Source: Dokdonia sp. Dokd-P16 (lineage in GTDB: Bacteria > Bacteroidota > Bacteroidia > Flavobacteriales > Flavobacteriaceae). Taken from it: 64,000 nt of DNA. Under the pieces are notes generated by a model that saw only the letters and a list, made by a program, of their open reading frames with translations, did no database searches and had not been told where the DNA came from. Shown here one piece after another: positions 1 through 64,000 of this stretch (position 1 is the stretch's first letter; each line of letters starts with the position of its first letter). The position numbers and the translations under genes are program-made. Location of the stretch: the NCBI RefSeq assembly GCF_003095655.1, contig NZ_CP029151.1, positions 3,037,001 to 3,101,000 on the forward strand, read 5' to 3'.

Positions 1-998
1 GCCAGTATAGTTCGGTTAACGGAATGGCAAATGATTGGCACCTTGTTCATTTAGGTTCTAGAGCCGTTGGAGGAGCTGGGCTTATTATTACTGAGGCTGC
101 TGCAATTTCTCCGGAAGGAAGGATTACACCTTCAGATATGGGGATTTGGTCAGATGAGCATATTAAGCCTCTTAAACGGATTACAACATTTATTAAGGAA
201 CAAGGAACAGCAGTGGGAATTCAGCTAGCTCATGCTGGGAGAAAAGCAAGTACCTTACCTCCTTGGGAAGGTAGCAAGGTGCTTAATAGTGAAAATGGAG
301 GATGGCATCCCATAGCACCTTCTGCGATACCTTTTAATGAAGAAGGATTAATACCAAAAGAACTTTCTATAAGTGAAATAAAAGATATTATTAAGTTATT
401 TGTAGATGCAGCTTTGAGAGCTGTTGAAGCAGGTTTTGATGTTATAGAAATTCATGCCGCGCATGGCTATCTTTTAAATCAGTTTTTGTCTCCACTAACC
501 AATAAACGTGTAGACGAATATGGTGGTACTTTTGAAAATCGAGTACGTCTCTTGCTGGAGGTAACAGAGGAAATTCGATTAGTAATCCCTGATGCCATGG
601 CTTTATTTGTACGTATATCTGCTACGGAATGGGCAGAAGGTGGTCATACCATTAAAGATTCCTTAAAAATCTCACAGCTCCTCAAAGATAGCGGAGCAGA
701 TTTAATTGATTGTTCGACCGGTGGCGTTGTTAAAAATCAAGAAATTCCAGTAGAAAAGAATTACCAAGTACCATTTTCTGAAGAAATCAAGAAGAAAATA
801 AATATAGCCACGGGTGCAGTAGGCTTAATTGATAACGCCATTCAAGCTGATGAGATTTTAACTAATGACCAGGCAGATTTAATATTTATAGGAAGAGAAA
901 TGTTACGAAATCCATATTTCGGATTATTAAGTCCAGAACTGGGAGGGAAGAAGATTGCCTGGCCAAATCAATATCAAAGAGGAGAACCTAGAAAATAA
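1..998 (+). CDS. NADH:flavin oxidoreductase, old yellow enzyme family (YqjM-like), 5' end missing
   Basis: An FMN-dependent ene-reductase that reduces activated C=C bonds with NAD(P)H. The reading frame is open to the left edge: the first in-frame codons read QYSSVNG before an internal Met at 24, which matches the CQYSS segment of YqjM-type enzymes, so the start lies outside the window and roughly 25 residues are missing. Visible family motifs are GGAGLIITEA, the substrate-binding HAAHGYLLNQFLSP stretch, NKRVDEYGG and the C-terminal FIGREMLRNPYF. The stop is TAA. It is convergent with mnmE. A second, different old yellow enzyme lies at 54525. The physiological substrate is unknown. Family assignment is firm; the exact role is not. 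Confidence 0.93.
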   Translation, partial: QYSSVNGMANDWHLVHLGSRAVGGAGLIITEAAAISPEGRITPSDMGIWSDEHIKPLKRITTFIKEQGTAVGIQLAHAGRKASTLPPWEGSKVLNSENGGWHPIAPSAIPFNEEGLIPKELSISEIKDIIKLFVDAALRAVEAGFDVIEIHAAHGYLLNQFLSPLTNKRVDEYGGTFENRVRLLLEVTEEIRLVIPDAMALFVRISATEWAEGGHTIKDSLKISQLLKDSGADLIDCSTGGVVKNQEIPVEKNYQVPFSEEIKKKINIATGAVGLIDNAIQADEILTNDQADLIFIGREMLRNPYFGLLSPELGGKKIAWPNQYQRGEPRK

Positions 999-1082
999 TT
1001 TTAATATACGGTAATCATATTTGAAACTTCTATGGCTTTAAACTAAGTATATAGGCTCTTATATATTGGATAATTAAATTAG

Positions 1083-1114
1083 CTTTATCAAATCTTGTAA
1101 AAAATTTGATAAAG
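1083..1114. terminator. Perfect 11-bp inverted repeat between convergent genes
   Basis: Arms CTTTATCAAAT and ATTTGATAAAG are perfectly complementary with a 10-base A-rich loop. It sits between the ends of the flavin oxidoreductase and mnmE, where a terminator is expected, but the stem is AT-rich and there is no clean T-run, so function is uncertain. Nothing else was recognised in the 254-base gap. Confidence 0.3.
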
Positions 1115-1252
1115 TTGGTTTTGATTACCAGCCTTTTCTACTGTTTGGAGTAAAACAAGAGTAGCTTGTTATTTAATTGTGCATGGAATATACTAGCAAC
1201 TCTTATTGAAATTACATTGAATGAATACTTGAATCGCTGAGTAAACAGCGTT

Positions 1253-2641
1253 TTATTTGCCGATACAGAAGTTTGCAAATATGTTCCCAAGTAACTCATC
1301 ATTAGTTACTTGACCTGTAATTTCTCCAAAATGATAGAGCGCTTCTCTAATATCAATAGCCATAAGATCACCAGATAAGTCTGTATCTAGACCGTATTGT
1401 ACTTTTTCTATTTCCTCAAGAGCCTTAAGTAAAGCATCATAGTGGCGGCTGTTAGTCACAATAGTTTCATCATTACGCAGGGCACCGGTATTTACAAATT
1501 CTAAAAGTTTAGTTTTAAGCTCATCAACTCCTTTATTTTCTTTGGCCGAAAGTAGATGGAGATTAGGTATTTGACTACTTATTTCTTTAATGTCACTCTC
1601 AGCTACTTGGTCCACTTTATTGGCTACAATAACAAGAGGCTTCAAAGGAAACTTATTCTTGATCTTTTCTATTTCTGTTTTAAACGTCGCTGCATTTGCA
1701 AGAAATTCATTTGCACTAAATAACAGAATTACAACTTGTGCTTGTTTTATTTTTTCAAATGTCTTTTTGATTCCTAAGCCTTCAATAACATCTACAGTTT
1801 CTCGTATACCGGCAGTGTCTATAAACCTAAAACCTATGCCACCTATTGATAGTTCATCCTCAATAGTATCACGAGTGGTACCAGCGATGTCTGATACAAT
1901 GGCACGTTCCTCATTAAGTAGTGCGTTTAATAAGGTTGATTTACCCACGTTTGGTTCTCCTACAATAGCTACGGGGATTCCATTTTTTATAACATTACCG
2001 GTAGCGAAAGAATCTATAAGACGTTTAAGTACTTTAGTAATACGAGCAATGAGCTCTTTAAACTGGCTACGGTCTGCAAACTCAACATCTTCTTCAGAGA
2101 AGTCTAGCTCTAGTTCAATGAGGGATGCAAAGTTTAAAAGTTCTTGACGTAGTTGTGCTATTTCATTAGAAAAACCTCCTCGCATTTGTTGCATTGCAAT
2201 CTGGTGAGAAGCTTCGTTATCACTTGCAATAAGATCTGCAACAGCTTCTGCTTGACTCAAGTCCATTTTACCATTAATAAATGAACGTAGTGTGAACTCT
2301 CCTGCTTGCGCAGCACGACAGCCTGACCTTAATAGTAACTGTATGATTTCTTGTTGAATATAATTTGATCCGTGGCAAGAAATTTCAACAGTAGGCTCGC
2401 CAGTGTATGAGTTTGTGCCTTTAAATAATGAGACTAGAACTTCATCTATAGTGCGCTCACCATCCATAATATGTCCTAAGTGAATGGTATGTGTCTTTTG
2501 CTCTGATAACACCTTGCCACTTACAGATTTAAAAATAGGGGAGGTTATTTCTAGGGCTTGAGCTCCAGAAACGCGTATTACAGCAATTGCACCAGCACCT
2601 GCTGGACTTGCTAAAGCTACTATAGTATCTTGTACATTCAT
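1253..2641 (-). CDS. mnmE: tRNA uridine-5-carboxymethylaminomethyl modification GTPase MnmE
   Basis: Potassium-dependent GTPase that, with MnmG, builds the cmnm5 modification on wobble uridine of several tRNAs in the cytoplasm. At 462 residues it has the usual length. The N-terminal TrmE domain starts MNVQDTIVALASPAGAGAIAVIRVSG. The G domain carries the P-loop GEPNVGKST at about 228-236, DTAG in switch II and NKVD (G4). The C-terminus ends in FCIGK, the conserved CxGK motif. MnmG is not in the window. A TAATTTTG box ends five bases upstream of the ATG, so the mRNA may have almost no leader. It is divergent from the DUF4870 gene. Confidence 0.97.
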   Translation of the reverse strand: MNVQDTIVALASPAGAGAIAVIRVSGAQALEITSPIFKSVSGKVLSEQKTHTIHLGHIMDGERTIDEVLVSLFKGTNSYTGEPTVEISCHGSNYIQQEIIQLLLRSGCRAAQAGEFTLRSFINGKMDLSQAEAVADLIASDNEASHQIAMQQMRGGFSNEIAQLRQELLNFASLIELELDFSEEDVEFADRSQFKELIARITKVLKRLIDSFATGNVIKNGIPVAIVGEPNVGKSTLLNALLNEERAIVSDIAGTTRDTIEDELSIGGIGFRFIDTAGIRETVDVIEGLGIKKTFEKIKQAQVVILLFSANEFLANAATFKTEIEKIKNKFPLKPLVIVANKVDQVAESDIKEISSQIPNLHLLSAKENKGVDELKTKLLEFVNTGALRNDETIVTNSRHYDALLKALEEIEKVQYGLDTDLSGDLMAIDIREALYHFGEITGQVTNDELLGNIFANFCIGK

Positions 2642-2646
2642 CTTTA

Positions 2647-2654
2647 CAAAATTA
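2647..2654 (-). promoter_or_regulatory. Candidate -7 promoter box (TAATTTTG) for mnmE
   Basis: On the minus strand TAATTTTG matches the Bacteroidota -7 consensus TAnnTTTG and is followed by TAAAG and then the mnmE ATG. No matching -33 TTG was found at the usual spacing, so this is a pattern match only. Confidence 0.35.
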
Positions 2655-2717
2655 CGTAAACGTGTAACATTTTCGCGTAAGCATATACATATATAGTATC
2701 AATCAACAATCAATCAT

Positions 2718-3083
2718 ATGGAAATCGTACAACAAACCACTTTTGCGCGTGAAGACAGAACGCTGCTAGCACTTACTCATCTATCACAACTTCTAGACTA
2801 TATAACTGGTTTTGGAGGTTTTATAGTACCACTTGTTTTGTGGCTTTCTAATAAAGACCGAGTAATTGACATGGATGAGCATGGAAAATCTATTGCAAAT
2901 TTTCAGATAAGTCTGTTCATTTATTGCATACTGAGCATACCTGCAATACTATTATTTGGGTTAGGTCTAGTTACTTTATTAATACTTGCAGTGTTAGGCT
3001 TTATTTTGCCTATAATTAATGCAATACGAGCTAGTAATGGGGAAGAGCCTAACTATTATATAAGTATAAAATTCTTTAAGTAG
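2718..3083 (+). CDS. DUF4870 (Tic20-like) small membrane protein
   Basis: A 121-residue integral membrane protein of the DUF4870 family; its function is unknown. The sequence shows the family pattern: an N-terminal soluble start with LALTHLSQLLDYITGFGGFIVPLVLW forming the first membrane segment (about 27-44), the charged loop NKDRVIDMDEHGKSIANFQ, then two hydrophobic segments at about 62-82 and 84-104. It is divergent from mnmE, and its 3' end overlaps the convergent DUF3817 gene by 8 bases. Confidence 0.85.
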   Translation: MEIVQQTTFAREDRTLLALTHLSQLLDYITGFGGFIVPLVLWLSNKDRVIDMDEHGKSIANFQISLFIYCILSIPAILLFGLGLVTLLILAVLGFILPIINAIRASNGEEPNYYISIKFFK

Positions 3084-3354
3084 ACTGGAGATATTTTTTA
3101 TCCATCCAGAAAGTCCCAAATGGAATAATAGAGCATAAAAGGACGATTCCTACTGTTTTATTGTTCCATTTCATATATGATTTCATCATAATTGCCATCA
3201 CTACATAGGCAAGAAATAGAAATCCATGAGCCATCCCTATGACTTTGTTAGGTGCTCCATTATCAAATATATACTTTAATGGCATGGTGATAAAAAGGAT
3301 TAATAAGAATGATATTCCTTCTAATACACTGAGAATTCTAAAGGTCTTAAGCAT
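3076..3354 (-). CDS. DUF3817 family small membrane protein
   Basis: A 92-residue inner-membrane protein resembling the DUF3817 family (function unknown). Features seen: LRILSVLEG-like start (FRILSVLEG at 5-13), a hydrophobic segment at 13-29, the GMAHG motif at 40-44 in the second segment, and a third segment at about 68-83. Its last codons overlap the end of the convergent DUF4870 gene, so the two mRNAs are complementary at their 3' ends. No terminator hairpin is visible between them. Confidence 0.82.
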   Translation of the reverse strand: MLKTFRILSVLEGISFLLILFITMPLKYIFDNGAPNKVIGMAHGFLFLAYVVMAIMMKSYMKWNNKTVGIVLLCSIIPFGTFWMDKKYLQST

Positions 3355-3417
3355 CGTATATTTTTTAACAAAAATAAGAGCAAACTACTAATAAGCCTAC
3401 TCATCAAAGAGTAACTT

Positions 3418-4539
3418 TCACTTAATTTCAAATAGGATTATCTGACTAAGTTGTTTTCCAAAGGAGTTAAAATTATTATCAGAAATAACGATAAGTGATC
3501 TATTCCCGTTTTTAAAATTAGGGCCAAAAGTCATTCCTTCAATATTATCTACAATACCATCTGTGAGCTGACTGCGCACGCTACTAAAATCTAATAGCAG
3601 TTTCTTGGTCGCAGGGATATAAGCGGAGTTAGAAAGACTGTTTAGGTCGTTTACATCTGTAGCATTTTTAGTTGATACTAGGTAAATCTTAACATCATTT
3701 CCACCGTCTTCATGACCCGAAGCATAAGAGCGTTCAAGAACTAGAAAAGAGTGTTTATCATATGACAAAATTTCAGTAACACCGTTTACTTCAAGCTTCC
3801 CTTTTCTAGCTACTTTATCCAGCATGTAGGCATACTCTTTAGTAAAAGTGTTGCGCTTATGGTCTATATATGCAATACGTACGGGAGAGTTTGCATCGCT
3901 AGCAGTAGGTACAATTCCATCTTGTTTAAGTGGTAACTCTGTAGCTACCCAGAATCCATTATTATCGTAATTTCTAGTAAGCGCTTCAAAAACACCATTA
4001 TTATGTGGACCACTATTATCGTTTGATTGGACAAGATATCGAGATGGAATTGTAAAAGCATTTTTAAATTTTCCATCTATACTAGCTACTCTTATAAATG
4101 GGTTGATGCCTTTACTTATATTCCCTTCGCTAGACCAGATAATGTCATTTGATACTGTAACACGTAGCGACTCAGGATCTGCTTGCCCAGCGTTAAAAGC
4201 AAGACCTGTGTTATCTTTAAGACTTACCACTTTAGTAAATATGGGTGCTTGCAATTTGCCACCTTGAATAGGAATATCAGCCATATAAAATCGCGGATCT
4301 TTTCTATCATCACTTATGATATACATTTTACCATCCATATAATCGATGCTTGATAGCCCGCCTACGGCTGCTCCTTCATACATTTTATCACTTGGTATGA
4401 TAACTTCATTTATAAAATTAAGTTTATTTATTTCGAAAATCTCCTTTGGTAGGGTGTTAACAGATTTACAAGAGAGTACAACTGTTACAAATAGGAGAGA
4501 AAAGATATATTTAATTGACATTTGAGTGTGAATTTTCAT
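3418..4539 (-). CDS. Esterase-like/phytase-like beta-propeller lipoprotein
   Basis: Probably an exported lipoprotein with the 'esterase-like activity of phytase' domain. The N-terminus has a hydrophobic signal ending in a lipobox VLSC with the lipidated Cys at residue 24 (from the first Met). An alternative start is the Met at residue 7 (ATG at 4521), which gives a more typical signal peptide length. The body has repeated GG/DD-rich strands such as GLSSIDYMDGKMYIISDDR and DNIEGMTFGP near the end, typical of this propeller family. The catalytic function has not been established for most members; acting on phosphorylated substrates is only a family-level guess. Confidence 0.75.
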   Translation of the reverse strand: MKIHTQMSIKYIFSLLFVTVVLSCKSVNTLPKEIFEINKLNFINEVIIPSDKMYEGAAVGGLSSIDYMDGKMYIISDDRKDPRFYMADIPIQGGKLQAPIFTKVVSLKDNTGLAFNAGQADPESLRVTVSNDIIWSSEGNISKGINPFIRVASIDGKFKNAFTIPSRYLVQSNDNSGPHNNGVFEALTRNYDNNGFWVATELPLKQDGIVPTASDANSPVRIAYIDHKRNTFTKEYAYMLDKVARKGKLEVNGVTEILSYDKHSFLVLERSYASGHEDGGNDVKIYLVSTKNATDVNDLNSLSNSAYIPATKKLLLDFSSVRSQLTDGIVDNIEGMTFGPNFKNGNRSLIVISDNNFNSFGKQLSQIILFEIK

Positions 4540-4590
4540 GTTTGCAAAGGTGTCACTTTTTTAGATTTAGTTTAAGAAAATTTCTTGTTT

Positions 4591-4604
4591 GCTTTCGCGA
4601 AAGC
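4591..4604. repeat. Dispersed palindrome, exact core copy 1
   Basis: GCTTTCGCGAAAGC, intergenic, 30 bases before the ATG of the short-chain dehydrogenase. The flank is GCGT on the right only. Confidence 0.95.
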
Positions 4605-4634
4605 GTGATTATCTTTATAAAAAAACACGTAATC

Positions 4635-5351
4635 ATGGAATCATTAAAGGATAAAGTTGCATTAATAACAGGAGGAACAAAAGGAATAGGGCGCGGTATT
4701 GCCGAAGCCTTGTTGCATCAAGGGATGAAAGTAGCTATCACGGGAAGAGATGAGAAAGGTGCTCAAGAAGCAGCTCATGAGCTTACTGAAAATGATAATT
4801 ACATTCTCGGTATTGCTGCAGATGTAAGGAATTATGAAAGTCAGCAAAACGCGGTGAAAGCAGTGCTAGATAAATTTGGAAAAATTGATGTACTCATTGC
4901 AAATGCTGGTCTTGGTCATTTTGAGAGCATTGCAGATATGTCTATAAAACAATGGGATGAGACTATTGATACCAATCTTACGGGTGTTTTCTACTCGGTA
5001 AAAGCATCTCTTGAAGCACTTAAAAAAACAGAAGGATATATTTTTACAATTTCTAGTCTTGCGGGAACAAATTTCTTTGAAAAAGGAACAGCTTATAATG
5101 CAAGTAAATTTGGATTAACAGGATTCTCACAAGCCCTAATGTTAGACTTAAGACAAGACAATGTAAAAGTGACTACCATTATGCCAGGTTCTGTAAGTAG
5201 CCATTTTGGAGGTAGATCACCAGAGGAAGGCACAGACTGGCGCATACAACCTGAAGATCTCGGTCAAATTACCGTTGATCTTCTTAAAATGCATCCAAGA
5301 ACATTACCAAGTAAAATCGAGGTGCGCCCTTCTAAACCGCCTACTAAATAA
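4635..5351 (+). CDS. Short-chain dehydrogenase/reductase (SDR)
   Basis: A 238-residue classical SDR, cytosolic, probably NADP(H)-dependent. It has the cofactor motif TGGTKGIGRG at about 12-21, the NAG motif in NAGLGHFE, a catalytic Ser in ISSLAG, and the YxxxK pair Y154/K158 in YNASKFG. The open frame continues 40 codons further upstream, but that stretch runs through the dispersed palindrome and is Phe/Arg/Lys-rich without homology, so the ATG at 4635 is the likely start. The closest families are 3-oxoacyl-ACP-reductase-like and sepiapterin-reductase-like proteins; the substrate cannot be read from sequence. It is followed by a hairpin terminator. Confidence 0.9.
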   Translation: MESLKDKVALITGGTKGIGRGIAEALLHQGMKVAITGRDEKGAQEAAHELTENDNYILGIAADVRNYESQQNAVKAVLDKFGKIDVLIANAGLGHFESIADMSIKQWDETIDTNLTGVFYSVKASLEALKKTEGYIFTISSLAGTNFFEKGTAYNASKFGLTGFSQALMLDLRQDNVKVTTIMPGSVSSHFGGRSPEEGTDWRIQPEDLGQITVDLLKMHPRTLPSKIEVRPSKPPTK

Positions 5352-5369
5352 ATATAAGATATTTTGAAC

Positions 5370-5402
5370 AAAGCCTTCAATTAAGTTATAATTGAAGGCT
5401 TT
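5370..5402 (+). terminator. Hairpin terminator after the SDR gene
   Basis: AAAGCCTTCAATTA pairs with TAATTGAAGGCTTT around a 5-base loop, giving a 14-bp stem. The T-run after the stem is short. Between here and the hutH start at 5641 only AT-rich sequence is seen, presumably holding the hutH promoter. Confidence 0.65.
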
Positions 5403-5640
5403 ACTGATTTATAACCCTTTTACAATTAAACGCAAATTACTATTGCGATATTGATAACCGTAAATATTAACTAATATGAGATAATGTTTTAGCAAAACTT
5501 TCTTTGCTAGTTAGTTACTGGTTGAGTTTTATTATTTTCTTATAATTAGCTAGGGTGTATTATAAAAGTAAGTGAGCTGTATTTAAAAAATTCACAATTA
5601 TCTATATATTTTTTACGAAATTGCAGCAAATCTTCCCCTT

Positions 5641-7149
5641 ATGTCAACAATACATTATATCAGTAATGATATTCTCGATTTACAGACTATTTCAGAAATA
5701 ATATCTGAGCACAAAATGCTTGAGCTTAGTGAAGAAAGTATTCATAATATTAGTGCTTCTAGAAGTTATCTTGATAAAAAGATAGCGGAAAGTAAAGTGC
5801 CTGTATATGGTGTTAATACAGGTTTTGGGAGTCTTTGTAATGTCGCAATAAGCGATGAAAATTTAACCCATCTTCAAGAAAATCTTGTACGATCTCATGC
5901 TTGCGGTACTGGAGGTTATGTGCCTAAGGATATCGTAAAATTAATGATCTTGCTTAAGATTCAATCTTTAAGCTATGGTCATAGTGGTGTACATATCAAT
6001 ACAGTATTACGATTATTAGATTTCTATAATAATGATATACTACCAGTAATATATGAGCAAGGTTCGCTAGGTGCTAGTGGTGATCTAGCGCCACTTGCGC
6101 ATCTTGCCTTACCATTAATAGGCGAGGGGCATGTTTGGAACGGCGAGCATATAGAATCGTCTAGTATAGTAATGTCTAAATATGGTTTTGAACCTATAAA
6201 GCTTCACTCTAAAGAAGGACTTGCTCTATTGAACGGGACACAGTTTATGAGTGCATATGGAGTATACGCTCTTTTAAAATGCCATAAGCTTTCTTACATG
6301 GCAGATCTTATAGGAGCAATATCTATTGATGCATTTAATTGTAATCTGTCACCCTTTGATCCATTAGTACATTTTGTAAGACCACATAGAGGACAGATTA
6401 AAACAGCAGAACGCATCTTAGAATTACTAGATGGGAGCGACATTGCTGAGACGGAAAAGAATAACGTACAAGATCCGTATTCTTTTAGATGTATTCCGCA
6501 AGTGCACGGTGCATCTAAGGATGCTATTCATTTTGCAACTAAAACGTTTAAAACTGAAATCAATAGCGTTACTGATAACCCAAATATCTTTCCTGAAGAT
6601 GATAAAATTATAAGTGGAGGAAACTTTCATGGTCAACCACTAGCGCTAGCCTTAGACTTTTTATGTATTGCAATGGCAGAGTTAGGGAGTATTAGTGAAC
6701 GCCGCGTATTTCAACTCATAGGCGGCCTCAGAGGATTACCTCCATTTCTCGTAGACAGTCCAGGACTTAATAGTGGTATGATGATTACCCAATATTCTGC
6801 GGCGAGTATCGTGAGCCAGAATAAGCAATTATGTACGCCTGCAAGCGTAGATTCCATTGTTTCTTCAAATGGTCAAGAAGATCATGTAAGCATGGGGGCA
6901 AACGCTGCGACAAAACTATTACGTGTTGTTGATAACATAGAAACCTTATTATCTATCGAGCTCCTTAATGCTGTACAAGCATTACACTATAGAGCACCCT
7001 TAAAAACCTCTAATTTTCTAGAGGCTTTTGTAAAGAGTTATCGAGAAGTTGTTCCTTTTGCTGAAAAAGATCGCATCTTCTCTGAAGATATTTTTAAAGG
7101 GAAGGAGTTTTTAAACAGTCTTAATATTGATCCTAACGATCTTTACTAA
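5641..7149 (+). CDS. hutH: Histidine ammonia-lyase
   Basis: Deaminates L-histidine to trans-urocanate, the first step of histidine degradation, in the cytoplasm. At 502 residues it has the expected length. The MIO prosthetic group forms from the Ala-Ser-Gly triad at 145-147 within GSLGASGDLAPLAHL. VYGVNTGFG carries the catalytic Tyr loop. The selectivity region reads NLVRSHACGTG, and Ser-His here is the histidine-type signature rather than the one of tyrosine or phenylalanine lyases. QDPYSFRCIPQVHGA is also conserved. No other hut genes are adjacent, so it is either a stand-alone gene or the rest of the pathway lies elsewhere. The product ends 4 bases before the convergent STAS-like gene. Confidence 0.95.
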   Translation: MSTIHYISNDILDLQTISEIISEHKMLELSEESIHNISASRSYLDKKIAESKVPVYGVNTGFGSLCNVAISDENLTHLQENLVRSHACGTGGYVPKDIVKLMILLKIQSLSYGHSGVHINTVLRLLDFYNNDILPVIYEQGSLGASGDLAPLAHLALPLIGEGHVWNGEHIESSSIVMSKYGFEPIKLHSKEGLALLNGTQFMSAYGVYALLKCHKLSYMADLIGAISIDAFNCNLSPFDPLVHFVRPHRGQIKTAERILELLDGSDIAETEKNNVQDPYSFRCIPQVHGASKDAIHFATKTFKTEINSVTDNPNIFPEDDKIISGGNFHGQPLALALDFLCIAMAELGSISERRVFQLIGGLRGLPPFLVDSPGLNSGMMITQYSAASIVSQNKQLCTPASVDSIVSSNGQEDHVSMGANAATKLLRVVDNIETLLSIELLNAVQALHYRAPLKTSNFLEAFVKSYREVVPFAEKDRIFSEDIFKGKEFLNSLNIDPNDLY

Positions 7150-7152
7150 GGA

Positions 7153-7521
7153 TTATCTAACTAGCAGCTGAGACAACCAAGTCTTTGCGTCATTTACAGT
7201 ATTGAAAGACTCAAAGGGTTGGTTAAAAAATTGCTTTTCTAATAATACATTGGATTTAATAAGCGGATTATCAAAAACAACAGCAATGGCTTTAAGACCA
7301 CGATGATTTCCTGCATCCATATATACCGTAGGGTCTACTGAATATGAATTGAGTCTATATGAAATGTAACCAAAGGGCTTATCATTAAAATAGTCGTTGC
7401 AAAATGATAGTAGTAATTGGTTAGACTCTCGATCTACATGAGAGCCTTCTTTCATAATACCAATAACAAAATTGTCTTCGATTTGGATTTTTCCAAATTC
7501 AAATTCTTTAATATTTTTCAA
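7153..7521 (-). CDS. STAS/SpoIIAA-like small protein, paralog A
   Basis: A 122-residue soluble protein with no signal peptide or membrane segment. It shares its layout with the neighbouring gene, including YRLNSYSVDPTVY here against HRINSYSIDPIVY there, a preceding aromatic/basic strand, a central Ala/Val-rich strand (LKAIAVVFDN) and a C-terminal helix with FF..PFE...TV.DA. The alternating strand-helix pattern resembles STAS-like proteins found widely in Flavobacteriia, but no anti-sigma kinase gene is adjacent. Function unknown. It probably follows paralog B in one transcript (76-base gap). Confidence 0.75.
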   Translation of the reverse strand: MKNIKEFEFGKIQIEDNFVIGIMKEGSHVDRESNQLLLSFCNDYFNDKPFGYISYRLNSYSVDPTVYMDAGNHRGLKAIAVVFDNPLIKSNVLLEKQFFNQPFESFNTVNDAKTWLSQLLVR

Positions 7522-7597
7522 GAGTTGTAGGGGGAATTAATTTGTGCGCAAAACTCTTTCTTTTTTAAATAAGATAAAAGTATTTACCACAAAAAAA

Positions 7598-7984
7598 TCA
7601 TTGTTTACCAGTGAGCAATTCTTCCTTATATGCTAAGGCCTCATCGAGGGTTTGGTATACCGCAAAAGGCTTTTCAAAAAATAATTTTTCAATTCTAAAA
7701 GATTCAATAAGACTCTTGTTTGGGCAAACGGCTATAAAACCTTTTAAGTTTTTAATTTTTGACGTTTCTATGTAAACAATAGGGTCAATGGAGTAGGAGT
7801 TAATTCTGTGAGTTATATAGACAAATTCTCTATCACTATAATAGATTTCGGCTACAGCAAGAAGAATATCGTTCAGATTTGGTGATACTGTAATGCCTTC
7901 GTTCATAACCGTATAAACATAGTCGTTATAGACAGTTATCTCGCCGAATGATAAACTTAAGTGGTGTTCTATTGCTTGTGTCAT
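7598..7984 (-). CDS. STAS/SpoIIAA-like small protein, paralog B
   Basis: A 128-residue paralog of the downstream gene; the two align end to end by eye, with shared NSYS(I/V)DP(I/T)VY, a KxLKGFIAV-type strand and a conserved FFEKPFAVYQTLDEA tail. It is predicted to be cytosolic. The conserved Asn-Ser-Tyr-Ser block may be a ligand or partner-binding loop, but that is inference. It is first in the two-gene minus-strand cluster, and no terminator separates the pair. Confidence 0.75.
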   Translation of the reverse strand: MTQAIEHHLSLSFGEITVYNDYVYTVMNEGITVSPNLNDILLAVAEIYYSDREFVYITHRINSYSIDPIVYIETSKIKNLKGFIAVCPNKSLIESFRIEKLFFEKPFAVYQTLDEALAYKEELLTGKQ

Positions 7985-8080
7985 AGGTATATGGGGGACT
8001 TAGAGATTTAATATACTAATAATACATTACACAACAATCTATTTATCAATACATTAACTATGTGTGCATAGTACTTTAAA

Positions 8081-8117
8081 TAAAAAATCCCCAAAAAGTC
8101 AATTAGACCTTTTGAGG
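8081..8117 (-). terminator. Rho-independent terminator of clpC
   Basis: Read on the minus strand, CCTCAAAAGGTC pairs with GACTTTTTGGGG (12 bp, with G-T pairs) around a 5-base loop, followed by ATTTTTTA. It lies 26 bases after the clpC stop. Confidence 0.75.
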
Positions 8118-8142
8118 AAATTTTATAAATACTTGGACTTAA

Positions 8143-10695
8143 CTACGATTCTGTAGCTTCCGTCTTTTTTATATCAATAACTAATTCTTCTTTTTTCTCA
8201 TCAAAATCCATAAAGATGCTGTCACCTTCTTTAAGTTGAGAATTTATAATTTCCTCAGCTAGTGCATCTTCAATGTATTTTTGAATAGCTCTCTTAAGCG
8301 GTCTTGCTCCATACTCTTTATCAAATCCTTTATCACTTATGTAATCTTTAGCTTTTTCGCTAAGAGATAAGTCATATCCTAAGTCTTTAATTCTAGTGAA
8401 TAATTTTGCAAGTTCGATATCAATGATTTTATGAATATCCTCACGCTCTAGTGCATTAAATACCACAACATCATCTACACGATTTAAAAACTCTGGAGCA
8501 AATGCTTTTTTAAGTGCATTCTGTATAATACTTCTTGCATTATCATCTACTTGCGTTTTACGTGAAGCAGTGCCAAAACCAACACCCTGACCAAAGTCTT
8601 TGAGTTTTCTTGCACCTATATTAGATGTCATAATGATGATTGTATTTCTAAAATCAATTTTACGACCTAAAGAGTCTGTCAAGAAACCATCGTCTAGCAC
8701 TTGCAATAACATGTTAAATACATCTGGATGTGCTTTTTCTATTTCATCAAGAAGTACTACAGCATAAGGCTTGCGACGCACTTTTTCTGTAAGTTGTCCA
8801 CCTTCTTCATAACCTACGTATCCTGGAGGAGCTCCCACTAATCTAGATATGGAGAATTTCTCCATATACTCACTCATGTCAATACGTATGAGTGCATCTT
8901 GATTATCAAATAATTCCTTTGCAAGGACTTTTGCTAGTTGCGTTTTACCTACACCAGTTTGTCCTAAGAAAATAAATGAACCTATCGGCTTATTAGGATC
9001 TTTTAGTCCTGCTCTGTTACGTTGTATAGCCTTTGCTACTTTAGCAACTGCTTCGTCCTGACCTATTACATTTTTCTTAATGATAGCAGGTAGTTCGGCA
9101 AGTTTGTTACTTTCTGTTTGTGCAATACGATTCACAGGAATTCCTGTCATCATACTCACTACATCTGCAACATTATCTTCAGACACTTCTTCTTTATGAA
9201 GCTTTGCATCTTCTTCCCAGCGCTCTTGAGCGATAGCAAGTTCCTTTTCTAAAGTTTTCTCATCATCTCTAAGCTTGGCTGCTTCTTCATACTTCTGCTT
9301 TTTAACAACAGATGTTTTAAGTTCTCTTACTTCTTCTAGCTTCTTTTCTAGTTCTAGAATTTTCTTTGGGACATCTATGTTGGTAATATGCACACGAGAT
9401 CCAGCCTCATCAAGAGCGTCAATAGCTTTGTCTGGCAGAAATCTGTCTGTCATATATCTATTAGTAAGCTTCACACAAGCTTCGATAGCCTCATCCGTAT
9501 ATGTTACGTTGTGGTGTTCTTCGTACTTTCCTTTAATGTTCTGTAAGATTTCAATAGTTTCTTCAACCGTTGTAGGCTCGACAATCACTTTTTGGAAACG
9601 ACGCTCTAAAGCACCATCTTTTTCTATATGCTGGCGAAATTCATCTAGCGTAGTAGCTCCAACACATTGTATTTCGCCTCGAGCTAGTGCTGGTTTAAAC
9701 ATATTTGAAGCATCAAGAGATCCTGTTGCTCCACCTGCCCCTACAATTGTGTGAATTTCATCAATAAAAAGAATAATATCATCATTCTTTTCAAGCTCAT
9801 TCATCACAGCCTTCATACGCTCTTCAAACTGTCCTCTATACTTTGTTCCAGCTACAAGGCTAGCAAGATCAAGAGTAACGACACGCTTGTCAAAAAGTAT
9901 ACGTGATACTTTTCGCTGCACAATGCGTAGAGCAAGACCTTCGGCAATGGCAGATTTACCTACTCCAGGCTCTCCTATTAAAAGAGGGTTGTTCTTTTTA
10001 CGTCTGCTCAAAATCTGAGAGACACGTTCTATTTCTTTCTCGCGTCCTACTACTGGATCAAGTTTACCCTCGTCTGCCATTGCAGTAAGGTCTCTACCAA
10101 AATTATCTAGAACAGGAGTTTTACTTTTCTTTCCTCCTTTAGGCGTAGTAGGGCTGTTAAAAGGATTTTCTTTTGATCCTTCATCACTATTATCGGCATC
10201 ATCACTAAAAGATTCTGACTTAATAGGCTCTATATATTCATCGCTTTCGTTTGCCATCATTAATTTAAATTGGTCTTTTACACTGTCGTAATCTACTTTG
10301 AGTCGATTGAGCAGTTTTGTGGTAGGATCATTTTCATTACGTAGTACACATAATAATAAATGAGCCGTATTTATTGATGAACTTTGAAAAAGCTTTGCTT
10401 CTAAGAATGTGGTCTTAAGTGCACGCTCTGCCTGGCGAGTAAGGTGTAAGTTTTTCTTATCGTTACTCTGTAAGTTCAAGTTGGGGTTTGCCGGGCTTAG
10501 TATTTCAACTTTACGTCTTAAGTGCTCTAAGTCTATGTTTAAAGCTCCTAAAATATCGATTGCTTTACCGCTTCCGTCTCTTAATAAGCCAAGTAGTAAG
10601 TGTTCCGTACCTATAAAGTCATGACCTAATCTCAAGGCCTCTTCCTTACTATAAGCAATCACATCTTTTACTCTTGGTGAAAAATTATCGTCCAT
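8143..10695 (-). CDS. clpC: ATP-dependent Clp protease ATP-binding subunit ClpC
   Basis: Hsp100/AAA+ unfoldase that feeds substrates to ClpP. At 850 residues it has the full family layout: two Clp_N repeats at the start ([34 protein letters not shown]), an acidic linker near 150-190, AAA1 with Walker [10 protein letters not shown] at about 240-248, a UVR-type coiled middle segment near 460-500, and AAA2 with Walker [10 protein letters not shown] at about 576. AAA2 also has the pore loop GYVGYEEGG. The presence of the UVR motif and the short middle domain marks ClpC rather than ClpB or ClpA. It is head to head with gyrA across 251 bases and followed by a terminator. Confidence 0.97.
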
Positions 10696-10852
10696 ATCTA
10701 TCTTCTCTTTCTAAGGTAAATTTAAGCAAACTGGTTCAAAAATCATTCCGCTTAAAGTCATTAGTCCAAATTACCAAAAATACCTGACAATTTGCCTTCA
10801 AGGGCTTTGGGTAGTTATTAAGAGACTTTGTTAAAATTTGTTGATAAATAGT

Positions 10853-10870
10853 ACGCTTTCGCGAAAGCGT
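10853..10870. repeat. Dispersed palindrome, full 18-bp copy 2
   Basis: ACGCTTTCGCGAAAGCGT, perfectly self-complementary, in the divergent clpC-gyrA gap, 76 bases before the gyrA start. It may sit within either promoter region. Confidence 0.97.
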
Positions 10871-10946
10871 GAACCCATAAAAAACCTCCAAAATGCTTAC
10901 ATTGCTAGCTAGTAAAATTTTGACATAAAATCTAATCAATTTATAT

Positions 10947-13493
10947 ATGGCTGCAGGAGAAAAGCTGATCTCGATTAATATTGAAGATGAAATGAAATCT
11001 GCTTACATCGATTACTCGATGTCGGTTATCGTGTCACGTGCATTACCCGATGTACGCGATGGTCTTAAACCAGTACACCGTCGTGTTCTTTTTGGGATGC
11101 ACGAGTTAGGAATACGAGCAAGCGGTGCTCATAAAAAGAGTGCAAGAATAGTAGGAGAGGTACTAGGTAAGTATCACCCACACGGAGATACCTCTGTATA
11201 TGACGCTATGGTGCGTATGGCTCAAGAATGGAGTTTACGTTACATGCTCGTAGATGGTCAAGGTAACTTTGGGTCTGTAGATGGAGATAGCCCAGCAGCA
11301 ATGCGTTATACGGAGGCTAGAATGCAAAAAATATCTGAGGATATGCTTGCAGATATTGATAAAGACACTGTAGATCACCAACTTAACTTTGATGATACTC
11401 TAAAGGAGCCTACTGTGCTTCCTACTAGAGTGCCAGGCTTACTTATTAATGGTGCTTCTGGTATTGCAGTAGGTATGGCTACAAATATGCCTCCACACAA
11501 CCTGTCTGAGGTTGTAGACGGTATACATGCTTACATAGATAATAATGACGTTACTGTAGATGAATTAATGGAGCATGTAAAAGCTCCAGATTTTCCTACT
11601 GGTGGTACCATTTATGGGTATGATGGAGTAAGAGAAGCTTTTAAAACTGGTCGTGGTCGTGTTGTAATGCGTGCAAAGGCAGAGTTTGAAGAAGTTAAAG
11701 GTCGTGAGTGTATCATCGTAACAGAGATACCGTATCAAGTCAATAAGGCAGATATGATTAAGAAAACGGCAGATATGATTAACGATAAGAAGATCGAAGG
11801 GATCTCTGCTATTCGTGATGAATCTGACCGTAATGGAATGCGTATCGTTTATGTAATTAAACGTGATGGTATTCCTAATATCGTTCTTAATAAATTATAT
11901 AAGTATACAGCACTACAATCTTCGTTTAGTGTAAATAATATCGCCTTAGTTAATGGGCGTCCTGAGATGCTTAATCTTAAGGACATGATTCATCATTTTG
12001 TAGAGCACCGTCATGTAGTGGTAGTGCGACGTACAGAATACTTGCTTAAAAAAGCTGAGGATCGTGCACACATACTTGAGGGACTCATCATAGCATCTGA
12101 TAATATAGATGAAGTAATTGCAATTATACGTGCAAGTGCAAACGGTGATGAAGCTCGTAACAACTTAATCGAACGCTTTAAGCTTTCTGAAATTCAAGCA
12201 AAGGCGATTGTAGAGATGCGTTTACGTCAACTTACAGGTCTGGAACAAGACAAGTTGCGTACAGAGTATGACGAGATCATGAAAACCATTGATGATTTAA
12301 AGGATATCCTTGCTCATAAAGAACGTCGTATGACGATCATTAGAGAAGAGCTTCAAGAAATCAAAGATAAATATGGGGATGAGCGTCGTTCTGTTATTGA
12401 GTATGCTGGAGGAGATGTGAGTATTACAGATCTTATTCCAGATAAGAAAGTGGTAATTACTATTTCAAATGCTGGATATATTAAGAGAACTTCACTTACA
12501 GAATATAAGACTCAAAATAGGGGAGGAGTAGGTACAAAAGCATCTACTACTCGTAATGAGGATTTCTTAGAACATTTATTTGTGGGTACAAACCACCAGT
12601 ATATGTTATTCTTCACACAAAAAGGAAAATGTTTCTGGATGCGTGTATTTGAAATTCCTGAAGGTAGTAAAACTTCAAAAGGTCGTGCGATTCAAAATCT
12701 TATCAATATAGAACAGGATGATGAAGTAAAAGCATTTGTATGTACGGGTGATTTAAAAGATGAGGAATACATCAATAATCACTTTATCATTATGGCTACT
12801 AAAAAAGGACAAGTTAAGAAGACGGCTTTAGAGCAATATTCTCGTCCTCGTACTAATGGTATTAATGCAATTACCATTAAAGATGATGATGAATTACTAT
12901 CTGCAAAACTTACTACAGGAGAAAGTCAAGTAATGCTTGCACTTAAGTCTGGTAAGGCGATACGCTTTGAAGAAAGCAAGACAAGACCTATGGGAAGAAA
13001 CGCTTCTGGCGTTCGTGGCATAACTCTTGCAAATGATCAAGACGAGGTCATAGGTATGGTTTCTGTAAATGACGTAGAAAGCAATATTCTCGTTGTATCA
13101 GAAAAAGGATATGGTAAGCGCAGTAGTCTTGAAGATTACAGAATTACTAACCGTGGAGGAAAAGGTGTAAAAACTATTTCTGTAACAGAGAAAACCGGTG
13201 AACTTGTAGCTATTAAAAATGTAACAGATGAGGATGATCTTATGATTATTAATAAATCTGGTATTGCCATAAGAATGGAAGTAGCTTCTCTTAGAGTTAT
13301 GGGTAGAGCAACACAAGGTGTTAGACTTATAAATCTTAAAGGAAATGATTCTATTGCAGCTGTTGCCAAAGTAAAAAGCGACGATGATGCGATAGATGAA
13401 GAAGATCTAGAAGGAGTAGTAGATGAAACTACTGAGAATCCTTCTGGAGAGTCAACAGCCCAAGAACAAAACTCATCTGATGAAGAAGAGTAG
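10947..13493 (+). CDS. gyrA: DNA gyrase subunit A
   Basis: The breakage-reunion subunit of the type II topoisomerase that introduces negative supercoils with GyrB. At 848 residues it starts with the conserved [25 protein letters not shown]-type block. The catalytic Tyr is residue 121 in MRYTEARM. The quinolone pocket reads [11 protein letters not shown], with Thr at the position equivalent to E. coli Ser83 and Asp at 87; Thr here is also seen in susceptible wild types, so no resistance is implied. The C-terminal pinwheel has NRGGKGVKT, resembling the GyrA box and separating it from ParC. The tail is acidic. gyrB is not in the window. Confidence 0.97.
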
Positions 13494-13521
13494 CGATAAT
13501 CAGGGGTTGATAAAAAAGTAG

Positions 13522-13529
13522 TAATTTTG
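13522..13529 (+). promoter_or_regulatory. Candidate -7 box (TAATTTTG) for the TPR gene
   Basis: TAATTTTG matches TAnnTTTG and lies 28 bases before the ATG. A TTG 12 bases upstream is closer than the usual -33 spacing, so support is weak. Confidence 0.3.
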
Positions 13530-13557
13530 AAACCCTTATATTAATTAAACCATTACA

Positions 13558-14814
13558 ATGAAAAGTAAACTATTTTTAGCAATAGCACTTGCCGCAACAT
13601 CAATGGCATTTGCACAGAAAAAGGAAGTAAAAGCTATAGAGAAGGCTATTAAGTCTGGTAGCTATACTGAAGCAAAAACGCTTCTAGGAGCTGCCGAAGC
13701 TCTTACAGCAAATATGGATGAGAAAACAAAAGAGAAGTTTATGCTTCTTAAAGCTCAGGCATATTTAGGAGTAGATAATCAAAATCCAGCCGATCTTGAA
13801 AAAGCTGCGACTGCCTTTGCAGATCTAAAAGACACAAAATATGCTAGTGAAGCAGATGCTGGTCTTGCAAATGTTACAAATGCTTACATCAACGGTGCAG
13901 TAGCAGATCAAAATGGTCAAGATTATGCAAGTGCAGCAACAAAACTTGAAAAAGCATATAACCTAAGTAAGAAGGATACTGTATACTTATACTTTGCTGC
14001 ATCAAATGCAATCAACGGAAAAGATTACGATACGGCATTAGGATATTACGAGCAACTTAAAGACTTAGGTTTTCAAGGGAGAGAAGTTTCTTATGTAGCA
14101 ACTAATGTTGAGACAAGCGAAGTTGAAAATTTTCCAAGCAAGCAAGAAAGAGATCTTCAAGTACTTGCTAAAACGCACGTAAAACCAGAAGAGCAGTTAG
14201 GAGATTCTAAAAGTGCAGAAATAGCAAAAAATATTGCTCTTATCTACATTTCTAAGGACGAAAATGAAAAGGCACTTGCTGCAATGGCAGACGCTCGTAA
14301 AGAGAATCCAGATGATATCTTATTATTACGTTCTGAGGCAGACATCTACCTTAAAATGAAGAAAATGGATAAGTATCAGGAAGTAATTGCAAAAGTTCTT
14401 GAGAAAGATCCAAACAACCCAGAGTTATTATATAACCTAGGTGTAAGTTCTGATCAACAAGGAAATAAGGAAAAGGCAAAGGAATATTACATGAAGGCTG
14501 TTGAGCTTGATCCTACGTATGCTGCAGCTTATAATAACATTGCTGTTCTTATCTTATCAGATGAGCGTGCAATTGTTGATGAGATGAACAGTTTAGGAAC
14601 TTCAAAAGCAGACTATGACAAGTATGATGCTTTAAAAGTTAAACGTCAGGACGTTTACAAAAATGCAGTTCCTTACTTAGAAAAAGCATTAGCGGCAAAG
14701 CCTGATTACCTTGATGTAGCAAGATCTCTATACGGAATCTATGAGCAACTAGGTGAAACATCTAAGGCAGATGCAATGAAAGCAAACATTGAAAAACTAG
14801 AAGGAGGAAAATAA
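13558..14814 (+). CDS. Secreted/periplasmic tetratricopeptide repeat protein
   Basis: A 418-residue protein with a signal peptide (MKSKLFLAIALAATSMAFA, cleavage after AFA before QKK). The mature part is nearly all alpha-helical TPR: repeats are clearest near 285-325 (NPELLYNLGVSSDQQGNKEKAKEYYMKAVELDP followed by TYAAAYNNIAVL), with earlier copies around 50-150 and a final one near 375-410. It likely acts as a protein-binding scaffold in the periplasm; the partner is unknown. It lies 64 bases after gyrA and could be partly co-transcribed, but it has its own promoter-like box. It ends at a strong hairpin terminator. Confidence 0.85.
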   Translation: MKSKLFLAIALAATSMAFAQKKEVKAIEKAIKSGSYTEAKTLLGAAEALTANMDEKTKEKFMLLKAQAYLGVDNQNPADLEKAATAFADLKDTKYASEADAGLANVTNAYINGAVADQNGQDYASAATKLEKAYNLSKKDTVYLYFAASNAINGKDYDTALGYYEQLKDLGFQGREVSYVATNVETSEVENFPSKQERDLQVLAKTHVKPEEQLGDSKSAEIAKNIALIYISKDENEKALAAMADARKENPDDILLLRSEADIYLKMKKMDKYQEVIAKVLEKDPNNPELLYNLGVSSDQQGNKEKAKEYYMKAVELDPTYAAAYNNIAVLILSDERAIVDEMNSLGTSKADYDKYDALKVKRQDVYKNAVPYLEKALAAKPDYLDVARSLYGIYEQLGETSKADAMKANIEKLEGGK

Positions 14815-14835
14815 TCCTCTATCTTCTATAAATTA

Positions 14836-14868
14836 AAATAGCCACTCATTTGAGTGGCTATTTTTTTT
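14836..14868. terminator. Bidirectional hairpin terminator
   Basis: TAGCCACTCA pairs with TGAGTGGCTA. An A-run lies on the left and eight T on the right, so it can end both the TPR gene (plus) and the NlpC/P60 gene (minus). Confidence 0.85.
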
Positions 14869-14885
14869 GTAAGATATTATCTAAA

Positions 14886-15635
14886 CTATATAATTTTCTT
14901 AATAACTCTTAATTTATGAGTGTGTACACCCTTATGTACATTGTATATACCAGAATGATCTAAGCGATCAATTCTCACTTCTCCGTGAGCGTGTATGATA
15001 TAATTATCTTCCATAATAATACCTACGTGCGTTATTATTCCCTCTGCATTGTCAAAAAATGCCAGATCCCCAGGTTCACTTTCCTCTATAAAACTTAACG
15101 CCTCACCTTGTGTTGCTTGTTGTGAGGCATCTCTTTTAAGGTCAAAGCCATTTAGTCGATATACCATTTGAGTAAAACCACTACAATCTATACCAAAGGT
15201 TGTCCTTCCGCCCCATAAATATGGAGTTTTGAGATAGAGTAGTGCTGTTTCCACAAGTTGGGCTCTGGTTGTTTTTCCAGTGTGACTATTGCCATCGTAA
15301 GAATCTTTAAGAAGCGCAATATTTTCAACAGAAGAACCTAGCACTACCGTAAGTAGTTGATTATGTTCTGTTGTGATAAATTGTACAGGATCTGTGGTGA
15401 GTGTGGTTTGTTGCGCTTTCGCGAAAGCGTACTCCTCCTCACTAATCTCTATGTATTGCTTATTATCAATCCATCCCTCATATTTATCATGAGAAAGTTT
15501 AATACGGCTCCATTGCTTGCGTTGCTCCACAACCTTAAAATGTTCACCATAGAGAACTTGATTTACAAGTTCGCTAGGATCCGAAGGTTCGGCGCGCATA
15601 GGGACTATACTAAGCTGGCAAATACCGTATCGCAT
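14886..15635 (-). CDS. NlpC/P60 cysteine peptidase with N-terminal SH3-like domain
   Basis: A 249-residue probable gamma-D-glutamyl-(L)-meso-diaminopimelate endopeptidase. There is no signal peptide, so a cytosolic role in muropeptide recycling (YkfC-like) is likelier than cell-wall turnover; this is inference. The N-terminal 65 residues form an SH3b-like domain (VPMRAEPSDPSELVNQVLYGE, then WSRIKL and YEGWID). The catalytic domain has WGG, the nucleophile C151 in DCSGF, H203 in THVGI, and a polar third residue in the HAHGEV segment. The dispersed palindrome is inserted in frame and encodes AFAKA at 70-74, in the linker between the two domains. It lies 15 bases after the thiolase gene, so one operon. 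Confidence 0.88.
   Translation of the reverse strand: MRYGICQLSIVPMRAEPSDPSELVNQVLYGEHFKVVEQRKQWSRIKLSHDKYEGWIDNKQYIEISEEEYAFAKAQQTTLTTDPVQFITTEHNQLLTVVLGSSVENIALLKDSYDGNSHTGKTTRAQLVETALLYLKTPYLWGGRTTFGIDCSGFTQMVYRLNGFDLKRDASQQATQGEALSFIEESEPGDLAFFDNAEGIITHVGIIMEDNYIIHAHGEVRIDRLDHSGIYNVHKGVHTHKLRVIKKII
15413..15430. repeat. Dispersed palindrome, copy 3, inside NlpC/P60 gene
   Basis: GCGCTTTCGCGAAAGCGT has one mismatch at the outer base against the 18-mer. It is in frame and translated as YAFAKAQ in the linker between the SH3-like and peptidase domains. Confidence 0.95.
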
Positions 15636-15650
15636 AGGGTAAAACTATTC

Positions 15651-16832
15651 TTATTTGTGATTTTCTATTACCATAGCAGAGGCACCTCCACCACCATTAC
15701 AAATCGCGGCAGCACCTAGCGTTGCATCGTTTTGCTTCAATACATTCATAAGTGTAATAAGAATACGTACTCCACTACATCCTAATGGATGTCCTAAAGA
15801 AACTGCTCCTCCATTTACATTTACATTTTTATCTGTTAAGCCTAATATTTTCATATTTGCTAGACCTACTACAGAGAATGCTTCATTAAACTCAAAAAAC
15901 TCAATATCGCCTTGAGCTACACCTGCCTTTGCAAGTGCCTTAGGTAATGCTTTTGATGGTGCAGTAGTAAACCACTCTGGCTCATGTGCAGCATCTGCAT
16001 AACTTTTTATGGTACATAGAGGAGTAAGGTTAAGCTCTTTTGCTCTTTCTTCACTCATAACAATTACAGCACCTGCGCCATCGTTTATAGTAGATGCGTT
16101 TGCAGCCGTTACTGTTCCGTCTTTTGAGAACGCAGGACGTAAAGCAGGAATTTTTTCCATTTTTACATTTGTAAATTCTTCATCACGAGATACGATAATA
16201 TCATCTCCACGTCTTTGTGGTACTGGTACGGGTACTACTTCATTATCAAACTTTCCAGCTTCCCAAGCAGCAGCACTACGCTTATAAGATTGGATAGCAT
16301 AAGCATCTTGATCTTCACGTGAGAATTTATATTCTGTTGCACATGCATCTGCACATACACCCATCGCGTTACCATCATAAGCATCTACTAGACCGTCTTT
16401 TTGCATACCATCTACCATAGTCTGCGGTCCAAATTTATGTCCATTACGTAACTGAACATAATGAGGAATAAGACTCATATTTTCCATTCCACCAGCAACA
16501 ACAATATCTGCATCTCCTAGAGCGATGGCTTGTGCGGCCATCATCACAGCTTTCATTCCTGAAGCACATACTTTATTTACAGTAGTACAAGGCACAGTAT
16601 CTGGAATTCCAGCTCCTAGTGCAGCTTGTCTTGCAGGTGCTTGGCCTACACCAGCTTGTACGACGTTACCCATATATACTTCACTTACAAGTGAAGGGTC
16701 AAGGTTAATTTTATCTAAAGCGCCTTTTATAGCGATTGATCCAAGTTTACTAGCAGTAACAGAGGATAAAGCTCCCATGAAGCTCCCTATCGGTGTGCGT
16801 GCAGCCGCAACTATAACAACGTTCTTACTCAT
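15651..16832 (-). CDS. Acetyl-CoA C-acyltransferase (thiolase)
   Basis: A 393-residue type II-like thiolase that condenses two acetyl-CoA, or cleaves 3-ketoacyl-CoA, in the cytoplasm. It has the start VVIVAAARTPIGSFMGALS, the nucleophile C89 in VNKVCASGMKA, the NEAFSVV motif, GHPLGCSG with the catalytic His, and the C-terminal CNGGGGAS with the second catalytic Cys. The sequence looks closest to acetyl-CoA acetyltransferase (AtoB/PhaA) but this cannot separate biosynthetic from degradative use. It is upstream of, and 15 bases from, the NlpC/P60 gene. No other beta-oxidation genes are adjacent. Confidence 0.93.
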   Translation of the reverse strand: MSKNVVIVAAARTPIGSFMGALSSVTASKLGSIAIKGALDKINLDPSLVSEVYMGNVVQAGVGQAPARQAALGAGIPDTVPCTTVNKVCASGMKAVMMAAQAIALGDADIVVAGGMENMSLIPHYVQLRNGHKFGPQTMVDGMQKDGLVDAYDGNAMGVCADACATEYKFSREDQDAYAIQSYKRSAAAWEAGKFDNEVVPVPVPQRRGDDIIVSRDEEFTNVKMEKIPALRPAFSKDGTVTAANASTINDGAGAVIVMSEERAKELNLTPLCTIKSYADAAHEPEWFTTAPSKALPKALAKAGVAQGDIEFFEFNEAFSVVGLANMKILGLTDKNVNVNGGAVSLGHPLGCSGVRILITLMNVLKQNDATLGAAAICNGGGGASAMVIENHK

Positions 16833-16971
16833 ATATTTGTGTGTTTGAAGTACTAAATTTTTCTCTTGCGAATGTAAGGAAAATTTGAAGATTTTAGAAT
16901 CTATAGCGACGCTCTAAGTGGTATATCAAGCGATAATAATTTAGTACTTTAGCTTTATACTAAACAACCCT

Positions 16972-19020
16972 ATGAGCAGCACTGCACAAAAGTTTTATAA
17001 ACATCAAGATCTCATCTACAAGCTCTTGCTTGTCTTTATTTGTGCAGGATTTATTGTTTATTTTTTCCCTAAAAGCGGGAAATTCCAATATGAGATTCAA
17101 AAGGGATTTCCATGGCAATATGAAAATCTATATGCAGATGAGGATTTTGCCATTCTAAAGAGTGCTACAGAACTAGAAGAAGAGCGCAGTCAGGTAAAGT
17201 CTCAATCTGCAGTGTACTTTAATTACAATCAAGATATTGTAGATAACATCATAGCGTCTTACGATGAAAATTTTGATAAGGTATTTCCTGATAGTATTGA
17301 TTATCAATTTCCAAAATCAGAACTGAGAAGGTATGGTAGTAATTTGCTTAAAGGAGTATACAAAACTGGGGTTATAAAAAACAAGCCTGTCTATGATTCT
17401 GGCCGACTTATCTTCATAAAAAAAGGAAATGAAGTATATGAAATGAGGTTGAACCAAATTTCAGTACTTAACAATGTAACAGATGACCTTACATCTGTCA
17501 TTGAGAATGGTGCTTACGCAGCATACTCTAATAAATATCTTCAGCTTTATTTTGATGGATTAGAAGCAAACGTTTCGCTAGATGAAGTTCTTACAAAGGA
17601 GACGCTTGATATAGAGCTTGGTCAGATTTCAGAAACACGTAATATTGTACCTAAGGGAAGTATTGTAATTGCAAGAGGTGAACTCGTAGAGGGAGATAAT
17701 CTACAAAAATTACTATCTCTAAAAGCAAAATACGAGTCGCAAAACATAAGTGATTCACGTTATAATTGGGTGCTCTTCGGGTACATTTTATTAGTACTAC
17801 TAGCACTTGTAATGTTGCTCCTTTTTATACGTACGTATAGGCTTTCTGTATTTTTAAATAATACTAAAGTAACCTTTATATTTTTTAATGTTTTAGTGAT
17901 GGTGCTTCTTACAACGATAGTTGTAAAGTGGAGTCCTCAGTATGTGTATGCAGTACCTATGTGTATATTACCACTCATTATCAAAGCCTTTTTTGACGCT
18001 CGTTTGGGACTTTTTACACATGTAATTGCAATACTATTATTAGGATTTATAGTGCCAGATAGTTTTGAATATTTTTTCTTACAAGTCATTGCAGGTATCG
18101 TAACTATTTTAACAATACCGGAATTATATAAAAGAGCAAACTTATTTATTTCTATAGGTCAGATAACACTAATTTATATTCTAGCGTATTTTGCTTTTAA
18201 TATTATAAGTGAAGGTGGAATGGAGGGGCTGCAGTGGGAAGACTTTGGTATGTTTTTACTCGCTGGTCTAGCAACACTATTTGTACAGCCGCTCATCTAT
18301 ATTTATGAAAAGGTTTTTGGTTTGGTGAGTGATGTATCACTGTTAGAATTATCAGATACTAACTCAAAACTACTTAAGCGTCTTGCAGATGAGGCTCCAG
18401 GAACTTTTCACCATAGTCTTAATGTGGCAAACTTATCTGAAGCAGCAGCAAATGAAATAGGTGCAAACGCTATGCTTGTTAGGGTAGGAGCACTTTATCA
18501 TGATATAGGCAAAATAGAAAATCCTACAGATTTTACAGAAAATCAAGCCACGGGAATTAATAGTCACGATGATTTATCTCCAAAAGAGAGTGCGCGTATT
18601 ATTATAGATCACGTCATTAATGGAATTGAGCTCGCACGTAAATACAATTTACCAGATCGTGTAATCGATTTTATTCGCACGCATCACGGTACCAGTACAG
18701 TACAATATTTTTATTTTAAGGAAAAGGAGATTAATGAAGACACGCTAATCACAGATTTTCAATATCCAGGACCGTTGCCTTTCAGTAAGGAAACTGCGAT
18801 ACTCATGATGGCAGACAGTGTAGAGGCTGCTTCAAAGAGTCTTAAAAATCCAACTTCAACACTTATAGATGCTTTTGTAGAAAAAATTGTCAAGAAACAA
18901 ATGGATGAAGGGCAGTTTCTAAATGCAAATATTACGTTTAAAGAAATTCAGCAGATTAAGAAAGTACTTAAAAAGAAGCTTAATAACATTTATCACCTCA
19001 GGATTGAATATCCAGAGTAG
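16972..19020 (+). CDS. 7TM-HD domain phosphohydrolase (PgpH-like, probable cyclic-di-AMP phosphodiesterase)
   Basis: A 682-residue membrane enzyme. It begins with one membrane segment near 18-36, then an extracytoplasmic 7TMR-HDED domain up to about residue 260, a block of seven membrane helices at about 265-445, and a cytosolic HD domain. Metal ligands are visible at HH480-481 (FHHSLNVANLSE), H510-D511 in YHDIGK, and downstream THHG and D in MMADSVEAA. PgpH homologs hydrolyse cyclic-di-AMP to pApA, and this architecture is the same, so the activity is a good family-based inference. It is transcribed alone and followed by a hairpin. Confidence 0.9.
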   Translation: MSSTAQKFYKHQDLIYKLLLVFICAGFIVYFFPKSGKFQYEIQKGFPWQYENLYADEDFAILKSATELEEERSQVKSQSAVYFNYNQDIVDNIIASYDENFDKVFPDSIDYQFPKSELRRYGSNLLKGVYKTGVIKNKPVYDSGRLIFIKKGNEVYEMRLNQISVLNNVTDDLTSVIENGAYAAYSNKYLQLYFDGLEANVSLDEVLTKETLDIELGQISETRNIVPKGSIVIARGELVEGDNLQKLLSLKAKYESQNISDSRYNWVLFGYILLVLLALVMLLLFIRTYRLSVFLNNTKVTFIFFNVLVMVLLTTIVVKWSPQYVYAVPMCILPLIIKAFFDARLGLFTHVIAILLLGFIVPDSFEYFFLQVIAGIVTILTIPELYKRANLFISIGQITLIYILAYFAFNIISEGGMEGLQWEDFGMFLLAGLATLFVQPLIYIYEKVFGLVSDVSLLELSDTNSKLLKRLADEAPGTFHHSLNVANLSEAAANEIGANAMLVRVGALYHDIGKIENPTDFTENQATGINSHDDLSPKESARIIIDHVINGIELARKYNLPDRVIDFIRTHHGTSTVQYFYFKEKEINEDTLITDFQYPGPLPFSKETAILMMADSVEAASKSLKNPTSTLIDAFVEKIVKKQMDEGQFLNANITFKEIQQIKKVLKKKLNNIYHLRIEYPE

Positions 19021-19067
19021 GAGGTAGATTCAAAGTATATGCTAACTAAGTGATATTATTTTGTCAC

Positions 19068-19081
19068 ACTTTCGCGAAAGC
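19068..19081. repeat. Dispersed palindrome, degenerate copy
   Basis: ACTTTCGCGAAAGC differs from the 14-base core at the first base only. It is intergenic between convergent genes and abuts the A-run of the following hairpin. Confidence 0.8.
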
Positions 19082-19085
19082 ATAA

Positions 19086-19124
19086 AAAAAACGAGATACA
19101 AATTAATGCATCTCGTTTTATATT
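19086..19124. terminator. Bidirectional hairpin terminator
   Basis: AAAACGAGAT pairs with ATCTCGTTTT around a 12-base loop, flanked by an A-run on the left and T-rich sequence on the right. It serves both the HD phosphohydrolase and the convergent E1 dehydrogenase. Confidence 0.75.
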
Positions 19125-19138
19125 TTAAACTAAGTTTC

Positions 19139-21547
19139 TTATCTTAACTTAGGAAAACTAGAAGGATTAACTTCGTTCATCATACTGTATATTTTCTCAA
19201 ATATATCATCTGCTGAAGGTTTAGAGAAATAATCTCCATCTGTACCATACGCTGGTCTATGAGCCTTTGCAGTCATGGTTTCTGGCTTGCTATCAAGGTA
19301 TTTGTAAGCATCTTGCTCATTTAATACCGCATTAAGTAAATAAGCACTCGCTCCACCTGGCATATCTTCATCTATAACGATAAAACGATTTGTCTTTTTG
19401 ATACTATCAACAACATCGTGATTAAGGTCAAATGGTAATAAGGATTGTGCATCAATTACTTCGATGTTGATACCTACAGTTAGAAGTTCTTTTGCAACTT
19501 CCATAACGATACGCAGTGTACTTCCGTAAGACAATACTGTGATATCTGTCCCTTCTTTTACAGTCTCGACAACACCTATTGGAGTTTTAAATTCTCCTAT
19601 GTTAGTTGGCAAGTTTTCTTTTAAACGGTAACCATTTAAGCATTCTACAACTAGTGCAGGCTCATCACTTTCTAGTAATGTGTTATAAAAACCAGCAGCT
19701 TTCACCATGTTACGAGGAGTAAGAATGTACATACCTCTAAGAAGGTGTACGATGGCTCCCATTTGTGATCCACTGTGCCATATTCCTTCTAGTCTGTGAC
19801 CTCGAGTTCTTACGATAAGTGGTGCTTTTTGTTTACCATGAGTTCTATAACGCAATGTAGCGAGATCATCACTCATAATCTGGATTGCATACAGAATATA
19901 ATCAAGATATTGAATTTCGGCAATAGGGCGTAAGCCTCTCATGGCCATTCCTATTCCTTGACCAAGTATCGTTGCTTCACGTATTCCTACATCTGCAACT
20001 CTATGCTCTCCGTATTTCTCTTGCATTCCTTCTAACCCTTGGTTTACATCACCAATGGCTCCAGCATCTTCTCCAAAAACAAGTGTATTAGGATATTTAC
20101 TAAAGATAGCATCAAAGTTATCTCTTAAGATAACTCGTCCATCTACAAGGTTTTCTTCTCCATAAGTAGGAGCAACAGCCTCTATTGAAGTCGCACCATT
20201 ACCATTTTCATTGTATAAGTGCGCGCTATATTGTGGTTGAATCGTTGCAATATAGTTATCAATCCATGTTGCGAGTTCTGTATGCGTATCAGATTGTTCT
20301 CCTATGGTAAGGCGTAAAGCTTTACGAGCAGTACTAAGTAAATCACATTTAAGTGATTCCTTGTTTTCTACCAGTTTTTCAAAAAGTGGCTTTATAAAAC
20401 TACCGTTACTAGAGTTTTTTATAAGTGCTTCTAGTATTGATGTTATTTTTTCTTTTTCGCTTTTAATGGGTCTTAAAAATGCTTCCCAAGCAGCTTTTTT
20501 GCCATCTCGCACTTTCTTTTTAAGATCTTTATCTATAATAGTAAGTTCCTCATCTGTAGCTAGACCTTGATCGATAAGCCAGCTTCTGAACTGTACATTA
20601 CAGTCATTCTCGCGTTCCCATTGCAATCTATCTTGATCTTTATAACGTTCATGAGATCCAGAAGTAGAGTGTCCTTGAGGCTGTGTAAGCTCAACAACAT
20701 GTACTAAAACTGGTACATGCTCTTCGCGAGCAATTTTTCCAGCACGTTCATATGCATCTACTAGTGCAGGATAATCCCATCCGTTTACTTTTATAATCTC
20801 ATATCCTTTATCTTCTTCATCTCTCTGGAAGCCAGCAAGAATTTTAGAGATACTCTCTTTTGTAGTTTGGTGTCTAGCGTGAACAGAAATTCCATATTCA
20901 TCATCCCAAACACTTATTACCATAGGTACTTGAAGTACACCTGCGGCATTTATAGTTTCAAAAAACAAACCTTCACTCGTACTCGCATTACCTATAGTTC
21001 CCCAAGCAACTTCATCACCATTATGTGAGAAATTTTCTTTCTGAGTTTCGGCAACGTTTCTATATACTTTTGAAGCTTGTGCGAGTCCTAAAAGTCTAGG
21101 CATCTGTCCAGCTGTAGGAGAGATGTCTGAGCTTGAATTCTTTTGAGCTAGTAAATTTTTCCAGTTACCATCATTATCAAGACTATGTGTAGCAAAGTGA
21201 CCACCCATTTGCTTTCCAGCACTCATAGGGTCAAATGCTATATCAGTATGTGCATATAAACCAGCAAAAAACTCTTCTATGGATAAATGGTCTATAGCCA
21301 TCATGAACGTTTGATCTCTGTAGTATCCAGATCTAAAGTCACCATTTTTAAAAGCACGGGCCCAGGCTAGCTGTGGCAGCTCTTTTCCATCACCAAAAAT
21401 TCCAAATTTTGCCTTTCCTGTGAGAACTTCTCTACGTCCTAAAAGACTACATTCTCTACTAGTAACAGCGATTCGATAATCTTCAAGAACGGATTCTTTA
21501 AAGTCATCATAAGATAGTGCTGCTTTGGTATTAGAAGTAATTGCCAT
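19139..21547 (-). CDS. Branched-chain/2-oxoacid dehydrogenase E1 component, fused alpha and beta subunits
   Basis: A thiamine-diphosphate enzyme that decarboxylates a 2-oxoacid (probably branched-chain) and passes the acyl group to lipoyl-E2. The alpha half (about 1-400) has ARAFKNGDFRSGYYRDQTF, the ThDP site around GDEVAWGTIGNASTSEG and DDEYGISVHARHQT. The beta half (about 480-802) has FGEDAGAIGDVNQG, EATILGQGIGMAMRG and EYLDY-like IQYLDYI. The usual bacterial arrangement is two separate genes; this fusion is standard in Flavobacteriia. The frame is open 17 codons further up, but ATG 21547 gives the expected MAITSNTKAALSYDDF start. E2 and E3 are not adjacent. Confidence 0.9.
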   Translation of the reverse strand: MAITSNTKAALSYDDFKESVLEDYRIAVTSRECSLLGRREVLTGKAKFGIFGDGKELPQLAWARAFKNGDFRSGYYRDQTFMMAIDHLSIEEFFAGLYAHTDIAFDPMSAGKQMGGHFATHSLDNDGNWKNLLAQKNSSSDISPTAGQMPRLLGLAQASKVYRNVAETQKENFSHNGDEVAWGTIGNASTSEGLFFETINAAGVLQVPMVISVWDDEYGISVHARHQTTKESISKILAGFQRDEEDKGYEIIKVNGWDYPALVDAYERAGKIAREEHVPVLVHVVELTQPQGHSTSGSHERYKDQDRLQWERENDCNVQFRSWLIDQGLATDEELTIIDKDLKKKVRDGKKAAWEAFLRPIKSEKEKITSILEALIKNSSNGSFIKPLFEKLVENKESLKCDLLSTARKALRLTIGEQSDTHTELATWIDNYIATIQPQYSAHLYNENGNGATSIEAVAPTYGEENLVDGRVILRDNFDAIFSKYPNTLVFGEDAGAIGDVNQGLEGMQEKYGEHRVADVGIREATILGQGIGMAMRGLRPIAEIQYLDYILYAIQIMSDDLATLRYRTHGKQKAPLIVRTRGHRLEGIWHSGSQMGAIVHLLRGMYILTPRNMVKAAGFYNTLLESDEPALVVECLNGYRLKENLPTNIGEFKTPIGVVETVKEGTDITVLSYGSTLRIVMEVAKELLTVGINIEVIDAQSLLPFDLNHDVVDSIKKTNRFIVIDEDMPGGASAYLLNAVLNEQDAYKYLDSKPETMTAKAHRPAYGTDGDYFSKPSADDIFEKIYSMMNEVNPSSFPKLR

Positions 21548-21729
21548 AAGTTTAAATGATTTGACTGTAAAAATAGCCAAAACAAATCCACAATGCAATA
21601 CGTGGGTGCGTTAAATACTTATAATTTTCGCATTATAAGTGCTTTTTATACTGTTCATTTTCAAGAAAAGGCAGAATTTTTTGATTTTGTTAAGAATATG
21701 ATAACTTAAATGGTGTTTTTTGAGAATCT

Positions 21730-24573
21730 TTAGTACCACTTTCGTGAAAAAAGTCTTATCACCGTATCAAAACTTATTTGTAATTGGAACCTAATTTTCT
21801 GATCATAGTTAGGTTGGCCTATTTCCCAACCCAAATTTGAATACAAAGGAAAATATAGCTCGAAGTAGTCATCTAGTAGACTTACTTGTATTCCAGAGTC
21901 ATAGACAAGTTTTCCATTTGCTCTTTTGTTTTTAAGCACACCTACATCTCCATAAGCATAAAAGTATTTCCAGAGTGTTGTGCTCGCATTTGCCGTAAAC
22001 ATCCATTCATTTGCAAATACCGGTGCCACATCATCAAGTTGTGATTTAAAACCACCTTCGGCTATAATTATTTGTTGAGAGAACAGACCGCTATCTTCAG
22101 AGCGGCCATAGTAGTTATAGTCAAATAAATAATCTGTAGGTCGATCTAGCGCAAAGCTAAAAAAGTCGCCATCTGCCTGTGTATTATTATAGGTGAATAC
22201 ACCTCCAAATAAACGCACATTTAATTGTCTATTGTTAAGGAAGAGTCTTCTGTAAAATATATTACCAGAAACTTTCCCAAAGTTTTTTGCAAATTGTACA
22301 TCTCCAGTAACGTTGAGTGTATGTATTATTCCAGGATTTGATCTAGTGTATCTTAAGTTGAGAACATCGTAGTTAGGAGTAGGTAGTGCCACAAGCGGGT
22401 CTTCTTGACGTTGTACACTCACAAATCGTGCAGATGCACTCTGGCGCTTATTTGACCTAAGGTTTGAAGTTCTAAAAGACATATTTACAAACGGTGTAAC
22501 TCGTGTAAATAGTAAATCTGGAGCATAAGAAAAACGATTTCCAGAAATCCCATACCTCAAGGCATATAAACCTTGATTTTGGTAGTCATGTCTATAAGAA
22601 ATAGAAGCGCTACCTATTAGTTTTTTTGATTTTAATCCTATCTGAGGCTCTATCTTGTAATTGAGTGCTTTCGTTAGAAGCGTTTTATTATAAAGCTTTA
22701 CACCTGGTATGAAGCCATCATAAATATTAAACTCTGCAACAGGCATAACAAACAACTGATTCTTGGCAGGATTTTCAAAATCTTGTAAGAATTTGAGCTG
22801 TATGGGTTTATCTACACTCAAAAATGCATTAGGTTTCTCGTAGTTGTTTCTCAGGTTATTTTCAGGAATGATATTTTCATAGTTTAAAACAAACCTATCT
22901 GCCTCTTCTTTTGAGTATGCAAGTGTTTCTATTTTCTGAGTTCCAGAAACCCAGCGCTTACTTGTAAGGCTATCATTCTTGAAGCTATAGATAGAAATAG
23001 GAGAGGAGCGGCGCTCTTTCCTTTTTACATCTACGTAAATAGAATCGCCTTTAACTTTAGAATTTTTTAAAGCGTAATCTATCCGTTTATTAGAAGCTAT
23101 GTAGTCTTTGAAAAACCAATCTACATCCTCATCAATTTGAGCATTGACTTCTTTCTCAAACTGCGATGATGTGAGTGGTTGAGATTTATACTTTTGATAA
23201 AAGTTCTTAATAATCTCATCAAGCTTATTACCTCCTATGTAATCATTCAGGTAATTAAGCCCTACGCCACTTTTGTACGAAGTACCTATATTCTTGTTAT
23301 ATTTAATAAGCTCGTCGTACGGTGTATCTAGCGGCTGGTCAAGATTCAATCTAGATATATGAGTAGATAAAATACTAAACTGATCATTAAATTCAAGTTC
23401 TGAAGCATAGAACTGTCGTACTAGCCAGTATTTTTCTAAAGAACCTACGACCTTGAGATCAGGGTAATAAGTGTCCATGTAATTTTGTAACATGTAAACT
23501 TTAATACCATCAATGAGCCATCTATCGGCTCTCGGGTTTACTAGAAGTGTGTTGTTTACATAGTTGTTAATCGTTGTCTTAAGAAGCTTAATTTCATATT
23601 GAAAACCATCTGGAAACGGACTTATAAAACCAGGTAACTGATTAAGTCCATACACTGGTTGTTCTTTATAGTCAAGATCTGTTACAAGGATTTTATCAAA
23701 GGGATACTGACCTAAATTTTTATGCAAATGACCTGCGATGCGATCAGATATTAATGCTCTTAAGGGGGAAGGGATTCTGTAGTCATGCAGATTTGATACA
23801 ATAGTTACATAATCTGTTTGAACCTCTTCATAATTAGAGTTTTTAAGCAAAAAAATCTTAGCATCTGTGCGACTTTTACCTGTAAGTACAGTGAGTCTCT
23901 CACCTTGGATATGTGAACTGCTAATGTCATTTTGCTCAAGGTCTGTGACTAGTTGATATCCTTTTGGAATAGAAAATTGTAAGCGTATATCTGTTTGAGG
24001 AAAATAACGATCGTTAAGATTCTTATTGCTATAGTACTCCCAGCCATTATTATATACGGCAGGTGTTACAAACCAATATCTCAAGTTATAATCACCATTT
24101 TTAGTAATCCCGTAGTCTGTAAATTTTACATCTGGAAGTACTACAGTATAATCAAGGGTCATTCTTACAGAATCGCCTGGCAATAGCGGTTCGTGTAACA
24201 AAACCTTAATGATATCAGGGTGCTTTTTTGGTCTTGTATATTGAAGTATTGTTTCCTGACCTGCAATAGAAGTCATTTTAGTAAAACCACGATCACTATC
24301 AGGTGCAAGGTGAAATTTCTTGTCAAAAGACTCAGAAAATCTCTTTGCTAGTGGTGTGGTTTTACTAGAAAAACTATGTGCCCAGTCTGTTAAGTATACA
24401 TCATTCCACACATCACTAGACGTATTTGTGATAGTGATTGTATGATTGAGATGTATAGCCCTTTCGTCTGGAATTAATTGTGCATTAATTTCCATCGTAT
24501 GTTGACTCGCGGCTCCTACACTTAAGAGAAGCAATGAGATGAAAGCATACAGAGATTTAAGGGAGTGTCTCAA
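21730..24573 (-). CDS. M1-aminopeptidase-like outer-envelope protein without zinc site
   Basis: A 947-residue exported protein (signal peptide about 1-23). The first 530 residues follow the gluzincin M1 fold: N-terminal beta domain, YGLNQ at the place of the GAMEN exopeptidase motif, and WLIDGIKVYML where active enzymes have WLxEGFAxY. The expected HExxH helix is replaced by roughly KTTINNYVNN, so all zinc ligands appear absent and peptidase activity is unlikely. The last 350 residues are strand-rich with alternating aromatic residues and end in RLFSRKWY, resembling a C-terminal outer-membrane barrel-like region. The last codons contain the variant CACTTTCGTGAAAA repeat. Confidence 0.75.
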   Translation of the reverse strand: MRHSLKSLYAFISLLLLSVGAASQHTMEINAQLIPDERAIHLNHTITITNTSSDVWNDVYLTDWAHSFSSKTTPLAKRFSESFDKKFHLAPDSDRGFTKMTSIAGQETILQYTRPKKHPDIIKVLLHEPLLPGDSVRMTLDYTVVLPDVKFTDYGITKNGDYNLRYWFVTPAVYNNGWEYYSNKNLNDRYFPQTDIRLQFSIPKGYQLVTDLEQNDISSSHIQGERLTVLTGKSRTDAKIFLLKNSNYEEVQTDYVTIVSNLHDYRIPSPLRALISDRIAGHLHKNLGQYPFDKILVTDLDYKEQPVYGLNQLPGFISPFPDGFQYEIKLLKTTINNYVNNTLLVNPRADRWLIDGIKVYMLQNYMDTYYPDLKVVGSLEKYWLVRQFYASELEFNDQFSILSTHISRLNLDQPLDTPYDELIKYNKNIGTSYKSGVGLNYLNDYIGGNKLDEIIKNFYQKYKSQPLTSSQFEKEVNAQIDEDVDWFFKDYIASNKRIDYALKNSKVKGDSIYVDVKRKERRSSPISIYSFKNDSLTSKRWVSGTQKIETLAYSKEEADRFVLNYENIIPENNLRNNYEKPNAFLSVDKPIQLKFLQDFENPAKNQLFVMPVAEFNIYDGFIPGVKLYNKTLLTKALNYKIEPQIGLKSKKLIGSASISYRHDYQNQGLYALRYGISGNRFSYAPDLLFTRVTPFVNMSFRTSNLRSNKRQSASARFVSVQRQEDPLVALPTPNYDVLNLRYTRSNPGIIHTLNVTGDVQFAKNFGKVSGNIFYRRLFLNNRQLNVRLFGGVFTYNNTQADGDFFSFALDRPTDYLFDYNYYGRSEDSGLFSQQIIIAEGGFKSQLDDVAPVFANEWMFTANASTTLWKYFYAYGDVGVLKNKRANGKLVYDSGIQVSLLDDYFELYFPLYSNLGWEIGQPNYDQKIRFQLQISFDTVIRLFSRKWY
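21737..21750. repeat. CAC-variant of the dispersed palindrome
   Basis: CACTTTCGTGAAAA, the same 14-base variant found at 41810 and 54423. It encodes the FSRKW of the M1-like protein's C-terminus. Confidence 0.6.
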
Positions 24574-24641
24574 CTAGAAAAGCGATGTGTTAATTTGTAA
24601 TAGAAAAAGCTGTTTTTATTTTACTGTTATATGTAGTTTTC

Positions 24642-24659
24642 ACGCTTTCGCGAAAGCGT
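24642..24659. repeat. Dispersed palindrome, full 18-bp copy 4
   Basis: ACGCTTTCGCGAAAGCGT starting 68 bases upstream of the M1-like gene start and ending 7 bases beyond the LOG stop codon. It has no T-run, so it is not a standard terminator. Confidence 0.97.
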
Positions 24660-24666
24660 AACACCA

Positions 24667-25356
24667 CTAGAAATTTGGACTTAATTGATATTCATCATAG
24701 AAGTTATTAAGCACCTCTATGACCTCATCTGAAGTGTCTACAAGGTGTATAAGATCCATATCTCCAGCACTTATATTCTGGAAACTGTCAAGTAAGGTTG
24801 TCTTTACCCAATCCATAAGTCCTCCCCAAAACTCTGTACCAACAAGAATAATAGGAAACTTTTGAATTTTATGTGTTTGGATTAGTGTGATTGCTTCAAA
24901 AAGTTCATCAAGCGTACCAAAACCTCCTGGCATTACAACAAATCCCTGTGAATACTTTACAAACATCACTTTACGTACGAAGAAGTAATCAAAGTCTAAA
25001 CTCTTATCACTATCAATATATGGATTATCGTGTTGCTCAAAAGGAAGTTCAATGTTAAGTCCTACAGATGTCCCTCCTGCAAGGTGTGCTCCTCGATTAC
25101 CAGCTTCCATGATACCTGGACCACCTCCAGTAATTACACCATAACCGTTATCTGCAATTTTTTCGGCAACTTCGGTAGCTAGTTTGTAATACTTATTATC
25201 TGGCTTTGTTCTTGCACTTCCAAAAATGGATACACATGGACCTATACGGCTCATTTTTTCAAATCCATTTACAAATTCTCCCATTATCTTAAAGATAGCC
25301 CAAGAATCATTTGTTTTTTTCTCGTTCCAGCCTTTAGGTCTATTTTCGTTGCTCAT
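24667..25356 (-). CDS. LOG family protein (cytokinin riboside 5'-monophosphate phosphoribohydrolase-like, TIGR00730)
   Basis: A 229-residue cytosolic Rossmann-like protein. It carries GGGPGIMEAGNRGA at 77-90 and the diagnostic PGGFGTLDE at 143-151, the PGGxGTxxE nucleotide motif of LOG phosphoribohydrolases. Homologs release the base from nucleoside 5'-monophosphates, including cytokinin ribotides; in bacteria the natural substrate is usually AMP or unknown. It is preceded by uvrA 48 bases upstream on the same strand, probably as a co-transcribed gene. Confidence 0.93.
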   Translation of the reverse strand: MSNENRPKGWNEKKTNDSWAIFKIMGEFVNGFEKMSRIGPCVSIFGSARTKPDNKYYKLATEVAEKIADNGYGVITGGGPGIMEAGNRGAHLAGGTSVGLNIELPFEQHDNPYIDSDKSLDFDYFFVRKVMFVKYSQGFVVMPGGFGTLDELFEAITLIQTHKIQKFPIILVGTEFWGGLMDWVKTTLLDSFQNISAGDMDLIHLVDTSDEVIEVLNNFYDEYQLSPNF

Positions 25357-25404
25357 AATTATATGTTAGTGTTGTTAATTTAAAACCATATTGTAAATAT
25401 AGTT

Positions 25405-28236
25405 TTATGCCATTTCCTTCTTTAGGAACTGGGCTGTATATCCTTTATTTTTTTTAATTATTTGTTCTGGAGTACCAATGGCGACTACCTCGCCACCACC
25501 TTTTCCACCTTCATATCCAATATCTATGATGTGATCTGCCGTTTTTACAACATCTAGATTATGCTCGATAATGAGGATGGTATTTCCTTTGTCTACAAGA
25601 CGGTTGAGTACATCCATTAATACTCTAATGTCTTCAAAATGAAGCCCTGTGGTAGGCTCATCTAGTATGTAAAAGGTATTCCCGGTATCTCTCTTACTAA
25701 GTTCTGATGCTAGTTTAATACGCTGCGCTTCACCACCAGAGAGCGTAGTGCTCTGTTGTCCCAGTGTAATATAGCCTAATCCTACGTCTTTTATCGTTTT
25801 AAGTTTGCGATATATTTTAGGAATAGGTTCAAAAAAGTCTGCTGCCTCGGTCATAGTCATCTCAAGAACATCAGAAATTGATTTTCCTTTATAACGTATT
25901 TCTAGCGTTTCTCTATTAAAACGCTTTCCTTGACACGTCTCGCACTCTACATAAACATCTGGTAAGAAGTTCATCTCAATTACTCTTAAACCACCACCTT
26001 TACAAGTCTCACAACGACCACCCTTGACATTAAAGCTAAAACGTCCAGGTTTGTAACCTCTTATAAGTGCCTCAGGGGTCTTTGCAAAGAGACTTCTTAT
26101 TTCATCAAAAGCTTTAGTGTAGGTTGCAGGATTAGACCTAGGTGTACGCCCTATAGGTGTTTGATTGATATCTATTACTTTGTCACATTCGTCTAGTCCT
26201 TTGATGCTCTTGTAAGGCATAGGTACTTTTACACCATTAAAATAATGAGCATTCATAATAGGGTAGAGCGTTTCATTAATCAGAGTAGACTTACCACTAC
26301 CAGAAACTCCTGTAACCGCAATCATTTTGCCTAATGGGATCTTAATAGAAACATTTTTTAGATTGTTTCCTGTAGCTCCTTTAAGCTCTATAAACTTACC
26401 ATTTCCTTTTCGACGTTGTTTTGGGATGGTAATTTCTTTTTCACCATTCAAGTATTGTGCTGTAAGTGTATGGTGCTTTATTAAATCTTCTGGAGTTCCT
26501 TCACTTATTATTTCTCCTCCAAAACGCCCTGCTCTTGGTCCTATATCAATTACGTGATCTGCACGCTCAATCATATCTTTATCATGCTCTACAACGATGA
26601 CAGAGTTTCCTATATCACGCAGAGAAATAAGCGAATTTATAAGTTTTTCATTATCACGTTGATGTAGTCCAATACTAGGTTCATCTAGTATGTATAATAC
26701 GCCTACAAGTTGCGATCCTATTTGTGTAGCGAGCCTAATACGTTGTGCCTCTCCACCAGATAAGGACTTAGAGCTTCTGTTTAAATTAAGATAGGTAAGT
26801 CCTACATCTACAAGGAATTGTATTCTTGCATTAATTTCTTTAATTATCTCAGATGCAATCTGTAATTGCTTGCTAGATAGTCGTTTTTCTACTGTCTTAA
26901 ACCATTCTTGTAGCTCAAGAATATCCATAGAAGCAAGGTCTGTTATGCTGCGATCATCAACCTTAAAGTAAAGCGATTCTTTGCGCAATCTTGATCCCTC
27001 ACAAACGGGACAAGCTACCTTATCCATGTATCCTTTTGCCCAGCGCACGAGTGAGGTAGACTCACTATCATTAAAGGTGTTTTCAATAAAATTTGCTACA
27101 CCTTCAAAATCAATTTTATAATCTCTAGTAACACCTAATTGCTTTGAAGAAACAGAGAATTTTTCATTTCCGCCATAGAATATAAAATCCATAGCTTCTT
27201 CAGAAATCTTTTCAATAGGGTCAGTTAGTTTAAAGTCAAACCTCTCTGCAATAAGTTGAAGTTGTTTAAAGATCCAGTTGTTCTTCTTAGGTCCATGAGG
27301 ATCTAGTCCGCCAGCGTTAATAGATAGTTTTGGGTCTGGGACTATCTTTTTAGGATTTACTTTATATAGCTCTCCTATACCATTACAGTTAGGGCAAGCG
27401 CCCTTAGGTGAGTTAAAGGAGAAGTTATTTGGTTCTGGATTAGGATATGAGATTCCTGTAGAAGGACACATCAAGTTTCGGCTAAAATAACGTACTTCCT
27501 GCGTGTCTTGGTCAAGCACCATTAAAACATCATCACCGTGATACATCGCGGTATTTATGCTTTCGCGAAGGCGTTTATCATCGTCATCACCTTTTTTTAC
27601 GAGCATACGATCTACTACAATCTCAATATCGTGTACTTTGTAACGGTCTACTTTTAATCCTTTTACAATATCCTTGACCTCACCATCTACACGAACCTTA
27701 ACAAAACCCTGTTTTGCAATTTGTTCAAATAACTCTCTATAATGCCCTTTACGCGAGCGTATGGTAGGAGCGAGGATGTTAATCCTTTTACCTTCAAAAC
27801 TCTCTGTAATGAGCTTCTGTATTTGTTCGTCATTGTAACTTACCATCTTTTCGCCCGTATTGTAAGAGTAGGCATCTGCCGCTCTCGCATAAAGAAGACG
27901 TAAAAAATCATAAATTTCTGTAATAGTTCCTACGGTAGATCGCGGACTTTTACTAGTGGTTTTTTGCTCGATAGCAATAACCGGAGAAAGTCCTAGAATT
28001 TGGTCTACATCTGGACGTTCTAATCCTCCTAGAAACTGTCGTGCATATGCAGAAAACGTTTCTATGTAACGACGTTGTCCTTCTGCATAGATAGTATCAA
28101 AGGCTAGCGAACTCTTTCCACTTCCAGATAACCCTGTAATTACAACGAGTTTTTCTCTCGGTATCATTACGTCTATATTCTTTAGATTGTGGGCGCGAGC
28201 ACCGTAAACTTCAATACGTTCTTCGTGATCTATCAT
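25405..28236 (-). CDS. uvrA: Excinuclease ABC subunit A
   Basis: Damage-recognition ATPase of nucleotide excision repair; it loads UvrB on DNA. At 943 residues it has two ABC modules, each split by a zinc module: Walker [10 protein letters not shown] at 35-43 and GVSGSGKST in the second half, zinc cysteines in CPSTG...CPNC and CETCKGGG...CETCQG, and two LSGGEAQRI signatures. A degenerate palindrome (GCTTTCGCGAAGGC) is in frame at about residue 221, encoding LRES within the RLRESINTA segment of the first insertion domain. The minus-strand box TAAATTTG lies 17 bases upstream of the ATG. Confidence 0.98.
27559..27572. repeat. Dispersed palindrome, degenerate copy inside uvrA
   Basis: GCTTTCGCGAAGGC, one mismatch from the core. 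It is in frame in uvrA and read as LRES, the third possible reading frame of the element. Confidence 0.75.
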
Positions 28237-28253
28237 ACATTTTTACAAAGCAA

Positions 28254-28261
28254 CAAATTTA
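28254..28261 (-). promoter_or_regulatory. Candidate -7 box (TAAATTTG) for uvrA
   Basis: Minus-strand TAAATTTG matches TAnnTTTG, 17 bases before the uvrA ATG. No clear -33 TTG was found. Confidence 0.35.
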
Positions 28262-28340
28262 CCGCTTTGCGCCCTAAATAGAAAGCGAGTAGCACTATAA
28301 GAGATTGTTAATATTAACGGTATTGATAGTTGTTGTTGTT

Positions 28341-28358
28341 ACGCTTTCGCGAAAGCGT
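28341..28358. repeat. Dispersed palindrome, full 18-bp copy 5
   Basis: ACGCTTTCGCGAAAGCGT in the gap between the methyltransferase stop (28396) and uvrA start (28236), both on the minus strand. Confidence 0.97.
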
Positions 28359-28395
28359 AAATAACCCAAAAATCATTCTCCAACTTCTAGTCATA

Positions 28396-28830
28396 TTAAA
28401 ATATATACGGAAATATTCTCCACGTACGTGCCTTATAAACTGTGTAGCTCTGACCAAATTTTTCTTTGAGGAAAGCCTCTTCCTTGTATATCTTGAGAAT
28501 AAGGACTACAATTAATAATAGATAGTAAATCCAGAGAAATAAATGGTCTCCTCTAATAGCCACAGGTAGAAATACTAATAGGATACCTGTGTACATAGGA
28601 TTTCTTAAAATGTTGAAGATTCCCTTAGTTACAAGAGCCTCGGATTTAACCTCTGGCTGAATATTAAAATTTCCTATCTTAATATTGTAAATACCCCAAA
28701 GAGCTATAAATATGCCTAGTAATTGTACACTTAGAGAAGTAAGATCCCACTGTACGATCTGTCCGTTCCATATGATGAGGAAGATTAAGCTAAACTGGGA
28801 TATTACAAGTGCTAGTGAGTATAGAGACAT
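28396..28830 (-). CDS. Isoprenylcysteine carboxyl methyltransferase-like membrane protein (phospholipid methyltransferase family)
   Basis: A 144-residue integral membrane protein of the ICMT/PEMT-like superfamily, which uses SAM to methylate a lipid or lipid-attached substrate. Four or five hydrophobic segments are visible. The family signature is RNPMYTG at 76-82, followed by a second half with KEEAFLKEKFG at about 116-126 and a Y-x-x-Y tail. The true substrate is unknown; bacteria do not carboxymethylate prenylated proteins, so the name describes the fold only. It is transcribed toward uvrA, after the fadD terminator. Confidence 0.85.
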   Translation of the reverse strand: MSLYSLALVISQFSLIFLIIWNGQIVQWDLTSLSVQLLGIFIALWGIYNIKIGNFNIQPEVKSEALVTKGIFNILRNPMYTGILLVFLPVAIRGDHLFLWIYYLLLIVVLILKIYKEEAFLKEKFGQSYTVYKARTWRIFPYIF

Positions 28831-28868
28831 AAACGGATAGAGCTTATTGATTAGAAACTACGCTAATC

Positions 28869-28901
28869 AAAAAAGGGTTGCGCAATGCGCAACCCTTTTT
28901 A
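28869..28901 (-). terminator. Strong hairpin terminator after the acyl-CoA ligase gene
   Basis: AAAAAGGGTTGCGCA pairs with TGCGCAACCCTTTTT with a minimal loop; the minus-strand T-run is six bases. It starts 6 bases past the ligase stop. Confidence 0.85.
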
Positions 28902-28905
28902 AATG

Positions 28906-30675
28906 TTATAAGTCGTAAATATCATTATAGAGATGAATATAATTCTCTCTAATAATCTTACGTTTAAGTTTCATAGTAGGAGTGAGGTGTCCACCTTCTA
29001 CAGTCCAAGCGTCATGCGTAAGACGGAATGCTTTAATTTTCTCCCATTTGGCAAATGTTTCATTTGCTTCGGTTACTTCTTGCTGGTAGCGGTCTTGAAC
29101 ACGCTCTGATGCGAGAAGCTCATCTAAGTTAGAATAGCTTATGTTTTTCATTTTTGCCCATTCTTCTAAGAATTCAAAATTAGGCTGGATTAATGCAGCT
29201 GGCATTTTTTGACCTTCTCCTATAACCATGATTTGTTCTATAAATCGTGATTGCTTAAATCTATTTTCTAGAAGTTGAGGAGCAACATATTTTCCTCCAG
29301 ATGTTTTAAACATCTCTTTTTTACGATCTGTAATCTTCAAGAAACCATCTTCATCTATGTGACCTATATCACCAGTATGGAAATAGCCATTCTTTAATAC
29401 CTCTTCTGTTTTCTCTTGATCCTTGTAGTAACCTATCATTACGTTAGGTCCTTTTACTAAGATTTCGCCATCTTCTGCGATTTTAACTTCAACTCCTGGC
29501 AATAGCTTACCAACAGTGCCTATTCTAAACCCACCATCACGCATATCATTTACAGAACATACAGGAGAGGTCTCAGTAAGGCCGTAACCTTCCATAATAC
29601 CCATCTCTGCAGCGTTAAATATTCTTGCAAGTCGTGGTTGTAATGCAGCACTTCCAGAAGCTATAAGATCAAGGTTTCCACCTAAGCCTTCTTTCCACTT
29701 TGAGAATATAAGTTTACGAGCAAGTGCAAGTTGTTTTTCATACCACCAGCCATTCTGACCATATGGTTCATATTTAAGACCTAAATCTACAGCCCAGAAG
29801 AATAATTTCTTCTTTACTCCAGTAAGTGCAGCTCCCTTTGCAATAATCTTGTCATATACTTTCTCAAGTAAACGAGGCACCGCAGTCATAACTTGAGGCT
29901 TCACCTCTTTTAAGTTATCACTTATAGTCTCTAGCGATTCTGCAAAGAAAATTGATACACCTTTATATTGATATAAATACATCAACATACGTTCATAAAT
30001 ATGACAAACTGGTAAAAAGCTTAATGCTCTCATTCCTGTTTCGGCAAGAGGAAGGCGGTATGCACTAGCTAGTGCGTTGCTTACAATATTCTCGTGAGAA
30101 AGCATTACACCTTTAGGACGTCCAGTAGTACCAGATGTATATATGAGCGTAGCAAGATCTTTAGTAGTTACAGCAGCTTTAAGCGCATCTACTTCTGATT
30201 GGTTGGAAGTGTCTGCTCCTAATTCTAGAACCTCAGACCAGTTTTTACAATTATCAATGTCTTCAAAAGAGTACACTTCAATAAGAGAAGGTACTTTATC
30301 TTTTATAGACATTACCTTATCACGTACTTCATTACACGACACAAATACATACTTAGACTCAGAGTGATTAAGTACATAAGCGTAGTCCTCCTCAGATATA
30401 GTAGGATAAATAGGTACGTTTTGAGCTCCTAATTGTAAGATCCCTATATCGCAAATATTCCACTCTGTGCGATTAGTCATAGAGATGACAGCAATTTTAT
30501 CATTAGGTTGTACACCTAATCGCAACAGTCCGCGACTTATTGCATTTGCTTGATCGATATATTCTTGAGTAGACGTAGCAACCCATACACCATCTTTCTT
30601 GGTATTGAGTGCGTCTGAGAGATTAAATTTTTCCAGTTGATAATAAGGAAAATCAAAAAGTCTGGTAATTTCCAT
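28906..30675 (-). CDS. Long-chain acyl-CoA synthetase (AMP-binding)
   Basis: A 589-residue ANL-superfamily ligase that activates fatty acids to acyl-CoA through an acyl-adenylate. The AMP-binding P-loop is TSGTTGRPKG at 180-189. Later motifs are GYGLTETSP, YHTGD-like GYFHTGDIGHID and the hinge DRKKEMFKTSGGKYV. The C-terminal lid lies beyond about 480. The length and motifs match the FAA1/FadD15 long-chain type rather than acetyl-CoA synthetase. It likely supplies beta-oxidation or phospholipid synthesis. The preceding gene on this strand, the M14 peptidase, is separated by a hairpin. Confidence 0.92.
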   Translation of the reverse strand: MEITRLFDFPYYQLEKFNLSDALNTKKDGVWVATSTQEYIDQANAISRGLLRLGVQPNDKIAVISMTNRTEWNICDIGILQLGAQNVPIYPTISEEDYAYVLNHSESKYVFVSCNEVRDKVMSIKDKVPSLIEVYSFEDIDNCKNWSEVLELGADTSNQSEVDALKAAVTTKDLATLIYTSGTTGRPKGVMLSHENIVSNALASAYRLPLAETGMRALSFLPVCHIYERMLMYLYQYKGVSIFFAESLETISDNLKEVKPQVMTAVPRLLEKVYDKIIAKGAALTGVKKKLFFWAVDLGLKYEPYGQNGWWYEKQLALARKLIFSKWKEGLGGNLDLIASGSAALQPRLARIFNAAEMGIMEGYGLTETSPVCSVNDMRDGGFRIGTVGKLLPGVEVKIAEDGEILVKGPNVMIGYYKDQEKTEEVLKNGYFHTGDIGHIDEDGFLKITDRKKEMFKTSGGKYVAPQLLENRFKQSRFIEQIMVIGEGQKMPAALIQPNFEFLEEWAKMKNISYSNLDELLASERVQDRYQQEVTEANETFAKWEKIKAFRLTHDAWTVEGGHLTPTMKLKRKIIRENYIHLYNDIYDL

Positions 30676-30746
30676 AGATTGCTTTTAAATAGTGTTACAA
30701 AATAGGAAAAATTGCACGGTTTTTATTGAGATATTCATAAAATGAG

Positions 30747-30780
30747 AAAGGATATCTCATAAAAGTGAGATATCCCTTTG
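30747..30780 (-). terminator. Hairpin terminator after the M14 peptidase gene
   Basis: AAAGGATATCTCA pairs with TGAGATATCCCTTT (one bulge) around a 4- to 5-base A-rich loop. It lies 25 bases past the stop. The T-run on the minus strand is poor. Confidence 0.55.
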
Positions 30781-30804
30781 ATTTTCTTTAAGATGCGCTT
30801 TAAC

Positions 30805-33192
30805 TTAATTTTTAACAATTTTTAAAATAGTACTGTTTTTAGATGTTTCAAGCTTTAAAAAATACATTCCTGCAGGTAAAGAAGCGTAGTCTACGCTTGC
30901 GTTTCCACTTTGTTGGGCTGCTGGAGTTACATTTTGACCTAGAACATTATACACACTAGTCTCATATGAGCCTAGTGATGTACGTATATTAAGTTGATTT
31001 GCAACTGGGTTTGGAAACACATCAAAAGCATTAATAAATTGTTCATTATCTACAGTTAATTGTTCTCCTGAGAGTATAGAAAAAGATAAATCGTCAAAGT
31101 AAAAACCATCTCTTGTTACGGCACCATCTGTAACTAAACGGAATCTTGCCTTAATTGTTTCTCCTAGATAATCACTCAAATTAATTTCTTCGAGTATCCA
31201 ATCATTTTGAACGCCGTCGTATAAAGGCTCACCTTGAGGCTGAAGATTTGTTCCGGTGGTAGTAAAATTACCACACTGTGGCTCCCAAGTGGTACCAGCA
31301 TCTTTAGAAATCTCAAATTGCACATAATCCCATGTATCTTCAATGTTCCATCTTGCATGGTAGCTTACTGTTGCTGTAGTAGCTTCTGTGAGATCTAAAG
31401 ATTGTGTTAGTTCAATGATATTACTAGCATTGTCACTATAATTACCAGAAGGCGAATCTGTTATTGAAGAAGAAGGTGATACAAAGCTAGCACTCGTGGT
31501 TCCCCAACTTGTAGAATCAAAATCTGTGAGCGAATTACCATCTGCATAAAATATCTCTGTTGTAGTACCGTATATTTTGCTAACGCGAACCTCCCTTTCA
31601 AAAAAGCCGTTGTCTATAATTAAATCAAATTCAATAGCGTCGCCCACTTCAACGTTTGTAGATAGGGAATAAGTAATACTTCCAGATTGAGTTTCTAATG
31701 GTGCTATATTTGATAATGTAACTGGCGCTCCCTGGTCAATAATATTAGAAGATATGGGAGAAAAAGTAATAGTAAAGTCTCCTGTATTTTCTACAGCAAG
31801 TCTCTCTAAATCAAAAGAAGTTGATAAAGAAGCAGACTCACCAGTAAAAGTAGGTGAGGTCTCGGTTAGTTTCCCATAATTACCAGCTATTTGAGCGGCT
31901 GTAAGATTGAGGAACATCATGTTTTGCGAAGTGCTAATTATCGAACTTGAAGGCGGCCAAAATGATGTTCCTATTTCTGGGGTGAAAGCAAAAATTTTAT
32001 CATGAGTTCCCACAGTTCCGTACATAAAATCATCACTGTCTCCAGCAAATGGGAAATCATTAAATGCATTGTAGCCATTTACAGAGGTAAGAGCATCGCC
32101 TATCCCTTGAAATAAATCGTCGTCTAGAGTGTCCACATCTGCATATCCAAAAGGATAATAAACTAACTCACCAAAAGAGTGATTATTAAGCGCGATTACA
32201 AAATCATGCTGCTCTACAAACCACTTCACTGCTTGAGTCTCTACTTCAGAAAATGGACCCGAACCGTGATATGTTTCATTATTTGTATTTGACGAAGATC
32301 CAGGACCGCCCCAGCTACCATCATTAGGATTACCATTAATATGATAGTCATAGTTGCGATTATTATCAACACCATGTCCATTTTTTCTATTCTTACGCCA
32401 TAGGCCACCACCATCAGGATCTGTTAGCTCATTATATAAGTAACCATCTGGGTTTATAACAGGTATAAAATAAAGCTCCGTATTATTTACAATAGCTTGT
32501 ACCTCTTCATCAGTATCATAATTTTCAAGCAAATACCACATATAATATACCAGTTGCATAAGTGACATAGGCTCCCTAGCGTGATGTATAGACGTATATA
32601 ATACTTCTGGCTCAGTTTCTTCGCTTTCAGGGTTGTCGCTTATTTTTAACCAATAAATAGGATTTCCTCCTATGGACGGCGTGACACCATCATCCGGGAG
32701 TCCTTCCGTAAGAAAGTTACTTATAGGAGCTCTCGCAGTTATTAAGTCTGGATATTGTTCAGCCATGTCATCAAGTTCATCGAGTAGTTCTTGATACGTC
32801 AAGTAGCCACCCATAGTACCAAGATTAAAGTTGGCTGGAGTTTCATAAGTTACAGCATCACTAGAGCTACAAGCGACATTACTAGTGGCAGCGGCGGATC
32901 GTGTTGATTGTTCTTTATAGGCTTTTTGTATATCTTCTTCAATGGTTTCATACTGAAAACCTGCATTTCTAATTTTCCCTAGCTCTTGTAATGAAAAATC
33001 TGATATGATAAAAGTTCCCTCTTTATGTATACCATGGTCTGCAGCAACACCAGTTTGGTTTAATTGTGCAAGCGTTTGAGTTTGGTTTAAAAATACTTTT
33101 ACACGTTTATATTGAGGAGTTTCTTGTTGCGCTTTCGCGAAAGCGTAACAGAAAAATAAACATAAAAGGATAGATAGTTTTTTAATGTACAT
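30805..33192 (-). CDS. Secreted M14-family zinc carboxypeptidase with T9SS sorting domain
   Basis: A 795-residue secreted metallocarboxypeptidase. The signal peptide is about 1-21 and its last residues AFAKA, encoded by the dispersed palindrome, form an A-x-A cleavage site before QQETP. The catalytic domain (about 125-440) has zinc ligands H204 and E207 in HHAREP and H338 in NNHSFGE, and the catalytic Glu at 406 in FTPEIG. Beta-sandwich domains follow (about 460-710). The last 80 residues form a type A C-terminal sorting domain (VFPNPVANQLNI, VYNVLGQ, LPAGMYFLKL). It is predicted to be exported through type IX secretion to degrade peptides outside. Confidence 0.93.
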   Translation of the reverse strand: MYIKKLSILLCLFFCYAFAKAQQETPQYKRVKVFLNQTQTLAQLNQTGVAADHGIHKEGTFIISDFSLQELGKIRNAGFQYETIEEDIQKAYKEQSTRSAAATSNVACSSSDAVTYETPANFNLGTMGGYLTYQELLDELDDMAEQYPDLITARAPISNFLTEGLPDDGVTPSIGGNPIYWLKISDNPESEETEPEVLYTSIHHAREPMSLMQLVYYMWYLLENYDTDEEVQAIVNNTELYFIPVINPDGYLYNELTDPDGGGLWRKNRKNGHGVDNNRNYDYHINGNPNDGSWGGPGSSSNTNNETYHGSGPFSEVETQAVKWFVEQHDFVIALNNHSFGELVYYPFGYADVDTLDDDLFQGIGDALTSVNGYNAFNDFPFAGDSDDFMYGTVGTHDKIFAFTPEIGTSFWPPSSSIISTSQNMMFLNLTAAQIAGNYGKLTETSPTFTGESASLSTSFDLERLAVENTGDFTITFSPISSNIIDQGAPVTLSNIAPLETQSGSITYSLSTNVEVGDAIEFDLIIDNGFFEREVRVSKIYGTTTEIFYADGNSLTDFDSTSWGTTSASFVSPSSSITDSPSGNYSDNASNIIELTQSLDLTEATTATVSYHARWNIEDTWDYVQFEISKDAGTTWEPQCGNFTTTGTNLQPQGEPLYDGVQNDWILEEINLSDYLGETIKARFRLVTDGAVTRDGFYFDDLSFSILSGEQLTVDNEQFINAFDVFPNPVANQLNIRTSLGSYETSVYNVLGQNVTPAAQQSGNASVDYASLPAGMYFLKLETSKNSTILKIVKN
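33129..33146. repeat. Dispersed palindrome, copy 6, inside the M14 signal peptide
   Basis: GCGCTTTCGCGAAAGCGT. Read on the minus strand it gives YAFAKAQ, so the element supplies the signal-peptidase cleavage site of the M14 peptidase. Confidence 0.95.
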
Positions 33193-33340
33193 AGGTGTGT
33201 CTTACAAAAGAGAATAGCTCTCGCTAAAGATAAAACAAGAAGTAGTCAAAATATCCTACCAGCACAGTAATATATAAATAGATCTTACGATCTGATTATC
33301 AGCTGTAAACTGACTTAGCCAAATGAAAAATTTTCCAAAA

Positions 33341-33371
33341 CAAAAATGCCTCACCGTTATGGTGAGGCATT
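33341..33371 (-). terminator. Hairpin terminator after purL
   Basis: AATGCCTCACC and GGTGAGGCATT form an 11-bp stem with a 5-base loop. The minus strand continues with a T-run. It lies 22 bases after the purL stop. Confidence 0.8.
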
Positions 33372-33393
33372 CTGTACATAGAAGTATCTAGTA

Positions 33394-36300
33394 TTATGAG
33401 TTTTTCTCAACCCAATTTTTTGCGTTTACAAATGCTTCAACCCAAGGACTCACCTCATCGTTGTTTCCAGCAGGGTAGTGCGCCCAGTTCCATGGGAACG
33501 TAGATCGCTCAATATGCGGCATCGTTGCAAGGTGACGGCCTGTAGTATCACAAATCATCGCTGTATTAAAGTCTGATCCGTTAGGGTTTGCAGGGTATCC
33601 TTCATAACCATAGGTCGCTACAATATCATATGCATTTGCTCCCATAGGTAGATCAAATCTACCTTCACCATGAGAAATCCATACACCTAAGGTCGTTCCA
33701 GCTAGCGTAGAAAGCATCACACTGTTGTTTTCTTCAATCTTTACAGAAGTAAAGTTGCTCTCGTGCTTTCGGCTATTATTGTGTTTTAGTTTAGCTAATT
33801 TTTCGTGATCTGGATTTATAAGATCAAGTTCTAAGAACAGTTGTGCACCATTACAGATACCAACAGAGAGTGTGTCTTCACGTGCAAAAAAGTTCTTGAT
33901 CGCTTTATTTGCCTTCTCATTATATTTTATGGCACCAGCCCATCCTTTGGCAGAACCTAACACATCACTGTTAGAAAATCCTCCTACAGCTCCAAGAAAC
34001 TGAATATCCTCTAGCGTTTCACGTCCAGATATTAAATCTGTCATGTGTACATCCTTTACGTCAAAGCCAGCGAGATACATCGCATTTGCCATCTCACGCT
34101 CAGAGTTACTTCCTTTTTCACGTAAGATTGCAGCTTTAGGTCTAGCTTTGCTAGTATCTAATACTGGTTTTTTTCCTGTAAAGTGTGCAGGGAATGTATA
34201 TTGTAATGGTTGTACTTTATAATTGTCAAAGCGATCTTTTGCAAGACCATTTGCCGTTTGCTTATTATCTAGTAAATAAGAAGTCTTAAACCAAGTATCA
34301 CGAAGTGATGCAATGTTAAGACCTAATTCTACGCCACTATTTTTAATTGTTAGTTCTGCGGTGGTTGTTACCGTTCCTATTTTTGAGAATGTAACACCAT
34401 TATCAGTAAGTATTTTTTCAACAGATGTATCTGCTTGGAAAACTAGTCCTGCATTCTCAGAAAAAAGTAACTTGATAAGATCTTGTTCTCCAAGTGCAGT
34501 CAAGTCTAGGTTTGCACCTAAGTTTACATCGGCAAAACAAAGTTCAAGTAGGGTAGTGATAAGTCCGCCACTCGCAACATCGTGACCAGCTTGAATTTTG
34601 TCTTCTTTTATGAGTTGTTGAATGGCGTTAAACGCTTTCGCGAAAGCGGTATCACTCAAAACACTTGGCGCTTCATTACCAATAGCGTGACAAACTTGTG
34701 CAAAACTAGAACCTCCTAGTTTATGGGTATCTCCAGACATGTTGATATAATAAATAGCACCACCGTCTTTTTGAAGAACTGGCTCTACTACTTTATTAAT
34801 ATCATTACAATTTCCAGCTGCCGAAATAACAACTGTTCCAGGAGCAATTACATCACCATCTGGATATTTTTGTTTCATTGAGAGGCTATCTTTCCCTGTA
34901 GGAACGTTGATCCCAAGGTTAATAGCCATTGCAGATATGGCCTCTACAGCCTTATACAAACGTGCATCTTCTCCTTCATTTTTACAAGGCCACATCCAGT
35001 TTGCCGAAAGGCTTACAGACTGTAAACCATCTTTAAGAGGTGCCCAAACTATGTTTGTAAGTGCTTCTGCAATACTGTTTTTACTTCCTGCTACGGGATC
35101 AATAAGACCAGAAACTGGAGAATGTCCTATAGAAGTAGCAATCCCTTCTGTACTCTTATAATCAAGTGCCATCACACCCACATTGTTAAGTGGTATTTGT
35201 AACGGGCCTACACATTGTTGTTTTGCAACGCGACCACCTACGCAGCGGTCTACTTTATTAGTAAGCCAGTCTTTACATGCAACCGCTTCTAGTTGCAATA
35301 CTTGCTCTAGATAATCGTGGAAGTGCTCCAGTTGATATTCTGGATTTTTATAATTACGAACAACTGTTTTGTCTGTCATTATTGTTTTCGGAGAGCTCCC
35401 AAACATATCGTCTAGATGCAAGTCCATAGGGCTCAATCCTGTTGTTTTACTTTTAAAAGTAAAACGGTGATCATTAGTAACATCGCCTACTTCATACATA
35501 GGTGAGCGCTCACGATCTGCGATGCGCTGTAGCATATCGATATCCTTTTCACCTATTACAAGACCCATACGTTCTTGTGATTCGTTTCCTATAATTTCCT
35601 TTGCAGATAGGGTAGGGTCACCTACGGGTAATTTATCAAGATTGATAAGACCTCCAGTATCTTCTACAAGTTCAGAAAGACAGTTAAGATGTCCTCCAGC
35701 ACCGTGATCGTGTATAGATACAATTGGGTTTACATCACTTTCTACCATTCCTCGTACTGCATTTGCAGCACGTTTTTGCATTTCTGGGTTAGAACGTTGT
35801 ACTGCGTTAAGTTCGATTCCAGAGTCAAAAGCTCCGGTATCTGCACTTGAAACTGCAGCACCACCCATTCCTATTCTATAATTCTCACCTCCTAATATGA
35901 CAATTTTGTCACCTTCTTGCGGAGTATCTTTAAGTGCTTGCTCGCGCTTTCCGTAACCAATACCACCAGCTTGCATAATTACCTTGTCATACCCAAGACG
36001 CTGACCGTCTTCTTGATGCTCAAAAGTAAGAACTGACCCTACGATTAAAGGCTGTCCAAATTTATTTCCAAAGTCTGATGCACCATTTGATGCTTTAATA
36101 AGAAGGTCTATCGGGTTTTGATAAAGCCATTTGCGGGCATCCATACCATGTTCCCATGGGCGTTCTTTCTCTAATCTTGAATAAGGAGTCATATACACAG
36201 CTGTTCCAGCAAGAGGAAGTGATCCTTTACCACCAGCAAGTCTATCGCGTATTTCTCCACCAGAACCGGTAGCAGCTCCGTTAAAAGGCTCTACGGTAGT

Positions 36301-37131
36301 TGGGAAGTTGTGTGTTTCTGCTTTTAAAGAAATAACAGAGTCAAAATCTTTCTCTGTATAGAAATCTGGCTTATCTGCAGTGTCTGGTGCAAACTGTGTT
36401 ACTCTAGGTCCTTCTATAAAAGCAACATTATCTTTATATGCAGATACAATGGTACCTGGAGTTACTTTTGAAGTTTCTTTTATTAATTTAAATAGGGAAG
36501 AAGGCATCTCTTCTCCATCAATCACAAAAGTTCCATTAAAAATCTTGTGACGACAGTGCTCCGAGTTTACTTGGCTAAAACCAAAAACTTCAGAGTCTGT
36601 AAGTGGTCTGCCTATTTTGGCAGCAACACCATCAAGATAAGCAACCTCTTCATCGCTTAACGACAAACCTTCTTGCTCATTATATGCAGCAATATTCTCT
36701 ATAGATAATATTGGTTCTGGAGTAACGTTAACCGTAAAAATATCCTGATTTAAAGCTGCGTACTCTTGAGAGATCATAGGATCATAATCAGGAGTACTTT
36801 CTGTAACTACGCCTGTAGCATCTTCTATAGATGGAAAAGGATTCGTGTTAACTTGTTGTGATGAAGAGTCCGCTTTCGCGAAAGCGTGAAACTCCTCTAT
36901 CCTTATAATATTTAAAATTCCCATATTCTGGGTAATCTCTACAGCATTAGTACTCCAAGGCGTAATCATGGCTGCTCTTGGGCCAATAAAAAAAGCGTCA
37001 ATATGAGACGCTTCTATTTTTTGAGAGTTGCCAAAAAGCCATACGAGCTTAGCGGTATCGTCCTGTGTAAATGCTTGTGTGCTTTGTACTGCGTAAACAG
37101 TGCCTTGAGGGTTTCCAAAGAAGTGGATCAT
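33394..37131 (-). CDS. purL: Phosphoribosylformylglycinamidine synthase, large single-chain form
   Basis: Converts FGAR plus glutamine and ATP to FGAM in purine synthesis. At 1245 residues it is the long form that carries the glutaminase domain. The ATPase core has SVISLKAETHNFPT, GAATGSGGEIRD, MGGAAVSS and IVSIHDHGAGG. The C-terminal glutamine amidotransferase has the nucleophile Cys in VGICNGAQLF (about residue 1092) and WISHGEGRFD. It contains two in-frame copies of the dispersed palindrome, each encoding AFAKA: one near 82-86 in a weakly conserved segment and one near 828-832. Start MIHFFGNPQG is the expected N-terminus. Confidence 0.96.
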   Translation of the reverse strand: MIHFFGNPQGTVYAVQSTQAFTQDDTAKLVWLFGNSQKIEASHIDAFFIGPRAAMITPWSTNAVEITQNMGILNIIRIEEFHAFAKADSSSQQVNTNPFPSIEDATGVVTESTPDYDPMISQEYAALNQDIFTVNVTPEPILSIENIAAYNEQEGLSLSDEEVAYLDGVAAKIGRPLTDSEVFGFSQVNSEHCRHKIFNGTFVIDGEEMPSSLFKLIKETSKVTPGTIVSAYKDNVAFIEGPRVTQFAPDTADKPDFYTEKDFDSVISLKAETHNFPTTVEPFNGAATGSGGEIRDRLAGGKGSLPLAGTAVYMTPYSRLEKERPWEHGMDARKWLYQNPIDLLIKASNGASDFGNKFGQPLIVGSVLTFEHQEDGQRLGYDKVIMQAGGIGYGKREQALKDTPQEGDKIVILGGENYRIGMGGAAVSSADTGAFDSGIELNAVQRSNPEMQKRAANAVRGMVESDVNPIVSIHDHGAGGHLNCLSELVEDTGGLINLDKLPVGDPTLSAKEIIGNESQERMGLVIGEKDIDMLQRIADRERSPMYEVGDVTNDHRFTFKSKTTGLSPMDLHLDDMFGSSPKTIMTDKTVVRNYKNPEYQLEHFHDYLEQVLQLEAVACKDWLTNKVDRCVGGRVAKQQCVGPLQIPLNNVGVMALDYKSTEGIATSIGHSPVSGLIDPVAGSKNSIAEALTNIVWAPLKDGLQSVSLSANWMWPCKNEGEDARLYKAVEAISAMAINLGINVPTGKDSLSMKQKYPDGDVIAPGTVVISAAGNCNDINKVVEPVLQKDGGAIYYINMSGDTHKLGGSSFAQVCHAIGNEAPSVLSDTAFAKAFNAIQQLIKEDKIQAGHDVASGGLITTLLELCFADVNLGANLDLTALGEQDLIKLLFSENAGLVFQADTSVEKILTDNGVTFSKIGTVTTTAELTIKNSGVELGLNIASLRDTWFKTSYLLDNKQTANGLAKDRFDNYKVQPLQYTFPAHFTGKKPVLDTSKARPKAAILREKGSNSEREMANAMYLAGFDVKDVHMTDLISGRETLEDIQFLGAVGGFSNSDVLGSAKGWAGAIKYNEKANKAIKNFFAREDTLSVGICNGAQLFLELDLINPDHEKLAKLKHNNSRKHESNFTSVKIEENNSVMLSTLAGTTLGVWISHGEGRFDLPMGANAYDIVATYGYEGYPANPNGSDFNTAMICDTTGRHLATMPHIERSTFPWNWAHYPAGNNDEVSPWVEAFVNAKNWVEKNS
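34632..34649. repeat. Dispersed palindrome, copy 7, inside purL
   Basis: ACGCTTTCGCGAAAGCGG, in frame as TAFAKAF at about residue 830 of the purL product. Confidence 0.95.
36871..36886. repeat. Dispersed palindrome, copy 8, inside purL
   Basis: CGCTTTCGCGAAAGCG, in frame as HAFAKAD near residue 83 of the purL product. Second copy in the same gene. Confidence 0.95.
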
Positions 37132-37305
37132 CCGATTGGTTTTGTTGCGTTGTTTAAGGACGTAAATTTACTACAATATTTATTGATATGATAGGTAGGA
37201 TAATATCTCTTTGGCTTGTTCTTTTAACGAGTTGTTAACCATTTACTAAGATAAGGGTCTTAAAATGTATTATCTTTAGTAATAAGAATATAAAATCCCC
37301 AAATT

Positions 37306-40302
37306 ATGAAGAGTAAATTACTTTTTCTTTTACTGTTTACATTTTCAACGTATCTCACTGCGCAGGAGTTATTACCTCCTACAGAGATCACTAAGGGAAA
37401 ATTTATAGGTAAAACAGCAGCACTGAGAGATCAACCTATAATTACCTCAAATAAATCTCTAGGAGTATCAGAAATTACGATTGTCCCAAACAATTTACGA
37501 GGAAATAGAAAGGTAAATGACCAAGCTTTACCGCTAGGGGCAGACCCAATTGCCCAGTTTACTACAGGGCAATTTATGATGCTGGAAACAGAAGCAAATT
37601 TTGGAGGTGGAAACTCCTCTCAATCTAATTTTACACCACCAGATCCTTCTGGAGCGGTAGGTCCTGATCACTATGTACAAGGTGTAAATAGTGTCATTAA
37701 TATATTTGATAAGCAAGGATCGCTACTCTTAGGGCCTGTAGCATTAGGAGATTTTCTAGGAAATGGACAGAATGAAGGAGATCCTATAGTTATGTATGAC
37801 CAACTTGCAGATCGATTTTTTGTGAGTCAGTTTCAAACGTCTACCGTTGCTAGTTTAAATAATATTCTTGTTATAGGAGTGTCAGAAACTCCAGATCCTA
37901 CTGGAGCCTATTTCTTATATCAATTTCAGTTGGATGCTTTTCCAGATTATCCACACTATGCGGTATGGCCAGACGCATATTACTTAACAGCAAATAAAAA
38001 TCAAGGAAATACAACCTATGCTCTTGATAGAGCAGCGATGCTTGCAGGAGAGGATAACGTTACTTTAGTTGGTTTTAATCTTCCTGGTATTGTGCGTAAT
38101 CCGGCTACTGTTTTTAGTCCAGAACCAGCAAACCTTACAGGATTTACATTTCCTGAAGATGCACCAGGTTATATTGTTTATTTACAAGATGATGGTTGGG
38201 GTGGAGCAATTACAGAAGATCACTTAAAAGTCTGGGAACTAGATGTAGATTTTGACGAGCCTGGAAATTCAACAGTATCTATGCCATTAGAAATACCAGT
38301 TGCTCCTTTTGATTCTGTGTTTGGAGAATTTGGAGAAGGAGATCTTGCGCAGCCAGGAACGTCTAGAAAAATAGATATGATAGGAGGCGTTATTTCTTAT
38401 GCGGCAAATTATAGAAGTTTTGAAGATCATAACTCATGGCTTATCACATTTAATGTAGATGTAGACGGGAATGATAGGTCAGGAATACGATGGACAGAGT
38501 TACGTAACAGCGACACAGAACCGTGGAGTGTTTTCCAGCAAGGAACTTATGCTCCTGAGGATGGAAAAAGTCGTTTTATGGGAAGTGGAGCAATGGATGC
38601 TCAAGGTAATATAGGCCTTGCATTTAATGTAGGAAGCGCTAGTGATTTTATTGGAATCAGTTATACAGGGCGTTTTGAAGGAGATACTGCTGGTGAGATG
38701 ACACTGGGTGAAGAGATTATTGTACAAGGTTCTGGAATACAAACTTTTTCTAATCGTTTTGGAGATTACTCACATTTAACAATGGATCCAAATGACTTTT
38801 CATTCTGGCATACCGCCGAATATTTCTCGGCAACTAATTTTTGGGATACGCAGATAGCTTCTTTTAGATTATCTGATGGATTTACTAATGATGTAGGTGT
38901 AATTGCCATCGACTCTCCAGTAGATGGAATTCTCACAAGTACAGAAGCAGTTCAAGTTACAGTAAGAAACTTTGGGACAGATCCTCAAGTAGATATTCCT
39001 ATTTCATTATTAATAGATGGGGTGGTGGTAGCAAATGAGGTGATTGCTGGACCTATTGCACCTAACTCTAACAGCTCTTATGAATTTACAACCACAGCAG
39101 ATTTGTCTACACAAGGGCAATCATATTTAATAGCTGCAGAAACTAGTCTAGTTACAGATCAAGCTCCAGTAAATAATGATGCTGTAAAAACAGTAACACA
39201 TTTATTTGAAAATGATCTTGGAGTTGTGAGTATTACTTCACCAGAATCGGCTGGAGGGTTGTCACAAGAAACAGTGGTTATTCGTATTAAGAACTTTGGA
39301 GCCAATACCCAATCAGATTTTGAAGTACAATACACTATAGATGGAGGAACAGCTGTAGTAGAAACATTTACTGGCGCTATCGCTCCTGGAGCGATTGAAG
39401 ATTTCTCATTTGCAGTTCAAGCAGATATTACAGTATTTACTACCTATCAGTTAGAAGCAAAAACTAATAGCGTGGGTGATCAAGATCCTTCAAATGACGC
39501 TACAACTACAGAAGTAACTAACTCTTGTATGCCTCGTGCTACCGAACCTAATGGTGCAGGTTGTCAAGCAGACGGGATTAAGCAATTTATATTAAACACC
39601 ATCAATGTAGATGATGGTGGTGATGGATGTAATACAGAACCAACTAACGGTCCTCAAGGTTATGCAGACCGTACAGATCTAGAAACAACACTAAGTAATG
39701 TAGCTGGTCAAAATGAATACGTACTTCAAGCGCGTCATAATTATGATGCAGGAGCTGGTATCGAAGTACTCTCAGTATGGATTGATTTTAATGACAATTT
39801 TGTTTTTGAAGAGTCGGAACAATTAATTCAAGGTGTTCCTTTTCCAGGAGCAAATACCCTTGATAGTTTTGATCTGGTAATCCCATTAGATGCCCCTTTA
39901 GGAAGTCATATACTTCGAGCAAAGGCCATCGATGGAGGAGAACCGGGTGATATTAATAATCCGTGTTCAGATTTCCGTTTTGGAGAAGTGCAGGATTATA
40001 CGGTTACTATAGATGATACATTAAGCATTGATGATTTTCTAGAAGGGACTACAGATTTAGTTATCACTTCACTAGAAGACAATCAATTTGATGTGCAATT
40101 GCCAACAGATTATGATGGTCAAGTGTATGTAGGTGTTTCAAATCTCTTAGGGCAACAATTAACTTATAAAGCTATAGCTAGAGGTAATGATGGGTTTAGA
40201 GTATTATTGAATTTAGCTAATCTTTCAACTGGAGTGTACATCGTAACTGTAAATGATCAATCTGGTCGATTTACTAAAACTAAGAAAATTATAGTGCAGT
40301 AG
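37306..40302 (+). CDS. Large secreted T9SS cargo protein with CARDB and GEVED domains
   Basis: A 998-residue extracellular protein of unknown function. Signal peptide is about 1-19 (FSTYLTAQ). An N-terminal propeller-like region of about 500 residues includes DPSGAVGPDHYVQGVNS. Two CARDB-like beta domains lie near 528-625 and 634-740, starting with the parallel phrases NDVGVIAIDSP and NDLGVVSITSP. A Cys-containing linker follows and then a GEVED domain near 790-905 (VWIDFNDNFVFEESEQL). The last 75 residues are a type A sorting domain (VSNLLGQQL, LSTGVYIVTV). A role in adhesion or binding is inference only. Confidence 0.82.
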   Translation: MKSKLLFLLLFTFSTYLTAQELLPPTEITKGKFIGKTAALRDQPIITSNKSLGVSEITIVPNNLRGNRKVNDQALPLGADPIAQFTTGQFMMLETEANFGGGNSSQSNFTPPDPSGAVGPDHYVQGVNSVINIFDKQGSLLLGPVALGDFLGNGQNEGDPIVMYDQLADRFFVSQFQTSTVASLNNILVIGVSETPDPTGAYFLYQFQLDAFPDYPHYAVWPDAYYLTANKNQGNTTYALDRAAMLAGEDNVTLVGFNLPGIVRNPATVFSPEPANLTGFTFPEDAPGYIVYLQDDGWGGAITEDHLKVWELDVDFDEPGNSTVSMPLEIPVAPFDSVFGEFGEGDLAQPGTSRKIDMIGGVISYAANYRSFEDHNSWLITFNVDVDGNDRSGIRWTELRNSDTEPWSVFQQGTYAPEDGKSRFMGSGAMDAQGNIGLAFNVGSASDFIGISYTGRFEGDTAGEMTLGEEIIVQGSGIQTFSNRFGDYSHLTMDPNDFSFWHTAEYFSATNFWDTQIASFRLSDGFTNDVGVIAIDSPVDGILTSTEAVQVTVRNFGTDPQVDIPISLLIDGVVVANEVIAGPIAPNSNSSYEFTTTADLSTQGQSYLIAAETSLVTDQAPVNNDAVKTVTHLFENDLGVVSITSPESAGGLSQETVVIRIKNFGANTQSDFEVQYTIDGGTAVVETFTGAIAPGAIEDFSFAVQADITVFTTYQLEAKTNSVGDQDPSNDATTTEVTNSCMPRATEPNGAGCQADGIKQFILNTINVDDGGDGCNTEPTNGPQGYADRTDLETTLSNVAGQNEYVLQARHNYDAGAGIEVLSVWIDFNDNFVFEESEQLIQGVPFPGANTLDSFDLVIPLDAPLGSHILRAKAIDGGEPGDINNPCSDFRFGEVQDYTVTIDDTLSIDDFLEGTTDLVITSLEDNQFDVQLPTDYDGQVYVGVSNLLGQQLTYKAIARGNDGFRVLLNLANLSTGVYIVTVNDQSGRFTKTKKIIVQ

Positions 40303-40334
40303 ATTTTAAATCTTACATAAGATATATGCATATT

Positions 40335-40374
40335 GAAAAAGCCTTATTATCAATCGATAATAAGGCTTTTTTTA
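40335..40374. terminator. Bidirectional hairpin terminator
   Basis: AAAAAGCCTTATTATC pairs with GATAATAAGGCTTTTT around a 4-base loop and ends in seven T. It lies between the convergent T9SS cargo gene and rsmB-like gene and can serve both. Confidence 0.88.
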
Positions 40375-40428
40375 AGTATAATCTCAGAACTCTTCTATAA
40401 TAAATAAGAGAAGTGGTGAGGTGTTTTT

Positions 40429-41640
40429 TTATTGCTTTCGCGAAAGCAATGCCATGTAGAATCCGTCGTAACCAGTCTTTGCAGGGCTTACTGTTTCTTC
40501 TTTTTCAAGTTGAAACTTTTGACCTTGCTCTGTAGCTAAAAAAGCTTGGATTTGCTCTTGATTCTCTCTAGGTAAGATAGAACAAGTTGCATAAAGCATT
40601 TTACCGCCGTCCTTCACAATTTTACTATAGCTCTCTAACAATTCTGCTTGTCTTTGTACCACCTTATCAATAAACTCTGGCTGTAATTTCCATTTTAGAT
40701 CAGGGTTACGTTTAATAGTTCCTAGTCCAGTACATGGCGCATCGATTAATACGCGGTCTGCTGTATTGTAGAGTTTCTTAAAAATCTTTGTTGAGGTGAT
40801 TTCTCTCGTCTCAATGTTGTGAGCTCCAGCGCGCTTAGATCTTCTTTTAAGTTCCTTAAGTTTACCCTCATAGATATCCATGGCGATAATCTGCCCTTTA
40901 TTTTCCATCAAGGCTGCTAGGTGTAATGTTTTTCCTCCAGCTCCTGCACAAGTATCTACTACGCGCATTCCTGGTTGTACATCAAGCATGCGTGCCACTT
41001 TTTGAGATGAGGCGTCTTGTACTTCAAAGAAACCGTTTTTGAAAGCTTCTGTTGTAAATACATTCTTACGTTCTACAAGCTCTACAGCATCAGGATAGCC
41101 ATCTAATAATCGGGTGTCAATATCTTGATCTGCAAGCGTATTTCTTAAGTATTTTGGAGTGGTTTTTAACGTATTTGCTCTAAGTACTACTTGTGCCTGT
41201 GTATTTAAAGCAGCAAGCTCTGCGGCCCATTTTTTACCAAGAGCTTTCTCTCCCATTTCGTCCATCCAATCTGGAATAGATTCCTTGAATTTTCTAATTT
41301 TTGAAAGCTCATCAAAACGACCTTTTATTCTACGAGTAGGTATAGGTTCCATTTGTTTCCAGTCTGGAACTTCAATACCTCTTAATGTTGCCCAAACGGC
41401 AAATAACCTAAATAAATTAGGCCTGCTATATGGTGCTTTTACTTCTGCAATTTCTGAGTATAATCTTTGCCAGCGCACGATATCGTATACTGTCTCTGCA
41501 ATGAAACCGCGATCACGGGATCCCCATCTTTTGTCAAATTTGAGAACCTTTCTTAAAACCTTATCAGCTTGTTCTCCGTCATTAAATATCATCCCTAATG
41601 CATCAACTGCGGCAAAGACTAAATTTCTGTGTAATTTCAT
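40429..41640 (-). CDS. RsmB/NOP family rRNA (cytosine-C5) methyltransferase
   Basis: A 403-residue SAM-dependent methyltransferase acting on rRNA, in the cytoplasm. The SAM motif is DTCAGAGGKT at 229-238. The two catalytic cysteines are C303 in DAPCTGLG and C353 in ATCSILP. The N-terminal about 140 residues match the NusB-like RNA-binding start of RsmB proteins, although this one is shorter than E. coli RsmB. The C-terminus LLSRKQ is encoded by the palindrome and the stop codon follows it directly, so an insertion seems to have set the present end of the protein. A TACCTTTA box lies 18 bases upstream. Confidence 0.9.
   Translation of the reverse strand: MKLHRNLVFAAVDALGMIFNDGEQADKVLRKVLKFDKRWGSRDRGFIAETVYDIVRWQRLYSEIAEVKAPYSRPNLFRLFAVWATLRGIEVPDWKQMEPIPTRRIKGRFDELSKIRKFKESIPDWMDEMGEKALGKKWAAELAALNTQAQVVLRANTLKTTPKYLRNTLADQDIDTRLLDGYPDAVELVERKNVFTTEAFKNGFFEVQDASSQKVARMLDVQPGMRVVDTCAGAGGKTLHLAALMENKGQIIAMDIYEGKLKELKRRSKRAGAHNIETREITSTKIFKKLYNTADRVLIDAPCTGLGTIKRNPDLKWKLQPEFIDKVVQRQAELLESYSKIVKDGGKMLYATCSILPRENQEQIQAFLATEQGQKFQLEKEETVSPAKTGYDGFYMALLSRKQ
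40432..40449. repeat. Dispersed palindrome, copy 9, at the 3' end of the rsmB-like gene
   Basis: TTGCTTTCGCGAAAGCAA. The core is exact and the outer bases remain self-complementary but differ from ACG...CGT. It encodes LSRKQ directly before TAA. Confidence 0.95.
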
Positions 41641-41657
41641 ACTTTATTTTGAGGGTG

Positions 41658-41665
41658 TAAAGGTA
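41658..41665 (-). promoter_or_regulatory. Candidate -7 box (TACCTTTA) for the rsmB-like gene
   Basis: Minus-strand TACCTTTA is one base off TAnnTTTG and lies 18 bases before the ATG at 41640. Confidence 0.25.
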
Positions 41666-41709
41666 TTGGTTCTTTAGGTAATAGTGCTATTTTTACTAAA
41701 ATTTTGACA

Positions 41710-42822
41710 ATGCGTTTTCTATCTACTTTTTTCATTTTATTTCTTCTTATCACATCTTGTAAGGATGTAAAAACTAAAGACCAACTTCCTGCGGTTGAGG
41801 ATGCTCAAGTTTTCACGAAAGTGGATATCGAATTTTTACATCAGGATAGTACCAGCATACGTGCTCTAGAAGTAGCTCACGATGCGGTGATGTATGCTGG
41901 TAGCGACGGTCACTATGGTATTTATGAGATTAATCTTGATAAAACCAAATCTACAGATGCTGTGATGGCTTCACAGTTTAAAGAGACTAATAAAGGGAGG
42001 ATAGATTTCTTGGGTAAAAATCCAGCTTTTAGAAGTATAGCTAGTACTAGTAAGGCTTTTTATATACTCTCTATTGAAAATCCAGCATTGTTATATCGTT
42101 ATGATAGAACAAGCAAAGAGGTTTCTTTAGTCTACACAGAGCAACAAGATGGTGTTTTTTATGATGCTATGACTTTCTGGAATGAGGAAGAAGGAATCGC
42201 GATAGGGGATTCTGTAAACGGTTGTTTATCTGTAATTATCACTAGAGATGGTGGTGCTACTTGGGGAAAGCTAGATTGTGGATCATTGCCTAATCAATTA
42301 GAAAAAGAAGGAGCTTTTGCTGCTAGTAATACTAATATTAAAACCATAGGCGATGAGACATGGATAATAACTGGTGGTGGTACGTCTAGACTATACTATT
42401 CTGCAAACAAAGGGTTTTCTTGGAGTATTTATAATGTACCAGTAGCTCAAGGAAAAGATACTCAAGGTGCTTATACCATGGATTTTTATAATAATCAAAT
42501 AGGTATTATATACGGTGGTGATTATACCACACCAGAAGACAATATTGACAATATAGCAATGACAAGCGACGGTGGTAAGTCATGGGTAGTCACTGCTTCT
42601 GGTAAAAATGATGGCTATAAAAGTTGTGTACAGTATGTTCCTAACTCAAATGGAAAAGAAATCATAGCAACTGGATTTACAGGTATTTCATACTCAAGCG
42701 ACTCAGGTGCTTCATGGAAGCAATTATCTGACGCGCCTTTTTTGACGGTAAGATTTGCAAATGATTCTACGGCTTATGCCGGAGGAAAAAATGCACTAGC
42801 AAGGCTGAATTTTAAAAGATAA
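41710..42822 (+). CDS. BNR/sialidase-like repeat lipoprotein
   Basis: A 370-residue probable lipoprotein. The start is ATG 41710; a TTG two codons earlier is also open but is a worse signal peptide. Lipidation Cys is residue 17 (FILFLLITSC). The body repeats SxDxGxxW elements (TRDGGATWGKL, TSDGGKSWVVT, SSDSGASWKQL), typical of BNR/Ycf48-like beta-propellers also annotated 'oxidoreductase'. A binding or assembly role in the periplasm is possible; no enzyme active site is visible. It is divergent from the rsmB-like gene. A variant palindrome lies in frame at residues about 34-38. Confidence 0.78.
   Translation: MRFLSTFFILFLLITSCKDVKTKDQLPAVEDAQVFTKVDIEFLHQDSTSIRALEVAHDAVMYAGSDGHYGIYEINLDKTKSTDAVMASQFKETNKGRIDFLGKNPAFRSIASTSKAFYILSIENPALLYRYDRTSKEVSLVYTEQQDGVFYDAMTFWNEEEGIAIGDSVNGCLSVIITRDGGATWGKLDCGSLPNQLEKEGAFAASNTNIKTIGDETWIITGGGTSRLYYSANKGFSWSIYNVPVAQGKDTQGAYTMDFYNNQIGIIYGGDYTTPEDNIDNIAMTSDGGKSWVVTASGKNDGYKSCVQYVPNSNGKEIIATGFTGISYSSDSGASWKQLSDAPFLTVRFANDSTAYAGGKNALARLNFKR
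41810..41823. repeat. CAC-variant of the dispersed palindrome
   Basis: TTTTCACGAAAGTG, identical in 14 bases to the other CAC-variants. It is read in frame as VFTKV in the lipoprotein. Confidence 0.55.
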
Positions 42823-42832
42823 GAGCGTTTTA

Positions 42833-43300
42833 TTAAGGTTCTCTGTGATTGCGCTTTCCTTCTTTATTACCACGAAGTTTGTGTAATAAATCACGTCTAA
42901 AATCTCCTTCGGCTTTAAGAAGTACAAGTGTCTTTTTATAGGAGAGCTTGTTTTTTAAATTTACAAATAATGTTTTTCTAGCATCAAGTTTTTGTTGCTC
43001 AAAAGACTGAATGTTGTCAAGCGTGTTTTTTGCGCTGCTTTCATCCATAGTATCAAACTGATCTCTGGTTTCCTTAAGTACTCTACGTTCTCTCTTGTAA
43101 ATTTCAGACATGCGTTCGCCATAGGTATTGTAAATAGGCCAGAACACTTGCGCTTGGTCCGGAGTAAGCGATAGCTTCTCTGTTATATAAGCAACTTTAA
43201 GCGCTTGTATTCTTTCTTTTTTTGCATTTCTATCTTCTTCTTGACCTACTGCACTCGCAGTGATCATGATAGTAATTATACATGTTATAAGTAGTCTCAT
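42833..43300 (-). CDS. LTXXQ (Spy/CpxP-like) exported protein
   Basis: A 155-residue exported helical protein. Signal peptide 1-19 (IMITASAVG). The mature part is charged and helical, with the LTPDQAQVFWPIYNTY segment at about 45-60 matching the LTXXQ type of motif seen in Spy and CpxP chaperones. In Flavobacteriia such proteins sit next to ECF sigma and anti-sigma genes and may sense or buffer envelope stress; this is inference. It starts three bases after the anti-sigma-like gene and is third in the operon. Confidence 0.78.
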   Translation of the reverse strand: MRLLITCIITIMITASAVGQEEDRNAKKERIQALKVAYITEKLSLTPDQAQVFWPIYNTYGERMSEIYKRERRVLKETRDQFDTMDESSAKNTLDNIQSFEQQKLDARKTLFVNLKNKLSYKKTLVLLKAEGDFRRDLLHKLRGNKEGKRNHREP

Positions 43301-43303
43301 AAT

Positions 43304-43831
43304 TTAATCTAAGTAAAAGTGGTAGCTATCTGTGCGATCATCTAGATAGTCTATAATAGCTGATTCGTCTAAAGCAATATCGTTATGAAGCGCATCAATG
43401 TCATCATCAGATAACCAATCGGCAAATTCTATTTGTTCAAGATCACCGGCTTCTCCATCAAGATATTCTGCAATAGCAATACTCTCAATTCCTGTAGTCG
43501 TATCTAGTTGTGACCAAACAATACTAGCTAGGAGTAGGAGGGCAGCAGCAACTCCTGCAATTGAATAATAATAGCTCTTAAGAGATATTACTTTAGTAGC
43601 AGTAGTTTGAGTTGATGTATTTTCTTCTTCTAGCTTTTGCGAAAGCATAGCAAGCATTTCGTTTTTAGAGTTTTCAAAATATCCATCAGGAATATCATAG
43701 CGCTCACTATTTGAGCTAGATACTTTTGCTCTTAAGGTGATTTCATCAAGAATTACTTCTCGACTAGTGTCGAAATAATCTTGAGGAACTTTAAAACCTC
43801 TCGTTGACGGTATGTTGTTTGTTTCTTTCAC
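43304..43831 (-). CDS. Probable membrane anti-sigma factor
   Basis: A 175-residue single-pass protein. The N-terminal cytosolic part has two parallel phrases, VPQDYFDTSREVILDEI and IPDGYFENSKNEMLAML, and the membrane segment is about 88-108 (SIAGVAAALLLLASIVW). The short C-terminal part is acidic. Its place directly after an ECF sigma gene and before an LTXXQ gene indicates it inhibits that sigma. No zinc-binding HxxxCxxC motif is visible, so it is not a ZAS-type anti-sigma. A degenerate palindrome in frame encodes LSQK. Confidence 0.72.
   Translation of the reverse strand: MKETNNIPSTRGFKVPQDYFDTSREVILDEITLRAKVSSSNSERYDIPDGYFENSKNEMLAMLSQKLEEENTSTQTTATKVISLKSYYYSIAGVAAALLLLASIVWSQLDTTTGIESIAIAEYLDGEAGDLEQIEFADWLSDDDIDALHNDIALDESAIIDYLDDRTDSYHFYLD
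43633..43646. repeat. Dispersed palindrome, degenerate copy in the anti-sigma gene
   Basis: GCTTTTGCGAAAGC, one mismatch from the core; read in frame as LSQK. Confidence 0.6.
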
Positions 43832-43867
43832 GGTTCTATAAATAAGACTCTTAAAAAATCAAAAGGT

Positions 43868-44419
43868 TTAATCAGCTTGTAATATGGCGGTTACTTTTTT
43901 TGTTGCGATATGGTAAGAGCTTTTGAGAGCTCCTACAGAAGTGCCGAGTATTTCACTCATATCTTCATATTTCATATCTTGATGGTATTTCATCTGGAAG
44001 ACTAGCTGTTGTTTTTCTGGTAATTGCGCTATTGCCTTTTCTAATGCTAGTTGTATGTCGTCTCCATTAAAATAGACATCACTCTCTAGGTTCTCAACGA
44101 TGCGCGTTTGAAGCTCTTCATTTGAAATTTGTAAATGTCGAGCACGTTTCTTTAAAAACGTTAGCGATTCATTAGTAGCAATTCTGTATAACCAAGTATA
44201 GAGTTTGCTATCTTCTTTGAAGTTTTTAATACTCTTATATACTTTAATAAAGACGTTCTGCAGTACATCATCTGCATCTTCATGATTTTTTACAATGCCT
44301 CGTATATGCCAATACAGCGGCTTTTGATATTTATCAATTAATATAGCAAATGATCCATTATTGTAATCTTGCTGTAATGCGAGTATGAGGTCTTGCTCTT
44401 CTATGAGATATGTTTTTAA
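43868..44419 (-). CDS. ECF RNA polymerase sigma factor, start codon not canonical
   Basis: About 183 codons on the minus strand encode an intact ECF sigma factor. Sigma-2 is seen in DADDVLQNVFIKVYKS and WLYRIATNESLTFLKK. Sigma-4 is seen in LPEKQQLVFQMKYHQDMKYEDM and VGALKSSYHIATKK. The reading frame begins right after a stop (TAG at 44420-44422) with LKTYLIEEQDLILALQQ, and no ATG, GTG or TTG occurs before the sigma-2 domain; the only near-start codons are TTA at 44417-44419 and ATA at 44402-44404. Translation may start at one of these, or a mutation or sequencing error removed the start. First gene of the operon, 36 bases before the anti-sigma gene. Confidence 0.85.
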   Translation of the reverse strand, partial: LKTYLIEEQDLILALQQDYNNGSFAILIDKYQKPLYWHIRGIVKNHEDADDVLQNVFIKVYKSIKNFKEDSKLYTWLYRIATNESLTFLKKRARHLQISNEELQTRIVENLESDVYFNGDDIQLALEKAIAQLPEKQQLVFQMKYHQDMKYEDMSEILGTSVGALKSSYHIATKKVTAILQAD

Positions 44420-44697
44420 CTAACTATAGGACTTCTAATGTACTCAAAGGTTTAATCCAGATATCAACCTGTAGTCTGAATTGGCAGATATTAACATGTA
44501 TCTAATATTAATATCGATAAAATGCATTTAATCACGATAAAATACACAAATAGCTTGTAGGATTGAATTAAGGGTTTTATATTTGAATCATCATTAAAAG
44601 ATGGTCAATTAGAATCCCCAAATTCATAAGTTGATTTTACAATAGTTTTTAGTGTCTAGGCCCCAAAGCTAGCATTAATATCTAACCTACTTAACCT
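44420..44697. other. Intergenic region between ECF sigma gene and rpoD
   Basis: No gene was found here. AT-rich sequence, expected to hold the ECF sigma promoter on the minus strand; AACCTTTG (about 44444-44452) is a weak -7-like match. The rpoD hairpin lies at the right end. Confidence 0.5.
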
Positions 44698-44727
44698 AAA
44701 AAAGCCCGTAAAAACGGGCTTTTTTTA
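44698..44727 (-). terminator. Hairpin terminator after rpoD
   Basis: AAAAAAGCCCGT and ACGGGCTTTTTT form a 12-bp stem with a 4-base A loop. A- and T-runs flank it on both strands. It lies 22 bases after the rpoD stop. Confidence 0.85.
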
Positions 44728-44749
44728 TGTTGTATTGTAAAATTGGAGA

Positions 44750-45616
44750 TTATCCTAAATACTTCATTAAGATTTTACTTTTAGAAGTGTGACGCAATCT
44801 CTTGATAGCTTTCTCTCTAATCTGGCGTACACGCTCACGGCTTAGATCAAAAATATCTCCTATCTCTTGAAGTGTCATTGCTGGTTGATTACCAAGACCA
44901 TAGTTCAAACGTACAACCTCTGCTTCTTTCTCTGTAAGTGTATCAAGTGCTCTGTTAATCTCAATACTTAAAGACTCTTGCATAAGCTCTCTATCTGGAC
45001 GAGGTGACTCGCTAGAACTTAAAACGTCATATAAGTTGTTATCATTTTCACCTTCGGCGAAAGGAGCATCCATACTTAAACTACGACTTACGTTTTTAAG
45101 TGAGATTTTTACTTTTTCCTCAGATATGTCAAGATACTTTGCAATTTCTCCAGAGGTAGGCTTACGCTCGTGTACCTGCTGTAAGTAAACCATTGCTTTG
45201 TTAATCTTACTTATCTCACCAATTTTATTGAGAGGAAGACGTACCGTACGTGCATGCTCTGCAATAGCTTGTAAGATAGATTGTCTAATCCACCATACTG
45301 CATATGAGATAAACTTGAAACCTCTAGTTTCATCAAAACGTTTTGCTGCTTTTACAAGCCCAACGTTTCCTTCATTAATTAAATCAGAAAGGGATAAACC
45401 TTGATTTTGATATTGTTTTGCTACAGATATTACAAAACGAAGATTTGCTCTTGTAAGAGCGTCTAGTGCTCTCTCATCTCCTTTTTGAATACGTTGTGCT
45501 AACTCAACCTCTTCTTCGGCAGTAATTAAATCAATCTTGCTCACATCCTGAAGATAGTTATTCAGGGATTTCGTCTCTCTATTAGTAACCTGCTTGGTGA
45601 TTTTGAGTTGTCTCAT
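44750..45616 (-). CDS. rpoD: Primary RNA polymerase sigma factor
   Basis: The housekeeping sigma that directs RNA polymerase to TAnnTTTG promoters in this phylum. At 288 residues it lacks region 1.1, as is normal in Bacteroidota. Region 1.2/2 is seen in LNNYLQDVSKIDLITAEEEVELA and RANLRFVISVAKQYQ; region 2.4 in YAVWWIRQSILQAIAEH; region 3 near KPTSGEIAKYLDISEEKV; region 4 with helix-turn-helix in LQEIGDIFDLSRERVRQIREKAIKRLR. Stand-alone gene with a TATAAT-type promoter candidate just upstream. Confidence 0.96.
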   Translation of the reverse strand: MRQLKITKQVTNRETKSLNNYLQDVSKIDLITAEEEVELAQRIQKGDERALDALTRANLRFVISVAKQYQNQGLSLSDLINEGNVGLVKAAKRFDETRGFKFISYAVWWIRQSILQAIAEHARTVRLPLNKIGEISKINKAMVYLQQVHERKPTSGEIAKYLDISEEKVKISLKNVSRSLSMDAPFAEGENDNNLYDVLSSSESPRPDRELMQESLSIEINRALDTLTEKEAEVVRLNYGLGNQPAMTLQEIGDIFDLSRERVRQIREKAIKRLRHTSKSKILMKYLG

Positions 45617-45648
45617 GTATTGTCTATGTATTAAGTGAGTATTACCCC

Positions 45649-45677
45649 ATTATAACCTAATTGATTCATAAATGCAA
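45649..45677 (-). promoter_or_regulatory. Candidate TTGCAT-17-TATAAT promoter for rpoD
   Basis: On the minus strand TTGCAT, 17 bases, TATAAT, ending 33 bases before the rpoD ATG. This is the classical sigma-70 pattern of other phyla and unusual for Bacteroidota, so chance is possible. Confidence 0.3.
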
Positions 45678-45814
45678 GTATTTAACTAAAACTGTTAAAA
45701 AACATGCGATAAGCCCAGTAAAACTGAAATTTGCAAAAATTACGTTATGATAATTTTAAGATATGATAGCGTTATAATAATGGATATATTCTATTATTAA
45801 GTATATATAACGTA

Positions 45815-45822
45815 CAAAGGTA
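45815..45822 (-). promoter_or_regulatory. Second candidate -7 box (TACCTTTG) upstream of rpoD
   Basis: Minus-strand TACCTTTG is an exact TAnnTTTG match about 200 bases upstream of rpoD. No -33 TTG at usual distance was seen. Confidence 0.3.
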
Positions 45823-45855
45823 AGATTTGTTACATTTAACTCATAATTAAAGGAC

Positions 45856-46308
45856 ATGAAAATATCATTACAACTCATTATTCTTATCATTTCCAGCATT
45901 TTCATTACTTCTTGTAATCAAAGAGAATCTGCTGCGAGTACTACTGCGATCAAGAGTGATGTCATTATCTCAACAGATAGCGAGACTGTTTTTAATGAAA
46001 ACTATGCACATGTCGTTTACTTTTGGTTCAAAGATCCTACTAACGAAGAGGATAAGAAACTTTTTGAAAAGTCCCTGCGCACTTTCTTGGATAGTTCGCT
46101 ATATGCCAAAACACATTTTATAGGCACACCGCCCATCGCAACAAGGGAAGTTGTAGATGACAGCTTTACTTATAATCTAGTGTTGAGTTTTGCATCAGCA
46201 GAGGATCAGCAGGCTTATCAAGATGAGGATGCACACAAGACATTTATTGAAGAATGCGCTCATCTTTGGGAAAAGGTAATAGTGTATGATGCCACGAGCA
46301 TAAGATAA
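45856..46308 (+). CDS. Dabb (stress-responsive alpha/beta barrel) lipoprotein
   Basis: A 150-residue lipoprotein (lipobox IFITSC, Cys at 20). The C-terminal 95 residues match the Dabb fold: HVVYFWFKDPTNEEDKKLFEKSL, then THFIGTPPIATR, and LSFASAEDQQAYQDEDAHKTFIEE with the typical His. Function unknown; Dabb domains bind small ligands or dimerise. It is divergent from rpoD with 239 bases between. Confidence 0.85.
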   Translation: MKISLQLIILIISSIFITSCNQRESAASTTAIKSDVIISTDSETVFNENYAHVVYFWFKDPTNEEDKKLFEKSLRTFLDSSLYAKTHFIGTPPIATREVVDDSFTYNLVLSFASAEDQQAYQDEDAHKTFIEECAHLWEKVIVYDATSIR

Positions 46309-46353
46309 TTATTCCTTAGTAACAACTTTCAAATAAAACGACGGTGGTGAGTT

Positions 46354-46371
46354 ACGCTTTCGCGAAAGCGC
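46354..46371. repeat. Dispersed palindrome, copy 10
   Basis: ACGCTTTCGCGAAAGCGC, ending 9 bases before the TAGTTTTG box of the ABC transporter gene. Confidence 0.97.
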
Positions 46372-46380
46372 AATTATAAC

Positions 46381-46388
46381 TAGTTTTG
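46381..46388 (+). promoter_or_regulatory. Candidate -7 box (TAGTTTTG) for the ABC exporter
   Basis: TAGTTTTG matches TAnnTTTG and ends four bases before the ATG at 46393, so the transcript may have almost no leader. No -33 TTG is visible; the palindrome occupies that area. Confidence 0.3.
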
Positions 46389-46392
46389 TGTT

Positions 46393-48144
46393 ATGTCAAA
46401 AGAACAGAATACGAAGGGTAAAGTAACTATAACATCTGCATTTAAAACCATTATCTGGCCACGTAGAAAGCTAGTATTTATTGGACTCATTCTTATCGTA
46501 ATAGGTCGTCTGTCGAGTCTCGTGTTGCCATGGAAATCAAAAGCTTTACTAGATGACATTATCCCTAATAAGGACATGGCTGCACTATACGATTTATTGT
46601 GGCTCGTAGGGGTTGCGCTTCTTATACAAGCCATTACATCATTTTTACTTACACGTATATTGAGTGTACAAGCACAGTATCTTATCTCAGAGCTTAGAGC
46701 TCAGGTACAGAAAAAAGTATTGTCATTACCTATTAGTTTTTTTGATAACACAAAATCCGGAGCGCTTGTATCACGCATCATGAGTGATGTAGAAGGTGTG
46801 CGTAATCTTATAGGTACAGGATTAGTACAGCTGGTGGGAGGAACTATAACCGCCTTTATATCACTAGTTCTATTAATACGTATTAATGCGTTAATGACGT
46901 TGTTTGTGTTTTTACCAGTAGCCATTTTTGGATATGTTGCCTTACGTGCTTTCAAGTATATCCGTCCTATTTTTAGAAATAGAGGTAAAATAAACGCCGA
47001 AGTAAAAGGAAGGCTTACCGAGACACTATCTGGTGTGCGAGTTATAAAAGGATTTGGCGCAGAAGAACAGGAAAATAAATCCTTTGAAGAAGGTGTTGAT
47101 AGATTGTTTCAAAACGTCAAAAAAAGCCTTACTGCTACAGCGATGATGTCTAGTAGTTCTACATTTTTACTTGGCCTAGCATCTGTTGGAATCATGGGTA
47201 TAGGTGGTTATTTTATGATACAAGGAGAGATGACTACGGGAGAGTTTCTGTTTTTTACACTCTTGCTAGGTTTTATGATTGCGCCTATCGTACAAATGAG
47301 TAATATAGGGAGCCAACTTACAGAAGCATTAGCAGGATTAGACCGTACTGAGGAGTTAATGAATATGACGCCTGAGGATGAAATAGGGAAGCGTGATATA
47401 GAGCTAGAAAATTTTAAAGGAGATATAAAATTTGAAAATGTATCCTTCTCTTATGAAAAAGGAAAAGAAGTGATACATAATATTTCATTTGAGGCAAAAG
47501 CAGGAACTACGGTAGCACTTGTAGGTAGTTCTGGTTCTGGAAAATCAACTATTGCGGGATTATCTGCAACATTTTTAAATCCTCAACAAGGAGTGGTTTC
47601 TGTAGATGGTCAAGATTTATCAAGAGTAAAACTACCTAGTTTTAGAAAGCATTTAGGAGTTGTATTACAAGATGAATTTTTATTTGAGGGAACTATAAGA
47701 GACAATATAATGTTCCCTAGACCAGATGCCTCAGAAGAGCGATTACAAGAAGCGGTAAAGGCTGGTTATGTAAATGAGTTTACAGATCGTTTTGAAGACG
47801 GACTTGATACACTTATAGGTGAGCGAGGTGTAAAACTATCTGGTGGGCAGCGACAGCGTATTGCGATTGCTAGAGCAATACTTGCTGCTCCTAAGGTGAT
47901 TATACTGGATGAGGCAACCTCAAATCTAGACACCGAAAGCGAAGCGCTTATTCAAAAGTCCTTATCACAACTTGTAAAGGATAGAACTACTATTGTCATT
48001 GCTCACAGACTGAGTACTATAAAAAAGGCTGATCAAATCTTAGTGATAGAAGATGGCCGCATCGCAGAACAGGGAACTCACGATGAACTTATAGATAAAG
48101 AAGGAAGATATTTTGATTTATATACGTATCAAGCTAAGATTTAA
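46393..48144 (+). CDS. ABC exporter, fused membrane and ATPase domains
   Basis: A 583-residue half-transporter of the MsbA/MdlB type; works as a homo- or heterodimer in the inner membrane. The N-terminal 320 residues contain six membrane helices with the ABC type 1 region (SLPISFFDNTKSGALVSRIMSDVEGVR). The ATPase has Walker A GSSGSGKST at about 378-386, the Q-loop in VVLQDEFLFEGTIRDNI, signature LSGGQRQRIAIARAI near 482, Walker B VIILDEATSNLD and the H-loop AHRLSTI. Substrate unknown. A lone homodimer-type exporter of lipids or drugs is the most common role. Confidence 0.9.
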   Translation: MSKEQNTKGKVTITSAFKTIIWPRRKLVFIGLILIVIGRLSSLVLPWKSKALLDDIIPNKDMAALYDLLWLVGVALLIQAITSFLLTRILSVQAQYLISELRAQVQKKVLSLPISFFDNTKSGALVSRIMSDVEGVRNLIGTGLVQLVGGTITAFISLVLLIRINALMTLFVFLPVAIFGYVALRAFKYIRPIFRNRGKINAEVKGRLTETLSGVRVIKGFGAEEQENKSFEEGVDRLFQNVKKSLTATAMMSSSSTFLLGLASVGIMGIGGYFMIQGEMTTGEFLFFTLLLGFMIAPIVQMSNIGSQLTEALAGLDRTEELMNMTPEDEIGKRDIELENFKGDIKFENVSFSYEKGKEVIHNISFEAKAGTTVALVGSSGSGKSTIAGLSATFLNPQQGVVSVDGQDLSRVKLPSFRKHLGVVLQDEFLFEGTIRDNIMFPRPDASEERLQEAVKAGYVNEFTDRFEDGLDTLIGERGVKLSGGQRQRIAIARAILAAPKVIILDEATSNLDTESEALIQKSLSQLVKDRTTIVIAHRLSTIKKADQILVIEDGRIAEQGTHDELIDKEGRYFDLYTYQAKI

Positions 48145-48222
48145 TGATTTTTAAATAGCTCGTAATTAAACGATTCGCTATAATATGTTTACAGTCTAAA
48201 TGCTATTAAAAACTACTTGTTC

Positions 48223-48600
48223 TTAATCGTAGGCATATTTTTCAAGCATATCAATGGTAGTGTACTCCAGTGCTTTTTGATCTGTGGCAGCCAGCTTTAC
48301 CAGTGGTGCAACCCCAGCTTTTTCTGCTTCTAGCCATCTCAAAATGCACAAACACCACCCATCACCAGGTTTAAGCCCCGGAAAATTCCATTGAGGAATA
48401 GGAGTAGAGAGGTCATTTCCTTTTAACTTTGTATAAGCAAGGAACTCTTCTGTCATAATAGCACACACTACATGCGTTCCATTATCTATGCTCGCCGTCC
48501 TGCAGTATCCATCTCTAAAATATCCTGTCATAGGATCACTACAACAACCTATCAAGGATGAACCTAATATATTTAATACGTGTGTACTATTGTCATTCAT
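48223..48600 (-). CDS. DUF2237 family protein
   Basis: A 125-residue soluble protein. It matches DUF2237 throughout: NILGSSLIGCCSDPMTGYFRDGYCRT, VCAIMTEEFLAYTKLKGNDLSTP, FPGLKPGDGWCLCILRWLEA and the C-terminal YTTIDMLEKYA. Conserved cysteines suggest metal or thiol chemistry, but the function of this family is not known to me. It is convergent with the ABC exporter and divergent from the first DoxX gene. Confidence 0.88.
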   Translation of the reverse strand: MNDNSTHVLNILGSSLIGCCSDPMTGYFRDGYCRTASIDNGTHVVCAIMTEEFLAYTKLKGNDLSTPIPQWNFPGLKPGDGWCLCILRWLEAEKAGVAPLVKLAATDQKALEYTTIDMLEKYAYD

Positions 48601-48734
48601 GATTTTACTTATGTTTTGTTAAGTAAAGGTTTTAAATCTTAATCTAATGATAAATTTTAACACAGAAACTAATATTTTAAGTAAAATTCACTCAATACAT
48701 ATCTTAAAATCTTAATTTTAAATAAAAAAAACAC

Positions 48735-49097
48735 ATGGAATATTTATCGATTGTTTTAAAATGTATCGTTGGCTTAAGCATTCTCAATGTATGGCTATTA
48801 CGTAAAGGACAATCTTCACCTTGGAGAGGAGGAAATGCAAATTCCTTGAAAGAAGAATTTGCTCATTATGGATTATCAGAAACAGCAATGAAAGCAGTAG
48901 GAACCATTAAGTGTTTACTTGCTGTAGGGCTTATAGTTTCTATTTTTGTACCAGTTTTAGAATTTTATAGTGCTTTAGGTATTGCGGTGATGATGGTAGG
49001 AGCAATTGCAATGCACTTGAAAGTAGGGGATGCCTTGAAAAAGTCTTTTCCTGCATTTCTGTTTTTAGCACTTTCAGTATTGATTGTTCTTATCTAA
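48735..49097 (+). CDS. DoxX-like membrane protein, first of a convergent pair
   Basis: A 120-residue four-helix membrane protein of the DoxX/SURF4-like type. Helices are visible near 5-22, 55-75, 80-98 and 103-120; the loop LKEEFAHYGLSETAMKAVGTIK carries the typical Y-G-L pattern. Function unknown; DoxX proteins have been tied to respiratory or redox membrane complexes. Its stop overlaps the stop of the next, oppositely oriented DoxX gene by 8 bases. Confidence 0.8.
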   Translation: MEYLSIVLKCIVGLSILNVWLLRKGQSSPWRGGNANSLKEEFAHYGLSETAMKAVGTIKCLLAVGLIVSIFVPVLEFYSALGIAVMMVGAIAMHLKVGDALKKSFPAFLFLALSVLIVLI

Positions 49098-49440
49098 GGA
49101 AAATCAGATAATAAGCTAGATAAGCATTGAGCACAAAGAATACAAAGGATGGTAAAGCGGCTATAAAGGTATCTTTTATCTTAAGGCGAACACCCCATCC
49201 TAATAACATTAGTAGTGAAATCCCCATCAAGGCTGCAATTTGTAACGGCTTGTAGAAGTATCCTATTAAGACTCCTAGTCCACCAATAATTTGTGCGACA
49301 CCAGTAATTTTTCGTTGTAGTTTAGATAGTCCAAAACGCTCAAATTCGGCGGTCATAAAGTTGGAAGACAAACAACTCACACCGTAATAAAGGAATGAAA
49401 AGCCTATTAACCCTATAAGTACTGTATGTGCTATTGTCAT
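49090..49440 (-). CDS. DoxX-like membrane protein, second of a convergent pair
   Basis: A 116-residue four-helix protein of the same type as its neighbour: FLYYGVSCLSSNF, then EFERFGLSKLQRKITGVAQIIGGLG. The phrase E(F/E)..(F/Y)GLS is shared with the paralog, so the pair probably came from inverted duplication or recruited paralogs. Function unknown. Confidence 0.8.
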   Translation of the reverse strand: MTIAHTVLIGLIGFSFLYYGVSCLSSNFMTAEFERFGLSKLQRKITGVAQIIGGLGVLIGYFYKPLQIAALMGISLLMLLGWGVRLKIKDTFIAALPSFVFFVLNAYLAYYLIFLR

Positions 49441-49483
49441 TTAATAAAGTTATACTAATTGTAAAGTTAACTTCCATATAAAT

Positions 49484-49510
49484 AAAAAGCGACCGTTTGG
49501 TCGCTTTTTA
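49484..49510 (-). terminator. Hairpin terminator after the 107-residue protein gene
   Basis: AAAAAGCGACC pairs with GGTCGCTTTTT around GTTT, an 11-bp stem with T-runs on both strands. It lies 18 bases past the stop. Confidence 0.85.
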
Positions 49511-49527
49511 TCATTTATTGTAAATGG

Positions 49528-49851
49528 TTACTTTATATACTGATCACTTTGCTCTTCAAGATTCTCTTTTGATTCTCCACCTTGACTGTATAACATGTTT
49601 TCCTCGTCTTTAATTCGGTTTGTAGTCTTCTTACTAGCCGCACTACGTCCCGGAACATCTAGGTCTTTTCCAGAAAAATCAACTTTTTCTACTCTGTTTG
49701 TTAATGCTACATCATCTCCACCATCTTGACGAATATTATTTTCAATATCTTGTCCTAACACTTTAAGGTCTTCACTCGTAATATCAGAGTTGTATGATGT
49801 ATCCTTTTGATCTTCCTTTAACTTGTTGTTGGTATTTGCTTGTGCTTTCAT
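49528..49851 (-). CDS. Hydrophilic protein of unknown function
   Basis: A 107-residue protein without signal or membrane segment, rich in Asp, Glu, Lys, Asn and Ser, likely disordered. Recognisable blocks are ITSEDLKVLGQDIENNI and VDFSGKDLDVPGRSA. Similar proteins are common in Flavobacteriaceae but I cannot name a function. Transcribed alone with its own terminator. Confidence 0.7.
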   Translation of the reverse strand: MKAQANTNNKLKEDQKDTSYNSDITSEDLKVLGQDIENNIRQDGGDDVALTNRVEKVDFSGKDLDVPGRSAASKKTTNRIKDEENMLYSQGGESKENLEEQSDQYIK

Positions 49852-49972
49852 ATCTTTTGTTTTTTATAAAGTTAAGGAGATATCATAGTAATAAAATGAG
49901 CTTTAACCCATTGATAAGAAAAGGATAACAAATGGTGTTAAATACAAGTCATAGTGGGTTGTGTACATAATT

Positions 49973-49989
49973 ACGCTTTCGCGAAAGCT
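49973..49989. repeat. Dispersed palindrome, copy 11
   Basis: ACGCTTTCGCGAAAGCT; core exact, the right outer flank has decayed. It lies 21 bases upstream of the TATCTTTA box of the cold-shock gene. Confidence 0.93.
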
Positions 49990-50010
49990 AAAAAATCACA
50001 TTATTTTTTG

Positions 50011-50018
50011 TATCTTTA
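50011..50018 (+). promoter_or_regulatory. Candidate -7 box (TATCTTTA) for the cold-shock gene
   Basis: One base from TAnnTTTG, with TTTTTTG directly before it. Predicted start near 50024 gives a leader of about 135 bases. Confidence 0.4.
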
Positions 50019-50160
50019 CAAATATTCACGAATACCTTATCAAAAGGTAGGTTACACAGTTCAAAAATCTTTTACAGACTTAATAGTATTTTAAACTGCG
50101 TAAACGTGAGCGTTACGAGATATTCTTGTAACGACTTCATTTAATACGAGAAAAGAGTTA

Positions 50161-50607
50161 ATGGCTAGACCACAAGAAACCTTTGGTAAAAAAGAACGAG
50201 AAAAGAAAAGGCTTAAGAAAGCCGAAGACAAGCGCAAGAAAAAAGCAGCGCGAAAAGAAAGCGGAGAGAAAGCAAACGAGTTTGTATACGTAAACCACTT
50301 AGGACAATTAGTAGATACTCCACCAGATCCAGCTTTAAAGGAAGAGGTAGATGTAGAGGATATTGTTTTAGGGATTCCTAAGAAAGTTGAAGGCGATGAG
50401 CCAGATCCAATTAGAACAGGTTTTGTAGAATTCTTTGACTCTTCAAAAGGTTTTGGATTTATCAAAGATGCCGATACTCCAGAAAAGTACTTTGTACACA
50501 TTTCTGAAGTGCGCGATGGTGAACTTAAAGAAGGCAATAAAGTGTCTTACGAAATAGAAAGAGGACAAAAAGGAATGAACGCAGTACGCGTGAGTAAAGT
50601 TGCTTAA
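50161..50607 (+). CDS. Cold-shock domain protein with long basic N-terminal extension
   Basis: A 148-residue RNA-binding protein. Residues about 85-148 are the cold-shock domain, with RNP1 KGFGFI and RNP2 YFVHIS (GFVEFFDSSKGFGFIKDADTPEKYFVHIS spans them). The first 45 residues are strongly Lys/Arg/Glu-rich (KKEREKKRLKKAEDKRKKKA), an RNA-binding or disordered arm that ordinary CspA lacks. Likely an RNA chaperone. The stop overlaps the convergent pseudouridine synthase gene by 4 bases. Confidence 0.9.
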   Translation: MARPQETFGKKEREKKRLKKAEDKRKKKAARKESGEKANEFVYVNHLGQLVDTPPDPALKEEVDVEDIVLGIPKKVEGDEPDPIRTGFVEFFDSSKGFGFIKDADTPEKYFVHISEVRDGELKEGNKVSYEIERGQKGMNAVRVSKVA

Positions 50608-51179
50608 AGTAACTCCTTTACCTCAATAACTTGTCTAGGCTCCAGACCCATTAGGGTTTGTGAGCCTATTCTTATTCTTACAAGTCTCAGTGTAGGGAAA
50701 CCTACAGCACTCGTCATCTTACGTACTTGTCTAAATTTTCCTTCTGTAATAGTAACAGCTATCCACGGTGTAGGCCCATGACGAGCATCTCTTATTTTTT
50801 TAGAACGTTCCGGAAGTTTAGGAGCTTCTGTAAGTCTTCTCACTTTGCATGACTTTGTTAGGTATTTCTTGCCATCAAAACCAATCTCAACTCCAGCGGC
50901 CATTTGGTCAATGGCGTCGTCAGTAATCATACCATCTACTTGCACATAGTACTCTTTTTCAATACCTGATCGATTGATAGTATCAGACAGTTTACCATCT
51001 GTTGTCATGAGTAGTAACCCCTCAGATTTCTCGTCAAGACGGCCTATAGCCATTGTACCCTCAGGAAAATCATGTAGCTCGCTCAAAAACTTCTTCTTTC
51101 TGGCCTGTCGCTCATCATTACTAAGCAGCTGACTAATAAAACCATAAGGTTTGAATAATTTGAAGTGAGTATGGCTCAT
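50604..51179 (-). CDS. rRNA pseudouridine synthase, RsuA family (RluE-like)
   Basis: A 191-residue enzyme that isomerises one uridine in rRNA. Starts KLFKPYGFISQ, catalytic Asp49 in AIGRLDEKSEGLLLMTTDG, then EKEYYVQVDG and the closing TEGKFRQVRKMTSAVGFPTLRLVRIRIG. There is no S4 domain, as in E. coli RluE, which modifies 23S rRNA; target here is inferred. It is convergent with the cold-shock gene and upstream of no other gene in operon. Confidence 0.9.
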   Translation of the reverse strand: MSHTHFKLFKPYGFISQLLSNDERQARKKKFLSELHDFPEGTMAIGRLDEKSEGLLLMTTDGKLSDTINRSGIEKEYYVQVDGMITDDAIDQMAAGVEIGFDGKKYLTKSCKVRRLTEAPKLPERSKKIRDARHGPTPWIAVTITEGKFRQVRKMTSAVGFPTLRLVRIRIGSQTLMGLEPRQVIEVKELL

Positions 51180-51240
51180 ATCTAATTAAAAGAAGAGTAA
51201 AATAAATAAAGTTGATTATTAAAATGAGTGATGTTTTGTA

Positions 51241-52086
51241 CTACTCTTTAAATCTCCAAGCTAGAAATCTTGATTTCTTATTACCCTGAGACATATCTAC
51301 CGTTCTATGCTCTGCATTAAGCTTCTCAAGTTGCTTTTTGATTTTAGGAAGGTGCTCACTTTTTGAAACTAACGTTGTAAACCAATCCACTTGTGATTTA
51401 AAGTTTACACTTTCCTTTACCATGCGCTTAATAAATAGTGCTTCTCCACCATTACACCAAAGCTCATTAGATTGTCCTGCAAAGTTACGTTCAACTTCTT
51501 TGAGTTTAAGCCCTTTTGATTTCTCCTTAGTTGCTTTAAAAGCATCCTTCTCAGAACTGTAAAAAGGAGGGTTACACATTGTAAAATCGTAATGCTCCCC
51601 AGGTAAAATCGCTCCTGTAAAAATATTAGCACGATCTTGTTGATAGGTAGCTGTTAAGAATCCCTTGAGGTGTGTGTTTTTTTCTAATATAGCATTTGCA
51701 TTTCTAATAGCCTTTGCATCGATATCAACTCCTTTCATTTTCCAATTAAAAACAGAACCTGCTAGCAGTGGGTATACAAAGTTTGCACCAGTTCCTATAT
51801 CAAGTCCGTGCGCGTCTTCTTTGCCCATAAAATCATTGAGATAGTGCAGATAATCTACGCGTCCTGGGATTGCTGGACACAAATATCCTTCAGGGATTTC
51901 ATACCAGTTTAGAGAATAATCGCTTAATAAAATAGCACGATTGAGTTCTAAAACCGCTTTAGGATTTGTAAAATCTATTGTTTGAATTCCTCGGTCTGTT
52001 TCTAGAACATAAGGAGCAAGCTCTTTATTTGCTTTTCTAAGCTGTTTAAAAAGATAAGGACCTATATTTTTATTATTTGGATGCAT
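51241..52086 (-). CDS. rlmF: 23S rRNA (adenine(1618)-N(6))-methyltransferase
   Basis: Methylates A1618 of 23S rRNA. From ATG 52086 it is 281 residues and starts MHPNNKNIGPYLF, matching the HPRN-type start of RlmF; a GTG 39 bases upstream (52125) is also open but adds unconserved residues. The SAM site is DIGTG at 96-100 and the catalytic NPPF lies at 172-175 (TMCNPPFYSS). Conserved PGRVDYLHYL precedes them. Minus strand, 60 bases after the pseudouridine synthase gene start, so likely monocistronic or loosely linked. Confidence 0.9.
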   Translation of the reverse strand: MHPNNKNIGPYLFKQLRKANKELAPYVLETDRGIQTIDFTNPKAVLELNRAILLSDYSLNWYEIPEGYLCPAIPGRVDYLHYLNDFMGKEDAHGLDIGTGANFVYPLLAGSVFNWKMKGVDIDAKAIRNANAILEKNTHLKGFLTATYQQDRANIFTGAILPGEHYDFTMCNPPFYSSEKDAFKATKEKSKGLKLKEVERNFAGQSNELWCNGGEALFIKRMVKESVNFKSQVDWFTTLVSKSEHLPKIKKQLEKLNAEHRTVDMSQGNKKSRFLAWRFKE

Positions 52087-52249
52087 AGCTGGATAATTAG
52101 TAACGCCCTGATAATATGTTATCACGGCAGTTTTTTAGTCACCTTATATCAAATTAGTATATAAAGTGATTAACGGTGCAAAATTACCAATTATACTTTC
52201 CTTAGTAAGAGAAGCAAGCCTTTTTCTTTAGATAGGAAAAAGTATCTGT

Positions 52250-52534
52250 TTACACTAATTTTCCTCTATATGCTAGTGAAATCATATTATGTGATAAAAG
52301 TAAGTTCTTGTCCTTCACATAAGATGAGAGATAAGATATGACTAGTTTTCTTTGATCTGTAGTAAGATGCTTGTATGCTGGCTTAGCAATCTGAGTATCC
52401 CACTTTGTACCTATAACATTATCTAGCGCAATACGTAGATAGCAGTGATTTAGAAAATTAAGATCAGGATAATGACTTACTAATAGTTCAGGTAGTTCAA
52501 GGTAATAAGTTTTAAAATCTAAGGCTGTGTCCAT
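52250..52534 (-). CDS. Small protein of unknown function next to a nuclease
   Basis: A 94-residue soluble protein. No family recognised. Seen: YYLELPELLVSHYPDL, the FLNHCYLRIALDNVIGTKWDTQIAKPAYKHL core, and a Leu-rich C-terminal helix. It begins two bases after the stop of the exonuclease/GIY-YIG gene, so it is certainly co-transcribed and translationally linked with it. Confidence 0.75.
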   Translation of the reverse strand: MDTALDFKTYYLELPELLVSHYPDLNFLNHCYLRIALDNVIGTKWDTQIAKPAYKHLTTDQRKLVISYLSSYVKDKNLLLSHNMISLAYRGKLV

Positions 52535-52536
52535 AA

Positions 52537-53937
52537 TTAAGCAGAAATAGCAAGTGATACAATAAGCGGATTTTTATGTCTACGTAAATAACTTCTCAAT
52601 ATAATGTCTGTATGATACGTACTTTTTTTAGGTAATAAATGTGAGGCTACTTCATCAAAATGACTCACTTGCTCTGTCTCAGGTACAAAGCCAAAACCTT
52701 TATAAACGCCTTTATCTATGTATATAAAGGCTGTTTCATCATCTGTACGACCATCTTCTTTTATAATATAACTCTCATTTTCTGCATCAAAGGATTGTAA
52801 CGCTTCACGAACGCGTAGATTATAATCAGTTACAGATTCGTTATCACTACAGATACCTTTACAATTTTTTAAACTATAATGTGAGCACTCATTAAAGGTT
52901 GCCTGTAAACCGCAAAAACGTGGGCATAACTCATACATCTCACAAAGCTCCATGAGTCGCTCTGTAGCTTTGGCTCTAGTAAATACTTTTTGAGTTGCTG
53001 TATGTCTATATTTTGTCTTGGCTACCGCGAGTTGTATGATACCTTTTCTATTCTCATACGATATAATAGAGTAGGTGCTTGTGGGTATTTTTTGAGCTCT
53101 ATTGAACTTTGGGAAATATTGCTGGATATATTCAGATTCTAGTAATAATGCGCAAAGCTCATTTCCAGTAACTTCATAATCTATTTGATAGGTTTCTTGA
53201 CCTAGTAAATATTCTTTGTTCTTCTTATCGTAAAAATGGGAGAGGACTCTCTTTTTAATATTAATAGCTTTACCTACGTAAATCACTTTACCTGCACGAT
53301 CTTTAAATAAGTAAATGCCAGCAGTTTCAGGTAACTCTTGTATAATGCGTGACGGCAAGTGCGGTGGTAGTGTAGCTTCTTTAGAGCGCACGTTGAGAAA
53401 GGAGCTCATAACTTTACTATGCTCATCAAGGGTGAGTAATCGTTTAAAAAGAATTACAGTAGCATCTGTATCCCCTTCGGCTCTGTGGCGATTATTAAGA
53501 GGAATTCCTATAGAGGCACAAAGATTACCTAAAGAATAACAGAAGAGACTAGGTATAAGCTTTCGCGAAAGCCTCACCGTACACAGTTTTTTTCTAGTAA
53601 ATGAATGACCGAGTCGCTTAAACTCGCTACGCAACACGTTAAAATCAAAAGTGACGTTATGTGCTACAAATATGGCTCCTGAGGATATCTCAATAATTCG
53701 ATCTGCGATTTCATTAAACAATGGTGCATCTGCCACCATAGCGTCATCTATACCCGTAAGATTAGTAATAAATGGCGGAATGTATTGTTCAGGATTTACT
53801 AGTGAAGTAAATTTATCTACTACTTCACCATCTTTGAGGCGTACCGCACATATTTCTGTTATGCGATTGCCATTAATTCCTTTTCCCGTAGTTTCTACGT
53901 CTATAACACAATGATATGTAGGCTCTGTCTCATTCAT
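52537..53937 (-). CDS. DnaQ-like exonuclease fused to a UvrC-type GIY-YIG nuclease
   Basis: A 466-residue two-nuclease protein. The N-terminal DEDDh exonuclease (about 8-170) has D13 and E15 in VIDVETTG, D98 in TFDFNV, and H151 and D156 in HRAEGDTD. The GIY-YIG domain follows at about 205-285, with GIYLF at 207-211, YVGKA at 220-224 and the Arg in IKKRV. The C-terminal 180 residues include a Cys-rich segment (CEMYELCPRFCGL, CSHYSLKNCKGIC). This architecture is known from bacterial UvrC/Cho-related proteins and suggests DNA repair. The palindrome encodes LSRK at 123-126, in a loop of the exonuclease. Confidence 0.9.
   Translation of the reverse strand: MNETEPTYHCVIDVETTGKGINGNRITEICAVRLKDGEVVDKFTSLVNPEQYIPPFITNLTGIDDAMVADAPLFNEIADRIIEISSGAIFVAHNVTFDFNVLRSEFKRLGHSFTRKKLCTVRLSRKLIPSLFCYSLGNLCASIGIPLNNRHRAEGDTDATVILFKRLLTLDEHSKVMSSFLNVRSKEATLPPHLPSRIIQELPETAGIYLFKDRAGKVIYVGKAINIKKRVLSHFYDKKNKEYLLGQETYQIDYEVTGNELCALLLESEYIQQYFPKFNRAQKIPTSTYSIISYENRKGIIQLAVAKTKYRHTATQKVFTRAKATERLMELCEMYELCPRFCGLQATFNECSHYSLKNCKGICSDNESVTDYNLRVREALQSFDAENESYIIKEDGRTDDETAFIYIDKGVYKGFGFVPETEQVSHFDEVASHLLPKKSTYHTDIILRSYLRRHKNPLIVSLAISA
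53558..53574. repeat. Dispersed palindrome, copy 12, in the exonuclease/GIY-YIG gene
   Basis: AGCTTTCGCGAAAGCCT; core exact. In frame as RLSRKL, between the second and third exonuclease motifs. Confidence 0.95.
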
Positions 53938-54045
53938 AAATGAGTTACAAAGTTACTCTTTATTTTGAAATATTAGGAATAATTCCTAAAAAATGGAAAA
54001 TATTATGAATGCTATTTAGAAAAAGTGAATCCTATTGGTAAGATA

Positions 54046-54315
54046 TTAGTGTTTGATTTCGTCAAGTGCCTTTTTAAACTCTTCCCAGCTCACGCTATCA
54101 TTACCATCCTTACTGTATCCGTCTATCAAGGCAGAGGCAACTATAGACCTTATAAAACCACTTATCTCTGCTTTTTTCAAAAGTTCTTTGATTTCATCTT
54201 TTGATAAAGTACCATTGCCATCTTCGTCAAAAAAAGCAAAAGCCTGCTCTGGACTGTCAAACTCTTGAGTAATTAAGATTTGAAGTTTTTTGAGAATCAT
54301 GTCTTTAGTAGCCAT
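54046..54315 (-). CDS. Small EF-hand protein
   Basis: An 89-residue cytosolic protein starting at ATG 54315 (MATKDMILKK); the upstream open frame adds 23 Lys-rich residues without support. EF-hand 1 is canonical at 30-41 (Asp30, Asp32, Asn34, Gly35, Leu37, Glu41). EF-hand 2 at 68-79 starts with Ser instead of Asp but keeps Asp70, Asn72, Ser76 and Glu79, so calcium binding there is doubtful. No fused enzyme domain is present. A calcium buffer or sensor is possible; the partner is unknown. Confidence 0.85.
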   Translation of the reverse strand: MATKDMILKKLQILITQEFDSPEQAFAFFDEDGNGTLSKDEIKELLKKAEISGFIRSIVASALIDGYSKDGNDSVSWEEFKKALDEIKH

Positions 54316-54422
54316 ACATTTTTTCTTTTCTAATGAAGTGAGTACGATTTTGACTCGTTTTGAGATATAAAAGTACAACTTCACTTACTTGCATCAAAAA
54401 GATTGTTGGTTATCAATTTAAT

Positions 54423-54440
54423 TTTTCACGAAAGTGAAAA
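54423..54440. repeat. CAC-variant of the dispersed palindrome, hairpin with GAAA loop
   Basis: TTTTCACGAAAGTGAAAA; arms TTTTCAC and GTGAAAA close a GAAA tetraloop. It lies 84 bases before the second old yellow enzyme gene. Degenerate against the main 18-mer. Confidence 0.5.
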
Positions 54441-54502
54441 CCTTATGATAATAAAAACATTGTTTTAACAACGCATTAACCGCGATGAGCGAAAGCATGG
54501 AC

Positions 54503-54510
54503 TAATTTTG
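54503..54510 (+). promoter_or_regulatory. Candidate -7 box (TAATTTTG) for the second old yellow enzyme gene
   Basis: Exact TAnnTTTG match 14 bases before the ATG. No -33 TTG at the usual spacing. Confidence 0.4.
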
Positions 54511-54524
54511 TAAAAAAAAATTGC

Positions 54525-55634
54525 ATGGAAAATTATAAAGAACTTTTAAGCCCATTAAACACTGAGCATTTTAAATTAAAAAATAAGGTGGTAATGGCGC
54601 CTCTTACAAGGTCAAGATCTACTGCGGGGCACATCCCGACAGATATAATGATTCAATATTATGGTGAGCGTGCCGGTGCAGGACTTATTATAACAGAAGG
54701 AACGTCGCCATCACTTAATGGTGTGGGATATCCTCGTATCCCAGGTATTTATAGCCGTGAGCAAGTAAAGGCATGGACGCCAGTAGCAACTGCTGTACAC
54801 AAAAATGGTGGAAAGATATTTATGCAACTTATGCACTCTGGTCGTATATCCCATCCAGATAACATGTCTGATGATGCAGTAGTATTTGCGCCGTCTGCAA
54901 TTAGACCAGAAGAAACTAAGATGTATGTAGATGGAAAAGGTGAGTTACCTATTCCAGAACCTACAGCGATGAGCGTTGAAGATATAGAACATACCATTGA
55001 AGAGTATGTTACGGCAGCAAAAAATGCTATTGAAGCTGGTTTTGACGGAGTAGAAGTTCATAGTGCAAATGGTTATCTTCTTGATCAGTTTTTAAATACT
55101 GGAACAAATAAGAGAGATGATAATTACGGTGGTTCTGTAGAAAATAGATGTCGCTTTACACTTGAGGTTACACAGCGAGTTGTTGCAGCATTAGGTAAAG
55201 AAAGGGTAGGAATACGTCTATCTCCTAATGGGGCAATGAATGATTTAGGACCTTTTGATAGCCAGAAAGAGACATTTGATTACCTATCTGCAAAATTAGA
55301 AGAGATTGCACCAGTTTATATCCACCTCGTTAACCATGAATCAATGGGAGCACCTGGATTACCAGCAGATATTAAGAAAAATATACGTGACCGTTTTAGT
55401 GGTTTACTTATTCTTAGTGGTGGGTATGATGCTGCCAAAGCAAATCAAGATCTGATTGATAAGAAAGGAGATTTAGTCGCTTTTGGACGTAATTTTATAG
55501 CAAACCCAGATTTAGTAAAACGTTTTAAAGAAAATGCTTCTCTCAATGATCCTAATCCGGATACTTTTTACACTCCTGGAAAAGAAGGTTACATTGATTA
55601 CCCAACGCTCGAAGAGCAAAAAGATAACGCATAA
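54525..55634 (+). CDS. Alkene reductase, old yellow enzyme family (NemA-like)
   Basis: A 369-residue FMN-dependent reductase acting on electrophilic alkenes. It begins LLSPLNTEHFKLKNKVVMAPLTRSR, has RAGAGLIITEGT, the substrate-binding H179 and N182 in HSANGYLLDQFL, and FGRNFIANPDLV near the end. The layout follows the classical NemA/OPR subgroup, unlike the YqjM-type enzyme at the window start. It probably detoxifies unsaturated carbonyls or nitro compounds; the true substrate is unknown. It ends at a terminator that abuts the next start. Confidence 0.93.
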   Translation: MENYKELLSPLNTEHFKLKNKVVMAPLTRSRSTAGHIPTDIMIQYYGERAGAGLIITEGTSPSLNGVGYPRIPGIYSREQVKAWTPVATAVHKNGGKIFMQLMHSGRISHPDNMSDDAVVFAPSAIRPEETKMYVDGKGELPIPEPTAMSVEDIEHTIEEYVTAAKNAIEAGFDGVEVHSANGYLLDQFLNTGTNKRDDNYGGSVENRCRFTLEVTQRVVAALGKERVGIRLSPNGAMNDLGPFDSQKETFDYLSAKLEEIAPVYIHLVNHESMGAPGLPADIKKNIRDRFSGLLILSGGYDAAKANQDLIDKKGDLVAFGRNFIANPDLVKRFKENASLNDPNPDTFYTPGKEGYIDYPTLEEQKDNA

Positions 55635-55639
55635 CATTT

Positions 55640-55663
55640 AAACCCTTGCAAAAGGGTTTTTTT
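55640..55663 (+). terminator. Rho-independent terminator ending at the next start codon
   Basis: AAACCCTT pairs with AAGGGTTT around GCAA, followed by eight T (55656-55663). The ATG of the YihY-type gene starts at 55664, immediately after the T-run. Confidence 0.8.
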
Positions 55664-56620
55664 ATGGAAGAAACAGATAATTATATGACAGCAGACCAAG
55701 GTAGGCGTTCTTTTAAAATTAAGGATGTGCCTCGCCTTATGGTTGATACTTATAAAAAGTGGATGGCATCAGACCCATTCAAGTTAAGTGCTATCGTTGC
55801 CTATTATGCCATCTTATCATTGCCTGCACTTGTTGTTATTATTTTAAATATTGTAGGTGCAGTCTGGGGTAGAGATATCGTTCAAGGTGAGTTACTCGCC
55901 GAAATTACTAAAGTATTAGGACAGGAAACTGCCGAATCTATACGACTCATGATGGTAGATCGAGGAGATGAAGAAACAGGTTTCTTTACGGCTACTGTGG
56001 GTATATTAGTATTATTATACGGTGCAACGGGTGTGTTTTTTCAACTACAGCAGGCGCTAGACACCATATGGGGAGTTAATCTCAATGAGCAAGAAGGTAT
56101 TTTTAATATTATAAAAAGTAGGGCAAAGGGCTTCGGGTTTATTTTAATTATAGGATTTTTACTTCTTATCAGTTTTATAGCCACGTCATTACTTAGTGCA
56201 TTTTCAAATAGACTTGCAGAATTTTTACCAGCTTCTTTAATAGAATTTATATTTATAATTGATATAGCGATCTCGCTTATAGTTATTTACACGCTATTTG
56301 CAGCACTGTTTAAGTTTTTACCTAGTGTTTATGTGCGTTGGAAAGCAGTACGAGTAGGCGCCGGTCTTACAACCATATTATTTATTTTAGGAGAAGTTGC
56401 TATGGCATACTACTTCAATACTATGGAGCCTGGTTCTACTTATGGAGCAGCAGGGTCTATAATCCTCATCATGCTCTGGGTTTCTTATAGCAGCTTAATT
56501 TTATTTTTTGGAGCAAATTTTACTAGAGTATATGCAGACGCATATTATAATGAAGCGCACCAATTAAAAACAGGAATAGGTTTCAGAAGATTTCAACATT
56601 TTAAAAAAAAAGAAGAATAG
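55664..56620 (+). CDS. YihY/BrkB-family inner-membrane protein
   Basis: A 318-residue integral membrane protein. The start is ATG 55664; an upstream TTG in frame would run through the terminator stem. Conserved features are SAIVAYYAILSLPALVVIIL (helix 1), ATGVFFQLQQALDTIWGV, the second-half FLPSVYVRWKAVRVGAGL and YGAAGSIILIMLWVSYSSLILFFGANF. About six helices. Sometimes named ribonuclease BN in older annotations, which is wrong; the function is unknown. Confidence 0.88.
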   Translation: MEETDNYMTADQGRRSFKIKDVPRLMVDTYKKWMASDPFKLSAIVAYYAILSLPALVVIILNIVGAVWGRDIVQGELLAEITKVLGQETAESIRLMMVDRGDEETGFFTATVGILVLLYGATGVFFQLQQALDTIWGVNLNEQEGIFNIIKSRAKGFGFILIIGFLLLISFIATSLLSAFSNRLAEFLPASLIEFIFIIDIAISLIVIYTLFAALFKFLPSVYVRWKAVRVGAGLTTILFILGEVAMAYYFNTMEPGSTYGAAGSIILIMLWVSYSSLILFFGANFTRVYADAYYNEAHQLKTGIGFRRFQHFKKKEE

Positions 56621-56622
56621 TT

Positions 56623-56640
56623 ACGCTTTCGCGAAAACTA
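56623..56640. repeat. Dispersed palindrome, degenerate copy
   Basis: ACGCTTTCGCGAAAACTA; left half exact, right half GCGAAAAC. Two bases after the YihY-type stop codon. Confidence 0.8.
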
Positions 56641-56669
56641 CCAATTAACAATAAACTAAATAACCAAAT

Positions 56670-57713
56670 ATGACAGAAGTAAAAGCGTATGGCGCTCAAG
56701 ATAAAGAAGCCGATTTAAAAGAAATGACTATAAAACGTCGTGATACACTACCTACAGATGTAAAAATCAAAATTACATATTGTGGTGTTTGTCACAGTGA
56801 TATACATACCGTAAGAAGTGATTGGGGACCAGCGATGTATCCTGTAGTTCCAGGTCATGAAATTGTAGGAGAAGTAGTAGAAGTAGGATCTGACGTAACT
56901 GGATTTAAAAAAGGAGACGTTGTAGGAGTAGGATGCTTAGTAGACTCTTGTCAAGAATGTTCATCATGTAAAAGTGATCTTGAGCAATTCTGTAAAGAAG
57001 GTGCTACGTGGACTTACAATAGTAAAGATAAGCATACCGACGGCCATACCTTTGGTGGGTATTCTCAAGAAGTAACTGTGGATCAAAACTTCGTACTTAA
57101 CATACCAAGTAACTTAGATATTAAAGCCGTAGCACCATTATTATGTGCAGGTATTACAACATTCTCACCGTTGCACCATTGGGGTATCAAGGAAGGAATG
57201 AAAGTAGGAATTGTAGGTCTAGGTGGACTTGGTCATATGGGAATTAAGTTTTCTCATGCAATGGGAGCAGAGACAGTAATGATCACTACTTCAAAAGGAA
57301 AGGCAGATGACGCAAAACGCCTAGGCGCAGATAGCGTGCTGATCTCTAAGGATGAAGATGCGATGAAAGAGCAACATGGAACTTTTGATTTTATATTAAA
57401 CACAGTTCCTGTAAGTCACGACATCAATCCATATTTAGCCTTACTTGGCGTAGATGGAACTATGTGTATGGTAGGAGCGATAGAACCTTTACCAGATGTA
57501 CATGGTGGAAATCTTATTATGGGACGTAAAAGTGTTGCAGGTTCTCTTATAGGAGGAATTAAAGAGACTCAAGAAATGTTAGATTTCTGTGGTAAGCACA
57601 ATATTGTAAGTGATATCGAAATGATTGATATGAAAAACATTAATGAAGCTTATGAGCGTGTACAGAATAACGACGTAAAATATCGATTTGTAATTGATAT
57701 GGCTACATTATAA
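56670..57713 (+). CDS. Zinc-dependent NAD(P) alcohol dehydrogenase
   Basis: A 347-residue medium-chain dehydrogenase of the cinnamyl-alcohol/YahK type, cytosolic, probably NADP(H)-dependent aldehyde reduction. Catalytic zinc ligands are C41 (GVCHSD) with H63-E64 (GHE) and a later Cys in LLCAGIT. The structural zinc site is C94, C97, C100, C108. The Rossmann motif is GLGGLGHMG. It follows the YihY-type gene by 49 bases and ends at a hairpin. Confidence 0.93.
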   Translation: MTEVKAYGAQDKEADLKEMTIKRRDTLPTDVKIKITYCGVCHSDIHTVRSDWGPAMYPVVPGHEIVGEVVEVGSDVTGFKKGDVVGVGCLVDSCQECSSCKSDLEQFCKEGATWTYNSKDKHTDGHTFGGYSQEVTVDQNFVLNIPSNLDIKAVAPLLCAGITTFSPLHHWGIKEGMKVGIVGLGGLGHMGIKFSHAMGAETVMITTSKGKADDAKRLGADSVLISKDEDAMKEQHGTFDFILNTVPVSHDINPYLALLGVDGTMCMVGAIEPLPDVHGGNLIMGRKSVAGSLIGGIKETQEMLDFCGKHNIVSDIEMIDMKNINEAYERVQNNDVKYRFVIDMATL

Positions 57714-57740
57714 TTGTGAGAACATTTATTAAAAAGTTGT

Positions 57741-57770
57741 AAAAAGCGAGCTATAATGGCTCGCTTTTTA
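57741..57770 (+). terminator. Hairpin terminator after the alcohol dehydrogenase gene
   Basis: AAAAAGCGAGC and GCTCGCTTTTT form an 11-bp stem with a 7-base loop, followed by a T-run. It lies 27 bases after the stop. Confidence 0.85.
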
Positions 57771-57860
57771 TGTTTTTAACGTCTTGTGATTCATTTTTAA
57801 CGATTACTTAGCGGACATTCTTTTGTGTCCTTGTGATATTTGTAAAAAAAAATATTTACT

Positions 57861-58484
57861 ATGTTTTTAGACAAAACGATACTGTTAGGAGGGTGCATTG
57901 CTGCATTCGTTACGCTATCATCTTGTGATAATAAACAGCGAGGTCAACAAATACGCGAGGAAGCGCAACGCGAGATTGTGCAGAAGAAATTATCAGAAAA
58001 AGCCTTAAAGGAACAGATAATCAGAGAAGATAATAAGGTGCATGGCCTAGTTTCTAAAATTAACGATACTGAGGAGCTTTCTGAATTTGAATTACAAATT
58101 AAGGAACTAGAATTAGATGAATGTTTAGTAAACCAAGGATCTTTTACCATATTTGCCCCAAATAACAAGGCGTTTGATAATAAAAACTTAAGTGTCTTAG
58201 ATAAGAAATCTAGCGATTATAATAAGGTTGAGGCAAAAAAAGCACTTAAGTACCACGTAATTCAAAATAAGTGGACAGCAGAAAAACTAGAATCAGAAAT
58301 CGTAAAAAGTGGCGGTTCATTAGAGTTGACTACTCAAAATGGAGCTAGCATCCATGCGACATTAGACAAAACAAACATCATTCTCAATGATGAAAGTGGC
58401 CATACTGCTAGAATACTATCTGCAGATATGAGTGCTTCAAACGGCTCTTTATATATTATAGATAGCGTTTTAATGGCTGACTAA
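57861..58484 (+). CDS. Fasciclin (FAS1) domain lipoprotein
   Basis: A 207-residue lipoprotein. Lipobox is near 17-22 (TLSSC). A charged helix of about 40 residues (REEAQREIVQKKLSEKALKEQ) links to the FAS1 domain: the phrase QGSFTIFAPNNKAFDN, then LKYHVIQNKWTAEKL, and the C-terminal SNGSLYIIDSVLM. FAS1 domains mediate adhesion or cell-surface interaction; exact role unknown. Single gene, no neighbour in operon. Confidence 0.88.
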   Translation: MFLDKTILLGGCIAAFVTLSSCDNKQRGQQIREEAQREIVQKKLSEKALKEQIIREDNKVHGLVSKINDTEELSEFELQIKELELDECLVNQGSFTIFAPNNKAFDNKNLSVLDKKSSDYNKVEAKKALKYHVIQNKWTAEKLESEIVKSGGSLELTTQNGASIHATLDKTNIILNDESGHTARILSADMSASNGSLYIIDSVLMAD

Positions 58485-58552
58485 CTTTTTAAATGTTCCC
58501 TTTTGTGAGGAAAGCTAAATAACTCCTATGGAAGTTCGTATATGTTCTTATT

Positions 58553-58570
58553 ACGCTTTCGCGAAAGCGT
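58553..58570. repeat. Dispersed palindrome, full 18-bp copy 13
   Basis: ACGCTTTCGCGAAAGCGT, intergenic, 127 bases before the tamB start. Confidence 0.97.
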
Positions 58571-58660
58571 GACCTATTACAATGTTAAAATTTTAATAGT
58601 AGGTTGATACTATTTAACAGAAGATTACGTCGTCAAATTATGTTAAAAACGATTATCGGC

Positions 58661-58678
58661 GTTAATTTGTTAACGCTT
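58661..58678. promoter_or_regulatory. Inverted repeat upstream of tamB
   Basis: GCGTTAA and TTAACGC separated by TTTG, 19 bases before the tamB start. It could be an operator or an RNA hairpin around the start; no regulator is known for it. Confidence 0.25.
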
Positions 58679-58697
58679 ATCAAATCCTCTATTTTCA

Positions 58698-61600
58698 TTG
58701 TCTGAAGAACAACAGTCTATCCAAAAAAAGCCTAAGAGAAAATATCGATGGCTCCGCATTATTGGTCGAATCTTATTGACCATACTTCTCATATTATTTT
58801 TACTTGTTCTATTTATACGCACTGAGTGGGGGCAGAATATCATAGTTTCTAAAGCAGTTACCTATTTATCTGAAAAGACAAATACTAAAGTTGAACTAGA
58901 TAGGGTGTTTGTCACCTTTGACGGCGATATAGCAGTAGAGGGGCTTTATATTGAAGACAAGCAAGGTGATACACTTGTTTATAGTAGATCACTAGAGGCA
59001 AACATCCCATTTATTCCTATAATACAGGGTTCTGGAATAGGAATCGAGGATGCACAATGGGAAGGAGTTCGAGCAAACATCATAAGAAATGATAGTATCT
59101 CTGGATTTAACTTTGACTTTATTGCAGAAGCATTTGCTAGCTCTTCAACTGCAGAGATAGATACCACTGCGACAAAGCCGCTTGATATAATTATAGGAGA
59201 TATTTCCTTAAAAGATTTTGACATCACTTATAACGATGGTGTGACAGGAATTACCAGTAGTTACGTTTTTGATGTACTAGAAGTAGAGATGGATGTAGTA
59301 GACCTCGAAGCAATGAAATTTACAGCTACTAGCGGGTTGATAACAAATGGACGCTTTGATATTTACCAAGTCCCTGTACCTTCAGATCCGAATGCAGAAG
59401 AAATTCCGTTGCCATTTCTAGCTTTCGAAGAGTTAACACTTAACAACGTTAGCGGTAATTATACAGGCACAGAAGCAGGAATTGATTTTGACTTCGATTT
59501 CAAAGAATTATATACAGAAATCCCAAAAGCAGATTTTAATACGTTTACCATTGATGTAAATACAATCAATATTGCAGATAGCAAATTGGGTATTCATATG
59601 ACAACTATCGCATCTCCAACAAATAATGAGGCGGTAGCTAGTTCCATTTTTCCAGCTTATAATATTCAAATAAACGAAGCGCTAATAAAAAATACAGATG
59701 TTGATTATACAGTAGATGGTGCAACTCCTTCTAAAGGGATATTTAATCCCAATGCTGTTATTCTTGAAGATATCGCCTTTGACGCAAAAAATACATTTTT
59801 AAAAGATTTTAAAGCGGGTAGTACTATCGCTCATCTTTCAGGATATGAATTTAGTGGTATTGACTTAAAATCTCTAGCAACTAATTTCCTTGTGTCAGAG
59901 CAAAATCTGACTATAGATAATTTGAAGCTTCAGTTAAATAATAGTGCTATAGATGGCAATATATCAATGAATTATCCTTCATTTGAATCACTAACATCAC
60001 AACCTGAAAAGGTAACTCTTAATGTTTCAATACCAAGCGTTAAATTTAATGTTAAGGATGCTTATCGATTCCAGAAAGACTTATCAAACAATCAATATGC
60101 AGGCGCATTAAGCAAGCAATTAATAACTGGATCTGTAAATGCATCAGGATCGTTGGCTTCACTTGATGTTCCATCATTACGTATGAATTGGGGTAAAGAA
60201 TCAGCGATTTCGGCAAGTGGTTCTCTTAGTAATCTAAACGATGTAGATAAGTTCCACATGAACTTACCAAAGATACAAGCACAAACCACCAAGCGGGATA
60301 TTTCTAAGTTTGTAAGTACAGATTCACTTTCAATTAATTTACCTGAGAAGTTTAAACTAGTTGGTAATGCAAAAGGTAGTATAGAAGATATAACTGCAAA
60401 GGCAGCATTGACTACAAACCAAGGTACAGCAACCATAGTTGGTAGATTTAAAAATGGTAACAACATTGCATTTGAAGCAGATGTAGCTGTGCAGGAATAT
60501 GCGATGGGAGAATTATTGGGCAATGACCAATTAGGAGCACTCACATTATCGGTTAAAACTAGTGGATCTGGAAGCACCGTAAATACACTTGATGCTAGTC
60601 TAGATGCTACCGTAAATAGTTTTCAATATAATAAATATGCTATTAAGGATCTTAACTTTAAAGGTCAAGTCACAAATGGCAAAGGAGCATTTAATTCTAC
60701 TTATAAAGATGAAAATCTTAATATGACTTTAGATGGTTTAGTAGTGTTAGACTCTATAGCTCCTGAAGCGTCTATAGATCTGGACATAAAAGGAGCAGAC
60801 CTGCAAGCACTTGGCCTCATGCAAAGAGATGTGCGCACAGGTTTTAAACTAAAAGGAAATTTTAAAGGCAATGCAACAAGCTACGATGTAGCAGCCATAA
60901 TGGATGATGGTATTGTCGTTTATGATGATCGCTCATATCTTATAGGTAACTTAGGTGGTACTGCGAGGGTTCGTCCAGATAGTACTTCTGTTACTTTTGA
61001 TAACAAGATCATAAATCTTGATTTAAAATCAAATGCAGATCCAGCGCGTATAGCTACAGCACTTCAGGATCATATTTACAGCTATTTTTATAGAGATGTA
61101 GCTGTTGCAGATACTCTCGTAAATCCTGTAAATCTTATTCTTAAAGGAAAAATCAGACAGTCTCCTTTACTTAATGAAGTGTTTTTAGTAAACATGAAAG
61201 ATCTTGATACGGTATCCATAGATTTAGACTTTGCACAAGCGAAACGTGTCTTAAATGCTTCTATTAAAGCACCACATATTAATTATGGAGGTAACGAGAT
61301 TGATAGTCTTGCTTTTGTAATGAATACAAATAAGGATGACTTTAATTTCAATCTAGGCTTTAAAGGAATTAAAGCTGGACCACTTGCTATTCAACGTACA
61401 GAGATAAGCGGTAATCAAACAAATAACGAGCTAGCTTTAGACTTTCTTGCTTATGCTGGAGGGGATAAACTTATACAAGTCCAATCAGAAATTACAGGAA
61501 GTAGAGAGAATCTCCGTTTCCATGTATTGAGAGATAGTTTGATTTTTAATAAAAAGCAATGGGGAATACCTGTTACTAACGAGGTCATCATCACTGATAA

Positions 61601-63737
61601 AAAATTGTCTTTTAGAGATTTTCGCTTAAAGCGAAAATTACAATCGGTGGAGATTACGGATAAGTTGCCTACCATTGAGAAAGATCATATTGCAATAGAC
61701 TTTAGGAATTTTAAGATTAGCGAATTCTTAGCTTACTTAAATCCAAATGAGCAACTAGCCACAGGAAATCTTAATGGTGATTTGGTATTGGAGGAGCCAT
61801 TTGGAGATTTAGGTTTCTTGGCAGATCTATATGTAGAAAAGCTAGGTTTGTTAGGAGAAAATTTAGGTACAGCAGAGCTTACTGGCAGGTCACTCAATGG
61901 AGACCGTTATGATTTTAACTTGGGCGTTCAGGGCGGAAGTGTTGATCTTGATTTGACTGGTGATTATGTTGCAGATGTAGATGGTGCATTGATTAACATG
62001 GATCTCGATATTAACGAGATTAAAATGGAAGCTATAGATGGTTTTTCTCTTGGAGAGCTTAAAGATGGTTCAGGAAGTCTAGAAGGTAATTTCAAATTAA
62101 ATGGAGCACTATCAAGTTTAGAATATCAAGGGTTTTTAAGATTTAAGAATGCAGGGTTTGTAGTGTCAAAGCTCAATGCTCCTTTTTCTTTAAAGAACGA
62201 AACAATCTCCTTAGATAACGACGGAATCTCGATGTCTGATTTTACAGTACTAGATGAGAAACAAAACACACTTGTAGTTTCTGGGCTCATTGGTACGGAG
62301 AGTTTTATTAATCCAACATTTGATTTAACAATCAACGCAAAAGATTTTCAGGCATTGAATGCTAAGCCAGAAGATAATGACTTTATTTACGGCACGGCTG
62401 TTTTTGATGCAAAAGCTAGTATTAAAGGAGATTTACAAATTCCAATAGTCACACTTGATGCAACCGTGGGTGGTGCTACAGATGTTACTTATGTGATGCC
62501 TACAGCTGCGGCTAATATAGAATCTAGTGACGGAATTGTTGTTTTTGTAAATCGTGAAAACCCAGATGCTATACTTACAAGAACAGAAGAGGAAACTGGA
62601 ACAATTACAGGTTTTGATTTTAAAGGACTTTTTAAGGTAAATAAAGAAGCGCAAGTAACCGTACTCATTGATAAAGAAACGGGCGATAACCTTAGAATAC
62701 AAGGAGAGGGCGATTTTAACTTCACATTGCAACCTAATGGTAGAATGACACTTACGGGTGTGTACGATGTAACTGGCGGTCAGTATGAAATGAATCTATA
62801 CAATTTAGTCAACCGCACATTTAAATTAGATCCCGGTAGTAGAGTAAGCTGGTCTGGTGATCCATTTGATGCAAAACTGGATGTACGTGCGGTATATGAA
62901 GTGCAGGCTTCTGCATCACCTTTAATGGCAAGCGCAAATGCGGGAGCAGATCCCGCTCAGGCTAGCAAGTACAGACAGCAGCTACCATTCTTAGTGTATT
63001 TAAATATAGATGGCGAATTGCTGAGTCCAAAAATTAATTTTGCTCTTGATTTACCAGAAGATGAACAAGGTGCCATAGGTGGTCAAGTGTATAGTCGTGT
63101 GCAGCAAGTAAACCAACAAGAAGGAGAGCTTAATCGTCAAGTATTCTCATTACTGGTGTTAAATAGATTTTATCCAGATTCTAATTCTGATGGAAGTCGC
63201 GGTGGCTTCGCAAGTATTGCTAGAGATAACTTGAATGATGCTCTATCTGATCAGCTCAACATTTTTTCAGATAAGCTTTTGGGTAAAACAGGATTCCAAC
63301 TTGACTTCGGATTAGATAGTTTTACAGATTATCAAGGAACCACACCACAAGAGCGTACCCAGCTAGATATTGCAGCACAGCGTAAGTTTTTTAAAGATAA
63401 ACTTACAGTGCGCGTAGGTAGTAGTGTAGACGTAGCGGGACAGAGTGCTTCTGGCGAGAGTAATCCGCTTATAGGTAATGTGAGTCTTGAATATGAGCTT
63501 ACCGAGGATGGTCAATACCGTCTTAAAGGTTTTCGTCGTAGTGAGTTTGAAAATGTAATTGATGGACAAACAATCGTAAGTGGTATTTCTCTTATATTCC
63601 AACAAGAGTTCAATAAATTTAGTCAGCTGTGGGATGCTATTTTAAGAAAGAAACAACAGCAGCTTGTAGAAGAGGAAAAAGCTAAGAAAGAAGCGACTCC
63701 ACCTAAGGAAACTATTGAAAACAATAAAAATAACTAG
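58698..63737 (+). CDS. tamB: TamB-type translocation and assembly module protein
   Basis: A 1679-residue envelope protein of the AsmA/TamB superfamily. It is thought to span the periplasm as a long beta-taco and help lipid or outer-membrane-protein transport. A Lys/Arg-rich start and one membrane segment (about 22-43, LLTILLILFLLVLF) precede the long repetitive beta region, and the C-terminal DUF490 region (about 1270-1600) has GQYEMNLYNLVNRTFKLDPGSRVSWSGDPFDAKLDV. The start is TTG 58698 (MSEEQQ); no ATG is near. Followed three bases later by tamL, so translationally coupled. Confidence 0.9.
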   Translation: MSEEQQSIQKKPKRKYRWLRIIGRILLTILLILFLLVLFIRTEWGQNIIVSKAVTYLSEKTNTKVELDRVFVTFDGDIAVEGLYIEDKQGDTLVYSRSLEANIPFIPIIQGSGIGIEDAQWEGVRANIIRNDSISGFNFDFIAEAFASSSTAEIDTTATKPLDIIIGDISLKDFDITYNDGVTGITSSYVFDVLEVEMDVVDLEAMKFTATSGLITNGRFDIYQVPVPSDPNAEEIPLPFLAFEELTLNNVSGNYTGTEAGIDFDFDFKELYTEIPKADFNTFTIDVNTINIADSKLGIHMTTIASPTNNEAVASSIFPAYNIQINEALIKNTDVDYTVDGATPSKGIFNPNAVILEDIAFDAKNTFLKDFKAGSTIAHLSGYEFSGIDLKSLATNFLVSEQNLTIDNLKLQLNNSAIDGNISMNYPSFESLTSQPEKVTLNVSIPSVKFNVKDAYRFQKDLSNNQYAGALSKQLITGSVNASGSLASLDVPSLRMNWGKESAISASGSLSNLNDVDKFHMNLPKIQAQTTKRDISKFVSTDSLSINLPEKFKLVGNAKGSIEDITAKAALTTNQGTATIVGRFKNGNNIAFEADVAVQEYAMGELLGNDQLGALTLSVKTSGSGSTVNTLDASLDATVNSFQYNKYAIKDLNFKGQVTNGKGAFNSTYKDENLNMTLDGLVVLDSIAPEASIDLDIKGADLQALGLMQRDVRTGFKLKGNFKGNATSYDVAAIMDDGIVVYDDRSYLIGNLGGTARVRPDSTSVTFDNKIINLDLKSNADPARIATALQDHIYSYFYRDVAVADTLVNPVNLILKGKIRQSPLLNEVFLVNMKDLDTVSIDLDFAQAKRVLNASIKAPHINYGGNEIDSLAFVMNTNKDDFNFNLGFKGIKAGPLAIQRTEISGNQTNNELALDFLAYAGGDKLIQVQSEITGSRENLRFHVLRDSLIFNKKQWGIPVTNEVIITDKKLSFRDFRLKRKLQSVEITDKLPTIEKDHIAIDFRNFKISEFLAYLNPNEQLATGNLNGDLVLEEPFGDLGFLADLYVEKLGLLGENLGTAELTGRSLNGDRYDFNLGVQGGSVDLDLTGDYVADVDGALINMDLDINEIKMEAIDGFSLGELKDGSGSLEGNFKLNGALSSLEYQGFLRFKNAGFVVSKLNAPFSLKNETISLDNDGISMSDFTVLDEKQNTLVVSGLIGTESFINPTFDLTINAKDFQALNAKPEDNDFIYGTAVFDAKASIKGDLQIPIVTLDATVGGATDVTYVMPTAAANIESSDGIVVFVNRENPDAILTRTEEETGTITGFDFKGLFKVNKEAQVTVLIDKETGDNLRIQGEGDFNFTLQPNGRMTLTGVYDVTGGQYEMNLYNLVNRTFKLDPGSRVSWSGDPFDAKLDVRAVYEVQASASPLMASANAGADPAQASKYRQQLPFLVYLNIDGELLSPKINFALDLPEDEQGAIGGQVYSRVQQVNQQEGELNRQVFSLLVLNRFYPDSNSDGSRGGFASIARDNLNDALSDQLNIFSDKLLGKTGFQLDFGLDSFTDYQGTTPQERTQLDIAAQRKFFKDKLTVRVGSSVDVAGQSASGESNPLIGNVSLEYELTEDGQYRLKGFRRSEFENVIDGQTIVSGISLIFQQEFNKFSQLWDAILRKKQQQLVEEEKAKKEATPPKETIENNKNN

Positions 63738-63740
63738 CAC

Positions 63741-64000
63741 GTGCAATACCGATTATCTACATATTTTTCAGCTCTAGTTTTGATCGCTTTGTGTGCATCT
63801 TGTAGTGTTGAAAAGTACATTCCAGAGGGAGAACGCTTATATACTGGCGCCGAAATTATCATAACCCCAGATAGCACCATCACAAATCAAAGTTCGCTAC
63901 AGACGGAGCTTGAGGGCGTCTTGCGACCTACACCTAATTCTAAAATTTTAGGAGGTTATCCGAATCTAAGTGTTTATTACAAAGCACAACGCGAAAAACC
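63741..64000 (+). CDS. tamL: TamL-type BamA-family outer-membrane lipoprotein, 3' end outside window
   Basis: The frame is open from GTG 63741, three bases after the tamB stop, to the right edge. The translation starts MQYRLSTYFSALVLIALCASCSVEKYIPEGERLYTGAEI, with a lipobox CASC (lipidated Cys about residue 21) and the YIPEGERLYTGA phrase typical of the Bacteroidota TamL/BamA-like family; TPNSKILGGYPNLSVYY follows. It is the lipoprotein partner of TamB in this phylum. Only about 86 codons are visible. Confidence 0.85.
   Translation, partial: MQYRLSTYFSALVLIALCASCSVEKYIPEGERLYTGAEIIITPDSTITNQSSLQTELEGVLRPTPNSKILGGYPNLSVYYKAQREK

Follow-up and report, generated by a model that had tools for sequence, protein, structure and literature searches.

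Palindromic sites in the Dokdonia sp. Dokd-P16 chromosome

The window analysed here is a 64,000-nucleotide stretch of Dokdonia sp. Dokd-P16 (NZ_CP029151.1, 3,037,001-3,101,000), which had been correctly assigned to the Flavobacteriia in an initial annotation. Distributed over its genes and intergenic gaps are thirteen copies of an exact 14-bp palindromic core, GCTTTCGCGAAAGC, eight bases of which are G/C. The thirteen starts reported in the initial annotation and its four one-mismatch copies (19068, 27559, 43633 and 56625) were all found again. The same annotation described a scattered 18-bp palindrome; this holds for the 14-bp core (13/13 copies), while the full 18-mer, ACGCTTTCGCGAAAGCGT, is present in only 4/13 exact copies (10855, 24644, 28343 and 58555). 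The sites are as follows (window coordinates, no strand assigned):

4591..4604, exact core; upstream of the minus-strand gene 3418-4539 and within a TTG-start frame (4515-5351)
10855..10868, exact core, full 18-mer; between the divergently oriented ClpB/ClpC-type AAA (8143-10695) and gyrA (10947-13493) genes
15415..15428, exact core; within an NlpC/P60 gene, translated AFAKA
19068..19081, one-mismatch copy; gap between convergent genes
24644..24657, exact core, full 18-mer; intergenic
27559..27572, one-mismatch copy; coding sequence
28343..28356, exact core, full 18-mer; intergenic
33131..33144, exact core; near the 5′ end of the gene for a secreted M14 carboxypeptidase, translated AFAKA
34634..34647, exact core; within purL, translated AFAKAF
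36872..36885, exact core; within purL, AFAKA in a variable-length linker
40434..40447, exact core; spans the final codons of an RsmB/F-type methyltransferase gene
43633..43646, one-mismatch copy; coding sequence, exact in genomes G006 and G008
46356..46369, exact core; in the intergenic gap that precedes an ABC transporter gene
49975..49988, exact core; intergenic, with a single mismatch in G006
53559..53572, exact core; within an exonuclease/GIY-YIG gene, one to two mismatches in G008, G016, G004 and G003
56625..56638, one-mismatch copy; intergenic
58555..58568, exact core, full 18-mer; intergenic

The TTG-start frame at 4515-5351 was not counted as a gene and the copy at 4591 was therefore scored as lying outside genes. 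Seven of the thirteen exact copies, and 9/17 when the mismatched copies are included, are situated outside the frames taken as genes, in line with the earlier estimate that about half occupy intergenic gaps. A larger chromosomal sample of 464 kb, including 10 kb that was unreadable, has 32/85 copies in intergenic positions vs ~12% of the bases, and 53/85 in coding sequence. Convergent gaps are not favoured (3/32 intergenic copies in this sample), and a function as transcription terminator was rejected on this basis. The AFAKA peptide encoded by the copy at 33131 might represent the end of the carboxypeptidase signal peptide. The gyrA locus carries a site in all eleven other Dokdonia genomes read and in genome G230, as well as in 3/3 Nonlabens, where it is found at a different offset.

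The palindrome is over-represented throughout the chromosome, as are the highly iterated palindromes (HIPs) of cyanobacteria. The 3.62 Mb chromosome contains 808 exact copies of GCTTTCGCGAAAGC (223 per Mb, or approximately one per 4.5 kb), while a reversed-pattern control gave none, and shuffled versions of the window (n = 100) yielded a mean of 0.15 and a maximum of two matches with up to two mismatches allowed. The extreme rarity expected by chance is thus borne out, and the prospect that only a few copies would exist outside the window can be set aside. No description of the GCTTTCGCGAAAGC palindrome was found in the literature searched.

Sites were observed in 18/20 stretches of 20 kb distributed along the chromosome, with a similar density around the presumed origin and terminus, the comparison proposed in the initial annotation. 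Gaps of less than 1 kb are rarer than expected in three genomes. Spacing is more even than random in the window (CV 0.43) and in G016 (CV 0.61), but not over the first 100 copies of the Dokd-P16 genome (CV 1.07, falling to 0.72 only when three gaps of more than 15 kb are dropped, a post hoc choice) and not significantly so in Nonlabens G715 (CV 0.92). Close site pairs were viewed at two places as possible pointers to the gene of a site-reading protein, and by eye only ordinary genes were seen there.

Structure of the site

The 10-bp heart of the palindrome, TTTCGCGAAA, occurs 111 times against an expectation of 0.53. It is bordered by GC on at least one side in 110/111 cases, and on both sides in the majority of copies. 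The tetramer CGCG shows no overall enrichment (492 observed, 550 expected). Copies with zero, one, two and three mismatches number 85, 13, 20 and 37, respectively, and the observed/expected ratio drops 315-fold at the first mismatch. The near-invariant core is adjoined by a C-poor, T/G-rich 5′ arm on either strand, extending for ~18 bases per side, and this bias is evident in both coding and intergenic copies and likewise in Nonlabens. Left and right arms show no covariation and pair no better than independent columns, which rules out a longer hairpin, and no constant flanking unit was found around the sites. The one-sided (AT/GC-type) copies, only fourteen in number, bear on whether each subunit of a dimeric reader would contact one arm; in these, the AT flank resembles an arm almost as closely as the GC flank does (C 0.147 vs 0.123).

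Distribution, conservation and origin of the copies

In agreement with the suggestion that related Flavobacteriia be compared, GCTTTCGCGAAAGC is abundant in 18/18 Dokdonia (369-905 copies each) and 23/23 Nonlabens genomes (288-857 copies each) and in a single genome from a third genus (408 copies), while the remaining genera sampled contain 0-19 copies per genome. Analogous palindromes (12 bp, at least three copies) were not detected in small samples of 20-40 kb from each of ten site-less genomes. Site-carrying genera fall into two groups in the GyrA tree, but a single clade is not rejected (p 0.163) and a patchy phylogeny was therefore not upheld; the ParB tree requires three changes, at least two of them forced by starred branches. 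On five elements residing in other genera (G254 being omitted as a near copy of G200), seven one-mismatch copies accompany 22 exact ones, vs 13 and 85 at home, a surplus that is suggestive of decay.

Across four species pairs the core diverges by 0.6-1.0% vs 6.8-11.4% overall, 9-21 times less than the region around it. Positions are common to close Dokdonia species, and in 4/4 rows, representing three places, to Dokdonia and G230. In PurL, the peptide AFAKAF encoded with the site corresponds to NFKTAF without it, with no indel, while the clpC-gyrA gap is of near-equal length with and without a site and by eye differs through substitution in place. At loci comparable among relatives, copies demonstrably arise through base substitution in place. 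The clean insertions anticipated at orthologous loci were not encountered: neither of the two places compared bears an insertion footprint, and insertion of a unit was discarded for them. Divergence far from sites minus that near them is positive in 4/4 species pairs, a gradient that is not significant (shifted positions attained as high a value in a fraction of 0.055-0.323 of cases).

Candidate partner proteins

Among the ParB, Y1 transposase and C5 methyltransferase families, none tracks the site. The Y1 (RAYT) family, which the initial annotation proposed to search for, is absent at E 0.001 from 8/9 Dokdonia/third-genus genomes, that of the window included; it is present in 3/3 Nonlabens, weakly in 1/8 Dokdonia and in 6/12 site-less genomes, and was rejected as the mover in Dokdonia. 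C5 methyltransferases are absent from 6/12 site genomes and present in 8/12 site-less genomes, a distribution that does not follow the site. The parS and Noc sites of ParB proteins are likewise palindromes of 14-16 bp with TTTC...GAAA halves, but number a few to tens, as opposed to hundreds chromosome-wide. An additional ParB as reader was excluded by the single ParB_N protein in each of 12/12 site genomes, and a parS-like site is separately present in all eight site genomes searched. A ComEC-type channel is encoded in 24/24 genomes, including all twelve without the site, and is therefore uninformative. The SOS repressor of the Bacteroidetes was also discarded, as the motifs described for it (CTAA-N5-TTAG and GGA-N5-TCC) differ from the palindrome and its larger regulons comprise only about nine operons (PMC8565304).

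Possible functions of the palindrome

The initial annotation had considered a mobile palindrome of the REP/MITE kind, inserted by a RAYT-like transposase. Such elements resemble the Dokdonia site in being short, palindromic and of high copy number, and the Y1 family does occur in Nonlabens. This explanation fails, however, with the lack of that family in 8/9 Dokdonia/third-genus genomes, and the equal or near-equal length of empty places, the lack of fixed flanks and the positions held in common among species likewise leave it highly improbable. Recombination control would entail a Chi-like site which, being palindromic, acts from both sides, its T/G-rich 5′ arm favouring RecA loading. The density is close to that of Chi in Escherichia coli and a G/T-rich strand adjoins the site, but known Chi sites are oriented, non-palindromic and of 5-8 bases, the 14-bp palindrome can have no orientation, and the divergence gradient is not significant; we consider a Chi-like role improbable. 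We likewise see little prospect for a HIP-like origin, in which a methyltransferase with a short inner target (CGCG or TCGCGA) would make or keep the palindrome via biased mismatch repair. HIPs, such as HIP1 of cyanobacteria (GCGATCGC), are also exact palindromes with hundreds of copies or more, over-represented genome-wide and variable among or restricted to lineages, but they are GC-rich sequences of 5-8 bases, sometimes extended, at 1000-2000 per Mb (PMC4390886), five to nine times the density of the 14-18 bp Dokdonia site. The latter furthermore has biased arms, and the overall frequency of CGCG counts against this origin, as, within the C5 family, does the distribution of methyltransferases.

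The main rival to the interpretation we favour is that of a DNA-uptake or self-recognition sequence, whereby competent cells prefer site-bearing DNA and recombination spreads the sites by molecular drive. The restriction to genera, with one dialect common to two of them, and the ubiquitous ComEC-type channel would be in keeping with uptake, although the latter is unspecific. Uptake sequences are not known to be palindromic, which makes the palindromy of the Dokdonia site atypical. Uptake sequences are described as evolving by point mutation rather than insertion, as occupying non-coding DNA as well as coding DNA under weak constraint, and as becoming less over-represented with each mismatch (PMC1939737), all of which has a parallel here; like the DUS of Neisseriaceae and USS of Pasteurellaceae, the palindrome exists in many near-exact, genus-specific copies, and within the Flavobacteriaceae natural competence is reported for Riemerella (PMC7965970). 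Conversely, the site is found in another phylum, its first-mismatch drop is steeper than the 82-92-fold recorded for Neisseria and Haemophilus (PMC1939737), although the motif lengths differ, and divergence does not fall significantly near sites in any of the four species pairs. On balance, uptake appears rather unlikely.

The writing of the same palindrome in place, even inside enzyme genes, points to a protein that reads DNA. We tentatively favour binding sites of a dimeric protein that organises the chromosome, a reading that we place just short of probable. Each copy would be bound by a symmetric, sequence-specific protein belonging to the Dokdonia and Nonlabens lineages; its two subunits would each read one half of the palindrome and contact one arm, and binding would be close to all-or-none. 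Our choice among possible functions is an architectural or tethering organiser with an anchor every 3-5 kb, where selection for cover would create and maintain sites. The copy number, the occurrence in all Dokdonia and Nonlabens genomes, the symmetric arms, the conserved core and the steep mismatch drop appear consistent with such an organiser, as may the scarcity of gaps below 1 kb, the even spacing in the window and G016, the similar density around the presumed origin and terminus and the substitution in place. Against it stand the failure of ParB, Y1 and C5 families to track the site, the uneven spacing in Dokd-P16 and G715, and the 53/85 copies within coding sequence. The organisers known to bind palindromes (Noc, MatP, SlmA) use sites that number in the tens and are confined to a part of the chromosome, whereas the Dokdonia palindrome is found by the hundreds everywhere, which also counts against an organiser. 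It is conceivable, if doubtful, that a DNA-reading system wrote the same palindrome and arms hundreds of times, largely independently, in Dokdonia and Nonlabens, possibly having been passed between them, overriding protein sequence and leaving marks that would serve as chromosome-wide anchors or self-marks of an undescribed kind.

In these marine bacteria a single 14-bp palindrome persists unaltered at 800 places despite ~10% divergence, and even occupies the coding sequence of enzymes such as PurL, which makes it a very strong genome-wide DNA signal. Its reader would be expected in two or three genera only and could thus be found by pull-down. With genera that have and lack this reader, the origin of short chromosome-wide motifs, including uptake sequences, HIPs and anchors, would become directly testable.

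Abundance and distribution of the palindrome

The 13 exact copies of the 14-bp palindrome GCTTTCGCGAAAGC and four one-mismatch copies reported for the window were confirmed at their places, and the single-contig chromosome of Dokdonia sp. Dokd-P16 (3,623,447 bases, the window spanning 3,037,001-3,101,000) harbors 808 exact copies, with the pattern read backwards being absent from the whole chromosome. The excess survives composition correction: in a 464 kb chromosome sample (454 kb readable), 85 exact copies were observed vs 0.0006 expected from the sample's own base make-up.

Among 59 genomes searched, including that of Dokd-P16, all eighteen members of the genus are rich in the motif (369 to 905 copies each), as is one Nonlabens genome (578 copies); one other genome contains six copies and 39 contain none. 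A survey of 397 genomes of the family identified six rich genomes, namely two of Dokdonia, three of Nonlabens and G230 (408 copies), the one genome representing a third genus (g210), with 1–19 copies in 74 genomes and none in 317; the reversed control yielded one copy in one genome. Nonlabens is rich throughout (23/23 genomes; 288 to 857 copies). At the phylum level (296 genomes), matches occur in sixteen, the own genome and fifteen with 1–4 copies, and the reversed control is found as a single copy in 12/296 genomes, placing single copies in this survey near chance. Among the matches listed for the longer 18-mer in named genomes, at least 76 rows are labelled Dokdonia or Nonlabens and at least four otherwise (Muricauda sp. 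TY007, Flavobacteria bacterium BBFL7, a Flavobacteriaceae MAG and a Cytophagaceae MAG). In a GyrA tree the site-rich genera fall in two groups, and a single clade is not rejected (p = 0.163). Some viral contigs (L053, L067, L084 and L107) carry two or three copies, and are perhaps phages of site hosts.

Anatomy and chromosomal placement

The 10-bp heart of the motif, TTTCGCGAAA, was observed 111 times in the chromosome sample vs 0.53 expected. It is bordered by GC at both ends in 85 cases, at one end in 25 and at neither in one, the non-GC end of the one-sided hearts reading AT (12), AC (7), AA (3), GT (2) or TA (1). Locus L155 (G000:C1:400001-420000) contains, beside two exact copies, five of the 26 hearts in the 464 kb sample that are not GC at both ends:

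Positions 77, 262, 1491, 11299 and 14485 of L155: TTTCGCGAAA not bordered by GC at both ends

Across 98 sites (≤1 mismatch), the consensus is TTAC before the core and GTAA after it, and the 5′ arm of approximately 18 bases is C-poor and T- and G-rich, a bias mirrored on the opposite side. It is seen in both the 53 coding and the 32 intergenic copies, and the left and right arms do not covary. Nonlabens arms, sampled from loci picked for containing an 18-mer plus two stretches, are likewise biased (C: 0.089 vs 0.175 overall; G: 0.243 vs 0.178); the three copies read in G230 are too few for a statement on base composition.

Intergenic copies account for 32/85, although approximately 88% of bases fall in genes as predicted by a simple longest-frame rule, and lie in co-directional (22), divergent (7) and convergent (3) gaps. 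Eighteen of twenty 20-kb stretches across the chromosome harbor 1–7 copies and two harbor none, with 13 in the window. The sign of the GC skew flips somewhere from the 1.4 Mb stretch to the 1.6 Mb stretch, which, together with a parS-like site at 1.34 Mb (G000:C1:1340048-1340063), probably places the window near the terminus; site density does not drop at this presumed terminus. Spacing is less variable than random in the window (CV: 0.43) and in Dokdonia G016 (CV: 0.61; first 67 positions), with values of 1.07 for the first 100 copies of the own genome and 0.92, not significant, for Nonlabens G715. Gaps below 1 kb are rarer than the median-based expectation in the own genome (6 vs 18), G016 (2 vs 13) and G715 (5 vs 16). 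The palindrome at 33131-33144 of the window encodes AFAKA at approximately residues 17–21 of a secreted carboxypeptidase, whose signal peptide might end there.

Conservation and origin of individual sites

Closely related species keep the positions: of the 13 exact window sites, twelve are exact in Dokdonia G006 and eleven in G008, the remainder being one one-mismatch site in each and one non-alignable site in G008. In each of the distant Dokdonia genomes G003, G004 and G016 (~75% identity), 8/13 sites are non-alignable, two to three are unchanged and the other two to three are altered or shifted. In four species pairs the core diverges by 0.6–1.0% vs 6.8–11.4% overall; the sites counted are those that the first member of a pair carries in exact form, a choice tilting the figure somewhat toward conservation. 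Bases 7–25 from the site centre diverge nearly as the rest (5.4–11.4%), and the arms therefore preserve base make-up, not sequence.

The initial annotation proposed a mobile palindrome among its explanations, with clean insertions at empty orthologous loci as a check; PurL instead points to substitution. This comparison used 22/29 loci (15 Dokdonia and seven outside), the seven excluded ones being fragments or rows from other families. Of the Dokdonia rows, 12/15 have the second site, site carriers reading AFAKAF, and in the remaining three Dokdonia and the seven outside genomes the place reads, e.g., NFKTAF or YFKTVF at equal length. The first site (11/15 Dokdonia rows) is located within a variable-length linker, and the clpC-gyrA gap, read by eye, is about equal in length to that of genome G029.

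All eleven gyrA loci of other Dokdonia, and additionally that of G230, carry a site at a nearly constant distance upstream of gyrA, none was found in five genomes of genera without the motif, and in Nonlabens it is present in 3/3 loci at a different distance. G230 positions match Dokdonia in 4/4 rows (three places). Of 56 Nonlabens sites, including one BBFL7-labelled locus, 18 were mappable onto Dokdonia sequence, with a Dokdonia site within 60 bases for two (one being the weakly matching BBFL7 locus), 150 bases for six and 300 bases for seven; chance predicts ~6% per site within 150 bases, and four of these six belong to the clpC-gyrA gap, partly perhaps as the same copy twice. As far as mappable, the two genera thus share the motif and mostly not its places.

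Six genomes, each from a different genus in which the motif is not abundant on the chromosome, have 33 copies between them, 26 of which lie in the stretches read. These stretches (L394-L403) are mutually related, two being 99.96% identical across 35 kb in different genera, and are apparently mobile elements; the only one scanned (G200; 10 of its frames) contains metal-efflux genes and an RteC-type regulator. Where alignable (68–95% identity), some sites occupy exactly common positions and others differ by substitution. The copies may represent export from Dokdonia and Nonlabens hosts.

Candidate partners and possible function

Partner families were compared across 24 genomes, twelve with and twelve without the site. 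The RAYT/Y1-type transposase suggested initially does not track it, being absent from 8/9 Dokdonia and g210 genomes and present in 3/3 Nonlabens and 6/12 genomes without the site. Neither does ParB_N (one copy in 12/12 site genomes), a C5 methyltransferase (6/12 site genomes vs 8/12 without) or ComEC (24/24). Perfect or one-mismatch matches to the parS consensus occur in 8/8 site genomes and 0/4 others tested. A long ParB_N-domain protein (open frame of 616 aa; G029:C18:76088-76363) is encoded near site copies on the same contig.

Among open-licence PubMed Central papers, a search for the literal sequence matched TTTCGCGAAA in ten, none of which contains the 12- or 14-base form or, judging by title, concerns such an element; searches there on highly iterated palindromes (HIPs), over-represented Flavobacteria palindromes, Dokdonia/Nonlabens palindromes and uptake sequences found no description of it. 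A recognition site for DNA uptake would explain almost as much as a binding site for a dimeric protein, but the palindromy, atypical for such signals (uptake sequences are not known to be palindromic), is mildly against it, as is the fact that no recombination gradient reached significance. A methylation-driven HIP and a Chi-like control site fit less well. The symmetry of core and arms, the nearly all-or-none conservation of the sites, their emergence in place and their spread over the whole chromosome fit a dimeric DNA-binding protein, and we infer, at every step from pattern to protein, that the sites would provide it with many functional anchors.
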